From Adineta ricciae (lineage: Eukaryota > Rotifera > Eurotatoria > Adinetida > Adinetidae), in contig CAJNOJ010000019.1 in assembly GCA_905250025.1 (NCBI GenBank), forward strand, positions 310,001 through 374,000: a stretch of 64,000 nt of DNA. The letters are read 5' to 3'. The notes below the pieces were generated by a model. It searched no databases and was not told where the DNA came from. It was given only the letters and a program-made list of their open reading frames with translations. This document shows positions 1-64,000 of this stretch, piece after piece. The number at the start of each line of letters is the position of its first letter. Position 1 is the first letter of the stretch. Both the position numbers and the translations under genes were made by a program.

Positions 1-1
1 G

Positions 2-474
2 AATCGTTTCGTTGCGGACTATCATCTCATCGAGAAGAAAATCGTCAAAGATGATATCGAATGGTGTGCGGATATATTCGATAAATTCGTTCTTGTTGAT
101 CAATCGATTGGTCTTGGTGATATTGTCATTAGAAAATACACACCTGCACGACACAATCAAGCGCAGTGTATCATTTCGTTCTACTGTTCAGAATCAGATA
201 AACCAATCTATGTAACCGATCCTGGCGTGAGGAAAATCGGTAAAGGAATCGTTGGATCATTTCTTGTGAATGTTCAATTTTTTTTAAAGGTACATTGGTT
301 TTGGATATGTTCCAAGATGGATATTCGATGAATACTTCCACAATATCAAAGGATCGTCCACGACGTGAGATTCAAACACGTATGGTTTTTGGTGATACTG
401 AAATCAAAGTGAGCGCACTCGATGTGACCACCGGCAAATGTGTTCGGGCAACGATCGATTTTCTGAACAAATAG
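2..474 (+). CDS. HSPA12-like Hsp70-family protein, 3' end (partial)
   Basis: This is the C-terminal part of a protein whose upstream exons lie outside the window. Reading from base 2 gives NRFVADYHLIEKKIV, and a 50-nt intron (240-289, GT...AG) joins YVTDPGVRKIG to TLVLDMFQDG; translation ends at TAG 472-474. The stretch YVTDPGVRKIG...RREIQTRMVFGDTEIKVSALD is typical of the end of heat shock 70 kDa protein 12 (HSPA12A/B) relatives, which have the Hsp70/actin ATPase fold but a divergent substrate part. The HSPA12 family is greatly expanded in molluscs and bdelloids (known). The nucleotide-binding part is not in the window, so activity cannot be judged. The family call is fairly secure; which paralogue it is cannot be told. 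Confidence 0.8.
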
Positions 475-1163
475 ACGTGTTGACGAAGATGTTGATCAGT
501 AGGAGAATTGCATCTAACTTATTATTTTTTTTTCTTCATTGCTTTCTTAGATATGACATGAGAACTATGTTATGTTTTTTCGTCAACTGTAATTTCGTTT
601 TCTTCTTTTGTGTATTGGAACATGTAATCTACTTCACTTTTTCTTTCTTCTATATGATAAAGAACAAAGCAGATGATCTGTTAGTATGAACAGCGAAAGT
701 GCATCTATCTTTCTCGTATGGTCGATGGATTTCTTCTCTTTTCCGATATGTAATCACCCTATGAAGGATCAAATTTCACTCATGATAATATCCCTATAAC
801 AATCAACAGTAGAAAATAAGAGAGACCGATTAGTATCAAGTTCGTGTTTGCTCATAACAATTAACCTTCATCGATTGTTACATGAGTATCTCACTAGTGT
901 AACTATTCAATAATTGATTATTGCTGAACAGGGCGCCATCTGTTTTTCATTCATCAGGAGAGATTTCGATCGACAAATTCCAACTGAATTCAACATATTT
1001 TACAAGGTTAATCATTTGAATTTTTCATGTCTATAAAGCAATGGTTGACTTCAAGCAAGTTGTTGCTAAGTAACAATCCTTCGAAAGATCACAAATGGCA
1101 GACGAAGAGAGAATTTTTCTCAGCGAATACTGTCATTTTGTTTTATGTATCTAATAATCACAG
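475..1163. other. Intergenic, HSPA12-like to CFAP69
   Basis: AT-rich sequence of 689 bases with no convincing coding region. A T-rich tract at 525-540 and short reading frames without homology are all I see. It should contain the 3' UTR of the upstream gene and the promoter of CFAP69. Confidence 0.5.
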
Positions 1164-4100
1164 ATGGCTACACTGACTGAACTTCAACCGTTCATCAAAC
1201 GCACAACATCAGCAAGTTTATCACAAAAACACTATCCACTTGTACATGTTCTCACGTCTAAGCCAGAGAATAGTGATGAGAAGGTGCGAAGTGATTTCGA
1301 AGATGAAATTTAATCTCTTTCTCTTTTGTTTTGTATCTTTAGAAAGAAGAACCATTTGATTTCGAAAAGACAATTAAGTTTTTAACCGATCCACATGCGG
1401 TAAATAAATTAACACTGGATTGTGATTCCATTCGTCTTGCCTTTGATTTCAGTCACATCTCATCGATCGAAGAATTCGCCAATTACAAAAACTGTATCGA
1501 CATCATAAAAATGGATATGTAAAAGATACAAATCTACCTGAAAATGTCTTATCTCACAAGGTTTTATTTTAGATTCTTCGGGATTTACACTACTTGATGA
1601 AGATCTTCAATATTCTGGCTGACCTTTGCCAAGATCAACCAAATTATATCGATACATTCGTAGAACTCTTACGAAACTGCTCGAAACCATTTCTACTCGA
1701 TAAATCAACCGACGCGGAAATCTATTCATCAGCTCTAATCGCGTTCTACTCAGATTTCGGTAAGAAAGATAATCCTTCGAGCCGTTTTCATCGAATTTGC
1801 AACATCATCAGGTTATCTCCTTCGTGTACCAATACAACGTATTCAAAAGTGTATACTCGAGACCGTGTTCAAAACCATTCAATCGTCGAATAAATCACCG
1901 ATACCTTCAGATAATTACGATGGTTTGAAACCAGCAGCAGTGGAATATCTTCTTCGTATTCAATGCAACAGTGATCTTTGTGAAACACTAGTGAAAGTAG
2001 GAAGACTAGTCCAAATTTCGTGCTGAAAACGAACACTTATTTACGTTTTAGACACTTTCATTGGTAGAAAACGATCCGTCGTTAAGAATTTTAGTTGTTA
2101 AACTATTGCAAATTTTCTCTTCAAAATCGCGTAGGATTAACTTTTACTTGTATCGATGAAAGCATTCTTGTTTATTCTAGCTGAATGTGTCGCGAAAATG
2201 TTAACACATGATTGCGTCAATCGATTAGTTTTAAAGATTAATGATACAGATTCGACTGGAGAGTAAGCTAATAGAATTTTGTTCATATGAATGCGATCAA
2301 TGAGCTTTTCAGATTGTTATTTCGTACGATTGAAACACTTTGGAATATTCTTGAACATGGTGATGAAGAACAAATCAGTGATCAACTCAATTCGCGTGTT
2401 ACGATAAGGTTTCTTTCTAACAATCTCTCGCAATCTCTTCCCTCATCATATGACTTGAATTTAGCCTTTTACAAGAGGCATTTCTCGGTCAAATTACTCA
2501 AAGTCATAGTCAATATCATCGTCAATTACGGTTTGTCTCGATAATTTAATCGAAGAGATCATCTATGGAAGTACTTTTAGAAATGATATTCTTGTTGTTT
2601 GTTCGTTAATTATTGGCCTCAAACCAGATGCTCCAGTTGTCGAAACCGGATTTGCTAAACAATTACTTCTCTTTGCTTCATATCCTGAATGTACGTGCCA
2701 GTTTTTCGATGAGAAATCCACTATAATTCTATCTTTAGTACGAAGCAATAGCCCATTGGTGAAAAACTTCAAACTAACTGCTTCACAGGAAGATTTCGAA
2801 TTTAAAAAACTACTTTTCAACACAGTCGTCGTTCTTAGTCGAAATCCTGCAACACATCAAGTAATCCATCGAGAATCTCAAATCAGTCGATTCAACTATT
2901 TTGTATTTGTAGTTAATGATCGATAGTCGACTATTACTGGCACTCTTATCGTATGTCGAACCATTACCACGAAAAACTCCTCCTGGAACGGTTTTGGAAT
3001 GGTCTTTAGCTCAAGTCGAAGAACTCCAGTTACACGCAATCGCCGCCCTTTCCATTCTTTTGCCGTTATCACTGAATGAATACTTCGAATATCATGTTGG
3101 AACACGATTGTTACTGTTTTATGAATGGACTATTAGCGAAGGTAATGAAATAGATTGGATAAAATATAGAAAAAGTCGTGTAATTAATTTTCAGACGAAT
3201 ATCAAAGTCAAGGAAACAGTTTCTTTGGAAAAGGTGGTCGAAATAATAAACGTTCACAATTAAGATACATTCTTCGATTATTTCGAAGTATCGTGTCAAC
3301 AAGAGATGAACGTGTGCAAGTTGATTTATCCGATCAAGGAATTATTCCATCGATAACTGGTAAAAGAAATGAAATTTACGAAGTTTCACAATAGCTCTGT
3401 TAATTGTTCTTTTCATTTGTGTTAAGGATACTTAAGACGTATATCGCAGCAGAAATCCATGCATATCGATCAGTTGGATTTAGATGTTATCTGTGATGGA
3501 TTATTCATTCTCAGTTGCCTTTGTGAATTAGATGTGCATAGAAAAGTAAACTACCTAGATTTATTACTAGTCAAAATGATTTTCTTTTGTGTTCTGTCAG
3601 GAAATTTTTGGATCAGAAGGTATTGAAATGCTCATACAGTTACTACTAGTTGAAGCACAATATGTTTGCGGCGGTCTTGGTTACCATCGTTTATTAGTTG
3701 CTGCGATCGATTGCGTCTGGTGTTGTGTAGTTGGCAGCGTTATTAACGAAGATGAATTCATTCAAAAACAAGGCATTTTTGCTTTGCTTGATCTAATCGA
3801 AGTGCGGCTATATTTGCTCTCATTGATCTCAACGAATCTTTCTTTCTATTCGTAGTCCAATCCGAAGTCTTTACAAAATATCGTTCTCGGTTGTGTATTG
3901 GATCTTACCGATAATAGCAAATGTCTACATTTTATAATGGCATGGCAAGGACGGAAACAGCAACAGTTTACACATGTTCTATGCGAATTGTGGCGAGATG
4001 AAGAACGTGAAATCTATGTAAATATAGTTTCTTCTTTTCCTTCAACACACATCTCTAATTCGAATTGCTTGCGAAGGTTGCTCGAACGGAAAAAGGTGTC

Positions 4101-5017
4101 ATTGGTGATCATACCAAACCATTGATGGGTCTTCTCCAACAGACAGTTCCAATAATTCCACTCACTCGATTGGAACCATCGCGAGCCGTTTTAGATTTAA
4201 TCGATAACATGCGATCGAAAATCTATGGATTCTTCTGTAAATTAGGTTTTACAGAATTGCCAGGCTTACACGAAGAAGATTTTGTGACATTATGCATCAT
4301 TGAAAACTTCTTGGACTTCAAAATGGGCGAAGTTTGGCAAGAAATCGTTACTGAATTGGATATCGAGGGTGTGAAATTGATTGCACCGGACGGTGAAGCT
4401 ACGGACACGATCATGCGAGCGACAGAAGAACGTGGCTTAGGTAAGACGAATAACAAGATATCGAGTACACCTTTAACACGTTCTCGGGTTTAGCTGTCGT
4501 GGCAACACAAAACTACATTCTCGAACAGTATCATAAACAGGATATACAAATCGAGAAAGTATTTTACAATGATGTAAGTTTTGACAGAAGTATTTCGGCA
4601 AATGCTGACAATATGGGAATACTTTCAGATCGTACAAAATCATGTATACAAAGAAAAACAAACCGACGCATGGAAATCCTTTGTTGCACGTACATCGAAA
4701 TATCCACTACTTGTGGTGAGAATGCTGATTGATGATGAGTTCAAAAGGTAGCACAATATCTCTGTTTAGGCGGCGAAGGATTATCAGAATCAAGCCATCC
4801 GTCAATCAAGACCGGAAGAAAAAGATTATTCAGGTTATCATACAGTGCATAATCTCGAAATTCCGAATTTATCCATTACCGTATGTTTTGGTATTTATGT
4901 ATCATATAAATACATAGACATTTGTGCTTTTAGGCATTTCCTGGACGATATTTACATATTCAGAGTACACCTATGGAATTGATGAGCAAACCACCCGAAT
5001 TAGAATTGTCATCATAG
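1164..5017 (+). CDS. CFAP69: Cilia- and flagella-associated protein 69 (armadillo-type)
   Basis: A multi-exon gene with about 18 short exons and introns of roughly 45-70 nt. It starts MATLTELQPFIK at 1164 and ends at TAG 5015-5017. Exon 2 ends at HA (1399), a cryptic-looking intron follows, and SHLIDRRIRQ resumes near 1453, giving YILRDLHYLMKIF, which matches the start of vertebrate CFAP69 well. Further colinear matches are LLFRTIETLWNILE, PDAPVVETGFAKQLLLFA, EDFEFKKLLFNTVVVL, EELQLHAIAALSILLPL, EIFGSEGIEMLIQLLL and LPGLHEEDFVTLCIIENFL. CFAP69 is an armadillo-repeat axonemal protein needed for sperm flagella and for olfactory cilia kinetics in mammals; here it presumably serves the rotifer's ciliated cells. 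An AATAAA lies about 45 nt downstream (near 5061). I see no frame breaks once introns are removed. Confidence 0.93.
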
Positions 5018-5435
5018 AAAGACTAAGAGATTTGTTCACTGTTTAACATCATTATATTTATAAATAAATTTAACATAAGCGTGAAATGCAAGTTTTTATC
5101 TTGTCGGGCATGCATTGCACAATACAAGAAACAGTATTGTGAATATCTAACTGGTGTTTTATTCAGCCCCTTCAAAGACGACGTGCTCTTTCTAACCTTG
5201 AAATTCAAGCAGGAAGAAAAATTTATGATGAATAATATGTTGTCGCTTTTGTTGTCATCATGTTGTAAAACGAGTAGAAAAGAACAAACTACCGACGTCA
5301 ATCGTTGAAAACTCGTCAAATACGCGCTTGGCAATTCTTTTTGCTCCGGGTTTTTTTTCAGTCGTATATATAGAGGCCAATTCTTGTTCTTATTTAACAG
5401 AGAATAGTTTTGAAAAGGAGAATTCACACGATCTT
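5018..5435. other. CFAP69 3' end and vWA gene promoter
   Basis: A 418-base spacer. AAATAAA near 5060 is a likely poly(A) signal for CFAP69. The rest should contain the upstream region of the vWA gene, including a TATATATAG near 5365. Short reading frames here show no homology. Confidence 0.4.
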
Positions 5436-6681
5436 ATGTATCCCAATCAGCCATACTTTCAACCAGGTGCAGGTAGAGGTGCACCATATCCACAACAGCC
5501 ACCGTACGGTACTGGGCAAGGATTTGTAGGGTACGATGACTCACTTTCATCTAGGAAAGACATATTAGATTTAGTTTTTCTGTAGTGGTTATCCACCGAA
5601 TAATGCAACACCTCACGGAAATAACCAAAGCGGGTATCCCTACGGGCAGAGTGGTGGATATAATCCAGCAGGTTATCCAAATGCTAACCAGCAACCATAT
5701 GGAGGTAATCCATATGGGCAGAACCCTGCATACCCAGGTAGCGGATATCCTCCACCTCAAGGTGCTGGTGGCTATGCACCAAATCCGAGTAACTTCATGT
5801 CGAACGATCAACGTGCGCAAAGATTGAATCAAGTTATACAACAGTATGAAATCAATCAACAATTTGCTGCACGTCTACAAGCGCTTGGTAATTGTGAAAT
5901 CGTTCTACTATGTGATGATTCAGGCAGTATGAACACACCCATTCAAGGAACAAATCAAACACGCTGGGATGAATTAAAAACGGTATGTAGCTCAATGACG
6001 ATATTCTTTTTCGTATGCATAGTTTTATTCGATCTTTTAGCTTGTCAATATTGTTGTTGACATAAGTGCTGTCATGGATTCGAACGGAATCGATATTTAT
6101 TTTCTAAATCGAGATCCGATGCTGAATGTGGCTGATACGCGCTATGTTCGTCAAGTGTTCAATAGCCCTCCACAAGGTTTAACTCCACTCGTACCAGCAT
6201 TACGGCGAATCCTTGCTGCTAAACGTAATCAAACCTACGAAAAGAAATTATTAATTCTTATAGCTACAGACGGGTGAGAGAGAAAAGCTAATCCTATTCA
6301 CACATTCTGATTCTTTTGTAGAGCACCAACGAATGAATACGGCCAACTTGATGTTGGCACACTGGAAGCTGTTTTACGTCAAGAGCGCACGCCGCAAACT
6401 TACGTGACGTTTTTAGCGTGTACAGATGACCTCAATTCTGTGAATTATCTATCGAACTGGGATAAGATGTTGCCTAATGTGGACGTCATGGATGATTATC
6501 GTTCAGAACGCGCTGAAATTCAGCGAACACGTGGTTTTAATTTTCCATTTTCATTCGGAGATTACATCGTGAAATCATTATTAGGCGCTATTGATCCTTG
6601 GTAAATGTCTTGTTTTACTTCATCAACTTACTAATATCCTTCTTGTTTCTTAGGTTTGATTCATTGGATGATCGTGCATAA
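5436..6681 (+). CDS. Pro/Gly/Tyr-rich von Willebrand factor A domain protein
   Basis: Five exons (5436-5530, 5586-5982, 6041-6273, 6322-6600, 6654-6681) give a 343-residue protein. Residues 1-115 are a low-complexity YPQQPPYG/GYPYGQ-type tail, as in many adaptor and membrane-associated proteins. From about residue 145 comes a vWA domain: EIVLLCDDSGSMNTPI carries the MIDAS DxSGS metal site, followed by VDISAVMDSNGIDIYFLN and ILIATDGAPTNEYGQ. It ends IDPWFDSLDDRA. There is no signal peptide or membrane segment, so it is probably intracellular. Copine-like and uncharacterised vWA proteins with such tails are known; I cannot name an orthologue. The start is the first ATG that opens the frame, and the spliced length is an exact codon multiple. 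Confidence 0.85.
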
Positions 6682-7373
6682 GTTCCATAAACTTTATTTA
6701 ACTTTTACTAACTATGCTTTTCTTGGTTTCTAATAAATTCTTTTTCGTTGATAAACTGGATAAAAATTCAGATAATCGAGATTAAACGAAATAGAGTTCT
6801 TCGTTTTTATCTTTTATCAAATATAAGATTTGAAGGAAATGTTACTGTCGATATTTATTCACCTTTCGATAGTCAACCACCGAGCTCTAAATGTCATCTG
6901 TATGCTACTGCATAAGTTTCAATTATTATTTGATGTATCCTCTTTATTTGAAAACAATCGCATTATTTTCTTCACTATCACAATTCAAAAGATATGGTCC
7001 AGCTAAGTGCAATCTTTGCTAACAAGTAAGAGAGATTATAGACATAACAAAAAATGTAAGCAAGATAGAAAACAGTATAGTACAATTCATAAGGTCGGGT
7101 GAATATTGATTTTATATTTGACAGTTTCCACTTTTTCAATAACAGTTACATTGAAGCTAGACTGTGCATTGATGACTAACACCCTCTATATCTTCATGTG
7201 ATTGACTACTTTCTATACTAGTTAATGCGGACATCTGCACACACACACACGCACACACAACATGTTTGTCGTTCTTGTGATTCTATAGTCAGCTGTTTAT
7301 ATAGGCCGATCGCTATGCTGAGCAGCAATTAATAATGATAAAGAAACTAATTAAGACCTGTTTACCGATTCTT
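6682..7373. other. Intergenic, vWA gene to gamma-glutamyltransferase
   Basis: No gene is seen. AATAAA near 6731 can serve the vWA gene. A (CA)n microsatellite lies at 7238-7259. The remainder is AT-rich unique sequence. Confidence 0.5.
7238..7259. repeat. (CA)n microsatellite
   Basis: About eleven CA units with one G interruption (CACACACACGCACACA). Confidence 0.85.
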
Positions 7374-10019
7374 ATGATGTATATATCAAAAGACCAGCAC
7401 GAACCATTACTTTTTCCATCTTCGTCTTCAAGTAGTATTAATTTAAATGAATACTCAAGTGTATATTCTCGACGTCCACATACACGGTGGTTAGTTGAAT
7501 TTAGTTAAATTTTATTGGTTCTATCTATAACAATGAATAGTGTATCATTACGATCGTTTCTTACTCGAGCACACATTGTATTACTTCACAAAAAAGCAAC
7601 TATTTTCCGAAGACGAAGGTTCATCATAGTTCCAAAGCATTTTTCCCTGAATTTCATTAAAAAAGATTCTATTGATTTTGTTTTCTACTGTCTAGGCGAA
7701 AAATGGTTATTCTCTCTCTTGCAATATGTACGGTTCTGATCATCTCTGGAGTGATTGCCAGTCTCGCGTATGGTCTGCAAGAGCGTAAGACGAAGATCTT
7801 TTAGTTCGATCGATTCGCATAGTAAATGAATGTTTAGCTTTCACCACTATTGACAGTACATCCTGCGGTACCAGTCATGAAACGTACAAAATCAATGGTA
7901 CATCTGTATTAGCAAAATATTCTCGAGGAGCTGTTGCTGTTGATAACGGCGAATGTTCAAAAATTGGAAGTCAGATATTAGAGAAAAATGGTACCACTAT
8001 GGATGCGGCACTGGCAGCAGCTATTTGTAACGGTGTTATGAACGCACATTCTATGGGCATCGGTGGTGGCTGTGTAATTGTGGTTTATTCAAAGTAAAAG
8101 CAGACCGAACTGTGTTTATTTTTCAATCATAACATCGCTTCTTTTTGATGATTTAGAAAAAGAAACAAAGCATACAGTCTCATTGCAGTAAGTAAACAAA
8201 AATTCATTAGGATGTGCACGATTATGGATATATGTAGAGAGAGCGTGCACCGTTAGCTGCTCATTCGACTATGTTTATCGGTAGACAGAATATGTCAATG
8301 CATGGTAGGAAATTCATTGATACTAACTAACTAGTTCATCATTCGTTTTGAATAGGTGGATTAGCTATTGCTGTTCCTGGTGAATTGCGTGCTTATAAGA
8401 AGGCTTATGATGAATTCGGTGGCGGTGTGCCATGGAGTGATTTATTCCAACCTACGATTCAATTATGTCGTAATGGCTTTGTCATTAGTCCATCACAAGC
8501 TGCCGCGATAAGACAAATCGCACCTTTCATTTATGAAGAGCCTTCTTTAAAGTTTGTATACGCCCGCTTGACTGAGGTGTTGAAAGCGACTGTTTTGTTT
8601 TTCTAGAGAATTGTTTGTCAAAAATAAAGCTACAAATGAATTATATGGTGCTGGTGACATTATAAAACGGCCAAAGTATGCCGATACATTGGAAATTATT
8701 GCTCAACAAGGTGTGGATACTTTTTACACTGGCACCCTTGCTGATAAAATCGTGAAAGAAATTCAAGATCGTCATGGTATTATCACCAAGAAAGATCTTG
8801 CTGACTTTCAAGTCGATTTTCGTGAAGCGTTAAGCATTGAAATGAATGCCACCTTGACTGCGTTTACTACACATGCACCATCTAGTGGACCTATCTTAGC
8901 CTTTATTTTGAACATTCTCCAAGGTAAGAAAAAGTTTCATTTGCATCCCGGATTGCATATATCGCTCTCTTATTTTAAGGCTATAATGTTCATGCTGATG
9001 ATTTGAAAGACAAAAGAACTGCAGCATTGTTTTACCATCGACTCATAGAAGCATTCAAATTTGCTTATGCCAAACGAAGTGAACTCAGTGATCCATCAAT
9101 GGTTAATGTTGATGAAGTGTGTAATCTATAAATCACTAGTTTCACAGTTAAAATTTATCTTCTAGTTACTTCAAAATTTAACGTCGAAAGAATATGCTAG
9201 TCGTATTCGAGCACGAATACAGTATGTATCGTATCGTAACAAGATGTGAATGAACTTTTCATTTCTAGTGACTATCGAACATATGGTTACGAGTATTACG
9301 GTGGAACATGGCTTGATACGGTGAAACCAGGCACTGCCCATATATCTGTTGTTGGACCTGATGGCGATGCTGTTTCATTGACATCTACCGTCAATCTTTA
9401 GTATGAAAAATAATATTCCATTCCATAAAATGGCATCGTTCATCTTTGTTTTCAGTTTTGGCTCGAAAGTGCTCGGACCAGAAACAGGAATATTTTACAA
9501 TGATCAAATGGATGATTTTTCTACTCCTAATACAGTGAATTACTTTAATGTTCCTGCTAGTCCAGCGAATTTCATTGCCCCTGGCAAGCGACCGGTTTCA
9601 TCGATGTCTCCCTTGATTCTAGTTGAAAAGCATAGCCAACGTATTCAACAAGTTCTCGGCGCTAGTGGTGGAACTAAAATTACTACCAGTATAGCACAGG
9701 TTGCCATGCTCAATTTGTGGTTCAATGAAAACATCAAAGATGCTATTGATTCTCCTCGACTTCATTCACAATTACTGCCACAGGAAGTGATGGCTGAAAG
9801 TGGTTTTGACCAAGTAAGACCTATTATTATCATGAAAAGTTAGCCTGTTGTTTCGTTCTGTAGGATATTTTAAAGCTTTTAAAACAACGTGGTCATAATA
9901 TTACATGTACTGCCTATGGTGGTTCCGTTATTCAAGGAATTGAATGGCGTGACGAGGTGAATCAATATTGGGCCAACTGTGATATTCGTAAAGGCGGTGC
10001 ACCACATGGCTTACCTTAA
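7374..10019 (+). CDS. Gamma-glutamyltransferase (glutathione hydrolase)
   Basis: This is a type II membrane enzyme of the GGT (Ntn-hydrolase) family that cleaves the gamma-glutamyl bond of extracellular glutathione. A first exon at 7374-7486 (MMYISKDQHEPLLF...) joins across 7487-7695 to RRKMVILSLAICTVL, giving a short cytosolic tail, basic stop-transfer residues and one membrane segment. Family landmarks follow in order: GAVAVDNGECSKIG, NAHSMGIGGG, RAPLAAHSTMF, AVPGELRAYKKAY, GVPWSDLFQPTI, HAPSSGPILAF. The small subunit begins at the catalytic threonine of PGTAHISVVGPDG, then TSTVNLYFGSKVLGPETGI and DQMDDFSTP. All landmark residues are present. It has about 13 exons and ends HGLP at 10019. 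The upstream exon is my inference; a later ATG at 7703 is the alternative start. AATAAA copies near 10180-10190 probably end the transcript. Confidence 0.93.
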
Positions 10020-10280
10020 AACAAGCGAAATAGATCTCTTGAATTTACCTTCTGTTTTTTTTTTCTAGTTTTAAATGCGAAATATATAAATATATTTGAA
10101 AGAAAATACTCTCTTTTCCATATTTAATTATTTCTAAGCCTTTTTTGTAAATGTATCTCTAACGAAAAAAAGCAAAACAAATAAATAAAGAATACCTAAT
10201 AAAAGCCTATTCACTGTTGTGTACTGAATAGAACAATATAATAACTTGATTGTCATCGGATATGTTCTTATTTTACAAAG

Positions 10281-11516
10281 ATGTCAATTTGGGTAGGTAA
10301 AACAGTAAAGGCGCATGACAAGCGAAAAGACACGCTTTCTTTTTAGGAGGATGTAGCTGTAGCAACACCGCTAGAATATCCAAATAAACAATCTCCAACA
10401 AATGCTGAATTAGCTCTTAAACGGCACACAGCAAAACTTGGCTTGACAAATCACGCCAGAAGAATTAAGCCGGAGGGCAGCGTTCAAAAGTCATTGACAA
10501 ATGTTTACTCATCAACGGAACACTATAACCAGCATAGTAGTCTGTCAACTCCTCGATCACAGGAATGGTTTTATGAAGAAAAGGACAGTCTAACTAAACG
10601 AAAGCGTTCATCGAAATCCGGTTGCTCAGCGTGCATAACGTGAGTACAAATACGTACAGTCGACAGTAAGCTCAAAAGCTGTGTCTCATGCAAAATTTTA
10701 CGTCGGTTTTGCACTGAGATGGAAGGAGAGACAATTGTTGATGATTTCGTCCTCAATTGATCCCAATCACCCAATTTCTTTACTGAATATTCACGAAACC
10801 GTATAGTTTAATTAAATACGACTTTGTTTTCTTCTTGTAATAATTGAGTTTATGCATTTATTCGGATTGACACCATAATTTGTAGATCAACTCCATGTCG
10901 ATACATCACAATTGGTGTTTTCTTGGGATTGTTATTAAGTTTAGCTGCGATAATTCCTCTTCTCATTCTCTGGAAAACAGCAGGTTGGCGATGAAAAAGC
11001 TGTAAACTATCTAGTTACAATCATTTTAATTGTAGGTTCTGGAACAAGTACAAGTGGATCCAACTCGGGCACTTCATCTTTGGTAAAATTGAATATTTTC
11101 CCTATCGATATATTTTCTTTATATTCTAGTCGAGCTCACTAATATCTCCCGGTCTCAAGACTTATACTACCATTGATCAATGTTCTACCTACTTTTGTGA
11201 TGAACGCCTTTTTTTCGAGACAAATATGACTTCGACAGAGCTCGCATTGAAAATAACGGTTCAACGCACGGGCAATGCAACGTACACCAATGCATTTAAC
11301 AATTACAGTCCAATATTGAGTTTCAACTGTACCGACAGCAGTTCCTATTTTGAATGTTTTTTCTTCCTTCAATCTGGTCAATTACCTGCTGGTAACTATA
11401 CAGCAGCTGTTCAATTCGGTCTTTCGAACCTAAATCATACCTCCAGTATGGATACATATTCCATTTCAACAAAGAATATCTGTGGAACTGTCGCTACAGC
11501 CTCCGGACATTTTTAA
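10281..11516 (+). CDS. Single-pass membrane glycoprotein of unknown function
   Basis: Five exons (10281-10292, 10347-10639, 10886-10983, 11036-11082, 11130-11516) give 278 residues in an exact codon multiple. The first exon codes only MSIW. Residues 5-100 are a hydrophilic, basic cytosolic region ending KRKRSSKSGCSACIT. A membrane span follows (ITIGVFLGLLLSLAAIIPLL), then a Gly/Ser/Thr stalk (GSGTSTSGSNSGTSS). The ectodomain of about 130 residues has Cys in CSTYFC, FNC, FEC and NIC and several N-glycosylation sequons (NMT, NAT, NCT, NYT, NHT). I do not recognise the ectodomain. The topology suggests a surface protein with its N-terminus inside. Similar stalked proteins are common in bdelloids, but that is a general impression. 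Confidence 0.8.
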
Positions 11517-11674
11517 GAACATTGATGACACTTAGTTTTATGAAAATTTGACAGGCACGTCTTGTTTTCTAATAATAAGTTAAAATTCATGGATAATATC
11601 AAAATCGCGTCTATTCAGAAAAACAAACATGTAAATTTACTAAAAAGTATCGTCATCAATGGAAAGACGAAAGA

Positions 11675-12689
11675 CTATCCGCGTGCTAGACTTTGTCGAA
11701 AAGCAATAATAACGTAGAGGGCTGCGCAAAGAACAACGAGAAAATCATCGACTAAACCGAAGATGCCAAGTAAACTTTCGGGAAGAATATCCAGTGGTGA
11801 AATGACATAAGCGATAACCGTTACAATGATAAGAAGTGTTCGTACACGATAAGCCAACGCTAGCCCTTCCGATGAAAAAATTTGACGAATGATATGCGGA
11901 ATTAAAACTGGAATATCATAAAAGTATTCAAGCCACTAAAAAGAAAACGAGGCAGTTAGCACTGATGTGAAAAGAATAACAACAGGTCAAAGTTAACTTA
12001 CAGTTCGAGGAGCGCCGGAGAATCGTCGATTGAAATCTTTTACACTAGTAACGACTAGTTGACGATCACTGTTATCTGCAGTTGCTTGATCTTCAGCAGT
12101 GAAACGCTTGAGAAGAACCGTTACCTACAAAGACGAAATAGAAATGTGAAGTGAAACGATGGAATGCTTACAGCCTGACGACATACGGGACAGTTCAGTC
12201 CACTGGTCCAATTCGATTGAAATTTCCAATATGAAACAATGCATTTGCCTTGAAAAACAGGAAAACAGCGATATGAAACTCGAAAATTGATACCCAGAAT
12301 GACAAACCACAAAACACATGTCCACAATTAGTTTCAACAGTTAAAACCGATGGTTCGGTGAGACAAATAGGACACATCTCATGTCGAGATCGTCCACTAC
12401 GTGTCGATCGGCTTGTTGTTGTTGTATCATCATGATCTTGATTTCGTTGTCGTAGTAACTCAACATCCTGTTGATTATCTGGATGAATCACATTTGACCG
12501 CTGTCGTCTATTCATTTCGAAGGAACACATCACGGCAAGTCAATCCCGCAATCTTTACCTCGTATAGGAAATCCAAAGAGCAACAAAAGCAGCAACAGCG
12601 AAGAAGAAGACTAATGTATCATCACTGATACCTTGAACCAATGAGGAATGTCCTCCTGCATCGTTCTTAAATGGCCAATACCACGGCAT
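11675..12689 (-). CDS. RNF170: E3 ubiquitin-protein ligase RNF170
   Basis: RNF170 is an ER-membrane RING E3 that ubiquitinates activated IP3 receptors for degradation. The minus-strand gene begins MPWYWPFKNDAGG at 12689. QGISDDTLVFFFAVAAFVAL is the first membrane span and matches human EGVSDQVLVAV. A 51-nt intron (12508-12558) leads to RRQRSNVIHPDNQQDVELLR. The RING is CPICLTE...NCGHVFC/GKCIVSYW...CPVCRQ. Then come NRRFSGAPRT and the C-terminal DUF1232 pair of spans, VIAYVISPLDILPESLLGIF and GLVDDFLVVLCAALYVII. All zinc-binding cysteines and the histidine are visible. Five exons are supported by matches across each junction. The 3' end faces the membrane glycoprotein gene with about 160 nt between them. 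Confidence 0.93.
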
Positions 12690-12996
12690 CCTTCTAAAAA
12701 TCAAAGCGTTTCATATTTATCAAGGAATCATTCATTCGATTTATTTGATTTTGCATGTGGAGGAAAAACATTTTCCTCGTCTCTTATCTAAAATATTCAC
12801 ACATAATGAAAAAGAAAACAAATCACGTGTTAGATATTCTTCTCTTCTTTTTTGTTGTAACCAACGGAAAAAAAAACTAAACTGCAATTGCTCTCGTCAG
12901 TGATTGACTTGATAAACGAGGCAGAGAAAAAACGAAACCGAAATTTACTTCTAAGAAAAGGGAAAAAGAAAATATAGCAAGCTGGTATTATATCAG
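12690..12996. other. Spacer between RNF170 and CYC1
   Basis: A 307-base AT-rich stretch. It must hold the 5' flank of RNF170 and the 3' UTR of CYC1, both on the minus strand. No other feature is seen. Confidence 0.4.
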
Positions 12997-14041
12997 TTAA
13001 TCATTTTTTGGCTTTGGTCGGTAGAAAGCGATCTTTCTCGATTTCAGTGATGCCCATTTGACACGTTTCCAGTGATAGGATAAGACGACCAATGGAACGA
13101 ATACGAGAACAGCTTTTATAGCTAACTTTTTACGATCGTCGTGGTCACGTTCAGCTGACCATTTCAAAAATTCAGTCACGTCTTTAGCCAATTGTGCCTC
13201 AGTTGCTTTTGTACCATCAGAATATTCGATTTGATCATCGTATAGTTGCTTAGCCATAGCTATCCAACCACCACTGAAATATGGATTATAATGAAGACCC
13301 GGTTCACCTTTGACACCAGCAGGTTGATCTTGATAACCGGTTAGTAAATTGAATACGTAATTACAACCATCTTCACGACCTACGTACATCAACGAATTCT
13401 TTAACTGTGAGAAGACACCGACGTTCGAGAAAACTTACCGAGAGTAATAAGTGATAGATCTGGTGGCAAAGCACCTCCATTACCAGCTTTAGCTGCCTGA
13501 AAAGATATGCAATATATTATTTCGGTTGTAAATTGAACAGTCGACTAACTTTATCATTTGGATATGGCGATGGCATATAATCCGTAAGTTTTCCGGGTCT
13601 TTGAAACATATTTCCTTGATCGTCAGGTCCATCAGTAATTTGATCTTGTGCAGCGATGGCTTTTGCTTCTGCTTCAGTATGTGTAACTCCGACCAAATGA
13701 CGGTAAGCAAGAAATTTCATCGAGTGACAAGCAGCACAAACTTGCTTGTAGACTTCAAAACCACGACGAACGGATGCGTGATCAAGGGAATCGAATGGAC
13801 CGTTAAATGACCATGGTAACGGAACTAAATGTGCTTTATTCCCAGATGCATGAACGGCTTGAGAATATGCCCAGGCATAACCAACTGCTCCAGCCGTTAA
13901 TAGACCACCACTTATTTGATAAGCAAGACGCTTCCACCGGCTTGCTGTTTGACTGGATGCTGAAGATGATGAATTGCGAAGTATAGAAAAGAATATTTGC
14001 TGATGCTGTCGAGCAGTTCGATGAATTAGAGTTGAAGTCAT
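12997..14041 (-). CDS. CYC1: Cytochrome c1, heme protein of mitochondrial complex III
   Basis: This is the electron-transferring heme subunit of the bc1 complex in the inner mitochondrial membrane. Three exons (14041-13550, 13496-13439, 13379-12997) give 310 residues. An N-terminal presequence rich in Arg/Ser/Thr and a hydrophobic LLTAGAVGYAWAYSQA sorting segment precede the mature protein. The covalent heme site is VCAACHSMKF (CxxCH). The conserved PPDLSLI, GREDGCNYVFNLLTGY and YNPYFSGGWIAMA follow, and a C-terminal anchor (AIKAVLVFVPLVVLSYHWKR) ends the protein. The third exon uses the acceptor at 13380-13381 because this restores LITLGREDG, matching other cytochromes c1. The adjoining ING3 gene is divergent. 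Confidence 0.95.
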
Positions 14042-14560
14042 TGATAGGTTTTTTCAATTAAGTGATGTCTGTCTATTGATTGCATGCAAAAGACAAGCTC
14101 TGACGATGAAAATGAGTACATCATGTTTACGAACATAAGCGAATCAAAACCGTGTCGCTAAGTATAAGAGAGTATTGCATAATAAAAATTTTATTTTGAA
14201 TTATCTCATAGCTTTATTAACCAAAAACAAAATCTACTCCAGGTTTTGAAATAGATGTCGGCATAGTTGAACTATCTGATTGGTCGAGCGAAATCTCCAA
14301 TGATATTTTTTATTGGGCGTCTTGTCTTTGACACATCACGATCATATCATTTTCCCTTTTTAGAACATTTTGGTCTGTTTTATTATACTTCAGAATACAA
14401 ACAATGTAAGTACTTGATGATCGTTTTATTGTATTCAGAGGCATACTTTATCTCAAAATTTCTGTCACGGATCGACACATTCGATGATTGTATCGAGAAT
14501 ATCGTAAGGTTATAAATCACTACTTTTCATTATAGATTTCTCATCTATTGATATATAAAA
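14042..14560. promoter_or_regulatory. Bidirectional intergenic region between CYC1 and ING3
   Basis: A 519-base region between two divergently transcribed genes, so it should contain both promoters. I see no clear TATA element or coding potential; a short frame at 14267-14515 lacks homology. Confidence 0.4.
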
Positions 14561-16070
14561 ATGCATTACCTCGAAGATTATCTTGAGTGTAAGTATAATG
14601 TTGATTTCTTTCGATATTTCACGCCTGACAATATTTGCTTGTACTAGTGCTGGATCCTCTACCAGAAATAATGCGTGAAAAATTAACTCTCATGCGTGAA
14701 AACGATTTAAAAATTCAAGCTGAGTTTGCCCAATTAGAAGAAGACGCATCACAGTTCTTAACTAGTTATCGTCAATATCAGCAGCAATCGTCACTGTCTC
14801 CAACCCGATCAAAAATTGATACACATCGTTCAACTCCTGCTACAGCAACAATCGAAAGCAGTGAACAGCCACTGACACCAGAACAGTTAGCTGCACAGCA
14901 ACAAAAGCAAGCCGAGTACGATAAACTCGTCGAGACACACCAGCAATTGATTAAAGCAACAACATTAAAAGTTACTCTTGCCAATGATTCTCACGATATT
15001 GTTGAGCGTTATTATAAGAAACTAGAGAGTGATTTGAATAAGTTTAAAATGGAATTAGAAGCAGATTATTCAGGAATCACCGAAACATTGGAAAAACGTA
15101 TTTACTTTTCTCACGGAACTTTATCATCGATGATAATAATCTTTCTTCTAGGATTTGCAAGTGAAGGTTTCAACGAGTGCGATAATGCACGTGGCGAAAA
15201 CAGTACGCTACCAGAGGAAACTTTGTATATATTCTATTTCGATTTTGCTTAAGATAATCTTGATCCAACACTTTTGGATATGGAGTCGATCTTCGATCCT
15301 CTTGATGATATGACGACGTCTAGTTCATTAAATGACGATTATATCAATCAATCAACATTGAGTTATTTGATGTCATCACAATCTCGTCGTTTATCAGCCG
15401 GTAGGATTATCTTCATTATACCTCTATTCTCGAATTTATGTTCAATAAAATAGGTTTACTTCCATCAAATTCTTCATCGTTATTCAATCGTAAACAACAA
15501 CCACAACGTCTTCTTTCCAATCCATCCGGATCGTCACGTGGCCGAAAGCGTTTGCAAGGCACCTCTTCAACTAACAATATTGGCAAACATCGAAAACGCA
15601 GTGCAACGCGTAATCCATTTCTCAACGATTCCTTTCAATCACATCCATTGCATCACTTCTTACCTCCAAGCGATAGTGACGAATCATCATCAGCGTCAAA
15701 TCTACAGTCGAATAATCTCCCGACATCAGATTATTTTCAATTGACAAATCAAACTTCATCGCCTAATCTCTTTGATGACGAAACCAATGGCGGATTTGAT
15801 TCAGGCAATGTTCTTGGCAATTTTCCTGGCCAAGCTATTGATGAACGCCGATATTGTTTTTGTAATGAAATGAGCTATGGCGATATGATTGCGTGTGATA
15901 ATCCGACATGTCGTCGGGAATGGTTTCACTATCCTTGTGTTAATATTGTCACACCACCTAAAGGTAAATGGTTTTGTTCGGAATGTACACTGATGCAACA
16001 ACAACAACAGCAGCAGCTACAACAACAGCAATCACAGGTGCCCACAACGAAACGTACATCAACGAGTTAG
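14561..16070 (+). CDS. ING3: Inhibitor of growth protein 3 (PHD finger)
   Basis: ING3 is the H3K4me3-reading subunit of the NuA4/TIP60 histone acetyltransferase. A 28-nt first exon encodes MHYLEDYLE, matching human MLYLEDYLE, and joins to LLDPLPEIMREKLTLMREND. The ING coiled coil includes KFKMELEADYSGITETLEK, almost as in human ING3. A long Ser/Asn-rich linker has basic patches (RGRKRLQ, GKHRKRSATRN). The C-terminal PHD finger is RYCFCNEMSYGDMIACDN, CRREWFHYPCV, GKWFCSEC; all Cys and the His are present. After the PHD, which is the very end in vertebrate ING3, comes a glutamine tract and TKRTSTS. The exact edges of the exon near 15160 are uncertain. A second exon insertion rich in Ser/Pro/Gln lies within the coiled coil relative to vertebrates. 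Confidence 0.93.
15993..16037 (+). repeat. CAA/CAG glutamine tract at the end of ING3
   Basis: Mixed CAA/CAG/CTA codons encode QQQQQQQLQQQQSQ directly after the PHD finger. Mixed codons limit slippage. Confidence 0.85.
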
Positions 16071-16364
16071 TTCATGAACTCTTACTTTTGTTTTATACGA
16101 ATGTTTTCTCTTTTGTTCTTGTCCTGTATGATTTTCTCATTCGCATGAACACATGTATACATATGTCGACTCAGTGCATATAATAAACTTTTAAACTTCG
16201 ATCGCTAAAATACTTCTCGTCTGACTGCTTCTCACTGTTCGTGTCCGATAAGCACGCACAATGTTCTACATATGATTCATGTAATGTCACCACTATCTTT
16301 CGATTAGCACAACTACATATATGTGACTAAGCTAGACATGACTATGACATAGAAAGGTGAAGGC

Positions 16365-16372
16365 GTATATAA
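16365..16372 (+). promoter_or_regulatory. TATA-like element upstream of TIR copy 1
   Basis: GTATATAA about 100 nt before the ATG at 16472. Similar TATA-like words occur before other copies. The AT-rich background makes this weak. Confidence 0.2.
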
Positions 16373-16471
16373 CGAGAAACATAACCGTACCTTCTTGTGC
16401 GTATCGATTTAATCGAGAAATAATAGGTGCGTATACATTTGTTTACCGCGATCGATATATTCAATACGCAC

Positions 16472-18877
16472 ATGCAGACGAATTTCGAGCAACTGATTGT
16501 TGAAGCTACTCAGTCGTCAGTATCGTCTGAGACTCTGGAACAATTAACTTTGCATTTTCAACAAAATCTTGGACAGTCATTGCCAGCGTTTCTAACGCAG
16601 ATATACAAACCATTATTATTGTTAGAGCATAAAGTATGGCACATATTTAGTGAAAGTTCCAATAACTGGTGTCAACAGTCATCCTGTTTGGAATTTTTCC
16701 AAGCTTTGGCAGCATTCAATAAAAATCTTATTTTTCAATCCGAAAGCATAACGATTGAAGAAAAGATTTCTCTTCTCATTCCTGAATCAATCGACTTAAT
16801 CAACACAATATTCGAACGGATCGACAAATGCACGGATGATAGCAATAATTTAATAACTTACGCCAATTACTGGTTTAAGAATCTTTCGTATCTGGTTCAT
16901 GAATATCCTCAACTGCAACAAATACCTATGATCGTTCACATCAATGAATATTTTGCGGAACACTTCTTGCTTACTGAGAAATTTCGATTTTATCTCAGTC
17001 AACTTTGTGAACCCAAAGCATCATCGATCATATTTACATCCAAGCAATTATTCTATCTACAAACATGTCCATTGTCTCTGAATACCTACTTTTATACGGA
17101 TCCAACGGTGTTTGCTTTTGGACCAGAACCAATTCTTAAACATGTAGCTAATGAATATCTACAAATAATACAAGTACAAAGTTTTCTAGTCGAATCATGG
17201 AGTCGAGAATTACTTGGTTGTATGACCCATCTGATTGGATTTATGCGTTCGTTTCTCTGGTGGGCTCGAGATCAAGGTACTGAACTAAATCATCTCCTTG
17301 TCACAGAAAATATCCTGTGTGATTATGTACGAGCATTGCTGCACATCATAGAATATGAACCATTTTACAAATCTCTAAAGACACAATGGTGCAATGATGA
17401 AACAATTTTATTCGATTCTATCTTACTCTTTTTGATGAATATTATACAAACACAAAATATAGATTGGTTCTTTCGTTCATTTCAACAATTACCGACTGTT
17501 TTGTTGAGACTAGCAGACGCATCCGCATATTATCGAATCTATCTATGTTCCTATGGCATATTGAGTGAAGTGCTGTCAGAAGAATATTTGAAAGAATTGA
17601 AGATCACAGACAACATCAAGGTTCTATTTTTTAATCTGCTCGAACAAGCATGGAATAATCCGGTAAAGAAATTCAAACAAATACATATTGGCTATTTCTT
17701 GAGAGGTAGGCGATTTGAATAGCTCATTTGTGAGTAAAATCAGTGTTCCATAACACGATACCACTGAATTTTAGGTTTTCTCAATTTATCGAAAAATGAT
17801 TTTATTCAAGAAGGTACAGCGAAAACAAAAAGAATAACGTTATTTGTTGATATGTGTGATCAGTATCCGATCGTTTTCGACATTATCTGGGCTCTCTCAT
17901 TCAACCATGATATTCAACAGCAACTTCGCGAAGATACACCATTCATTCACAAACTCACTCGTTTATCGAATCAAGCCACCGAAGAACAAATCAGAAAGGC
18001 AGTTGATGGCATACTCTGGAACTTACAGATCCACCAACAGTCTCATCCATCACCTGATATCTCATCTCAAAACGCTTTCGATATCATGATCAGCTACTCT
18101 CATAAAGACAAGCCTCTCTGCAAACAGATCTACGATGAACTCACTCGACGAAACTATCGAGTATGGATTGATTTCGATCAAATGCACGGAAACGTGATGG
18201 ATGCCATGGCAGAAGCCATCGATCGATCACGATCTATCATCATTTGTATGAGCGAAGAGTATCGAAAGAGTAATTTCTGTCGAGCAGAAGCACACTATGC
18301 ATTCCAGCAACAGCGTCACATAGTTCCTGTACTGATGCAGAAGCACTACAAGCCAGATGGGTGGCTATTGTTCCTGATGGGTCAACTGCTGTATGTTAAT
18401 TTCACGAAGTACGAGTTTGATCAAGCCATGGGAATGCTTCTGAAAGAACTCGGTGCAAATGATGTTCATCAAGTCGATGTTCAACCTGTAGTATCAAAAG
18501 ACGCTGCAGAAGTGTCATTGCCTTCTGTTCCACGCACTACAACTTCCATAACAAAACCGTTGTCACTCGACACAGAACGACACAGCATGCTCCAATGGGC
18601 ACAAGCTGAAGTACAAGAATGGCTCACGAACCATCACCTCGTGCAATTATGTCGCCTGCTGAGTGACTGTGATGGTCGAAGTTTAGTTCATTTGTACAGG
18701 TATATGAAAGGTGGTGAGAGATCAGTCGTGGTGTCATTATTACAAGACGATTGTATTCGTCGACTGAATGAAAGCATATCACTAATTGAGATCTCACGTT
18801 TTCGATCGTTGATGCACCAACAGAAGTGTAATGAAAATTCAACCAACACTACAAAGACGGCTGAAAGGACTTTTTGA
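16472..18877 (+). CDS. ARM-like/TIR/SAM-like protein, copy 1
   Basis: Two exons (16472-17705, 17775-18877) encode 778 residues. Residues 1-411 are an all-helical, unrecognised region with LLLEHKVWHIF and FYSKSLKTQW-like patches. After the intron comes an armadillo-like stretch (YPIVFDIIWALSFNHDIQQQ, GILWNLQ). The TIR domain (about 513-632) has box 1 FDIMISYSHKDKPLCKQIYD, a BB-loop region VWIDFDQMHGNVMDAMAEAI, and SNFCRAEAHYAF with Glu583 where plant and bacterial TIRs place the NADase glutamate. A SAM-like domain (about 685-770) begins MLQWAQAEVQEWL. In animals, SARM1 joins ARM, SAM and TIR in another order and destroys NAD+; a similar enzymatic role is inferred. The start at 16472 is chosen because it gives the 1234-nt first exon shared with other copies; no ATG occurs upstream in frame. 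The protein lacks the C-terminal CaaX box of copies 5-7. AATAAA near 18916. Confidence 0.88.
18433..18816 (+). repeat. Near-identical segment shared with copy 3 (23868-24251)
   Basis: 384 bases covering the linker and SAM-like domain align without gaps to 23868-24251. I find a single mismatch (GTGGTG against GTGATG). The flanks on both sides diverge at once. This is the pattern of a recent gene-conversion tract. Confidence 0.92.
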
Positions 18878-19233
18878 TGACTAATAAAAATTGCCCGTAT
18901 CGAGCATGTTGAAAATAATAAACGACCGAACAGTATTGCAGTTTTATTTTTTACCTTGTTTCGCCAATACGCTTATCGTTCGATAATACCTCTAAGTGCA
19001 AGTCTTTTCTTTTGCATGATACCAACATTAATAAGGCTTTTATATTGGTTTGCGATTCAGTTCAGGTAGTTTTTGACGAACTAAATACTGCAGTCACGTC
19101 AGATATTCACTAAAATAATAAGTGACAAGTAGAGTGTGCATATATAGACCCATGAAACGAAAATGATATTCATAGGTATTCATATCAATCAAAACAGCGT
19201 AATTATTTGCGATATATTATATCCGCACATGCT
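18878..19233. other. Spacer between TIR copies 1 and 2
   Basis: 356 bases. AATAATAAA near 18916 can end copy 1 and TATATAG near 19140 may be a promoter element of copy 2. No gene is seen. Confidence 0.4.
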
Positions 19234-21583
19234 ATGTTACCACTTCACAGACCAGCGAATACTATGAGAACTAGTTTCGATCAACTTGTTTCGTCATTGA
19301 ATGCATGTGATCTGCGTATTGACACTGTTGAGCAGTTGAGAACGATTCTTAAGCAGGAAAAGACTGCTTCATTGCCTTCATTCATCAATCAGTCATATGA
19401 TTCACTACTAATCTTGGAACAATGGGCATGGCAGTTGCTCAGCGAAGATTATCGACCATGGACTACTGAATACTCATATTTGAAATTCTTCTATGACTTA
19501 GCCTTGTTCAATCGAGACATGATATTTAATAATGGTGATATTGACATTGATCGTAAGATATCGTTGCTGTTCTGTGTGACTATCGACCAAATCGACTCCA
19601 TATTCACACAGATCGATCAAATCAATGACGAAAACGACGTCCTCATCAGACTCCTTAATCTGAGTCTGGATAATTATGCATATTTTTTCTATGACCAACC
19701 ACAGCATCAAGTACCAGCAGTAGTTGATCACATCGACAAATACATCGTTCGTAAATATATTATGAGCAAAGAGCACAAATTCTATTTAGCAAAACTTCAC
19801 GAGCCAAAGTTGGCCAAGTCAGTATTCACAAGTAAACTATTGTTCTATCTGGTCGGGTGTACTGCATATACTCACACTTACATGATTAGAAAATTGCTTT
19901 CGTTTCCGTATACAGCTGAGGAAATGGTTGCTTTCCTTTGTGATGATTATCTGGAGATTATACGTATTCATAGCCATGCAATAGAGTCGTGGAGTAAAGA
20001 ATTCCTTGCGTGTATAGCACAACTTATTGGTTTCATGTCCGGCGGTTTCTGGTGGAAGGGACGGCAGCAAACGCAAATAAAGAAGGTTCTTCCGACGGAA
20101 CAGATTACATGCAGTCATGTTGAGGACCTTATTCGTATCATTGCTTATAAACCATTCTACAGTCAAACGAAATCGGCTCGATCGAATGATGAAACCGTTC
20201 TAATCGATTCAGTGATAATGATTCTATTAATTATAGTTCAAAGCCAGAACATAAATTGGTTCTTTCGTTCGAATCTGTTTGTTAGAGACACCATTATCCA
20301 TGTGGCTGAACTAGCATTGAATGATGAAGTTTGTCTATGTGGATATTGCATTCTTGGTGAAACTCTCGCAGACGACCAATTGAAAGCCATTAAAATTGCT
20401 GACAATATCAGTGATTATTTCTTTCGCATAATAGAAGAAGCATGGAAAAGTCTAACTAAAATATTTCGGCAAATTCCACTTCAGCTTCTCTTAGAAGGTA
20501 TGTTTAGCTTGTACCTTCCTTAACTTTTCTTCTTGTCATCAACTTGTAGGTTTCCAAATTTTGTCAAAAAATGACAGTATACAACAGAGAACTGCCAGTT
20601 CGAACAAACTTTCATTCTTTATTCATATGTGTGATCAGTATCCGATCGTTTTCGACATTATCTGGGCTCTCTCATTCAACCATGATATTCAACAGCAACT
20701 TCGCGAAAATACACCATTCATTCACAAACTCACTCGTTTATCGAATCAAGCCACCGACGAACAAATCAGAAAGGCAGTTGATGGCATACTCTGGAACTTA
20801 CAGATCCATCAACAGTCTCATCCATCGACGGATATCTCATCTCAAAACACTTTCGACATCATGATCAGCTACTCTCACAAAGACAAGTCTCTCTGCAAAC
20901 AGATCTACGACGAACTCACTCGACGAAACTATCGAGTATGGATCGATTTCGATCAAATGCACGGAAACGTGATGGATGCCATGGCAGAAGCCATCGACCG
21001 ATCACGAACCATCGTCATTTGTATGAGCGAAGATTATCGAAAGAGTAACTTCTGTCGAGCAGAAGCACACTATGCATTCCAGCAACAGCGTCACATAGTT
21101 CCTGTACTGATGCAGAAGCAGTACAAGCCAGACGGGTGGCTATTGTTTCTGATAGGTCAGTTGTTGTATGTTGATTTCACAAAACATGAGTTTGCTCGAG
21201 CCATGGAAATGTTTTTGAAAGAATTGCAATTTACCGAAGTGTATGAGCCGAGTATTGCACCTGTACGTCCTAAAGCAAATGTACAATCTGAACCTGTTGG
21301 AATCACTGTAGCGCCTTCCGTTCGAAATATTTCCGAATGGACTCAATCTGAAGCCCTAGGCTGGCTGGCTGAACGTGAACTTGTGCAAATGGTTCGACTC
21401 CTTGCAGGATGTAACGGTCGAAGTTTAGTGTATCTTCATAATTATATGAAGGCAGGTGGAACACGACAAACTCTATCGTTGCTTCAACAAGATTCTTTGC
21501 GGCTTACAAATCAAAGTCTGAGCATCATCGAACTTTCTCGTTTTCAAGCAGCAATGGACGAACAAACAGAAATCAACCATTAG
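19234..21583 (+). CDS. ARM-like/TIR/SAM-like protein, copy 2
   Basis: Two exons (19234-20497, 20550-21583). Starting at MLPLHRPANTMRTSF gives 765 residues; a second in-frame ATG at 19264 would give the 1234-nt first exon of its relatives and 755 residues, so both starts are possible. The N-terminal region has EQWAWQLLSEDYRPW and the shared INWFFRSN motif. From QQQLRENTPFIHKL to HEFARA the sequence is nearly that of copies 1, 4 and 5. The TIR has FDIMISYSHKDKSL and EDYRKSNFCRAEAHYAF, with the putative catalytic Glu present. The SAM-like part (ISEWTQSEALGWLAERELVQ) is its own version. The protein ends TEINH without a Cys. AAATAAA near 21642 is a likely poly(A) signal. Confidence 0.88.
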
Positions 21584-21918
21584 AGCTTCTTCTCATATGC
21601 ATTATTTTACACTTGAATTGTCGACTATGAATCGATTCTTAAATAAATACTTTTATGTAGTTAGTGAATCATTCTTTTCATAAATTGACAAAGACTATGT
21701 ATATAGGATTACTAACTTAGCATTCATCGTTACCAATGCGCAAGAAAAGGTGACTGTATGAGTACTTTTTTATAAGAACGAAAAGAAAAATCCATGCAAA
21801 TAGTAATCGAAATATAATTTATTGAGGGATACGTGGTAGGTAACCTCTATCGAGAGAAAATATTGTAAAAAAAACAAGATGTCAGTGTATAAGTTGAGAT
21901 TACATTAGTCATCGACGC
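21584..21918. other. Spacer between TIR copies 2 and 3
   Basis: 335 AT-rich bases with a poly(A) signal for copy 2 near 21642 and no coding potential. A GTATAAG word near 21887 lies about 30 nt before the next ATG. Confidence 0.4.
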
Positions 21919-24273
21919 ATGTATTCTAATTTTGAGTTGCTTATCACTGAACTTTTCACAACAACCACATCATCGAAAGTCGTTTATCAGTTGAATCTGA
22001 TTCTTCAGGAACAGATTGATGAGTCCCTATCAAAATTCGTCGCCGAATGTTTCAGTTGTATATTAACGTTGGAATCTTGGACATGGCGTCTTCTTAGTCA
22101 AAATTCTCATCAGTGGATCGACGAGTCATCGTATCGTGAATTACTTTACTCACTAGCCTCATTCAATAAAAAACTGGTCTATGACTACAATGGTATCGAA
22201 GTCGATCGGAAGGCTGCTTTGCTCTTTCCAGTTACTGTTGAGCAAATCAAGAATATTTTCCAGCAAATCGAACAAACAAAAGATGACAACGATCCTTTTA
22301 TATTCATCGTCAGTCTTTGGTTCGATAACCATTCGTACTTCGTACACGATAATCCACATGCGACTAAATTGTCGATTACTGACTATATCAATCAATATAT
22401 CGTAGAGCGTTACATAATGACCAGACAATTCAAATCGTACCTCGCCGAACTTCGACGTTCAGATCTATCAAGTACAATCTTTACCGCGAAGATGCTATTT
22501 CACGTCAAAACAAGTTTATTTTCCTTATTTTCCTATTTGGGTACGAAGGATCACCAGTATTTCTATACAGCTGACGAAATGCTCCGATACCTAAGTAATG
22601 ATTATTTACAAATCGTCCATGTCCATCATGCAACAGTCGCGCAGTGGAATAGAGATCTATCGGCGTGTATCGGACATTTAACAGGTGTGATTGCAAAATG
22701 TTATTGGTCAGATGAGAAGAATGGAACGAATACGAAAATACTGTTTCCAACCGAAGAAGTAACATGCAATCATGTACGAGAACTGATTCAAATATTGAGT
22801 TACGAACCTTTTTATGAGGAAATACGACCTGTACGATGGAATGATGAAACGGTGTTGATCGACTCGATTTTGATGGTTTTGTTGAGCATTGTCAAAACGC
22901 AAAATATCAATTGGTTCTTTAGATCGAATATAAGCATTCGCGAAACACTTCTCAACGTTGCCGAAAACTCCGCGTATGATGAAATCTGTTTACGAGCATA
23001 TGTCGTCATGGGCGAAGTGTTAACCGATGAGCAATTGAAAGAATTAAAGATTACCAATAGTATGGCTGGCTTCTTCTTCAAAATGCTTGAGGAAGCATGG
23101 CAACACCCATCTAAAGAATATAAGCAAATACCAATTCAATACCTCCTGAGAGGTAAATCAATGTCATATTCCTTCATTCCTTTTTTGTTGTTCATCCGTT
23201 TCATTTTAGATTTTCAAATTCTATCCAAGAACGATTCCATCAAGCAAAGAACAGCTGATTTGTCTAAGGTACAACTTCTCATTCAAGTGTCTGAACAATA
23301 TCAAACGGTTTATGACATTTTCTGGACATTATCATTTAATACAGACATTCAACAACAACTACGTTCGAATCCATTTTTCACGTCTCAATTGCTGCATCTG
23401 ACAAGAGAGTGTGAGGACAAGAAACTGCGTCAGATTGTTAACGGAATACTCTGGAACTTGCAAGTCCACCAACAGTCTCATCCATCACCTGATATCTCAT
23501 CTCAAAACACTTTCGACATCATGATCAGCTACTCTCACAAAGACAAGTCTCTCTGCAAACAGATCTACGACGAACTCACTCGACGAAACTATCGAGTATG
23601 GATCGATTTCGATCAAATGCACGGAAATATCATGGACGCCATGGCAGAAGCTATCGATCGATCACGAACTGTCATCATTTGTATGAGTGAAGAGTATCGA
23701 AAGAGTAATTTCTGTCGAGCAGAAGCACACTATGCATTCCAGCAACAGCGTCACATAGTTCCTGTTCTGACGCAGAAGCACTACAAGCCAGATGGATGGC
23801 TGTTGTTTCTGCTAGGTCCGTTGTTGTATGTTGATTTCACAGAACACGAACTCAATGTGGCAATCGAAATGCTTCTGAAAGAACTCGGTGCAAATGATGT
23901 TCATCAAGTCGATGTTCAACCTGTAGTATCAAAAGACGCTGCAGAAGTGTCATTGCCTTCTGTTCCACGCACTACAACTTCCATAACAAAACCGTTGTCA
24001 CTCGACACAGAACGACACAGCATGCTCCAATGGGCACAAGCTGAAGTACAAGAATGGCTCACGAACCATCACCTCGTGCAATTATGTCGCCTGCTGAGTG
24101 ACTGTGATGGTCGAAGTTTAGTTCATTTGTACAGGTATATGAAAGGTGGTGAGAGATCAGTCGTGATGTCATTATTACAAGACGATTGTATTCGTCGACT
24201 GAATGAAAGCATATCACTAATTGAGATCTCACGTTTTCGATCGTTGATGCATCAAGAAAGATGGAATAAATAA
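21919..24273 (+). CDS. ARM-like/TIR/SAM-like protein, copy 3
   Basis: Exons 21919-23152 (1234 nt) and 23210-24273 give 765 residues when spliced. The 57-nt intron (23153-23209, GTAAAT...TTTTAG) is a codon multiple without an in-frame stop, so the unspliced frame runs through as 784 codons; the intron is placed by homology with the other copies. Unlike copies 1, 2, 4 and 5, the segment before the TIR is divergent (TDIQQQLRSNPFFTSQLLHL), and near-identity only begins around 23450 (GILWNLQVHQQSHPSP). The TIR has a few own changes (GNIMDAMAEAI, VLTQKHYKPDG, LLGPLLYVDFTEHEL) and keeps CRAEA. From 23868 it is copy 1 sequence. It ends RWNK without a CaaX box. Confidence 0.88.
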   Translation: MYSNFELLITELFTTTTSSKVVYQLNLILQEQIDESLSKFVAECFSCILTLESWTWRLLSQNSHQWIDESSYRELLYSLASFNKKLVYDYNGIEVDRKAALLFPVTVEQIKNIFQQIEQTKDDNDPFIFIVSLWFDNHSYFVHDNPHATKLSITDYINQYIVERYIMTRQFKSYLAELRRSDLSSTIFTAKMLFHVKTSLFSLFSYLGTKDHQYFYTADEMLRYLSNDYLQIVHVHHATVAQWNRDLSACIGHLTGVIAKCYWSDEKNGTNTKILFPTEEVTCNHVRELIQILSYEPFYEEIRPVRWNDETVLIDSILMVLLSIVKTQNINWFFRSNISIRETLLNVAENSAYDEICLRAYVVMGEVLTDEQLKELKITNSMAGFFFKMLEEAWQHPSKEYKQIPIQYLLRGKSMSYSFIPFLLFIRFILDFQILSKNDSIKQRTADLSKVQLLIQVSEQYQTVYDIFWTLSFNTDIQQQLRSNPFFTSQLLHLTRECEDKKLRQIVNGILWNLQVHQQSHPSPDISSQNTFDIMISYSHKDKSLCKQIYDELTRRNYRVWIDFDQMHGNIMDAMAEAIDRSRTVIICMSEEYRKSNFCRAEAHYAFQQQRHIVPVLTQKHYKPDGWLLFLLGPLLYVDFTEHELNVAIEMLLKELGANDVHQVDVQPVVSKDAAEVSLPSVPRTTTSITKPLSLDTERHSMLQWAQAEVQEWLTNHHLVQLCRLLSDCDGRSLVHLYRYMKGGERSVVMSLLQDDCIRRLNESISLIEISRFRSLMHQERWNK
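23868..24251 (+). repeat. Near-identical segment shared with copy 1 (18433-18816)
   Basis: Partner of the tract in copy 1: 384 ungapped bases with one mismatch seen. Immediately upstream (FTEHELNVAIE) and downstream the two genes differ. Confidence 0.92.
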
Positions 24274-24514
24274 TTGCTGATCTCTCTGTTTCATTAATCT
24301 GACAATCACGCTAAAATAATTTGACAGCGTACATATTATATTTTGATTATTAAAAAACTATGAATGCATGATTCACATGCTACCCCAATAATAATTGTAT
24401 TTCAATATCATACATAAAGAGTCAACGAGGGATAGGTAATTTATGTGCATACAGACAAAATAAAACAGCCATGCAAAATTATATAAAATAGCATAATTAT
24501 TCGAAACACGCGAC

Positions 24515-26973
24515 ATGATACGATTTCACGATCAGGAGAAACGACAAGAAATGATAGAAAATAGTTTCGATCAACTTGTTATCGCACTGGATGCACCACG
24601 TATATCTACTGACGTCATTGAACGATTAATGTTTATTCTTGCTCAGAAAACAAACGAGTCGTTATTATCTTTTATCGATCAATCATATCAATCGGTCTTA
24701 TTTCTGGAACGATGCATGTGGAAGTTACTTAGCGAAGAAAAGCAGCGTCAATGGTTGAAAAACTCTTCTGTTGTGAAATTATTTTATTCGATTACATCCC
24801 TGAATAAAACTCTTATATTCAACTTAGATTCTATCGATACTGATAGCAAAGCGGAACTTCTTTTTCCAGCTAGCAACGATCAAGTCGATTCCATATTCAA
24901 ACAAATCAATGACACAACCAATGATAATGATGCATTCGTTGCTATTGCCGCACTTTGGTTCGATAATCTAGCATACTTCACTGTTGAAAATACATTTCTC
25001 AATGCCTTGCCAATAGTCAGACATCTTAGTCAATATATTGTGCAAAACTATATAATGAGCGAGCAGTATCAAGCGTACTTGGATCAACTCTCACAAGCGA
25101 ACTTGATAGAATCGATATTTACGACGAAAATGTTATTTCACATCAGAACGTGCTCATTCTATGCATACTCTTGCGTATGTCTTGGAACTGATGCATTTCC
25201 ATGTACTGCTACGGAAATTATTCGATTGATTGGACCCAAATATCAACAAATCGTTCATATTCATAGTAAAAATGTAGCACTGTGGAGTAAAGAATTACTA
25301 TCATGTATAACACATTTGATTTCTTTCATGTCTGGACTTCTCTGGTGGGATGCAACGACAGGCGGACAGTCGAACGCAATATTTTCAACAGAGAAAATTG
25401 TGTGTGATCATGTGGAAGATCTTGTTTGCATAGTTAATCATGAACCACTACATAAATTGCTTAAATCTGACAGATCGAATGACGAAACAAGCCTGATAGA
25501 TGGTGTTATAGACATATTGATGGCTATTGTAAAGGCACAAAATGTCAATTGGTTTTTCCGTGCAAATACACATATACAAAATACCCTTTTGGCATTAGCT
25601 GAAGTGTCACCGTTCGATCAAATCTGTCTCTGCGCTTATGGCATATTGGGAAAGACTCTTACGGAAGAACAAATGAAAGGTTTAAAAGTATGCCATACTA
25701 TTAGCGGGTTTTTCTTCAATATGCTTGAACAGGCCTGGAATCATCCATCGAAACAATACAAACGAATCCCAGTTGATCACTTATTAGAAGGTACGAACAT
25801 AGTTTCACAAAAATTTCCCTACTGTAATGTTGCTCGAGGTTGAATTTTTCGGACGTCTACTTTTAACAGGACTATCTGGTGCCATGTATAATATGTTTTT
25901 ATTTTACAGGTTTCTTGAACATATGCAAACATGATTTTATCCAGCAAAGAACTGCTGATATGAATAAGATAGGGTTACTTACGGACATTACGAATGAATA
26001 TCCGATTGCTTTCGACATCATCTGGGCACTTTCCTTCAACCATCAAATCCAACAGCAACTTCGCGAAAATACACCATTCATTCACAAACTCACTCGTTTA
26101 TCGAATCAAGCCACCGACGAACAAATCAGAAAGGCAGTTGATGGCATACTCTGGAACTTACAGATCCATCAACAGTCTCATCCATCACCTAATATCTCAT
26201 CTCAAAACACTTTCGACATCATGATCAGCTACTCTCATAAAGACAAGTCTCTCTGCAAACAGATCTACGACGAACTCACTCGACGAAACTATCGAGTATG
26301 GATCGATTTCGATCAAATGCACGGAAACGTGATGGATGCCATGGCAGAAGCCATCGATCGATCACGAACTATCATCATTTGTATGAGTGAAGAGTATCGA
26401 AAGAGTAACTTCTGTCGAGCAGAAGCACACTATGCATTCCAGCAACAGCGTCACATAGTTCCTGTTCTGATGCAGAAGCACTACAAGCCAGACGGGTGGC
26501 TATTGTTTCTGATAGGTCAGTTGTTGTATGTTGATTTCACAAAACATGAGTTTGCTCGAGCTACAGAAATGCTCATGAAAGAATTAAATGATGCGGGATG
26601 CGTTGAAGTCACTGTGGTACCCAATTGTTCGATATCCAGCGGATGCTCTTCATCTTTGCTGGTTTTGTCGACAGAACCAGCTGCTCCAGAAAATATTCTG
26701 GAATGGACATCCGTATATGTGCATAACTGGTTGATCGATCACAAACTTATGCAGATGTCTCGCCTGCTTGTCGACCACGATGGGCGGAGTTTACTCTATT
26801 TCAATGGCTATATCAAAAATGGCGCAACGAAACAAACGTTGAGATCTTTACAGGAAGAATGTGTTCGTCAAATAGGTGAATCTTTATCACTATTAGAACT
26901 AGCTCGTTTGCAATCGCTAATTGATCGAGAGAAACAGTTTGCCCGCTTGTCAAAATGTGCTAAACATAACTGA
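24515..26973 (+). CDS. ARM-like/TIR/SAM-like protein, copy 4
   Basis: Exons 24515-25790 and 25910-26973 encode 779 residues; the 119-nt intron is the longest of the family. A second in-frame ATG at 24551 (MIENSFDQLV) aligns better with the starts of the other copies. The N-terminal half shows SFDQLVIALD, ERCMWKLLSEEKQ, FFRANTHIQNT. The pre-TIR and TIR regions belong to the homogenised plus-strand group (QQQLRENTPFIHKL, SNFCRAEAHYAF, GQLLYVDFTKHEFARA as in copy 2). The linker is unique (CISSGCSSSL-like, Ser-rich) and the SAM-like part begins ILEWTSVYVHNWLIDHKL. It ends AKHN without a CaaX box. TATATAAAA near 24480 is a possible TATA element. Confidence 0.88.
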
Positions 26974-27800
26974 CGTTTACTTTTTCTTATAATGTGCCGC
27001 GTAGATTCTGTCGAGATTGAAAGGGAGGTAACTATCAGTAATAAAGGGTATGATGCTTGTATCGCATGAATTTCAACAATTGACGTCGGTTGGAATGCTA
27101 TCATATGTGGCAGCGTGTATTTTCGAAATAGTTTTATCTTATAATCTGCTTTCTAAATGTTAAGCGAGATCAAGATTCTATTTAGTAGTTAACTGGTAAG
27201 AAGGCATCGTCACCTACGATAAAAGACATTCCAGTTCTGCATCTTGACTAGGATGCATACATTGGTTCGCTTGAAACTGATAATCATTTTTAACCTCACT
27301 TCAATATCCTTTCTCAAATATTTTTGTACGAGATAAAAATCGAACTATTTCTTATTTGAATTCTGATTGCCGTTCGTACACATTCTTTTGACATCAAGTC
27401 AGTTCGAAATACGATCCCTGGTGATAAAATTCCGTCAAACTGCTTGATCTTAATAGAATACTGTCATTCTCGGTACAAAACTTTACCGAGATCAGATTCA
27501 TTTCAATGAAAAGAAATCGAATATCATGCGCTCTTAATGTTGTTCTTCTACTTCGACAGTCATCAGCGTACATAACAGGTAACAGAATTTCAATATTGAC
27601 ATTAACTTTCTGCGTGCCACTTATATCATCCTAAAAAAGAGACTTTAGTCTAAAATATTCGTCATTAAGTGATTCATAAAAAAACAAAAGACGTCAATGA
27701 TATTAGACGCAACAATAATTGTACCATCACATCACCGAATAAATATAAAGAGCCGAGAATTAACAACATATAGCATTAAATCTCACTCTCAAACTAAATA
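26974..27800. other. Longest spacer within the plus-strand TIR array
   Basis: 827 bases between copies 4 and 5, two to three times the other spacers. No gene, repeat unit or coding remnant of a sixth copy could be recognised by eye. A TATA-like word lies near the 3' end. Confidence 0.4.
27744..27750 (+). promoter_or_regulatory. TATA-like element upstream of TIR copy 5
   Basis: TATAAAG, 51 nt before the ATG at 27801, in a less A-only context than most. Confidence 0.3.
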
Positions 27801-30189
27801 ATGGAGGATGAACTCAAGCAATTCATTGATTCTCTATTGATCAGACCAGTAGAAGTCAATACTCTGAACAGCCTCACATATCTCTTTGATCGACTTGCCA
27901 CCAAATCATTCTCCTCACTTACAACTCAATCATTTCAATCTTTATGTGTACTCAAAAACTGGACATGGGACTGCCTAGGTGACGACTCATCTCAATGGAT
28001 CTATCCACCAGAATACTTGTCATTATTTCATGCATTATCATCATTTCATAGAAATTTAATTTTCTACCACGAAAGTATTGACAATGATATCAAAGCATCA
28101 CTTCTCATACCTGAAACGAATGATCAAATAGATCGGGTGTTTCAACACATCAACCAGAGTCATGATGACAATGATCCATTTATTATCATCGTTGGTCAGT
28201 ACTTTGACAATCTTTCGTTTTTTCTTCGCGAAAATCCGGAATACGATACATCACCCATCCTTCGTCATATTAATCAATGTTTAGCACAGAATTATCTCAT
28301 GACTGATCAGTTCAAGATCTATTTAGATCAACTTCAACAGACGGAATTACCTAAAGCGATTTTTACAGGCAAACAATTATTCTATGTCAAAACGTGCCCA
28401 TTCTCCCTAAGTTCATATCTGATTGCGCGGACACAAAACTTTGTCGTAACTTCGGAAGAGATAATAAACCATATTGGAAAAGATTACCTGCAAATAATGA
28501 ATATTCATACTCAACAAATTGAAACTTGGGATAAAGAGTTTCTCAATGTGATCGGCTATCTCTCTAGTTTGGTTTTAGCATGTTCATGGTGGGGTGGAGG
28601 AAAGACATTCGCAATCAAAATACTGCTTCCTACCGAACAAGTTGCATGTGATCTTATTCAATCACTCATACGAATAATCAGTTACGAACCATATCAAGAA
28701 TACAATCGGTCAGAGCAGCTAACAAATGAATTGATCCTAATTTACATTATCTCCAAGCTATTACTATTTATCATACAAACACAGAGTGTCAATTGGGTCT
28801 TTAGTTCTAATCCTTCATACTCTCAAACACTATGTAAAATCGCCGAAACATCTTCATATCCATTCACATCACTATGCATCTACTTCATGTTGGGCGAGAT
28901 TTTACCTGAAGATAAACTCAAAGAAATGAAGTTTGCCACTCATGTAGAATGTTTTTTCTACAGCATTCTTGATCAAGCTTGGCATAATCCACTGAGAAAA
29001 TACAAACAACTTCCACTTTCTTTTCTGTTAAGGAGTAAGTTCAAACTGGACTTACATGTCGATAAAACTATCCTCAATTTTAGGTTCGGTAAGCTTTTCA
29101 AAAAATGACGCTATGACACAAAAGATAGCTGATTTACAGTTGATATCATTTTTCATGGAAATGTCTGATGAATATCCGATCGTATATGATTTTATATGGG
29201 GCTTTTCGTTCAATCATCAAATCCAAAAGCAACTTCGCGAAAATACGCCATTCATTCACAAGCTCACTCGTTTATCGAATCAAGCCACCGACGAACAAAT
29301 CAGAAAGGCAGTTGATGGCATACTCTGGAACTTACAGATCCACCAACAGTCTCATCCATCGACGGATATCTCATCTCAAAACACTTTCGACATCATGATC
29401 AGCTACTCTCACAAAGACAAGTCTCTCTGCAAACAAATCTACGACGAACTCACTCGACGAAACTATCGAGTATGGATCGATTTCGATCAAATGCACGGAA
29501 ACGTGATGGATGCCATGGCACAAGCCATCGATCGATCACAAACTATCATCATTTGTATGAGTGAAGAGTATCGAAAGAGTAACTTCTGTCGAGCAGAAGC
29601 ACACTATGCATTCCAGCAACAGCGTCACATAGTTCCTGTTCTGATGCAGAAGCACTATAAGCCAGACGGGTGGCTATTGTTTCTGATAGGTCAGTTGTTG
29701 TATGTTGATTTCACAAAATATGAGTTTGATCAAGCCATGGGAATGCTTCTCAAAGAACTAAAAGCAAACGATACTACAGGCGATGCTACTGTTCCTATCC
29801 AAGCTGAGAACCACTCAACTGTTTCATCTATAATTCTGTCATCAGCATCACAAAAAGCTACTAGTTTACCTGCACTTTCAAAAAGCATAGGAGACTGGAC
29901 ACGAGCGCAAGTACAAGAATGGCTAGTGGCTAAAAATCTTCCGCAAATGTCTCGTCTTCTCACTGACTGCAATGGTCGCAGTTTATTATACTTCCATGAC
30001 TACATCAAGCATGGCAATGTCAATCAAGTTGTTCAACTTCTTCATGAAGATTCATTACGAAAGAGTGGTCAAACGTTATCATTAGTAGAATTATCATGTT
30101 TTCGAACGTTAATTGAATCACATATTGGTTCCAACACTTCAAAAGATAACAATAAAACTCGTTCTTTTATTTGCTGTCGAATGATGTAA
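27801..30189 (+). CDS. ARM-like/TIR/SAM-like protein, copy 5, with C-terminal CaaX box
   Basis: Exons 27801-29034 (1234 nt) and 29084-30189 encode 779 residues. The first exon is well diverged (MEDELKQFIDSLL, NWTWDCLGDDSSQW). After the 49-nt intron, SSVSFSKNDAMTQKIADL leads into the homogenised block (KQLRENTPFIHKL), and the TIR keeps the Glu at about residue 583 in CRAEA. After the TIR, TKYEFDQAMGMLLKEL resembles copy 1. The SAM-like domain begins IGDWTRAQVQEWLVAKNL. The protein ends RSFICCRMM: Cys-Arg-Met-Met fits a CaaX box with X = Met (farnesylation type), and the preceding Cys could be palmitoylated. Copies 6 and 7 on the opposite strand end alike, so the tail groups with them while the TIR groups with the plus-strand copies. 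AATAAA near 30212. Confidence 0.88.
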
Positions 30190-30762
30190 TTGTTCAGTTC
30201 ACTTTTATTTGAATAAAATGTCGATTTTTTTCACTGTTATATCAAGGAAGTAGGGTATGTTTGCTCAAAAGAAAATGAAGGACTGGTTACTTCATACTAT
30301 GAGAATATACAAGTTGTATCGATTTTGAATAACTATTTTTCATATGCCTGTTCATATTGTACGTCATATCGTTACGAACTCTCGTCCCCTATACAACCTC
30401 CACAAAAAAAGAAAGTTAACTCTACGTTCAAATAGATCTCTTTTTTAACCTTATGACATACCATGATTTTTTTTTCTTTCGTTCTTTTTTAACAGTAGTA
30501 GTACACTTTTTTTCTTTTCTACTTGTACGTGTCCTTTTTTTTCATTTCTGTCATTCTGTATGTGAAGTTGTAAAGAAGACATTATGTGAAATGATGCTAA
30601 TGGTGTCTCTCTCCCTCTCTTTCTGCCTCTTTTTTTTCTATTTGACAAGCTTACGCAAACGGTTAAAGAAAGAAAAAAAGTAAAAGAACGAGAAGGTACA
30701 GTGCCTGTCAACATGTTTTTTACAAGGACAATGCTGATTTTATGATATCCAGATGAGCAACA
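30190..30762. other. Pyrimidine-rich spacer
   Basis: 573 bases with many T and TC runs on the plus strand (30467-30650). Frames on either strand are low-complexity and have no homology. AATAAA near 30212 ends TIR copy 5. Confidence 0.45.
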
Positions 30763-32188
30763 ATGATACTCTTTATTTTAATTAACTTCTCATTATGTTC
30801 GATTGCAATTTCCGCAGGTAAAGTTTTCGAATTGACTCAACGAAAAAATTCGTAAGAAATCATCGATTTTAGAAGGTAAAGAGACATCTTCTGAAAAGAT
30901 AAAACTCGATCCTAAACGACCACAACAACGGCAATCACTTGGCACAAATCTTATCGATCCATACTATGCATTTAACCCTGATTACATGGGTGGAAATATG
31001 CCCAGTATCGATATCTTTCCAAATCCGACGAACGTGAATCGACCAGGGTCATGTACATGTTCCTGTGGTGATATATCCTTTGGGCCGCCTGTAGCCTGCG
31101 TAGGCCCACAAACATGTGTTGCTTATTGCTTACAAATGTATCCTGGACAATGCACGTTGGTGAATACATACGGATGTTGCGGTTCATCATGTCAGTATTT
31201 TCAAAGTCAATCGCTCGAGAATCGCTATTGTTCATGTAATTGTGGCGGCCAACAGTATTTCAATCCAGTAGATACATGTACATCATCTCAGGCATGTTTA
31301 ACACGATGTTTATCGAGTTTTCCTCAATTTTGTATTCCTGCTATAACACAAGCATGTTGTGGACAAGATTGTAAATCTTATTCACAAACAGTTTCAAATG
31401 CTTGTGCGTGCCGTTGTCAAGGAAATACTTATTATCCATCGCCATCTTGTATGAATGCTGAAGGATGTGTTAGCACCTGCATGACGGTAAGACATATCTT
31501 GACCAATTTGATTGTATTCTATGGATATGCTGTTCTTCAGACGTATGGCCAATGTACGGCCGGTGAAACTCAAGGATGTTGTGGTGCGTCATGTTCCACA
31601 TATGTTCCAACATGTTCATGCAGCTGTGGTCCTGAATTTTCGACAACAACATCTGTACCTTGTCAAGGCAGTCGATCATGTGTTGAAACCTGCTTAAATT
31701 CGTACAGTGCTTGTACACAAGATAATACTCAAGCATGCTGTGGAAATGATTGCATCAATGCATTTCCGTCATGCACATGTATGTGCGGTTCGAATCAGTT
31801 TACCACATTAGCTATGTCATGTGGTTCGGCTCAACAATGTGTTCAAGCATGTTTACGATCTGTTGCTCAGTGTAATGTAGCCAATACGCGTGGCTGCTGT
31901 GGAGGTGATTGCTCAGGTTTTATTCCAACATGTCGATGCCAATGCGGTGGAAGTATTTTCTATTCAGCATCAAACTGTGCTAATGCTGAACAGTGTACAA
32001 ACACATGCATCAGTCAGTTCGGTTATGCCTGTTCGCCAACAAACACAATCGGCTGTTGCAATGGGACATACTGCTCAAAACGAAATCGTTTTCTTGGCGT
32101 TAGTCCAGCGAATACAATTCACATATCCTATACTTCTGTCTTATTCTTCATGAGCTCTATTTTACACTTTTATGTAATAACTGTATAG
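30763..32188 (+). CDS. Secreted or GPI-anchored protein with six cysteine-rich repeats
   Basis: The first exon (30763-30817) encodes a signal peptide, MILFILINFSLCSIAISA; a 55-nt intron follows. From about residue 80 there are six repeats of some 45-55 residues with the pattern CxCxCG, a central Cys, CxxxCL, and GCCGxxC (for example ACCGNDC, GCCGGDC, GCCGASC). The repeats are separated by PT/PS (SGFIPT, INAFPS). Repeat 3 is interrupted at 31487-31540 by a 54-nt intron, a codon multiple without stop, placed because removal restores STCMTTYGQCT. After the last repeat a C-terminal hydrophobic segment (SVLFFMSSILHFYVITV) suggests GPI attachment. I do not recognise the domain; cysteine pairing of this density suggests an extracellular coat, adhesion or defence role. 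TAATAATAAAG near 32243 ends the transcript. Confidence 0.85.
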
Positions 32189-32728
32189 ATACAGAAAACT
32201 TGCGTCTTTTATCTTATCGTTTTTCTTCTTCTTTTCTTTTGTAATAATAAAGTTCTTTTCATCATTCGATAAAACATGAATGATTTGATACAATTGCCTT
32301 TTGTTTCTTTATGAGCAAAATTTATTTACATAAGATCAAACGAAGCTGAACTCTTTCCATAAAATACTGACATCTACGCGACTTTCTCAAATTATTTGAG
32401 AGGAAAAAAACTTATTTTTCCGACCCTTATACAAGCTTTCCTTTTAACTCATTTATTATTATCAAATATACTTTTTTTGGCAGCAATTTTTCTAAGCTTG
32501 TTGTTGATTGATCCGTTGCATGTCGAGAAACGCATTAATTTGGTAGATCATGCCATACCATCAACAATAATAAAAGGTGAATGAAGTTCGCATACCAAGA
32601 GTTCAAGGAAGAATATCAAGAGTATTTAAATTACATTCGACGACGTCTTTGTCAACACACTTCGAATCGTTCGTCTCAGAGAAATGAAACATTGTTTCAT
32701 ATTGCCTTTTAGATTAAATCATGTATGA
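32189..32728. other. Convergent 3' intergenic region
   Basis: 540 AT-rich bases between two genes that end toward each other. A hydrophobic frame at 32396-32584 lacks an ATG start and is unsupported. Confidence 0.4.
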
Positions 32729-33334
32729 TTAATACGGATTTGGTCCATGGTACGAAAAGTACGTATCTGCATATCGATTCAGCGATTCGCAATTCAATAA
32801 ATCAGTAAGTAAAGCATGAATAAAAACAAATCGTTGACTGTCTGGATTTTCATTCGAATATTTCAACGTGTGTTCGTCGAGCAAAGATCGGAATTCAGTT
32901 TTGACCGAATACGCTCGTTTGTTTTTTAAATTATCATTTTCCTCGATGTGTTGACGCAAATGTCTAGTGAGATGATTTTGTCGAGTGAAGCAAATAGGAC
33001 ACAGAACGGTATTCGTTGCTGTCGAATGTCTTTCATTGACATGCTGAATGAAATCATTTAGTGGAAAACCATTTCCATTACAAAATGGACATGTTAATGA
33101 GACGGGAGTAGAGAAAGTTCGTTTCTGTCCGAAATAAATCTGTTCGTAATCATTGGCAGTCAGAATTAACTGCATAGGATGATGGATTGAGTGTATTTGA
33201 AACGAAAGATTCATTTGATTATCGTAACAATGAGAACATAAATCGAAATCATGACATATCAAGCATTTATATCGGCGATTAGGAAAATGAAGTGTTTGAC
33301 ATAAATCGCACGATATACCACGATGATGTGACAT
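32729..33334 (-). CDS. KCMF1-like ZZ and Di19-type zinc-finger protein
   Basis: A single-exon gene of 201 residues. It starts MSHHRGISCDLCQTLHFPNR, very close to KCMF1's MSRHEGVSCDAC. The ZZ zinc finger (about 1-55) has CDLC, CLICHDFDLCSHCYD and the HSIHHPMQLIL end; the KCMF1 sequence here reads TDHPMQCILT. A second zinc region (about 78-132) has CPFCNGNGF...HVNERHS and CPICF...HLTRHLRQHIEE, as in drought-induced-19/KCMF1 domains. KCMF1 acts as an E3 ubiquitin ligase that reads Arg/N-degron substrates with UBR4 (known). This protein is roughly half the human length and lacks the long C-terminal part, so it may be a paralogue or retrocopy; the lack of introns fits either. Confidence 0.85.
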   Translation of the reverse strand: MSHHRGISCDLCQTLHFPNRRYKCLICHDFDLCSHCYDNQMNLSFQIHSIHHPMQLILTANDYEQIYFGQKRTFSTPVSLTCPFCNGNGFPLNDFIQHVNERHSTATNTVLCPICFTRQNHLTRHLRQHIEENDNLKNKRAYSVKTEFRSLLDEHTLKYSNENPDSQRFVFIHALLTDLLNCESLNRYADTYFSYHGPNPY

Positions 33335-34070
33335 TCGTCATGAAATGAAGTACCGAATGAAAGGTTACTAAGGATATTAAGAAAAATATTTAATTAGAAA
33401 CAATATGTGACCATTGAAATATTTTGTTCCATGCTATTTTAACTGAAACAAGGAAGAGGGTGGTCGAAGTTGTGTTGTTCGGTCTTCCTTCCTTTTCATT
33501 TCCGCAAGCTATGGGAATTTTTATTGATGAAAAAAAAAAGCTCGAAGAAAAGTAATAATATTTATTTTCTTTTTCTTGCAAACTTTTTTCTCTTCCTAAA
33601 CGCCGACATTATTCCGTTCTTTTCATTATGTCAACATTTGATTTCTTTGAGAATTGTCAGTCCTACCTTTAGGTAACAGAACACGACTTGTAAATCTAGA
33701 TCGACAATCTTCTTAATCATGGATAATTACTGAGTTGCTTCGACAACTGTTTTCCCCTCGAATTCTACCCAAAAATAGTTGTGATTTCGTTGACGCTTCA
33801 GAGATTTTACTTTTGCCTTGATGATGTAACCTTGACGAGTGATATCAAGCGTTTTTATGGTTTTTCGAAAAAATACAATTGTTACAGTTTATTGGGTACA
33901 ATTTAAAAGCAACGATCGTCCGATACGTTTAAAGTAAACAAAGAACGCGTGATGTGATAGTATAACGTAAAAAGACGCAATCTTTTACATTTTAATAGAA
34001 ATAACGTGACGAGAAGGGATATGAGATTTATTTTCACTAGATTGACTTCGCATTTTTTTAGAGAACGTCA
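33335..34070. other. Divergent intergenic region, KCMF1-like to rhomboid
   Basis: 736 bases with no gene. It should hold both promoters. TTTTTTTAG directly before 34061 could be the acceptor of a 5' UTR intron of the rhomboid gene. Confidence 0.4.
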
Positions 34071-35076
34071 ATGAAAACAATGTACACAAAGCTCGCACAT
34101 CGAACTGAGCCTGTATCGTGTTCTACTCATTCAGTTGGTTCAGTGAAGAATCACAATGCGAATAGAGATATATCAGTCAATGTTGTTGAACTTACTCCGA
34201 CTTCAGACGTGAACACATTCCCATCGAGATTCTTTTATCCAACGTTCACGATAACCATTGTTATTCTTGACTTATTTATGCTTCTGTTTGTCTATATTGT
34301 TCAACAAGGAACGACAATAACATCTGAAACATGGATTAAAATGGGTGCGAAATATGTTCCATGTATGAGACCGATTTATTCGATTATGGAAGAAGAAACT
34401 TATCAAGCTCAATTGAAAAAACAATGTCAATCCTTTCTTTTTCCTTACCAGCTCTTTCGTTTCATCACCCCAATGTTCTTACATGGAGGCATCACCCATC
34501 TGATCAGTAATCTTGTCTACCAAGCCTTAGCTGAATTTCTCCTAGAAGGCAGATATTCGATTAAAAAATTAAGCTTCTGCTATCTTCTATTTGGTTTTAG
34601 TGGAAATATGATGAGTGCCATATGCAATCCAAAGACAAGTACGTGATTGTACAATGCTTTCTGAAATTAGTCAAAAAAAACTCTTCTATGTTTTAGTATC
34701 GTTTGGTGCATCCGGTGCCGTTTATGGTCTTGTCATTTTCTGTATAATTGATCATATCTTTCGAATCTTTACTATCGATGATAGTCATGAGAAGAAGCGA
34801 CAATTTCTAATGACGCTTCTGGTTATTCCGTACTTTATCATGAGTATCTTTTTTGATGTTGATTGTTCGGATCGTACCGATCATGCAGCACACATTGGTG
34901 GTTCGATAGTTGGAGCTCTATTGGCGATAAGTTTGTGTAAAACACCCGAATTCATTGCGAATCAAAATCGGTATGGACGAAAGGGAATTCAGATGATGGC
35001 ATTGAGTATCTTAATGACTTATTTTCTTATATCATTACTTATATTTTACATTCCCATGCCGCCCAATTTTAAATAA
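34071..35076 (+). CDS. Rhomboid-family intramembrane serine protease
   Basis: Two exons (34071-34638, 34697-35076) give about 315 residues. A hydrophilic N-terminal tail of about 55 residues precedes the first span (FTITIVILDLFMLLFVYIV). The loop-1 region has LFRFITPMFLHGGITHLISN, the rhomboid FxHxxxxHLxxN helix. The intron joins NPKT to ISFGASGAVYGL, whose GxSG holds the catalytic serine. The partner histidine is in DHAAHIGGSIVGALLA. Thus the Ser-His dyad and the H/N helix are intact. Rhomboids cut single-span membrane proteins in the secretory pathway or plasma membrane, releasing ectodomains. Order of spans and the long loop 1 fit the animal secretory rhomboid class. AATAAA near 35235. Confidence 0.92.
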
Positions 35077-36044
35077 GTCGAAATCCAACGATTTGCATGC
35101 GTTTATATCTGGTTCAGATAGCTTTATCTTCTAACAGGATAAATATGTAATCATGTTCAAAGTGAAGTTTTATTTTCAAACAAAAAAGTTTAGTATTCTA
35201 TGAATTCTTTGTTTTCAACGTTTGTAAATATATAAATAAATTTTTGAAGTATGAACATTACAACCGATTCTCTATTTCAACAGGACGTTCACAGCGAATG
35301 CAAAGAATAGGTTATTTCACATACGCAAAGAATGATTTATTCAGCGATTTTCTAAATCAATTGAAGAACATTACTTTTAAATTAAAAGGCTTATTTTGTC
35401 AATACGTAGTTGTTTCTTTTTTTAACTTTGATGAAGAACATACCACGTCTGGTATGACTAATAGTTATATATGTCCTTTTCAGCGAGCGTACTGAGAGTG
35501 CTCTTTTCTATACGTCTCATGATCGTTCGCTTTTTTTTCTCTTTTTCCTTCTCTTACTTTTGCATAAAATAAAATAAAAACAACGAGTTGTGCAGATGAA
35601 TGTAGAGGTCGATGTTTTTTAGTAGAAAATAACTGCTCAGAACAAGTTTATTTCTTTGTGTATCACTGATCATATTAGCATAAGTTGGTCAAACGTTGAA
35701 CAATCGACCGCTATCGTGAGTGAGTTGTTTTCTGTCAAGACGATATGTTACTTTTTACAAACTAGTCATTGGCAGCTGTTAATGATTTTCGTTGTCTCTT
35801 TGCTCTATAAGAATGGAAATATGTTTTTGTTTTGAGCAGGAAACAGCCCATTTTTTAAACTAGTGCAAATATTTTCATTGTTCTATGTTGTAAACAACGT
35901 TGCCCGTTGAACCGTGACAACATAAAAGTGCATAGAATGACTCAGCAAAGATGGCAGCCGTGTTTATTTACTTTCACTGAATTTGAATTGTTCGGTGTAA
36001 TTATAGATACGAAGACATTTATTTTGTTGATTACAAGTGATATA
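35077..36044. other. Intergenic, rhomboid to multi-saposin gene
   Basis: 968 bases without a supported gene. Contains the rhomboid poly(A) signal near 35235 and a T-rich tract near 35530. Short frames show no homology. Confidence 0.45.
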
Positions 36045-39000
36045 ATGGCGAAAGCCTTGTTCGTCGCTTATTTAGTGACTTTATCGATCAGTTCGATAGC
36101 TGGTTATTCAACAGATTGCGCTATCGGACCGGAATATTGGTGTCAATCGTTCAAAAATGCAGACGATTGTGTGGCAATACAACATTGTACGGATACAGTT
36201 TGGCGTTCGAATAATGAGCTAGCGCTAGCTGACTCGTCATCAGATTGTAAATGGTGCCGACGAATTCTTGCAACTGCTCACAGTAGAATCGGAAACTTAG
36301 TGGAAGATGAAGTTTGTCATAGAAATGACTCATTTTTCAATTGAAACCATTGCTTTGCTTTTTCTCGATTAAGGACTCAATCATGTCTTCATTAGCTAGT
36401 GGATGTCAATTATTTTCATCAACCGAGACAGCGAATAAAGTAAGTCGATGCATAGTCGTTTGGTTTTTTTATACGATACAATGAAACCATCTTGCAGTGT
36501 ACGAACATGTTCAATCAGTATAAGTCATCTTTCAGTTCCTTAATCAAGCATAAGGTATAGAGAAAATAACAATTTAATTTGAAAATGAATTGACTAATTA
36601 TTGAACTTTTCAGCGATACGCAACATTATGTCGCTTGATGAGTGTTTGTACAAATAAGTTGACCACTGAAAAATCGCCGGTAGTTCTCGGACAACATCAA
36701 TGTACATGGGGTCCATCGTATTGGTGTTCGTCGTTAAGCAATTCACGCGAATGTAATTCTGTTAATCATTGTTCAAATCAGATCTGGTCACAGCAAGCAA
36801 TTCAGAAGAAAGCAAATGACTATATCTGCCAATATTGTGAATACATCATTGGAAAATTGCGTACATTTATTCTCAATAAGACAACTGAGGTACATTCAAA
36901 ACAAATCAAGACTTTATATGACTCGTATCTGAATTTAGATCAACGTGGAAAAATGGCTATCTGATGCTTGTTCAACTCTCCAGAACAAAGAGTGGATAAA
37001 TAAAGTAAAGATATAACAAAGTAGTCGATTTACTAGAGTCAACTACCTTTTGATTTAGTGTGTGGGAACAATGAGCCAATATGCGAAGGAAATTGTTGTG
37101 TTAATCGAAAATAATGTTGTGAGTTATGACATATTACATGTTCATAGACGACGAGAATATATTTATACATGTAGGATCCGGGTATAATCTGTCATTTGGG
37201 TGAAATGTGCAAAGATGCTACGATTGTCGTACGCAATCAAATTGCCGAGCCTCAATCGGAAGAAAAAGACATTTCATCAGTTGACGAACAAAGTCACATG
37301 TTATGCAATATTCTTGTTCGCGCGACATACGAACTTCATGTCAATCAAAAGAAAGGTACAGAGGAAATAAAAGTATTTCTGAAAACTGATTGCCAACATC
37401 TCTTGACAATGGAACTTATTGAAAAGGTAAGTGATGCCATTCGAATACACATATATGTATTCGGATTTTGTATGGCTAGTGTCAAAATTTGGTTGATCAA
37501 CATGGAAAGGATATCTACGATCAAGTTGCCAAGAACAAAGTAAGCACATACTTGAGAAAATCGCTTCAGATAGTTTCTCTTTTTTTAGGATTTATCAGAT
37601 ATCTGTCATTATTCTCCTTCTTCAGTCGACTCCACTGCCGTTCAAGTGAGCTTTTTCAGATTATAGCTTTCACATCTAGCATCGACAATCATTTCTAGTC
37701 TGTCTCTCAAACACGTTGTGATCTCTGTACATTTGTCTTAACAGCAGCAGGAAGCATGATGGATGCTAAGCGTTCCGATGTAACGACAAACCATTTGTTG
37801 TTTCATTAGAAATCGGTTTTTATCTTTTTTTAAGGACGAAGTTCTTGCGTATATCAACAAGCATTTCTGCTCACAGATGACCAATGAAGCTAAGGAACAA
37901 TGCGAATTAACGGTTGAATCATACGAAGAAGAATTAATCGAAGGTATTCAACAGAGAAAAGTAAGATTTTCACAAAATGCTTGCGTGTGCATGTGCTGAA
38001 TATTGACATTTAGCAACCAATTCTTCTTTGCACTTATTTCGAAACATGTCTTGATAAATTCGGTGAAGAAAAAAGTCCAGTTCAAAAGGTTTGCGAAGAT
38101 TTTCCAAATCATCGTTATTGACTAAGTACGTCATGTGTTTTCAGGATGAAATGCGTTCGTTTCTCCGAGATAGTCTCTGCAATCATCTCGGACCTTTTGA
38201 AGAATCTGTAAGCATTAGTTATTCTGATACTAACCGGTTCATATTTCAATTCTGTTCCAGTGCCATGCATTAATGGAGCAAGATACGAATCGCTTGCTAA
38301 AAACACTCGTGAATGATGTGGTATGGTTTTTGATTCGAGAGCGAAAATGTTTAGTGTGCAATTTTCAGGATGGCGATGTTCTGTGTCAAATTTTTGGAAT
38401 GTGTCCAACACAAATGTCATTTCTTGATAACCTGGCAGCCAAAGATGTGAGCCAACGAGTTGTCACATTCATGTTTTGACGCTATGTATTATAGGATACG
38501 GATAAATGCAAACGTTGTACTGATGATTTTACTCGAAGAAAACATATTGCCGAAAAGCTTCTGGTATACTCAATGAATTCTTCATCATATTTGAAAATAA
38601 TGTGACTCTCTTTAGAACCATTCAACGGAATTTCTTCATCACTTTTGCAGCCAGTTACCGCAAAAAGATGAAGTACTTAACATAAATTATACTTCCTTTG
38701 CATTAATATGATGTTATCGGTTTTTAGTGTACGAAAGCAGTGGATGAATCTATCAATAAAGTCGTTGAATTCATTCGAGGATTAGTATGAACTTTCAGCT
38801 TGAGAAAACTGTTCGCAGACCTTATTCTTTTGCTCAGGATCCACGTGAAATATGTGTGGAATTAAAAGAATGCGACCAAGCATCGCTAAAAACAATCCAA
38901 CAATTGCAAATATCAACATCGGACAATATACTAAGCGTAAGTGGTGACACAAGTATATTTGATGGAAATTAATGGAATATTCTGTATTTACCATTTCAGC

Positions 39001-42000
39001 AGCAAGTGATCAAATATATCAAAACTGATGTTTGTCGCAAACTTGGATCATTATCAGCCTTGGTAGTTATTCCATTGAAGCACCTAGAGAAATAATAAGA
39101 TTGTAATAATGCTTTTCTAGTGTGACAGCCTTCTGGACTCGGAAGGCGCAAATTTGTTTGCTGCGATTTCGAAAAAGGTTTGTCCGCATAAAGTATGCTC
39201 CATATTCGATGTCTGTCCAAAAACTACTGCATTCGATAATGTAGGTTTTATGTGTATACTTGACAAGTTCTCTTAATATATAGTATTTTAGTGTAATGAT
39301 AAATGTGAGTGTTGTGTATCAAAAATGGAAAATTACCAAGTTCGATTAGCATCGTTTTTGGTATGGTTTGTCTGAAGGAAAAACAATTCGACTGACGTTT
39401 CCTATTTAGAATACTATGGTTGCGACTACAAATGCTTTGTGTAAACGTATGACCCATTCTACTGACGTAAGATATTCAGAAGAGAATCGATTCTATGAAC
39501 TTGGTTTCATTGGATTTCTAGTGTCTTCGAGTTGCAAGTTATTTTGAATCGGACGTCAAAGCGTTGACCACTCGTTATGTAAGTTGATTAAAAAACTGAT
39601 GTCTTTCACAGTTTTACTGTTTAGGACGCCAAACAAATTTGTCAATCGTTAACTCATTGTGCTACAGACACTTCGAAAGAAGTAAACGCTTGAATCTTTG
39701 TATCATCTTTAACCACACTGTCTATTCTCTAGTGTGATACTAGTAGCGATAAATGTACATGTTGTCAAAATCAATTCAACAATCGCCAAGAGAACTTTCA
39801 AACCGTAGTTGATAAAATCATGGAAAATCATCGTAGTCTATGCACGGATGATAACTGTCGTACACTTGTTCGATCAAATCAACAAGAGATACTGTATCAT
39901 ATAGCAGCAATCAATACTTTAACATATTGTCAGCGTTCTGGCGTGTGTAGATCATCATCAGGACAACGATCAATCCCATTTATTACTGATCTATTGGCAA
40001 ACATGGAATCAACTGTTCCAGCAATAAACAATCCTTGCACTAGTTTTGGAAGTTCAAAAACCATGTGTGAACATTTATTGGTGTCGAAACAAAGCGCTCG
40101 ATATATGAAAGTTTATATAGCTTTGCTAACCGGTGATGCCAATCATATTGGTGAAGATTTTAAAAATCAGCAAACAAGTACATGCGACGCATGTAAAAAT
40201 GCTGTTCAATCCTCGAAAGACTTTTGGACTAATGCATTAGTAAGATGATCGGATTGTTGAAAAACTCACAATCGATTTGTTTTCTTAGGGATCGTTGCGT
40301 GATACTCTGTTACAAGCATGTGATCGCTGCCCATCGAAAGATCAATGCCAAAAATATATCAATCAGCGATATGACATACTTAAATCTTATGTCGACAAGA
40401 TTGATCCTGAACAATTTTGTCAATCGATTCGTCTTTGTTCAGCGGTAACAGCAACAAACGTGTGTTCAACATGTATCAATCGTTTACAACTGCGCAAAGA
40501 TGCTGCTTCACAAGCAGTTGATCGATTAGCAGGATATTTCAATGATCAATGTCAACGCTTTGCGCAGAAACAATGTCAAATATATGTTAAAGAAGTTCAT
40601 GACTCTATTCAGAAGTCAATCGAGGAGTTTGATCCAAAAGCAACATGTACTGTAATTGGTTTTTGTGAATCGATGGGTAATGAGCTTGAAATGAACTTCG
40701 TTGAGCGTGAGCTATCTTTACAAGCCGATATTGAACAAAATATTTGTTCGAAACTTGGTCCATTCGAAACATTGTGCAAGAGTGTTATTCAAGGTGATTC
40801 GAAACAAATTCAAGCATTGAAATTAGATTATGATATTAAAGAAGTAATGCGCATTGGTGATGATCTTCATGATCTACTCGAAACAGACGATTTTGGTAAG
40901 TTTCCGATTAGCAAAAAAGACTATCGTACCGGATACTTTGATTTAGATGAATCGAGTGACGATAAATGTCAATGCTGCATTCGTCGAATTATGCGCCGAA
41001 AACGTGCTGTTCGATTTATTGGCGATGCAGTGTTTTTCTCTTTGATTCGTTCATGCCACCGTTGTCCTGCTAAACATCTATGTCGACGATATTGGCTTGT
41101 TGCCAAGGCTCGATTCGACTGTCGTATCAGTCGAATTGATCCCAAACGTGTCTGCACACATTTTGGCCTCTGCAATACTACATCTGTTTATGGTCATAAA
41201 GGAGAAAATGCACCAGAGAAATGCGATGACACTGCCCCAGTAGAAACTCCACAAATCGATCTTTCCAACTCAACATGCATTCTTTGTGAATATGCAATGA
41301 ATATTCTTTCGAATTATATCAATCGTCAATCAACTGAAGAAGAAATTGAACAAAGTTTACAAAAAATTTGTAGTCAAATGCCGTCCACACTGCAAAATCC
41401 ATGCCTCGAATATATCGATAACTATGGACCATCAATAATTGCGACACTTATGCGTAGATTCGATCTTTCAACTCTTTGTCGTCGACTTAATCTATGTACA
41501 AGTCAAATGCAATTCGATCTTACAGATATTACCAAAGCTGACACAACAACCTGTGGTGTGTGTAATTATCTCTCAACATATCTTCATTCAGCTTTAAAAC
41601 GTGACTCAAATGAACAAGCACTTCAACAAGCTTTAGGAAGTGTTTGTTCGTATGTATCCGATGAACTTAAGACAAGATGTCAAACAATTCTACAATTATA
41701 TTCTCCATACATTCACCGATTAGAATTAAGTCCCAAAAATAGCTTCTGTAAACAATTAACAATCTGTGAAATGCCTATGCTGGATTTAGAGCCGGCCATT
41801 CGAGTGAACGAAGCTAATGAAATTAGCACATCAGCAAAAACACCTACAACTAAGGAACATCCTCATTTAAATCCTCAATGCTCATTGTGTCAATATATTA
41901 TCTCATATTTGGATGCAATCATGAAGAATAATAAGTCCGAACAAGCTTTCGAAGATGCACTAAAAAAAGTTTGTAAAATTTTACCAAGTAAGTTTCTAGC

Positions 42001-42687
42001 AAAAAGCGAAAACTGCACGTCTATGATATACATTTCTATTCGAGGTAAAGAAGCTAGCCAGTGTGAAGAGTTTGTTAAAACTTATGGCCCAACTCTCGCA
42101 CAGTTGATTGCGGAGATGGCTGATCCAAAAGTAGTTTGTCAGTATCTTAATATGTGTCCAGAATCGTCGGTGCGGGAGAGTCCAACGTTGCCCACTGAAA
42201 TCGCACATGACTTAACACCATATACATGTACCATCTGTCAATTTATTGTTAGTCGCATAAAGCGTTTTATTGCAACTGATCAAGACACCAACCAAGCTAT
42301 CACGGCAACGAAAGAATCCTGTGATCTATTCAATGCTGAGAACTTAAAAACACAATGTAAAGCTTTTGTTGACCAGCATGGTTCCTACTTCCTTCATATC
42401 GTATCGAATGATATTTTACCAAGATCAGCATGTCTATCTATGAAAGTTTGTCCGATAACTTATCCAATTACATCAACATCAGTGGCACCAATTTCTACTT
42501 CGACTACACAAAATAAATGTGCTTTCAGCCAGAAAATGTGGTGCCTCACGCGTGCAATTGCCAAATCATGCGATGTAAGAAACATATAGATAGATTATCA
42601 TAAAATATCCAGTTTTGTTTTTAATAGGCTGAAGAATATTGTGAACGTGAAGTCTGGACAAAAGGACAATTATTTATTGAAAACTAA
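36045..42687 (+). CDS. Very large prosaposin-like multi-saposin precursor
   Basis: A secreted/lysosomal precursor made of repeated saposin domains. It opens MAKALFVAYLVTLSISSIAG (signal peptide), then a saposin-A type domain, CAIGPEYWCQSFKNADDC...HCTDTVW. A second saposin-A domain (CTWGPSYWCSSLSNSREC) follows near 36701 and a third closes the protein (CAFSQKMWCLTRAIAKSC/ AEEYCEREVW, across the last intron). Between them are about a dozen saposin-B-like units with the six-Cys pattern; those at 41270-42450 are the most regular (TCILCEYAMNILSNYI, TCGVCNYLSTYL, QCSLCQYIISYL, TCTICQFIVSRI). The 5' third has many tiny exons, often beginning with TGT, while 40295-42589 is almost one exon with a 57-nt in-frame intron at 41988-42044. 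Saposins bind lipids and help sphingolipid hydrolysis; vertebrate prosaposin has four B domains. Small exons between 37000 and 39800 are approximate, and a split into two genes cannot be excluded. AATAAA near 42895. Confidence 0.82.
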
Positions 42688-42932
42688 TTTTATATTAACC
42701 TGCAACTTTTCTTCTAATTCTACTTTCGCAAGATGAAGCCATCATTTATCATTACTAATAACAAAACCAAAGCGATCATATTTTCTTTTCACTATTCGAA
42801 CATGTTCTAAACATAAATGTTTCTTTTGCATTTCTTCTAATTACTAATACTTTTAGTTTTTCCTTGTAATGTAACTTCTCGCGTTTCTCTATTTTAATAA
42901 ACCTCGGTATTTCAAACAACAAGATCATTGTC

Positions 42933-43051
42933 GCTTACGGCCATACCACGTTGAATACACCAGTTCTCGTCCGATCACTGAAGTTAAGCAACGTCGGGCT
43001 CGGTTAGTACTTGGATGGGTGACCGCCTGGGAATACCGAGTGTCGTAAGCT
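42933..43051 (+). rRNA. 5S ribosomal RNA, copy 1
   Basis: A complete 119-nt 5S rRNA: GCTTACGGCCATACCACG at the 5' end pairs with the 3' CGTAAGC. Internal RNA polymerase III control elements are present (GTTAAGCAACG of box A, GATGGGTGACCG of box C). A T6 run directly after is the terminator. The gene lies in the 3' flank of the saposin gene in the same orientation. Confidence 0.96.
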
Positions 43052-43148
43052 TTTTTGCACTTTTGTTTTTGACTTTTCATTTCGAAATAGTGATTAGACT
43101 TGTACTCTTTGGAAATTCCATCAGATTTGGTTTTTTTTTCGTTTGCTN

Positions 43149-43258
43149 CATACCACGTTGAATACACCAGTTCTCGTCCGATCACTGAAGTTAAGCAACG
43201 TCGGGCTCGGTTAGTACTTGGATGGGTGACCGCCTGGGAATACCGAGTGTCGTAAGCT
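43149..43258 (+). rRNA. 5S ribosomal RNA, copy 2 (5' end next to an N)
   Basis: From CATACCACG on, the 110 bases are identical to copy 1 and end in CGTAAGCT followed by T runs. The first nine bases of the gene are not seen: the sequence before is TTTCGTTTGCTN, with the only N of the window at 43148. The N probably marks a short assembly uncertainty and the gene may be complete in the genome. The spacer from copy 1 is 97 bases. Confidence 0.9.
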
Positions 43259-43713
43259 TTTTGTTTTTTTTAACCAACAAATGAAACAATTATGAAAATA
43301 AGCTTATAAGTATTTAAATGCTTCGATAAAACATATTGAATCACTTATTTCAAATGATTCAGGTTTATTTTATTAGTTTCATCACTAAAAAGAAAGAAGA
43401 AGAGCAACAACAACATTATAACAATAGCAATAGCCATATATCTTCCTACGAGAACGAAGAAAAAAGCACCAAATCTATTAAATATATCAATTATTCGAAT
43501 AGAAATGAGAAAATAATGTCAAGTGTATCAATTTGACAAGGAGATTATATGCATAGATATATACACGCATACACACACACACACGAACGACTTTCGAAGA
43601 TAGCAAGTACTAATTCATCTAAAACACATGCATTTGTGAACATGTGTCAAAAAAAGAGAAGAAGTCACATGTTTCTGTCTTTGAGCAGAAACACTGTTCG
43701 TTTCTTTTTGAGA
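43259..43713. other. Spacer between 5S rRNA and GRB2
   Basis: 455 AT-rich bases. A short (CA)n run lies at 43570-43583. It includes the 3' UTR of the minus-strand GRB2 gene. No other feature is seen. Confidence 0.4.
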
Positions 43714-44793
<1,080 letters not shown>

Positions 44794-44918
44794 ATCTGTT
44801 TTCGACTTTTAAAACATATAAAAGTAAACTAAATATCTAGAAAAAAAAGGAAACCCTAAGTAGGCTATCCCTAGCGATACCAAAGCGCTGTGTTTTTTCT
44901 TATAAATGAGAGTATAAA

Positions 44919-45668
44919 TTATTTTTGTTTCTCAAAATACTCCTTCGATTTCACCGGATCAGGTTTTATTGTATTTGGATTCGTCTTTTCGTTCCAATTT
45001 GCCGGACATACTTCACCGTGTTTTTCCACAAATTGAAATGCCTTGATTAAACGAAGAACTTCATCAACTGATCGACCAACTGGCAGATCATTGATAGTAA
45101 TTTGTCGTAATTTCTGTTCTCGATCAATAATAAATAGGCCACGCAAGGCAACGCCTCCATTATCATCAATGAGAACACCATAACGACGAGAAATTTCCTT
45201 GGAGAAATCACTTAATAATGGATAGTTAAGTTCACCCAGACCACCTTGCTTTCTTGGTGTATTAATCCAAGCTACAACGATCATAAAATAATAATATTGA
45301 TCACTTTCATCAATGAACCTACCTAGATGACTGTAAACAGAATCAGTGCTACAACCAATGACTACTGTGTCCAGTTGACGAAATTCTTCCAGTTTTTCGT
45401 TAAATGCTACGAGTTCAGTTGGACAAACGAACGTGAAATCCAGCGGATAGAAAAAAAGGATAACGTATTTTCCTTTGTAGTCAGATAATTGAATATCTTT
45501 GAAATGTCCATTAATAACTGCTTGACCTTTGAACTCAGGTGCAGGCTTGGCTATAACTGGAAATGGACTGCAATGATGTGCCCGACGTGAGACAGATTGT
45601 AATAGATTAGTTGTTGTTGTTGTTTTGATTGCTAACGAGGTAAAATGACGGAACAATTGACGATACAT
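44919..45668 (-). CDS. Mitochondrial 2-Cys peroxiredoxin (PRDX3-like)
   Basis: A thioredoxin-dependent peroxidase. It starts [20 protein letters not shown], an Arg/Thr-rich mitochondrial presequence. The peroxidatic cysteine is in [13 protein letters not shown] and the resolving one in [36 protein letters not shown] and [13 protein letters not shown] are typical, and the C-terminal KEYFEKQK gives the YF motif of hyperoxidation-sensitive forms. A 51-nt intron, a codon multiple without stop, interrupts the frame near 45272-45322; removing it gives [19 protein letters not shown] as in human PRDX3. A start further upstream in frame is not an ATG. The neighbouring GRB2 gene is in the same orientation, about 125 nt downstream. 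Confidence 0.93.
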
Positions 45669-46164
45669 TCTCGTATCCTTTTTATCTATAGCAAGGAACA
45701 AACATTATTAATTGAACGAAAAGATGTAGTCTAGTCTTTTTTATGATAGAGAAAAAGAAAGATTAAATTTAAATTTGATGAAACGAATGGTGAACGGTTG
45801 GATGCGTTGATCGATCGATCGAACGATTGATCTTATGTAAAAGAAGAAGAAGAGGAAAGCCTAGTGAGCAATTAAATTTCAATAATAAATATATTCACAT
45901 ACGAGGGAACACCTTTTTTACAAGGTGCGACTATATATTTGTAGAATAGAAAAAAAATTATGATTCAATATGTTCTTTTTCTCTCCTTCTCAATGTACAA
46001 GACTAATTGTTACACTATGACAGAGGTAGGGACAAGGACTTCTATTGGTTATCATTTTTATTTGTTTCGAAACGCTATATAGATGTCGGTCGTTTATCGA
46101 CAGTACAAAATGTCACTGTTCTTTTATTCGTGATTATTTAGAAATGATCGAGACAGAAAATAGA
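45669..46164. other. Spacer between peroxiredoxin and TIR copy 6
   Basis: 496 AT-rich bases with no supported gene. It should contain the peroxiredoxin promoter and the 3' UTR of TIR copy 6. Confidence 0.4.
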
Positions 46165-48552
46165 TTACATTAGTTCACAGTAACTGAAAAGACTAAGTTT
46201 GTAATTATCAACATTTGGTAGCTGTCTGACTGGAGTTGATTGTGTTTGCTTGGATAAAAGTGTACGAAAACGAGCCATTTCTAACAAAGATATGTTCTCG
46301 TGAATACGTCGTTGAGAATCATCTTGTAGCAAATTTAGACTTTGTTCTGGATTACAGTGTACTAATAATTCATTCAAACTGTTAAGACTGGGCCCATCAA
46401 AGTCAAATAATAAACGAGCCATTTGTTTAAGGTTCAGTCCAACCAACCAACTTTGTACGTCGTTACTATTCCAATCCATAATATTATCAGGAAGACTTCT
46501 CAAACTTGTGGATGTAGATGAATCCACATAATTACGACCATTCGTTGTCACCTGCACCGGCACTGCTTGTGTTTGTTTTATCACAGGAGCTTTCAATTCT
46601 TTTATTAACAATTCAATGGCTCGTGAGAACTCATACTTCGTGAAATCAACATACAGCAATTGGCCAATGAGAAACAGTAACCATCCATCTGGCTCATAAT
46701 GTTCTTGCAATAGTATTGGCACTATCTTCAGTTCTCGTTGGAATGCATAATGTGCTTCTGCTCGACAGTAGTTGCTTCGTCGATACTGTTCACTCATACA
46801 TATGATGATCATGTTTGATCGCTCGATAGCTTGTGCCATGGCATCCATAATGTTTCCATGCATTTGATCGAAGTCGATCCAAACACGAAAGCCAGTTTTG
46901 ACAAGTTCTTCGTAGATTTGTTTGCAAATGCCTTCGTCTTTATGTGAATAACTAATCATAATATCAAACATTGGTGTTTCGGATATTGAACGATCGAGAC
47001 GTTTGGAGCTAAGATTCCAAAGAATGCCAGAAATGGTATTTCTCATTTTATCATTCTCCGTATTTTCTTTAAGTAAGCCTAATTTATCCATAAATGCACG
47101 ATTGGAAAGAAGTCGTACTTTGATATCTTCATTGAATGAAAGTGCCCAAATAATGTTGTATGCAACCGGGTACTGATCACACATGTCAAGAAAAAGTTGG
47201 ATATTATTCGAATCGGCCGTTTTCTGTTGAATCGCGTCGTTTTTCGACAAAGTTAAAAAGCCTATAGATCAATGAAAACGATAAAATAGAGCGAAATAAA
47301 CAGGAGTAGTCTTACCGTTCAACAATTCTGGAATAGGTATTCGTTTACATCGTCGAGTCGGATCATTCCATGCGTATTTCAAAATCCGGAAGAAAAATTC
47401 GGATATATTCGCAGTAATTTGCAACTCTTTTAACTGTTCATCAGATAGAATTTCCGCCAGGATTCCATAAGCACACAACGATATCCGATCGTAATATGAT
47501 TTTTGAGCAATGACTAACATAGTATTTGACAGCATCGTTTCTGTGCGGATGAAACAACTCAAATCTTTCAGTTGTTTCAGAGCACCTAACAGAAAAATCA
47601 ATGTTGAATCAATGAGAATCGTCTCGTCATTTGACCATTGTGTTGAAATACTTTCATGGATACGTTTTTCACTGATCACAGCATTCAGACCTTGGATATA
47701 ATCATAGAATAGCTGTTGAGATGACGTCATGTATTCGATGTAGATCTCATCATCATTTCCCCACCAACAGCATGCACATAGAAAATCGTTCAAATGTGCT
47801 ATACATGTTAGTAATTCGCCACTCCACGAAGCTACTGATGAGCTATGAGTAAGAATAATCTGAATATAATCTTCGCCATATCGTCGCAGTAAATCGTCGC
47901 CGCGAAATGGAAGCTTCTCCAACTTTGAACATACGTACATACGAAATAAGAATGAGCATGTTTTGATATAAAATAACTGTTGAGCTGTAAATATCGATTG
48001 AGAAATTTGTTTTTGACCAAGTTCGGTTAAATATGTTTTGTATTGATCGCTTAAAATATAATGTTGTCCGATGTGTTGAAATAAGTGAACCATGATTGGT
48101 AAAGTAACAAATTGTGCGTATTCATGAACGAAGTAGGACAGATTATCGAAGTAACGACTGAGTAGACTAAGATAGGAATCATTCGGATTTTTTATTTGTT
48201 CAATTTCATTGAAAATTCGATCGATTAAATCTGTATTTTTTGGAAGAATCAATGAGGATTTAACATCTGCGTCAATATTCTTGCCATTGAAGATTAAGGT
48301 ATGATTAATTGCTATCAATTTCTCTAATAATCCTACACAAGAAGTTTGATTGATCCACGAACGGGACTCTCCAGCAAATAACTCCCATGCCCATTGTTCA
48401 AGATTGAGTAATGACGAAATCGACTGAGAAACGAATGTTGGAGATAAGTCATCGGTTTGTTCTTGAAGATGAATGGTAATTTCATTTTGCACATCAAAGT
48501 CCAATGGAGCATTCAATAGTGTGGAGATTAGCTCGTCAAACTTGTGTGTCAT
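46165..48552 (-). CDS. ARM-like/TIR/SAM-like protein, copy 6, minus strand, CaaX end
   Basis: Exons 48552-47316 and 47261-46165 (54-nt intron) encode 777 residues. The first exon, MTHKFDELISTLL, is divergent but has the family landmarks LEQWAWELFAGESRSW and WSNDETILIDS. After the intron, GFLTLSKNDAIQQKTADS leads to an ARM-like stretch (EDIKVRLLSNRAFMDKLGLL). The TIR belongs to a second group: FDIMISYSHKDEGICKQIYE, FRVWIDFDQMHGNIMDAMAQ, SNYCRAEAHYAFQRELKI; the putative catalytic Glu is present. The SAM-like domain begins IMDWNSNDVQSWLVGLNL. The protein ends LFSYCELM; CELM fits a CaaX box with X = Met. It converges on the plus-strand array across 16 kb of unrelated genes. Confidence 0.88.
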
Positions 48553-48754
48553 CTATATGTGTCCTTTTATTGTAATTGCAACGTGTATACTGACTGATGA
48601 CAAAGTGATTTTGTTTTGTGTGTCTTATAAGTCATCGCTTATTTATTTATTAGTATTTTTCTGCTTGACGTGTGACATCCTACCATGAGTTAACGACATC
48701 GTTTCGATAGATGGATGTCAAAATAATGTTCGCGAGGCGAAAGCTTTTATTCTT

Positions 48755-51179
48755 TTACATTAGGCGACAACAAGATAAGAGAGATTTCTTTCTTCGAGTA
48801 GTATTTCTGTTATCTCGCCGAAACCGTCGACAAAATGACCGTTCCGACGCATGTTTTTGTTTTTCGATCAATGATTGCAAATAGGATAGTTCGACAAGTG
48901 ACAAACTTTCGTTCGTTATTCGGTAGGATTCTTCTTGGAGAAGATTAAGAACTTGTTTCGTTTCCCCATTCTTTAAATAGTCGCTGAAATGTATTAAGCC
49001 ATGGCCATCACAATTGATTAAAACCTGAGACATTTGCATCAAATTATGTTCAAGTAGCCAGTCATGAACATTTGCTTTCGTCCAGTCTTGGATGTTTCTC
49101 GGAATGTTTGATGGTGACAGTGTTTTCATCGGAGTTTGCGCATTACATAATACAGCCACCGTACCGGTTCTTGATCGTAACGGTGTAACGCTACTCTCAG
49201 AAAACTCGTCAGCTCGTATTTCGTCTAACAACAGCTCAATTGCTCTTGCAAAGTCATGCTTAACGAAATCAACATATAACAGTTGTCCAATGAGAAACAG
49301 TAACCATCCATCCGGTTGATAGTGTTCTTGCAACAGTATTGGCACTATCTTCAGTTCTCGTTGGAATGCATAATGTGCTTCTGCTCGACAGTAGTTGCTT
49401 CGTCGATACTGTTCACTCATACAGATGATGATCATGTTTGATCGCTCGATAGCTTGTGCCATGGCATCCATGACATTTCCGTGCATTTGATCGAAGTCGA
49501 TCCAAACACGAAGGCCAGCTTTGACAAGTTCTTCGTAGATTTGTTTGCAAATGCCTTCGTCTTTATGTGAATAACTAATCATAATATCGAATGTGGTTTT
49601 GTCAAGAGGTTCTGTTAACGGTCGGTCCTGATGCGTCGATTCGAGATTCCATAGAATTCCATGCGTCATTTTTCTCATTTTTTCATTGTCACATTCTTTG
49701 GCTAGATGGACCAACTTAGACATGAACATCGTATTCGAACGGAGTTGCTGTTGGATATCTTGATTGAACGAGAGTGCCCAGAGAATGTCGAAAACGATCG
49801 GATACTCATCGCTCATTTCAATAAAAATCGATATCTTGTGTAAATCGGCCGTTTTCTGTTGGATGGCGTCAATTTTCGATAGAGTTGAAAAACCTCGAAA
49901 AGAAATTCACTCAAAATCGACATCCTTCTTCGTGAATACACTTACTTCGCAGGAATTGACCGATTGGGATCTGTTTGTATCTCTTTGTCGGATGTCGCCA
50001 AGCTTGTTCGAGCATGTCATAGAAAAATTGACTTAAGTTAGCGGTAATCTGCAGATCTTTCAAACGTTCATTGCACAGGATTTCTCCTAAGATAACATAC
50101 GCACGTAAACATATCTTGTCATGAACGGATAGTTCAGCAATGTACAATAAAGTATTAGGCAGCGAAACTTTCGAACGAAAAAACCAGATTAGGTTCTGTG
50201 CTTGTGCAATATTCTTTAATGAGAATAAACAGAAGTCCATCAGAATCGTTTCATTCGTCGTCCATTGCGCCTGAATTCGCTCATAGAATGGTTTATAACT
50301 GATAATGCGTATAAGTGCACTGATGTACGAACAAAGAATTGTTTCCGAAGAAAACAATGAATTGATCGGTGTAATTTTATCGCCGCCCCACGAACAACAT
50401 GCTGAGACGAACCCGATCAGATGTGTTAAACATGTTAACAATTGCTCGCTCCACATATCAATAAGATGACTGTGAATGTCGACGACTTGGACGAAATCAT
50501 TGCCGATATACTGCATAATTTCTCGTGGTGTTGAAGGAAACTCTTGAGATTTCGATGTTAAATAGGAATTCAATGAAAATGTACACGTACGCATGCAAAA
50601 TAGTTGCTTATAGGTAAATATCGATTGTGGTAATTTCGTTTGCTGCAGTTGCACCAAATAGACTAAAAACTGTTCAGCCATAAGATAATCCCGTCGAAAA
50701 TATTCGTTGACAAGTGACATAATCGGCGATGTTTCATACTGTGGATGCTCGTAGACGAAAAACGAAAGATTATCAAACCAGAGACTAACAATATGAATAA
50801 ACGAGTCATTCTCTTCTTTATTTCGATTAATTTGCTCGAATATGTCATTGATTAACTCAAGATCCTTTGGCAGAAGAAGATTGGCCTTGATTCCATCATC
50901 AATGTCCTCATAAGCGTAGATTAAATTCTTATTGAAATGTGCAACAGCGTACAGTAGGGTTAAATAATTCGGTTGATTGATCCATTGGTATGAATCTTTA
51001 CTAAGAACTTTCCACGCCCAGGATTCGAGTTTCAGTAACGATTGATAAGATTCGGATATGAATGATGAGAACAAATCGTTGTTTTGTCTCTCGAGGATCG
51101 TTGTGACTTCGCAAATTCCGAATGTAAACGATGAAGATAACGGTAGAACATCAATCAATTGCTCGAAATTATTTTTCAT
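48755..51179 (-). CDS. ARM-like/TIR/SAM-like protein, copy 7, minus strand, CaaX end
   Basis: Exons 51179-49946 (1234 nt) and 49893-48755, with a 52-nt intron, encode 790 residues, the longest copy. It starts MKNNFEQLIDVLPL; the in-frame codon further upstream is not an ATG. Pre-TIR sequence (QDIQQQLRSNTMFMSKLVHL) is closest to copy 3, while the TIR (KDEGICKQIYEELVKAGLRV, SNYCRAEAHYAFQREL, LLQEHYQPDGWLLFLIGQLL) is almost copy 6. The SAM-like part begins IQDWTKANVHDWLLEHNL. A basic tail (SFCRRFRRDNRNTTRRKK) leads to SLLSCCRLM: a CaaX box of the C-x-L-M kind behind a polybasic stretch, as in Ras-type membrane targeting. Confidence 0.88.
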
Positions 51180-51233
51180 TGTTTTCAAAAATACGCCTTT
51201 CGTCTAATGCGATTCTTGAATGTGCACACATGG

Positions 51234-51241
51234 TTTTTATA
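51234..51241 (-). promoter_or_regulatory. TATA-like element upstream of TIR copy 7
   Basis: TATAAAAA on the minus strand, about 55 nt before the ATG at 51179. Confidence 0.3.
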
Positions 51242-51436
51242 ATGGCGTTGTTTTGAAAAGCTATTCATCCTACATATTTCTGTTTCCTTCGCTATGTGAG
51301 TGTCGAAAGTAGACCCTATTCTTTTCTCTGTCGGGTCTATTCGTACTCGACAAAAGCGCTTTTTCCATCCTTGTTTATTAAATGTACAGAAAAAGAAAAT
51401 AAAAATAAATCTTTAGAAGAACATGACAATCGATAT

Positions 51437-53339
51437 TTAGACAACCGTTCGCGTTGTATCATGCGAGAAGCTGGATTGATGCGGGATTTTATCGAAGCGT
51501 AACCAGTATCGCCGGAGGTTGTACGAACAGCAACGGCGGCATAATGATTTCAGCAGAATGATCAATTCATGACGAAAACGATTTCCACATAGTGAATAAA
51601 GAAAAATATTGAGACAAAACGACATGAAATAGAAGTGTCTTAGAATATCTAATGTTCGGGTGAGAACACGCTTCGAAATAATCGAGTAGAATAGAACGGC
51701 GCAATAGGGCGAATTGAAAATCAAAAAAGTTGTCGAACAAATCACGAGCATCTTTGTCGTTCGTTGAGATATTGTCTGTCGATGATTCAATCCATTACTG
51801 GCTGGTGTCACATGTTCGTATGATAATGTCGGCGTTGACAATCGAGGATGACTGATACGTGATAAATATTCATTACCTGACCGTATCGATTCGAAACATG
51901 GTGATGAAATCTTTCGTATCGTGACTTTCCTTTCGTTTCTCAGCTGAATACAATCGCTATCCGTTGTGTGACCATTCGATTGATACAGCTGTTGTCTTTC
52001 CGAGCAACAATCCGTAGCTTGACGATGGTAGCTGGCGATTGTTAATGAGCCTCCTACAAGTATGAAACGTTTAAGGGAACTTCCGATGAATTTTCTATGC
52101 TCTTTGATCTTGCTGCGAAAAGCTTTTATCTTTGTGAATAACATGAAAAGGTAAAAGAGGAGTTCTATACTTCGCATCGTTTTCCTTTCAAAATAATGTA
52201 CGTCATGTCTCAGTTAAAGCTTGTTATGAATGATTAATACTGAAATAGAATAGGAGACGATATTTGAGAAATGAATATTATTTATTTAGCATTGAGAAGA
52301 AGAAAAAATGTGCTAACCAGCATTTTTTTGTGAGGCTTTTCTACATAACGTACTAAACACGGTCGAAAAAGAAAAACGTTCTCATTCACACTTTTACTAA
52401 CAAAAAGCCAGATGATGTAACGCATGTGCTGAAAATATTTCCTTCTCGGTCAAATATCGTATTCAGTCGAAGCATGGAAGTATAAGCTGAATTCCGTTAT
52501 CATTTATCATGACTAAAACTGGCGCCGATATAGTCATTGAAATAAAGCTGATTTCCTACGATGTTAACTCTTTCCTGTACTCCAACACACATTTCTTCGT
52601 CGCAAAAATTCTACGTACCAAATCTATCTGCGAACTTTTTCCTTGATTGTAGTTTATAAACAATAGCGAAATTAAATAGAAGTATGAAGATAAACGGGAG
52701 AATAAATGTTAAACAGATATCAACAATTAACAATGGAAATAATACTGGATAACTTTCATCTTCTCGACATTGTCCATGAGAATTATTGGTAACGAAAAAA
52801 CTAAACGAATAGAAGCTGCAACTGATAAATACTAATAGACATATATTGATTATTGATGAACGAGTGGAGATAATCGTATTAGCATGTAATGGAAAAAGTA
52901 CAGCAATAAACCGTTGTAACGTAAATGATAGGGTGAATGCTGCCGAGAGAAATGAACAAACATGAGTGATATAAACAGTCGTTTGACATAGTAACAACGA
53001 TCGATGAAGACCAATTGCTTGATGTGTGAGCGTATCAATAATTGATAAGAATATAATTAATAGATACAGAAAATCTACACCTGCTAGCGCTGATAATAAC
53101 ATTGATGAACGCCATTTGCGCATTGTTTGTTGATTTAATACGATAATTGTCCCGGCATTGCCAATGATGCCCACAACTGACACGATGAATGTGATATAAA
53201 GTGTTAAGCGTTCAACAAGTGGTAGATTTTCGTAATTGACAAAGATCGATTCTGCTGGATACAAACTGTGATTATCATAGGGATGAGTTGAATTGATGTT
53301 AAAAAGAAAGAAATATATACTATGATTAACATTTGCCAT
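51437..53339 (-). CDS. Rhodopsin-family G-protein-coupled receptor (peptide receptor type)
   Basis: Two exons (53339-52619, 52053-51437) joined by a 565-nt intron, long for this window, restore seven spans and 445 residues. Exon 1 carries N-glycosylation sites (NHS, NST), span 1 with VVGIIGNAGTIIVL, the SALAGVDFLYL of span 2, the disulfide Cys (LLLCQTTVYI) and span 5. Exon 2 carries a long third intracellular loop, span 6 (MLVICSTTFLIFNSPYCAVL) and span 7 (FYFMSFCLNIFLYSLCGNRF). The E/DRY motif is replaced by LQRF and NPxxY by NIFLY. The layout resembles invertebrate FMRFamide/neuropeptide receptors, a large family in bdelloids; the ligand cannot be told. Confidence 0.85.
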
Positions 53340-56300
53340 GGATTAAATGTTTATCACGATCATTGATATAGTCGAAGCGTTTTTCTTTTCTCTAGAATAA
53401 AAAAAAAACAAATAGAGATATCATTATTATTGTCCGCTGGAAGAGATAAGAGAAGAGAGAAGAAAAACGAGAGAATATTTTGATGCGTAGATATGCACTA
53501 ACAGGAAGAAAATAACAACTGTACGGACAACAATATTCCAATTGACTGTCATTCTAACAAATGTCATCACTGTAACGGAAGCTACTCTATGATACTACGT
53601 TCTATTCGAGGAAAAATATATAAACATGTAGTTTTTCTTTCTTGTCAAACAATGATTTCTATTTTGTTGCTGCGAAGACTGATTACCATCATTTTTTTGA
53701 TTTGGTTACGTTTAATGTAGCATGCAATGAAAAGAAACAAAACAAGTGCAGCACATTTTGTTTTGTTTCTTTCCGGATATTGCCTGTTTAGGTTACTTTT
53801 CTCTTTATTCGTGTGTGTAATGTTGAAGGTAGTTAGTAAATAGTTTTGTTCTAGTCGATCTGATGTCTTTTTTCTCTTCGTGCAAGAGAAAAAAGAGAAA
53901 CTTGACGCGAAATGAAGCCGAGGACGACAGCTGAGGATGAAGAGAAAATAGTGAACTATATCCTGTTATTTTCGTCGCTTGCTAGAAGAGATTATCATTA
54001 AAAGGAATGGAAGCAGATTCATCTTTCATAATCAGAAATGCTTCTATTCTACGATATCTATTTCTCTTTGGATGCACGTAGACACAGTGAGAGAGAGAGA
54101 GAGAAGGGAAAATGAAGAATCGTATGCCATTGCATGTCAATTACAGGCGAATCAGGGTTAAATGATTTTAATTAAACGATCGATTTAAAATCGTTCTATC
54201 TGGGGAAATATTGTTAATCAAAATATGGATTTGCTCTCTTAAGTCGTTTATGGTAGACTGATCAATTAAGTTATTCGCTTACTTTTCTTTCCTATTCGCA
54301 TATGGTTAAATACCATAGCTATTTATTAACCGATAATCAATAATAACAAAACATCTAATGCGATGAGAAAAAAACTCGAACAAAATCTTTGCGACAAACA
54401 TACACTCCGGCAGCTTCGAACCGCGGTACTCGAATGGCCGCCAACGAACAAAGATCATGGATCTATTTCTCTGATTTGTCAGACGAGACAGTTGTCCATG
54501 ACAATTCTCCTCCTCGTTTTGCGAAGAAGTAACTAATAAGGGTAAGATGTACATGTGCCAAGGCCGAAGATCGCCGTCGAGAGACAGATTAAGCACAACT
54601 TGCTTTGTACATACACTAATAAAGGAACGAATTGCCTACGATGTTTCGGCGATATCTCCTCTATTCGTGTTGTTTTTCTGTACTTGCTATGGGGACAAGC
54701 CTTCACCGGGTCGACCATCTATAAATCAAAAATACGTCATGTAATAAAGTGCGAGGAAAAAACCTGTTCTAGTCATATAAACAGATGATAAGAGCGAGTG
54801 ATTTTGATTGATGACGTGTAAAATAGGGTTTTTTATGTTCGACAGAAAAAAAAGGACGAAAACACGAAGAACGTTATTCTCATCAGTTGACCAGAAACGA
54901 GAATGTCTTCAATCGACACGATGTTCAAGTAATTTATCAGAAAAAGTGATAATATCTCGACAGACTTTCTCAGGCATGGAGGCAAATCAGATTAATGTAA
55001 ATGGAATTTACTATTGTATACATTATTTTATTGCCATGTATGTAATATCCTTCAATTGGATTATGGATCATCTGGTTAACAATGTTGATGAAGCAATAAG
55101 GCCACGACGAGAATGGTTTTTCTTCTGTAGCATATACTTTTCAGATTCTAGAGAAGGTCAATGAGAGAAGAGATCTATTAAATATTCTAATGAAGAAAAC
55201 ATGACTTTCATTGAATTCTTTTCCTTCTTCTTTTCAGTTCAGAGGAGTTAAGGATAGATGCAGCACATATTGACCTTTTAAAAAGAGTTGAGATAAGTCA
55301 GTCATAGTCGAATGAGAAGGATCTCCACATAACTTTATGAACTTGCCGGAGAAAATGCTCGCTTCTTCCTTTTTGAACTAGTTTTATATTCAAATATTCA
55401 CCGAAGCAATTTGCTTTTCCTCTCGGTCTGCTGTGCCCCAAGTTAATTACTTTCATCGAAGTGAGAAAAGAAACAAGTGATACTTACATTATTAATGTTT
55501 ATTAAATGATCCTTCTATTCCATACAGCGTGTTCAACATGGCGAGAACTCGATCGAGTTTTTATCTTTATTTTCTGGCAAAATAAGTCAATAAGAATATC
55601 GCATGCTTCTCTCTTACACAGCTAACCAAACGACGACAAAGACGAGATATACAAAAGAAATGTCATCATAAATCGATGACAGTCACAATGAAAAGAAGAA
55701 AAGCGTTATGTGCTGATGTACACAACCTATACACTTATATCTAATGTATTTGTAAAGAGAAGAATATTCGGCTTCGTTTTCTGCGCTGTCAGGAATTGCT
55801 ATCTTAGCTAGACGAACCTTACGGCGTATTACTAAATACACGAACTTACAACAAAATCAGATATGATCATATGTGTAAATAACCTTAACGATCTAAATCA
55901 TTGTCAATATTAAATCGTAAATTACAACGTTTGCTTTTTGACATTGTCTTGGCTTTTGCTTTCTAATTCAATATGTATGATTGACAATGCATGCTCGATG
56001 AAGATCGTCATTGAATTAACATTTGCTGTTACAATTTTCTCTGCATGATTAAATAATTTGGTTTCGTCAAAACCTTTCCCAATCAGCAGTCAGTCTGAAA
56101 TTATACTTGAATACGGAAGACATTAGTGACGTCAGTGGCTGACGTACTAAATTACCTCATTTTCAGCTAAATATATCGCTCTGAACCGATCAAATGTGAT
56201 GATTATGATTTGTCCTATCATTCAACGATAATCTGTCACGCGCGTAATGAGAAGAGGAAGCTGCAATGACTGACAGCAATATCAGTGAGGGATTCCTAGT

Positions 56301-57923
56301 AATCGTTTGATCCATAACTATCATCACTTATTCTCTAATGCTGAAATCATTCCAGATTGATATTTTCATTGGCACAAAACATAATAAACTAATAGGAGAA
56401 GAAACCCAACTGACAGATTTATCAGTTTCGCTTGACGTACAATTCAACATAGAAGTTACTGAGTGTAAAATGATTTGCATCGTCGAAGATTAGATATCTC
56501 CTACAAAAAGAAGCCCGGATAGAAATGATTCAAAGAATGATTAAACCTCGATGCATACTTTCACATCTGATTCTCATCCAGTTTTCAGCGATCTGTTTAT
56601 TTGTTCTTCATTTCTTCTCATTACCGAAGAAGTAAACAATACTTTATCATTAAACTCACCAGCATCAATAGATAGTCGTCGACCAACAGTTCGATGACGA
56701 TTTGTTCTCATTCTGTTCACGATAGAAATCGGTCATATTTGACATCTCAGGGTATTATATAGATTGATAGAAAGTCATAAAACTATTATTAATAGTTCTT
56801 GTACTCAATAGTCACCACAGCGCGATTTATTGAATAATTGAGAGATGTTTTCATATTTTCAAACGAACAAAGCAATATGCAGTGATATATCTAATGAACA
56901 TCTGTCGACCTCTCACACCCGATCAATAAAAAGAACTTGACAGGAATATATAGTTTACGATTTCTACTTGTGACATTTTAAGATAAGAAATTTTTATTTT
57001 GTAGCCTAGACGTCGGGTTTAAGATGTTCGATTCGACTTATGCGCGATTTGCGGATGAGGAATAGCAATATGATGCCAAACGATTCGTTTCCGGCTTATG
57101 AATTGCGCTGCAATTCTAAAGAATATTCAGATTACATTGTTATTAATAACCTAATTGAAATAGTTGTATATTGTCGTGTTTTTCCTTGTCGATGAATGCA
57201 TATTTCACGACGATGAGATCTACAATGATGTGTCAGGTAAATATGACAAACACATGGTAAAAATTCATGAATAATATATTCATTTTTCGATGGAATATTC
57301 ACACAATTAGTAGAAATGACTTTGATTCATCCGAGAACATAAATTTTCTCGTGTCTACCACATCCGTGATAGTTATATCGATTCTTGAATTCCTCTTTTT
57401 TTCAAACATTAATCCCTTTCAAGGATAATTATAACAAATATGTTTCTATTTCGAAATGATTCTCATGTCATCGAGACAAAAATCAGTTAACACAAGCTGC
57501 GAGAAGTCAGACTGACTTTTGTTAGGCTCTCCGGCGTAGTAATTACAAGCGTATGTTATTTACTAAACCGATAGCGAGAAAAAAAAACCCTTGTCGAATC
57601 GCATTCGTTCAATAGAGAATATTCTTCATCGATGTACTATGGTCCTGTCTTATTGTGCTAATTGTAAATTCGATGAGTTTCTGTCAGACAAGTTTGAATT
57701 TCCTCTGGTTGTAATCATTCGTATTTCATCATGTTGAAATAATCAGATTGGAAATTATTTCTTTTTTTTTTCTATGTAGACAATTTCTTGTTACTATCTT
57801 GACCAACACCATTGAATATCATGAACGTGACAATGAAAACACAACAGAAACGAAGCGCAGGAGAAGAAGACATCAATCAACGATGAATGAGAATGTTCTA
57901 TCAAGTTAATCAGAAGAGAAATC
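53340..57923. other. Gene-poor region of 4.6 kb
   Basis: The longest stretch without a supported gene. Short frames in all phases lack homology, plausible splice patterns or codon bias. I saw no transposase, reverse transcriptase, terminal repeats or tRNA. A (GA)n run lies at 54088-54105 and a T9 run at 57762. It may carry 5' non-coding exons or regulatory DNA of the GPCR gene, which ends its coding part at 53339. Confidence 0.5.
54088..54105. repeat. (GA)n microsatellite
   Basis: About eight to nine GA units (GTGAGAGAGAGAGAGAGAAG). Confidence 0.8.
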
Positions 57924-58250
57924 TTAATCATTGCCAGATAATCTTCGTTGTTGAGGATTTTCTCTTGATGGTATATCAGTATTTCTCACGATTGAATTTT
58001 TAATCAGCCATCGACGATTAAATCGATTAGTTAATGGTGTATCATGCCAGCACCAACATCGTCGACTGCATAAATTAATCCAAAGTAACAGAAGAAAAAC
58101 GATTATCATAAAAACAATTCCTGCGATATAAATAGCATTGATAACACTACGTGTACGAACTGGTGACGATGGAGTTGTTGATGACGTGATTAAAGTAAAT
58201 AACTTTGTACTGTTATCGAACATATGTCCTTGCCGATGTTGTTCGTTCAT
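57924..58250 (-). CDS. Small single-span membrane protein (hypothetical)
   Basis: A 108-residue frame with an ATG at 58250. The N-terminal 40 residues are Ser/Thr-rich with an NST sequon, followed by a clear membrane span (AIYIAGIVFMIIVFLLLLWI), a Cys-rich juxtamembrane patch (CSRRCWCWH) that could be palmitoylated, and a basic tail. No homologue is recognised. No signal peptide is seen, so an upstream exon may be missing. The composition and hydrophobic pattern are gene-like, but the short length keeps confidence low. Confidence 0.45.
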   Translation of the reverse strand: MNEQHRQGHMFDNSTKLFTLITSSTTPSSPVRTRSVINAIYIAGIVFMIIVFLLLLWINLCSRRCWCWHDTPLTNRFNRRWLIKNSIVRNTDIPSRENPQQRRLSGND

Positions 58251-59504
58251 TGTGTTTGCGACTCTCTATAAGACTTTCGTGAGGCTTATATGGTGATGGC
58301 TTAATGGAAAATTTTCTCGGCTGTTTTTCAATAATTGTATCATATTTTTGATCTCGAATGGCGCGGCAAAGGAAAAGAGGGGAAGGAAGAGAGAGAGAGT
58401 TTATTAAATCAATACTGTTGATGTTTATGTGTCCGAATAGATATATACCATAGAAGATAGTCTTGATCGTTGATGACAACTAAGGGAAGACAGTAAAGAG
58501 TAATATCGACTAACACTTTTTTAGATGTTCTTGTTCTTTTCGTTGTTTAGACCGTGTATATAGGCGTTGTTCTATCCGAGTAGTTCCATTTGTTTCTTCG
58601 TTTTCTTCTTTTTTGTTGTTGTACGCGTAATAAAACTGAAGAAAAAGAAATATATATATATTTATATGGAGAGAACGACGACGAAGTACGAGAAGAAAGA
58701 AATGAGGAATAGATCTTTTATTGAACTGACAGCAGCTTCCGTTTTCTTTTCTCGCTCCTTCTCTCTCTCTCTCTTTCGCTGTTTTTATTCCATTGACGAG
58801 TCATGAACAAGAAAACGCGATCAGGAAAAAAATGAATAGAACAAATTACAATAGACAAGCAAAAATCTCAGTCAACTGACAAGATTGTAAATAAAATTTG
58901 TTTGTGATTAAACATCTCGAGCAGTTTAACGTTGAGTATACTTCGTTGTGTTGTTTTTCTCTTCTTTCCTTTGTTGCACACAATCTTGAACAAATCATTG
59001 CGTGACTATTGTCCAATTATTTTCCTTTCTTACTAATAATCATAAAAGAAAAGACAGAGATAAGCATGACAAGAACTCAAGTCTTATTTATGATTGGTTT
59101 AATCAGACTGTTTTCAATTCAATACTTATAAAAAAATTCGGTTTATTCGTATCGAGTTATGTAAAATCGTCGGATTTGATAGCGTGTGTTGGAACGCGCT
59201 GGTCAAAGTACGTTCTGACGTCAAAAGCATACGCACAATTTCGTCATAGAAAATATTATATTTACATTGGATGTTTAAATCAATCTAACATTTTTTTTTC
59301 TCGCGCTTGTATATCGCCTTGGCGAATCACTCAGGTGTAACCATGATATGATTCATAGACTGAAAAGTATGCATACAAACACATATTTTTCATGATATAG
59401 CACGTGTTTGTTTAGTTAGACGAACACTCTGTTCCGTACCTTTCCTTTTTGTCAACTGATTATTTACAATCAACCGAGTGCTGTATAGTTTTGCTCGAAA
59501 AAAT
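58251..59504. other. Divergent intergenic region with simple repeats
   Basis: 1254 bases with no convincing gene. Simple sequence includes GA at 58389-58399, an AT run near 58651-58662 and a TC run near 58757-58772. Both neighbouring genes are transcribed away from it. Confidence 0.45.
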
Positions 59505-60416
59505 ATGTATCAAGATGCAGGCTATGGTCAAAACTGGCAGCCAAGAACGAATAATGCTAGGTAGAGTAACCGGATATGGCAACTATTGTTGAGCTTATTC
59601 TATTCTTGTTCGTTTCATTTCCTAGACGTATCGATCCGTATACGCGATCGATAAAAGTGTTAGGTGTGCTCTTTGCTGTCGGCTTCGTTCTAATTGTTAT
59701 TATTGTACTTTCCTTAATTCCTCTCTATATATCTCAGAATTCCACATCTGCGAGCAGCAGTGTTCAAGTGCCAAGTAAATAATTTTTATGCTCGATGAAG
59801 TTTTTGCTTATTTGATCATGTAGAAGTGTCGATGAGTGATTACAATCTACGATTCCAGCCCCCTGCTGATAATTTCGACTCACAGACGGTTCTGTCCGAC
59901 TTAAACAATCGACAAACGTTGCAAGCAGCACTGACATCGTTGATTCAAGTAGACTCAACGATAGCCGGTTCGATAGTGGAAATCAATACATCAGTTAAAT
60001 CATCATCGAGAAGAAAACGTCGACGACAATCGTCAGCATTGTCAAGCATTTCATTCGAATTGAATGTTATCAGTAGTAAAAGCTGCACCTCAACAATGTG
60101 TCTAACTCAATTTCAAACCCGTGCTGTTAGTTGTTTAACAAATGTTCGTCAAGTGCTGTCCAGTATTCGTTATCAACAGCCGAATACGACAACAATCTAT
60201 TGGCTGGATTATAAACTACCACAAACAGTTAAAGCGAGTAAGATTGTTTCGAATTGTATGAGAAGGTTGCAGATCGAAAGGCCACTTTTAGATTCGACAT
60301 TTGTCACCGTTGACCCAAAGTTTATGTCATCGATGTTGAGTACATTGTTAGAATTAGACGAAAGTCAAAATCGAGCAACGAATACAACTTCGACAGCAAC
60401 AACAACAACGACAACA

Positions 60417-60447
<31 letters not shown>

Positions 60448-60461
60448 TGGTCGCTTCCTAA
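59505..60461 (+). CDS. Type II single-span membrane protein with Thr-rich end
   Basis: Three exons (59505-59560, 59626-59774, 59824-60461) give 280 residues, an exact codon multiple. A 29-residue cytosolic head (MYQDAGYGQNWQPR) precedes a span (VLGVLFAVGFVLIVIIVLSL) and a Ser-rich stalk. The ectodomain (about 75-250) includes a strongly basic SRRKRRRQSS that looks like a furin-type cleavage site, paired Cys (KSCTSTMCLTQ) and repeated helical segments. A run of threonine codons made by a simple repeat ends the protein before MVAS. The ectodomain is not recognised; position of the basic site relative to flanking strands recalls self-cleaving SEA-type stalks, but that is speculative. Confidence 0.75.
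60396..60446 (+). repeat. (ACN)n trinucleotide repeat coding for threonines
   Basis: ACA/ACG units encode about 17 consecutive threonines, pure ACG toward the 3' end. Such a run is prone to length change. Confidence 0.9.
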
Positions 60462-61235
60462 ACATTTCGTTTAATTTAATAGTCAGATAAGCGAAAACTT
60501 GTTGATAAAAATTTCAAAAAAATAAAATTTGAAATTTCGCTTGCAACACATGGTCTGATTCTAGAAAATTCTGGTCGATGAGAAAGTAACGAAGCTATTC
60601 CAGCTAAAAACAGAATTTCTTCAAAGACGGATAATCTTATTTCTAACAAAAGTACACTATTCCGCACGCCTATAGAACTCAAGCTTTAATCTTTAGAGCA
60701 GCAGCTTTGCATCTATATTAAGACGCTGGTATTAGTGTAAGTATCTTGCAAATACTTATCTTTCTTAAAAATCGCAGAGAAGTTTTGGAATACATGGCGA
60801 AGAATAGAATTATGGGCTTAGTCTAAATTACGAGTATTTGTTTTGCGATAGTGCGAAAAGCGCAGTAGGGAGACTTCGAGTGAAGTACTATTGAATTGAC
60901 ATATTTATCTGTACTCAGAATAGAGTTTTTGATGCTGGAATCATCGAGGTTCGACATGTGACATGGAGTGCATTCTGGTACATCTAGTGGAAAACGATGT
61001 AGTTTTCCAACAATCCTTTAGTTAATTTGATTAGAATACGGGTCGGTTCCGATTGAATGAGACTCTATCTTCTAAAATTCATGGTTAGCCATATTGACCG
61101 ATGTAGCATCTTTTTGCGAAACAAAATAGAAAATTCAGTCAAGCATGAACAGACAGGTACGCACCCATACTTAGAGTATTCAGCAGTATAAATAAAAACA
61201 TCTAATTGAATCAGTATTTTTCGTGAATTACAGTA
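60462..61235. other. Convergent 3' intergenic region
   Basis: 774 AT-rich bases without a supported gene, between the 3' ends of two converging genes. AATAAAA near 60523 and TATAAATAAAAA near 61190 are possible poly(A) signals (the latter on the plus strand). Confidence 0.4.
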
Positions 61236-61913
61236 TTAGTCGGTAAAATACATTTCTTTCAATAGATATACAGAAAAACGTAAATTAGCAAATGAACAAA
61301 GTCGCGAAAATAACAGATTAAGTTCGTATTTGTCTTTATCCGTGAGAAAACTTTTGATTAGTTCAAAGCGTTTGGATTGACTCAAACTGAATAACACATT
61401 AGTAACAAGTTCTGCATTCTTCTCGATTGCATTGTATTGGTATAGCAAAGGTAATTCATGTAATAGATCCGCAGGTATATCTGCTTGAAACAGGCGCTCT
61501 AAGTCACTTATCATCGATAAATATTCCAGTTTCATGTCATCAGTGATGCGCCGCCATTGTTGAATAAATTCGGTAATATTTTTAGGCGCAGTAAATGTTA
61601 TTTGTTGATGAACTGACGAGGACTTGGATTGTACGGAAGCATTGGGAGATGAGGATAGTGAAGAAGATTTCGTAGCTGGTTGATTCCAAGAAATCGGTCG
61701 GCGTTCTAAAGTTAACGTTTCATTTCGATCAAGTGGACGTAGATGTGCCGCTTCAACAATTTGCTTGAATTCATCGTAGGTTGCACATCGTTGATGAACG
61801 GCACGAAACTTAGCATCATTTCTCTGCCAATGTCGATCTTCTTTAGATCTTTCGTCTGAAAAATTCTTCGCTAATTTTCTCAGGTCGATCGGTTTCATCA
61901 TGTGTTTGGACAT
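61236..61913 (-). CDS. CCDC103: CCDC103/DNAAF19, dynein arm assembly factor
   Basis: CCDC103 anchors and helps assemble axonemal dynein arms; its loss causes ciliary dyskinesia in humans. The single-exon frame of 225 residues starts MSKHMMKPIDLRKLAKNF. NDAKFRAVHQRCATYDEFKQ and IVEAAHLRPLDRNE closely match human [20 protein letters not shown] and IVLASHLKPLERKD, with RRPISWN as in human RTVPWN. A Ser-rich linker leads to the RPAP3_C-type helical domain (ITEFIQQWRRITDD, LFQADIPADLLHELPLLY, VLFSLSQSKRFELIKSFL). Length is close to human (242). With CFAP69 it is the second ciliary gene of the window. Confidence 0.92.
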   Translation of the reverse strand: MSKHMMKPIDLRKLAKNFSDERSKEDRHWQRNDAKFRAVHQRCATYDEFKQIVEAAHLRPLDRNETLTLERRPISWNQPATKSSSLSSSPNASVQSKSSSVHQQITFTAPKNITEFIQQWRRITDDMKLEYLSMISDLERLFQADIPADLLHELPLLYQYNAIEKNAELVTNVLFSLSQSKRFELIKSFLTDKDKYELNLLFSRLCSFANLRFSVYLLKEMYFTD

Positions 61914-62115
61914 TATCTCGAAGTGAAAATGAAAGTCATGTCTCTAAGTAACTAACCTCTTTTGTTTCATTGGTTGGAATTCTTGCATTAATCATTCTCT
62001 TGGAAGAAGTGTGCGTATAAAAGAACGTGTGTAACTTTCATCAACATCATCTATTTCAAAAGGAACACACAAGAGAACAACGAACGAGTGAGTGCCTCGC
62101 GTTATTCGGTTGTCA

Positions 62116-63775
62116 ATGAGTAAGATTAGTAGCTCATCGTACATTATTGATGATGATCAAAATCGATTCGCTATGGATTTTTTGTTCGCTCAGTTGAATA
62201 CTGGGAATGGGACAACATCCAAGCCCTACTCTGATCGAAATCTACCTGCATCTTTCTTTCGACAACCATCGGCACATATTCCAACCAAAGATCAACACGC
62301 TCAACATACAAAAAATCAACGTAGTCTACCAGGAAGTTCAGCGAAAGCTACAAAAGGCAACGATAGCCATGCACATTCGAGGACTATTAGTGACAGTGCT
62401 GTACTTAATGGGCAAGTTGCAATGAGTTCAAATTTATCCCAAAACCATTGGCATTCTACGGCACTTCCTTTGCCTGATGGATGGGAAGAAAAACTAACAG
62501 ACAATGGACAAATCTTCTATATCGAGTAAGACGTAGCATACGTTTTAGAAAGACTAAGAGACTTATTTTGGTGTAAACTTTATTCTTATCGAAGATGAAC
62601 TTTTACGATTACTAACAAACTCCATGATAAACTATTCTTTCTCGTCATTAGCATTTGTTTCATCGACTATCAAAAGAAGCTCAGCAACCTTTGTTTTCTT
62701 CTAGTCATTTCACTAGAAGTACAACATGGAATGATCCTCGGCCGAACCATTATGCAAAATTTCGATCGTACTGTGCTTCACTTCAATTGCCTGATGATTA
62801 TGTTCAGAAAACCGATGGCCATGGACGAGTCTACTTTATGAATGTCAAAACTAAACAAACGTCCTTGGTTGATCCGAGACCAAGTAAAGTTCTCTTCATT
62901 TTGATGCGAAAGAAAAATACCTTCTCGTTTTCAGCCTACTATCATTCGTTGATGACTAAACGCTTTGATGTCCCATCAGTAACAGTTCCACAAACGGAAG
63001 AAAATCTTGCCGAGAAACTGACCACAATCGCGAAAGAAAGACAAGCCTTGCAACAACGAACACAAGAATTAGAAAGATTAGTAAGTGAACTCTTATTTCA
63101 CGCTACGAATTTCTAATCTTCAAACCTTATCTAAATGCTTCAGCACAGATAATAACCGGTAGGAATGAATGTAGTCTTTCTCGTAATACTGTCGTTTCGG
63201 TTCGATTTTCTATCCATACGTATGAGTCATCGACGTCGCTCTATTTTTAGGAAGCTGAATTACAAGAGAAGATGCTTCGCTCGCATGGTATGAACAATCT
63301 AATTGCGACCAATCACACTACTGTTCAATCATTACCCGTCGGTTCACTTGCTCACAAACGATACGAAAGTACCGATAGTGGCCTAGGAAATGGTAAGTAG
63401 TTTCAGCAGATTTCGTGTTTAATGTGATATTTTTGTATGGTTTAGATTATAATGATTCGAATGAATTATTTGATACGGTTTCCAATTTTTCTGATAATCA
63501 TCTTTTTCCGGATTCGACAGGTATATGTGATATCCATAGTGTACTAGAATTCAAGGTTAAATCTCATGATTTCTCTTCGTCTCAGACTTTAGAAGTTCAC
63601 CTATGGACACACATTGTGCTGGTCAAACTCCTCATTCTACTTCTGTGGCAAACAGTTGCCAAATGAATGTTAGTAGTTTGTCAGATATTTGTCTATTTCT
63701 ATTCTTATCTTATCTTATCTATAGACGAAAGCACATCAATCGATGCAGCAATGGTCTTCCAGTACTCGTTTTTAA
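62116..63775 (+). CDS. YAP/Yorkie transcriptional coactivator (Hippo pathway)
   Basis: Seven exons (62116-62525, 62705-62883, 62935-63080, 63251-63392, 63446-63520, 63586-63668, 63725-63775) give 361 residues in an exact codon multiple. Residues 17-51 form the TEAD-binding part, with AMDFLFAQLN and LPASFFRQP (human LPDSFFKPP). HSRTIS (87-92) fits the LATS site HxRxxS that creates a 14-3-3 site. WW1 (119-150), LPDGWEEKLTDNGQIFYIDH then TRSTTWNDPRP, is canonical and split by an intron as in vertebrates. WW2 (165-196), LPDDYVQKTDGHGRVYF to TSLVDPRP, lacks both signature tryptophans. A coiled coil (LAEKLTTIAKERQALQQRTQ) and YESTDSGLG follow, as in vertebrate DESTDSGLS. The end TRF is not a clear PDZ ligand. 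YAP drives growth genes with TEAD when Hippo signalling is off. AATAAA near 63921. The last two exons are less certain. Confidence 0.9.
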
Positions 63776-64000
63776 ACATAAGCAATCGTGTATTGAACAG
63801 TGATACTATTCGGTGTATATCCATTCCATTCATCTTGATTCTATCGTATAATTTTGATGATTTGTTCTTTTCTATTTTGACGAAACTGATGCTAAATAAG
63901 TGATTTTTTTTGATAAAAAGAATAAATTTCGAAAGTATTTGCTTTTGTTACGAGAAAACACATAGATAAGTTCCTTACAAAATAAATTGGATTATGTATA

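Follow-up and report, generated by a model that had tools for sequence, protein, structure and literature searches.

A convergent cluster of seven genes for ARM-like, TIR and SAM-like proteins with mosaic divergence

Locus layout and gene models

The window (the whole 64-kb stretch of DNA that was analysed) holds seven intact two-exon genes encoding proteins of 755-790 aa. Five copies, g1 to g5, form a plus-strand array (16,472-30,189) and two, g6 and g7, a minus-strand array (46,165-51,179) convergent with it; between the two lies a stretch of 15,975 bases that contains no member of the family. All seven models, whose splice sites are predicted from the sequence alone, splice without internal stops, and each has a single GT-AG intron in phase 1 of 49-119 nt. 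Exon 1 measures 1,234 nt in five of the seven (g1, g2, g3, g5, g7), 1,240 nt in g4 and 1,237 nt in g6, the value for g2 holding only if the second in-frame ATG is used, the other being located 30 nt upstream (19234). The first-pass annotation had proposed a seven-gene family in two inward-facing arrays, about 16 kb apart, with one fixed phase-1 intron and a 1234-nt first exon in most copies, and this layout stands. The gene models are as follows, with the Glu codon marking the position of the SARM1 catalytic Glu.

g1, plus strand: exon 1 16472-17705, intron 17706-17774 (69 nt), exon 2 17775-18877; 778 aa; Glu codon 18287-18289
g2, plus strand: exon 1 19264-20497, intron 20498-20549 (52 nt), exon 2 20550-21583; 755 aa; alternative upstream ATG 19234; Glu codon 21062-21064
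g3, plus strand: exon 1 21919-23152, intron 23153-23209 (57 nt), exon 2 23210-24273; 765 aa; Glu codon 23722-23724
g4, plus strand: exon 1 24551-25790 (1,240 nt), intron 25791-25909 (119 nt), exon 2 25910-26973; 767 aa; alternative in-frame upstream ATG 24515; Glu codon 26422-26424
g5, plus strand: exon 1 27801-29034, intron 29035-29083 (49 nt), exon 2 29084-30189; 779 aa; Glu codon 29596-29598
g6, minus strand: exon 1 48552-47316 (1,237 nt), intron 47315-47262 (54 nt), exon 2 47261-46165; 777 aa; Glu codon 46756-46758
g7, minus strand: exon 1 51179-49946, intron 49945-49894 (52 nt), exon 2 49893-48755; 790 aa; Glu codon 49379-49381

The 57-nt intron of g3 keeps the reading frame and contains no stop codon, which makes a transcript that retains it possible.

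A six-frame profile scan of the window recovered full copies of each of the four segments described below in exactly these seven genes (E-values over the seven copies of at most 9.3e-188 for exon 1 and 1.2e-82 for the TIR) and no further copies or fragments, the next best matches having E-values of at least 0.14. These profiles were built from the same seven sequences, and the independent evidence for the family consists of the pairwise repeats and pairwise identities. A bdelloid spliced-leader motif, sought as a marker of the taxon, had no match, a result that carries no information on origin.

Domain composition of the encoded proteins

In each protein the order is an ARM-like helical solenoid, a TIR domain, a linker and a SAM-like domain. 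The TIR assignment is certain, the ARM-like one well supported and the SAM one probable. For structure prediction, exon 1 and exon 2 were folded separately.

The TIR domains, announced for every copy in the first-pass annotation, were located at:

18068-18469, plus strand, TIR of g1
20843-21244, plus strand, TIR of g2
23503-23904, plus strand, TIR of g3
26203-26604, plus strand, TIR of g4
29377-29778, plus strand, TIR of g5 (representative)
46576-46977, minus strand, TIR of g6
49199-49600, minus strand, TIR of g7

Pfam TIR_2 matches all seven exon-2 proteins (best E 2.2e-26). With the exon-2 model (pLDDT 64, pTM 0.38), Foldseek placed SARM1 at the top (4.2e-4), followed by the MyD88 TIR (8.4e-4), the only two matches at E <= 0.001. 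At the column of Glu642, which we take to be the catalytic residue of SARM1, all seven copies have a Glu, which also aligns with a Glu of the grapevine RUN1 TIR; such conservation alone is no proof of NADase activity. The loop before alpha-C of human SARM1, presumably specific to that protein, corresponds to an eight-residue gap in 7/7 copies. The best PDB sequence match of the family TIR profile is Cat1 (CRISPR-associated TIR 1, 5.1e-9), an NAD-cleaving enzyme, and PADLOC SAVED_TIR matches at best with 2e-9; among animal proteins, TLR2 (5.3e-5) and MyD88 (5.6e-4) give better E-values than C. elegans tir-1 (0.016). Membership in Thoeris ThsB/ThcB was rejected, as the scores fall under the curated cut-offs (ThcB4, 25.5 bits for g5 versus 220; ThsB_TIR, 15.0-19.4 bits for g1, g3, g5 and g7 versus 21.2).

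The model of exon 1 is confident and all helical (pLDDT 85, pTM 0.86), and ARM-repeat proteins such as importin-alpha, APC and plakophilin take the first ten places of its Foldseek list, which has 570 entries at E <= 10 and none at E <= 0.001 and in which SARM1 ranks 34th (E 0.17). An ARM-like unit also opens exon 2:

17777-18067, plus strand, ARM-like unit of g1
20552-20842, plus strand, ARM-like unit of g2
23212-23502, plus strand, ARM-like unit of g3
25912-26202, plus strand, ARM-like unit of g4
29086-29376, plus strand, ARM-like unit of g5 (representative)
46978-47259, minus strand, ARM-like unit of g6
49601-49891, minus strand, ARM-like unit of g7

Among ARM proteins, this unit matches the N-terminal domain of V-ATPase H in six of the seven (E <= 1, best 2.2e-6), as well as catenin delta-1 (E 0.0023) and APC (from E 0.0073). 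The ARM-like call holds at the level of a modeled fold and weak profile matches. The helical N-terminus and the ARM-like part that the first-pass annotation kept separate look, in the two exon models, like one predicted solenoid that spans the exon junction. By a simple hydropathy scan, the 19-residue maximum exceeds 1.6, a usual threshold for a membrane segment, in three of the seven proteins (g2 1.96, g3 1.63, g5 2.05), which may have such a segment; the peak lies near residue 310, at a position modeled as a solenoid helix. The seven proteins are taken to be probably cytoplasmic. In the family lists obtained for both exons of all seven genes, LRR families (at E <= 1) and death-domain families are absent. 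Toll-like receptors, for want of an LRR ectodomain, and MyD88, for want of a death domain N-terminal to the TIR, were therefore discarded as assignments.

The SAM-like domains lie at:

18578-18841, plus strand, SAM-like domain of g1
21320-21580, plus strand, SAM-like domain of g2
24013-24270, plus strand, SAM-like domain of g3
26686-26949, plus strand, SAM-like domain of g4
29878-30141, plus strand, SAM-like domain of g5 (representative)
46228-46491, minus strand, SAM-like domain of g6
48839-49102, minus strand, SAM-like domain of g7

This C-terminal segment is modeled as five helices, and a liprin SAM heads its PDB profile list (E 0.015). SARM1 SAM1 scores above every shuffled control, SAM2 being absent among the eight best entries of that control; hhalign against SAM1 gives a probability of 24%, in a comparison where the certain TIR likewise reaches only 48%. 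At E <= 1, Pfam lists SAM_2 in four of the seven and SAM_3 in three. The SAM-like domain proposed earlier is thus probable, but the matches in g1, g3 and g5 are below the Pfam gathering cut-off, as is SAM_PNT, the only SAM-type match in g7. The lack of a TIR or of a SAM fold, named in the first-pass annotation as grounds against it, did not arise.

Mosaic divergence of the two exons

Evolution of the seven genes is mosaic, with a divergent exon 1 beside a near-uniform TIR. Identity of the TIR core is 92-99% within the plus array and 95-99% within the minus array, versus 73-78% between them, and synonymous divergence of the TIR within arrays is low (0.12-0.36). Exon 1 is old and divergent: it retains 411-413 codons in the seven copies at 32-43% protein identity, and its synonymous sites are saturated in 20 of 21 pairs. 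In the pair g1 and g3, 41 linker codons are identical and only one difference is found in 74 SAM codons, yet the proteins of exon 1 are 39% identical. The shared tract is:

18431-18817, plus strand, two adjoining runs shared by g1 and g3 (TIR end, linker and SAM; g1 aa 631-759), split by one difference; coordinates derived from residue numbers

Given that the TIR is uniform within arrays and exon 1 saturated, gene conversion within each array is the best explanation of the mosaic, and we infer it with strong support; the diversity of exon 1 could be explained by plain age. That the within-array similarity of the TIR came about without conversion, through strong purifying selection or recent duplication, is very improbable. 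The TIR is indeed constrained (dN/dS <= 0.40 in every pair for which dS is finite, 18 out of 21), the run test for shared tracts presumes evenly spread matches and may overstate its result where a segment is conserved, and the exon-1 groupings at odds with the TIR tree have moderate local support in FastTree (0.84 and 0.83). Against this, synonymous sites of the TIR are little diverged in the same genes in which those of exon 1 are saturated, g1 and g3 combine a near-identical linker and SAM with dissimilar first exons, and the gene flanks have no similarity beyond a single 23-nt match.

Array-specific homogenization of the TIR is the strongest feature of the locus and was absent from the first-pass annotation.

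Related systems and possible function

SARM1, whose NADase is activated by NMN, and TIR-1 likewise combine an ARM solenoid (here at the level of the modeled fold and weak profile matches), SAM and TIR in one protein, with the Glu at the catalytic position. However, SARM1 has the order ARM-SAM-SAM-TIR, with tandem SAMs between ARM and a C-terminal TIR. The order here differs, as the first-pass annotation had correctly noted: the TIR is followed by a linker and one SAM-like domain in 7/7 proteins; the loop before alpha-C is absent and the seven copies are clustered. Domain order and SAM number rule out orthology. Bacterial TIR NADases (Cat1, Thoeris ThsB, SAVED-TIR) resemble the family in TIR sequence but differ in their partner domains. 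Plant TNL receptors, encoded in clusters of tandem genes, also join a divergent sensor to a TIR output that is conserved; NB-ARC and LRR are absent here, with ARM-like and SAM-like domains instead. A peptide-pattern scan, whose prefilter can miss distant relatives, confirmed no relatives of exon 2 in the bacterial genome collection and none of either exon in the viral one. The intron, the ARM and SAM parts and the animal neighbors argue against a recent bacterial transfer of whole genes.

The nearest described class, compared by description, is that of the invertebrate ARM-TIR proteins, multi-copy and with an Armadillo-type fold next to the TIR. The ecTIR-DC classification, reportedly that of Gerdol et al. 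2017, has the absence of a transmembrane helix as a criterion; here, the hydropathy peaks above 1.6 in three of seven proteins fall inside a predicted solenoid helix. ARM-TIR is listed in oyster (PMC4346834) and Aplysia (PMC9334734), and in the available portions of these and a further source (PMC6321704) such proteins are multi-copy and of unknown function, with no SAM mentioned. In amphioxus, a TIR-SAM hybrid gene model is reported (PMC2575513), of which the accessible part of that text gives the combination alone. The earlier statement that no system with this architecture had been described is thus too broad: ARM-TIR-SAM is a new combination through its C-terminal SAM-like domain, and not a wholly unknown architecture.

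The layout, a variable helical sensor-like part joined to a near-uniform and possibly NAD-cutting one, is suggestive of an unstudied family of immune or cell-death receptors, and a role in immunity, cell death or NAD signaling is plausible. Tentatively, and at slightly less than even chances, we read the proteins as self-inhibited ARM-TIR-SAM signaling or cell-death switches with an NAD-cutting TIR. The N-terminal solenoid (~500 residues, unlike in each copy) would sense a ligand, pathogen product or stress and would keep the TIR inactive at rest; the C-terminal SAM would mediate assembly of copies, and the clustered TIRs would cleave NAD+ via the conserved glutamate, such that NAD loss or cyclic products might lead to defense or cell death. 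Conversion would keep the TIR uniform per array and the solenoid diverse, giving different inputs and one output. In a ctenophore, four TIR_2 genes rise after pathogen exposure, according to the available part of that report (PMC11797021).

Somewhat unlikely, but next in order, is that the proteins are non-enzymatic adaptors, with TIRs that act as scaffolds like that of MyD88 and with ARM and SAM domains that bind partners, in an expansion like that of the mollusc ARM-TIR adaptors. The TIR profile is nearer to TLR2 and MyD88 than to tir-1, but the catalytic-position Glu is invariant and NAD-cleaving Cat1 is the best PDB sequence match. The oyster and Aplysia papers, in their accessible portions, count ARM-TIR proteins among possible signaling adaptors, but bdelloids, if the window is from one, may lack the TLRs to adapt to, as far as the available text of PMC8609888 goes. 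Distinctly less probable is a non-immune, SARM1-like metabolic or stress sensor, whose ARM part would read desiccation damage or the ratio of nucleotides and whose TIR would destroy NAD: ARM, SAM and TIR are the parts of SARM1, which is the top Foldseek match of exon 2 and also appears, at rank 34, for exon 1, but domain order and SAM number differ, the SARM1 loop is missing, and seven divergent copies contrast with typically one SARM1 per genome (PMC7075850, in its accessible part). Tandem clusters can be passive, but a decaying or inert repeat family, be it pseudogenes or mobile element cargo, is scarcely credible with all seven copies open, spliceable and length-conserved, exon 1 keeping its codon number despite its divergence and no fragments in the window.

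A bolder proposal, which we regard as doubtful, is that in a TLR-less animal lineage clustered ARM-TIR-SAM genes would supply a germline-encoded set of sensors inside the cell, with solenoids diverging per threat and an NAD-cleaving TIR cassette homogenized by array-local conversion. Such a set would be the animal equivalent of the TIR receptors of plants. Whole TIR clades in non-model animals are uncharacterized, according to the available part of a 2026 TIR atlas preprint (PMC13142454). If the window comes from such an animal, the seven genes would be a compact, testable family with a conserved Glu and defined domains, in which natural mosaics separate input from output, and the homogenized TIR beside divergent solenoids would be a clear evolutionary signature, searchable in other genomes.

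Gene models and genomic setting

The seven genes were rebuilt from the window, and all of them splice cleanly, with a single GT-AG intron in phase 1, no internal stops and products of 755-790 residues. Five (g1-g5) form a head-to-tail array on the plus strand, each stop lying 277-827 bases from the next start, and are faced across 15,975 bases by two minus-strand genes (g6 and g7), as the first-pass annotation had described. Its claim that most first exons measure exactly 1,234 nt holds for five of seven (1,240 nt in g4 and 1,237 nt in g6), g2 being counted only with its second in-frame ATG as start; an additional earlier ATG is also present in g4. A six-frame scan with profiles of four segments recovered the seven copies, the next best matches having E values of at least 0.14. 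The gene family is real, intact and unusual. The g3 intron (23153-23209, plus strand) is stop-free, in frame and a multiple of three in length; a retained-intron form is conceivable and, if unspliced, would gain 19 residues in the solenoid region.

Out of 20 neighbouring ORFs, 15 had a Pfam match at E <= 0.001, including gamma-glutamyltranspeptidase, cytochrome c1, ING and PHD parts, a gene with ZZ plus Di19 zinc fingers, rhomboid, saposins, peroxiredoxin, a rhodopsin-type receptor, dynein attachment factor, and SH2 and SH3 exons that we read as GRB2-like. Two tandem 5S rRNA genes, with 114 identical bases, lie between the arrays:

42933-43051, plus strand, 5S rRNA gene
43141-43258, plus strand, 5S rRNA gene

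Together, these neighbours support an animal chromosome. A bdelloid spliced-leader motif had no match, a result that is uninformative as to taxon. The second 5S copy has an ambiguous base (N) close to its start, at 43148. Between 35859 and 42586 on the plus strand, ORFs carrying SapA together with SapB repeats resemble a single large gene of the multi-saposin (prosaposin-like) type. Two further ORFs had no Pfam match at 0.001: a cysteine-rich, repetitive one of 450 aa downstream of g5 (30836-32185, plus strand) and one of 258 aa directly upstream of g7 (51440-52213, minus strand).

Domain composition and known relatives

The ARM-like and TIR parts proposed in the first-pass annotation were both recovered. 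The exon-1 structure model is confident (pLDDT 85, pTM 0.86) and all helical. ARM-repeat proteins (importin alpha, APC, plakophilin) fill the first ten places among its 570 structural matches, none of which reaches E 0.001. Pfam gave no consistent family for exon 1 (four families, each in one of the seven genes). The 97 residues at the start of exon 2 also have ARM proteins among their matches: V-ATPase subunit H in six of seven at E <= 1 (best 2.2e-6; g5 only 0.017), catenin delta-1 (0.0023) and APC (from 0.0073). Since ARM matches are found on both sides of the intron, the solenoid seems to continue across it.

Pfam TIR_2 was found in all seven exon-2 proteins (best 2.2e-26), and the exon-2 model (pLDDT 64, pTM 0.38) contains a TIR fold. 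Of its 1,058 Foldseek matches at E <= 10, only SARM1 (4.2e-4) and MyD88 (8.4e-4) reached E <= 0.001; dehydroquinases and other look-alike folds occur among the best 50. By sequence, the closest solved relative is the CRISPR-associated TIR Cat1 (5.1e-9). In the alignment to human SARM1, whose loop before Glu642 is absent from the family, all seven proteins carry Glu in the column of Glu642, which we take to be the catalytic residue. HMMER pairs this Glu with one in grapevine RUN1, presumably its catalytic Glu100.

The C-terminal domain is probably SAM-like. It is modelled with moderate confidence as five helices, a SAM-bearing liprin tops the PDB profile search (E 0.015), and the family profile scored 8.7 bits on SARM1 SAM1 versus at most 6.3 for shuffled versions, SAM2 being absent from the best eight rows of this control. 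The Pfam matches (SAM_2 in four of the seven, SAM_3 in three) lie below cut-off wherever a bit score was given, and the best 50 of the 1,058 Foldseek matches include no stand-alone SAM structure. Hhalign gave SAM1 24% probability over 22 columns, a weak test in which even the TIR, whose identity is beyond doubt, scores just 48%.

A hydropathy scan showed no obvious N-terminal signal. The highest 19-residue mean exceeded 1.6 in three of the seven proteins (g2 1.96, g3 1.63, g5 2.05), with peaks near residue 310, a solenoid helix in the model. We infer that the proteins are cytoplasmic.

The ecTIR-DC families were reportedly defined by Gerdol in 2017. These families are widespread in invertebrates (cited in PMC6321704, PMC5549309), ARM-TIR proteins occur in Aplysia, with function unknown (PMC9334734), and in oyster (PMC4346834), and a TIR-SAM gene model has been named in amphioxus (PMC2575513). 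In a survey of TIR proteins, varied invertebrate architectures fall together in a single mixed group and SARM1 is described as typically single-copy (PMC7075850); an atlas preprint describes TIR clades, as yet uncharacterised, that are common among non-model animals (PMC13142454). For bdelloids, the literature reports TIR- and LRR-domain genes and no canonical TLR in Adineta vaga (PMC6043800), and no TLR in two species surveyed or cited (PMC8609888). The first-pass annotation knew of no described counterpart. No ARM-TIR-SAM order was noticed among the literature matches listed, from largely open-access coverage, but ARM-TIR and TIR-SAM combinations are known. The family resembles SARM1 in parts only and is not a SARM1; it belongs to the invertebrate ARM-TIR kind as a new variant.

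Mosaic divergence within and between the arrays

Windows of 40 codons in the codon alignment show 35-66% nucleotide identity throughout exon 1 (columns 0-399). The TIR core is covered by two windows (columns 520-599), where all ten pairs among g1-g5 reach 92-99%, g6-g7 reach 95 and 99%, and cross-array pairs 73-78%. Just ahead of the core (columns 480-519), g1, g2, g4 and g5 are 94-99% alike, and g3 is 75-77% identical to them. In the TIR, pairs within g1-g5 have a synonymous divergence of 0.12-0.36 and g6-g7 one of 0.36, versus 1.8-2.9 in seven of ten cross-array pairs and saturation in three. Saturation affects 20 of 21 pairs in exon 1. For the SAM-like segment, ten pairs are saturated, ten lie at 1.1-2.8 and g1-g3 at zero; these two genes share 41 identical linker codons, and their 74 SAM codons contain a single difference.

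A permutation test took the three longest identical runs of each pair and compared them with 2,000 shuffles; after Bonferroni correction for the 21 pairs, it was significant in all ten plus-array pairs, in g6-g7 and in one of ten cross-array pairs (g2-g7, 22 nt), with every significant run starting at residue 437 or later, in exon 2; this test presumes an even spread of matches and is inflated by a conserved segment, so the contrast in synonymous divergence is the stronger evidence. FastTree topologies disagree between segments: exon 1 mixes the arrays with moderate support (g5+g7, 0.84; g1+g6, 0.83), the TIR unites g6+g7 (1.00), the short ARM unit that precedes it joins g6+g7 (0.84) and then g3 (0.97), and the SAM-like segment unites g1+g3 (0.998). 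The flanking DNA (300 nt per side) holds a single 23-nt match upstream and none downstream. Taken together, the identity and synonymous contrasts, the runs, the discordant trees and the dissimilar flanks are best explained by old duplications followed by gene conversion mostly limited to each array.

Proposed function

What the data show is the domain anatomy, an invariant Glu and the mosaic divergence; we infer the remaining steps of a switch by analogy with SARM1 and C. elegans TIR-1. In this best-supported picture, the diverse ARM solenoid would act as input and brake, the SAM as assembler and the TIR as NAD-cutting output. In published work, the SARM1 ARM domain is termed auto-inhibitory (PMC8735862), TIR-1 is activated by pathogen infection (PMC8923663), and four ctenophore TIR_2 genes are up after pathogen exposure (PMC11797021). 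A serious rival is that the TIRs are scaffold-only adaptors: in the PDB the family TIR profile matched TLR2 and MyD88 better than tir-1, and the TIR survey names SARM1 as the only metazoan TIR with known NADase activity as of 2020 (PMC7075850).

Some caution also applies to reading a common output from the uniform TIR, because conversion requires similar DNA and a conserved TIR may draw it without selection for such an output. The combination of a homogenised TIR with a diverse solenoid is the aspect of this family that specialists would want to follow.
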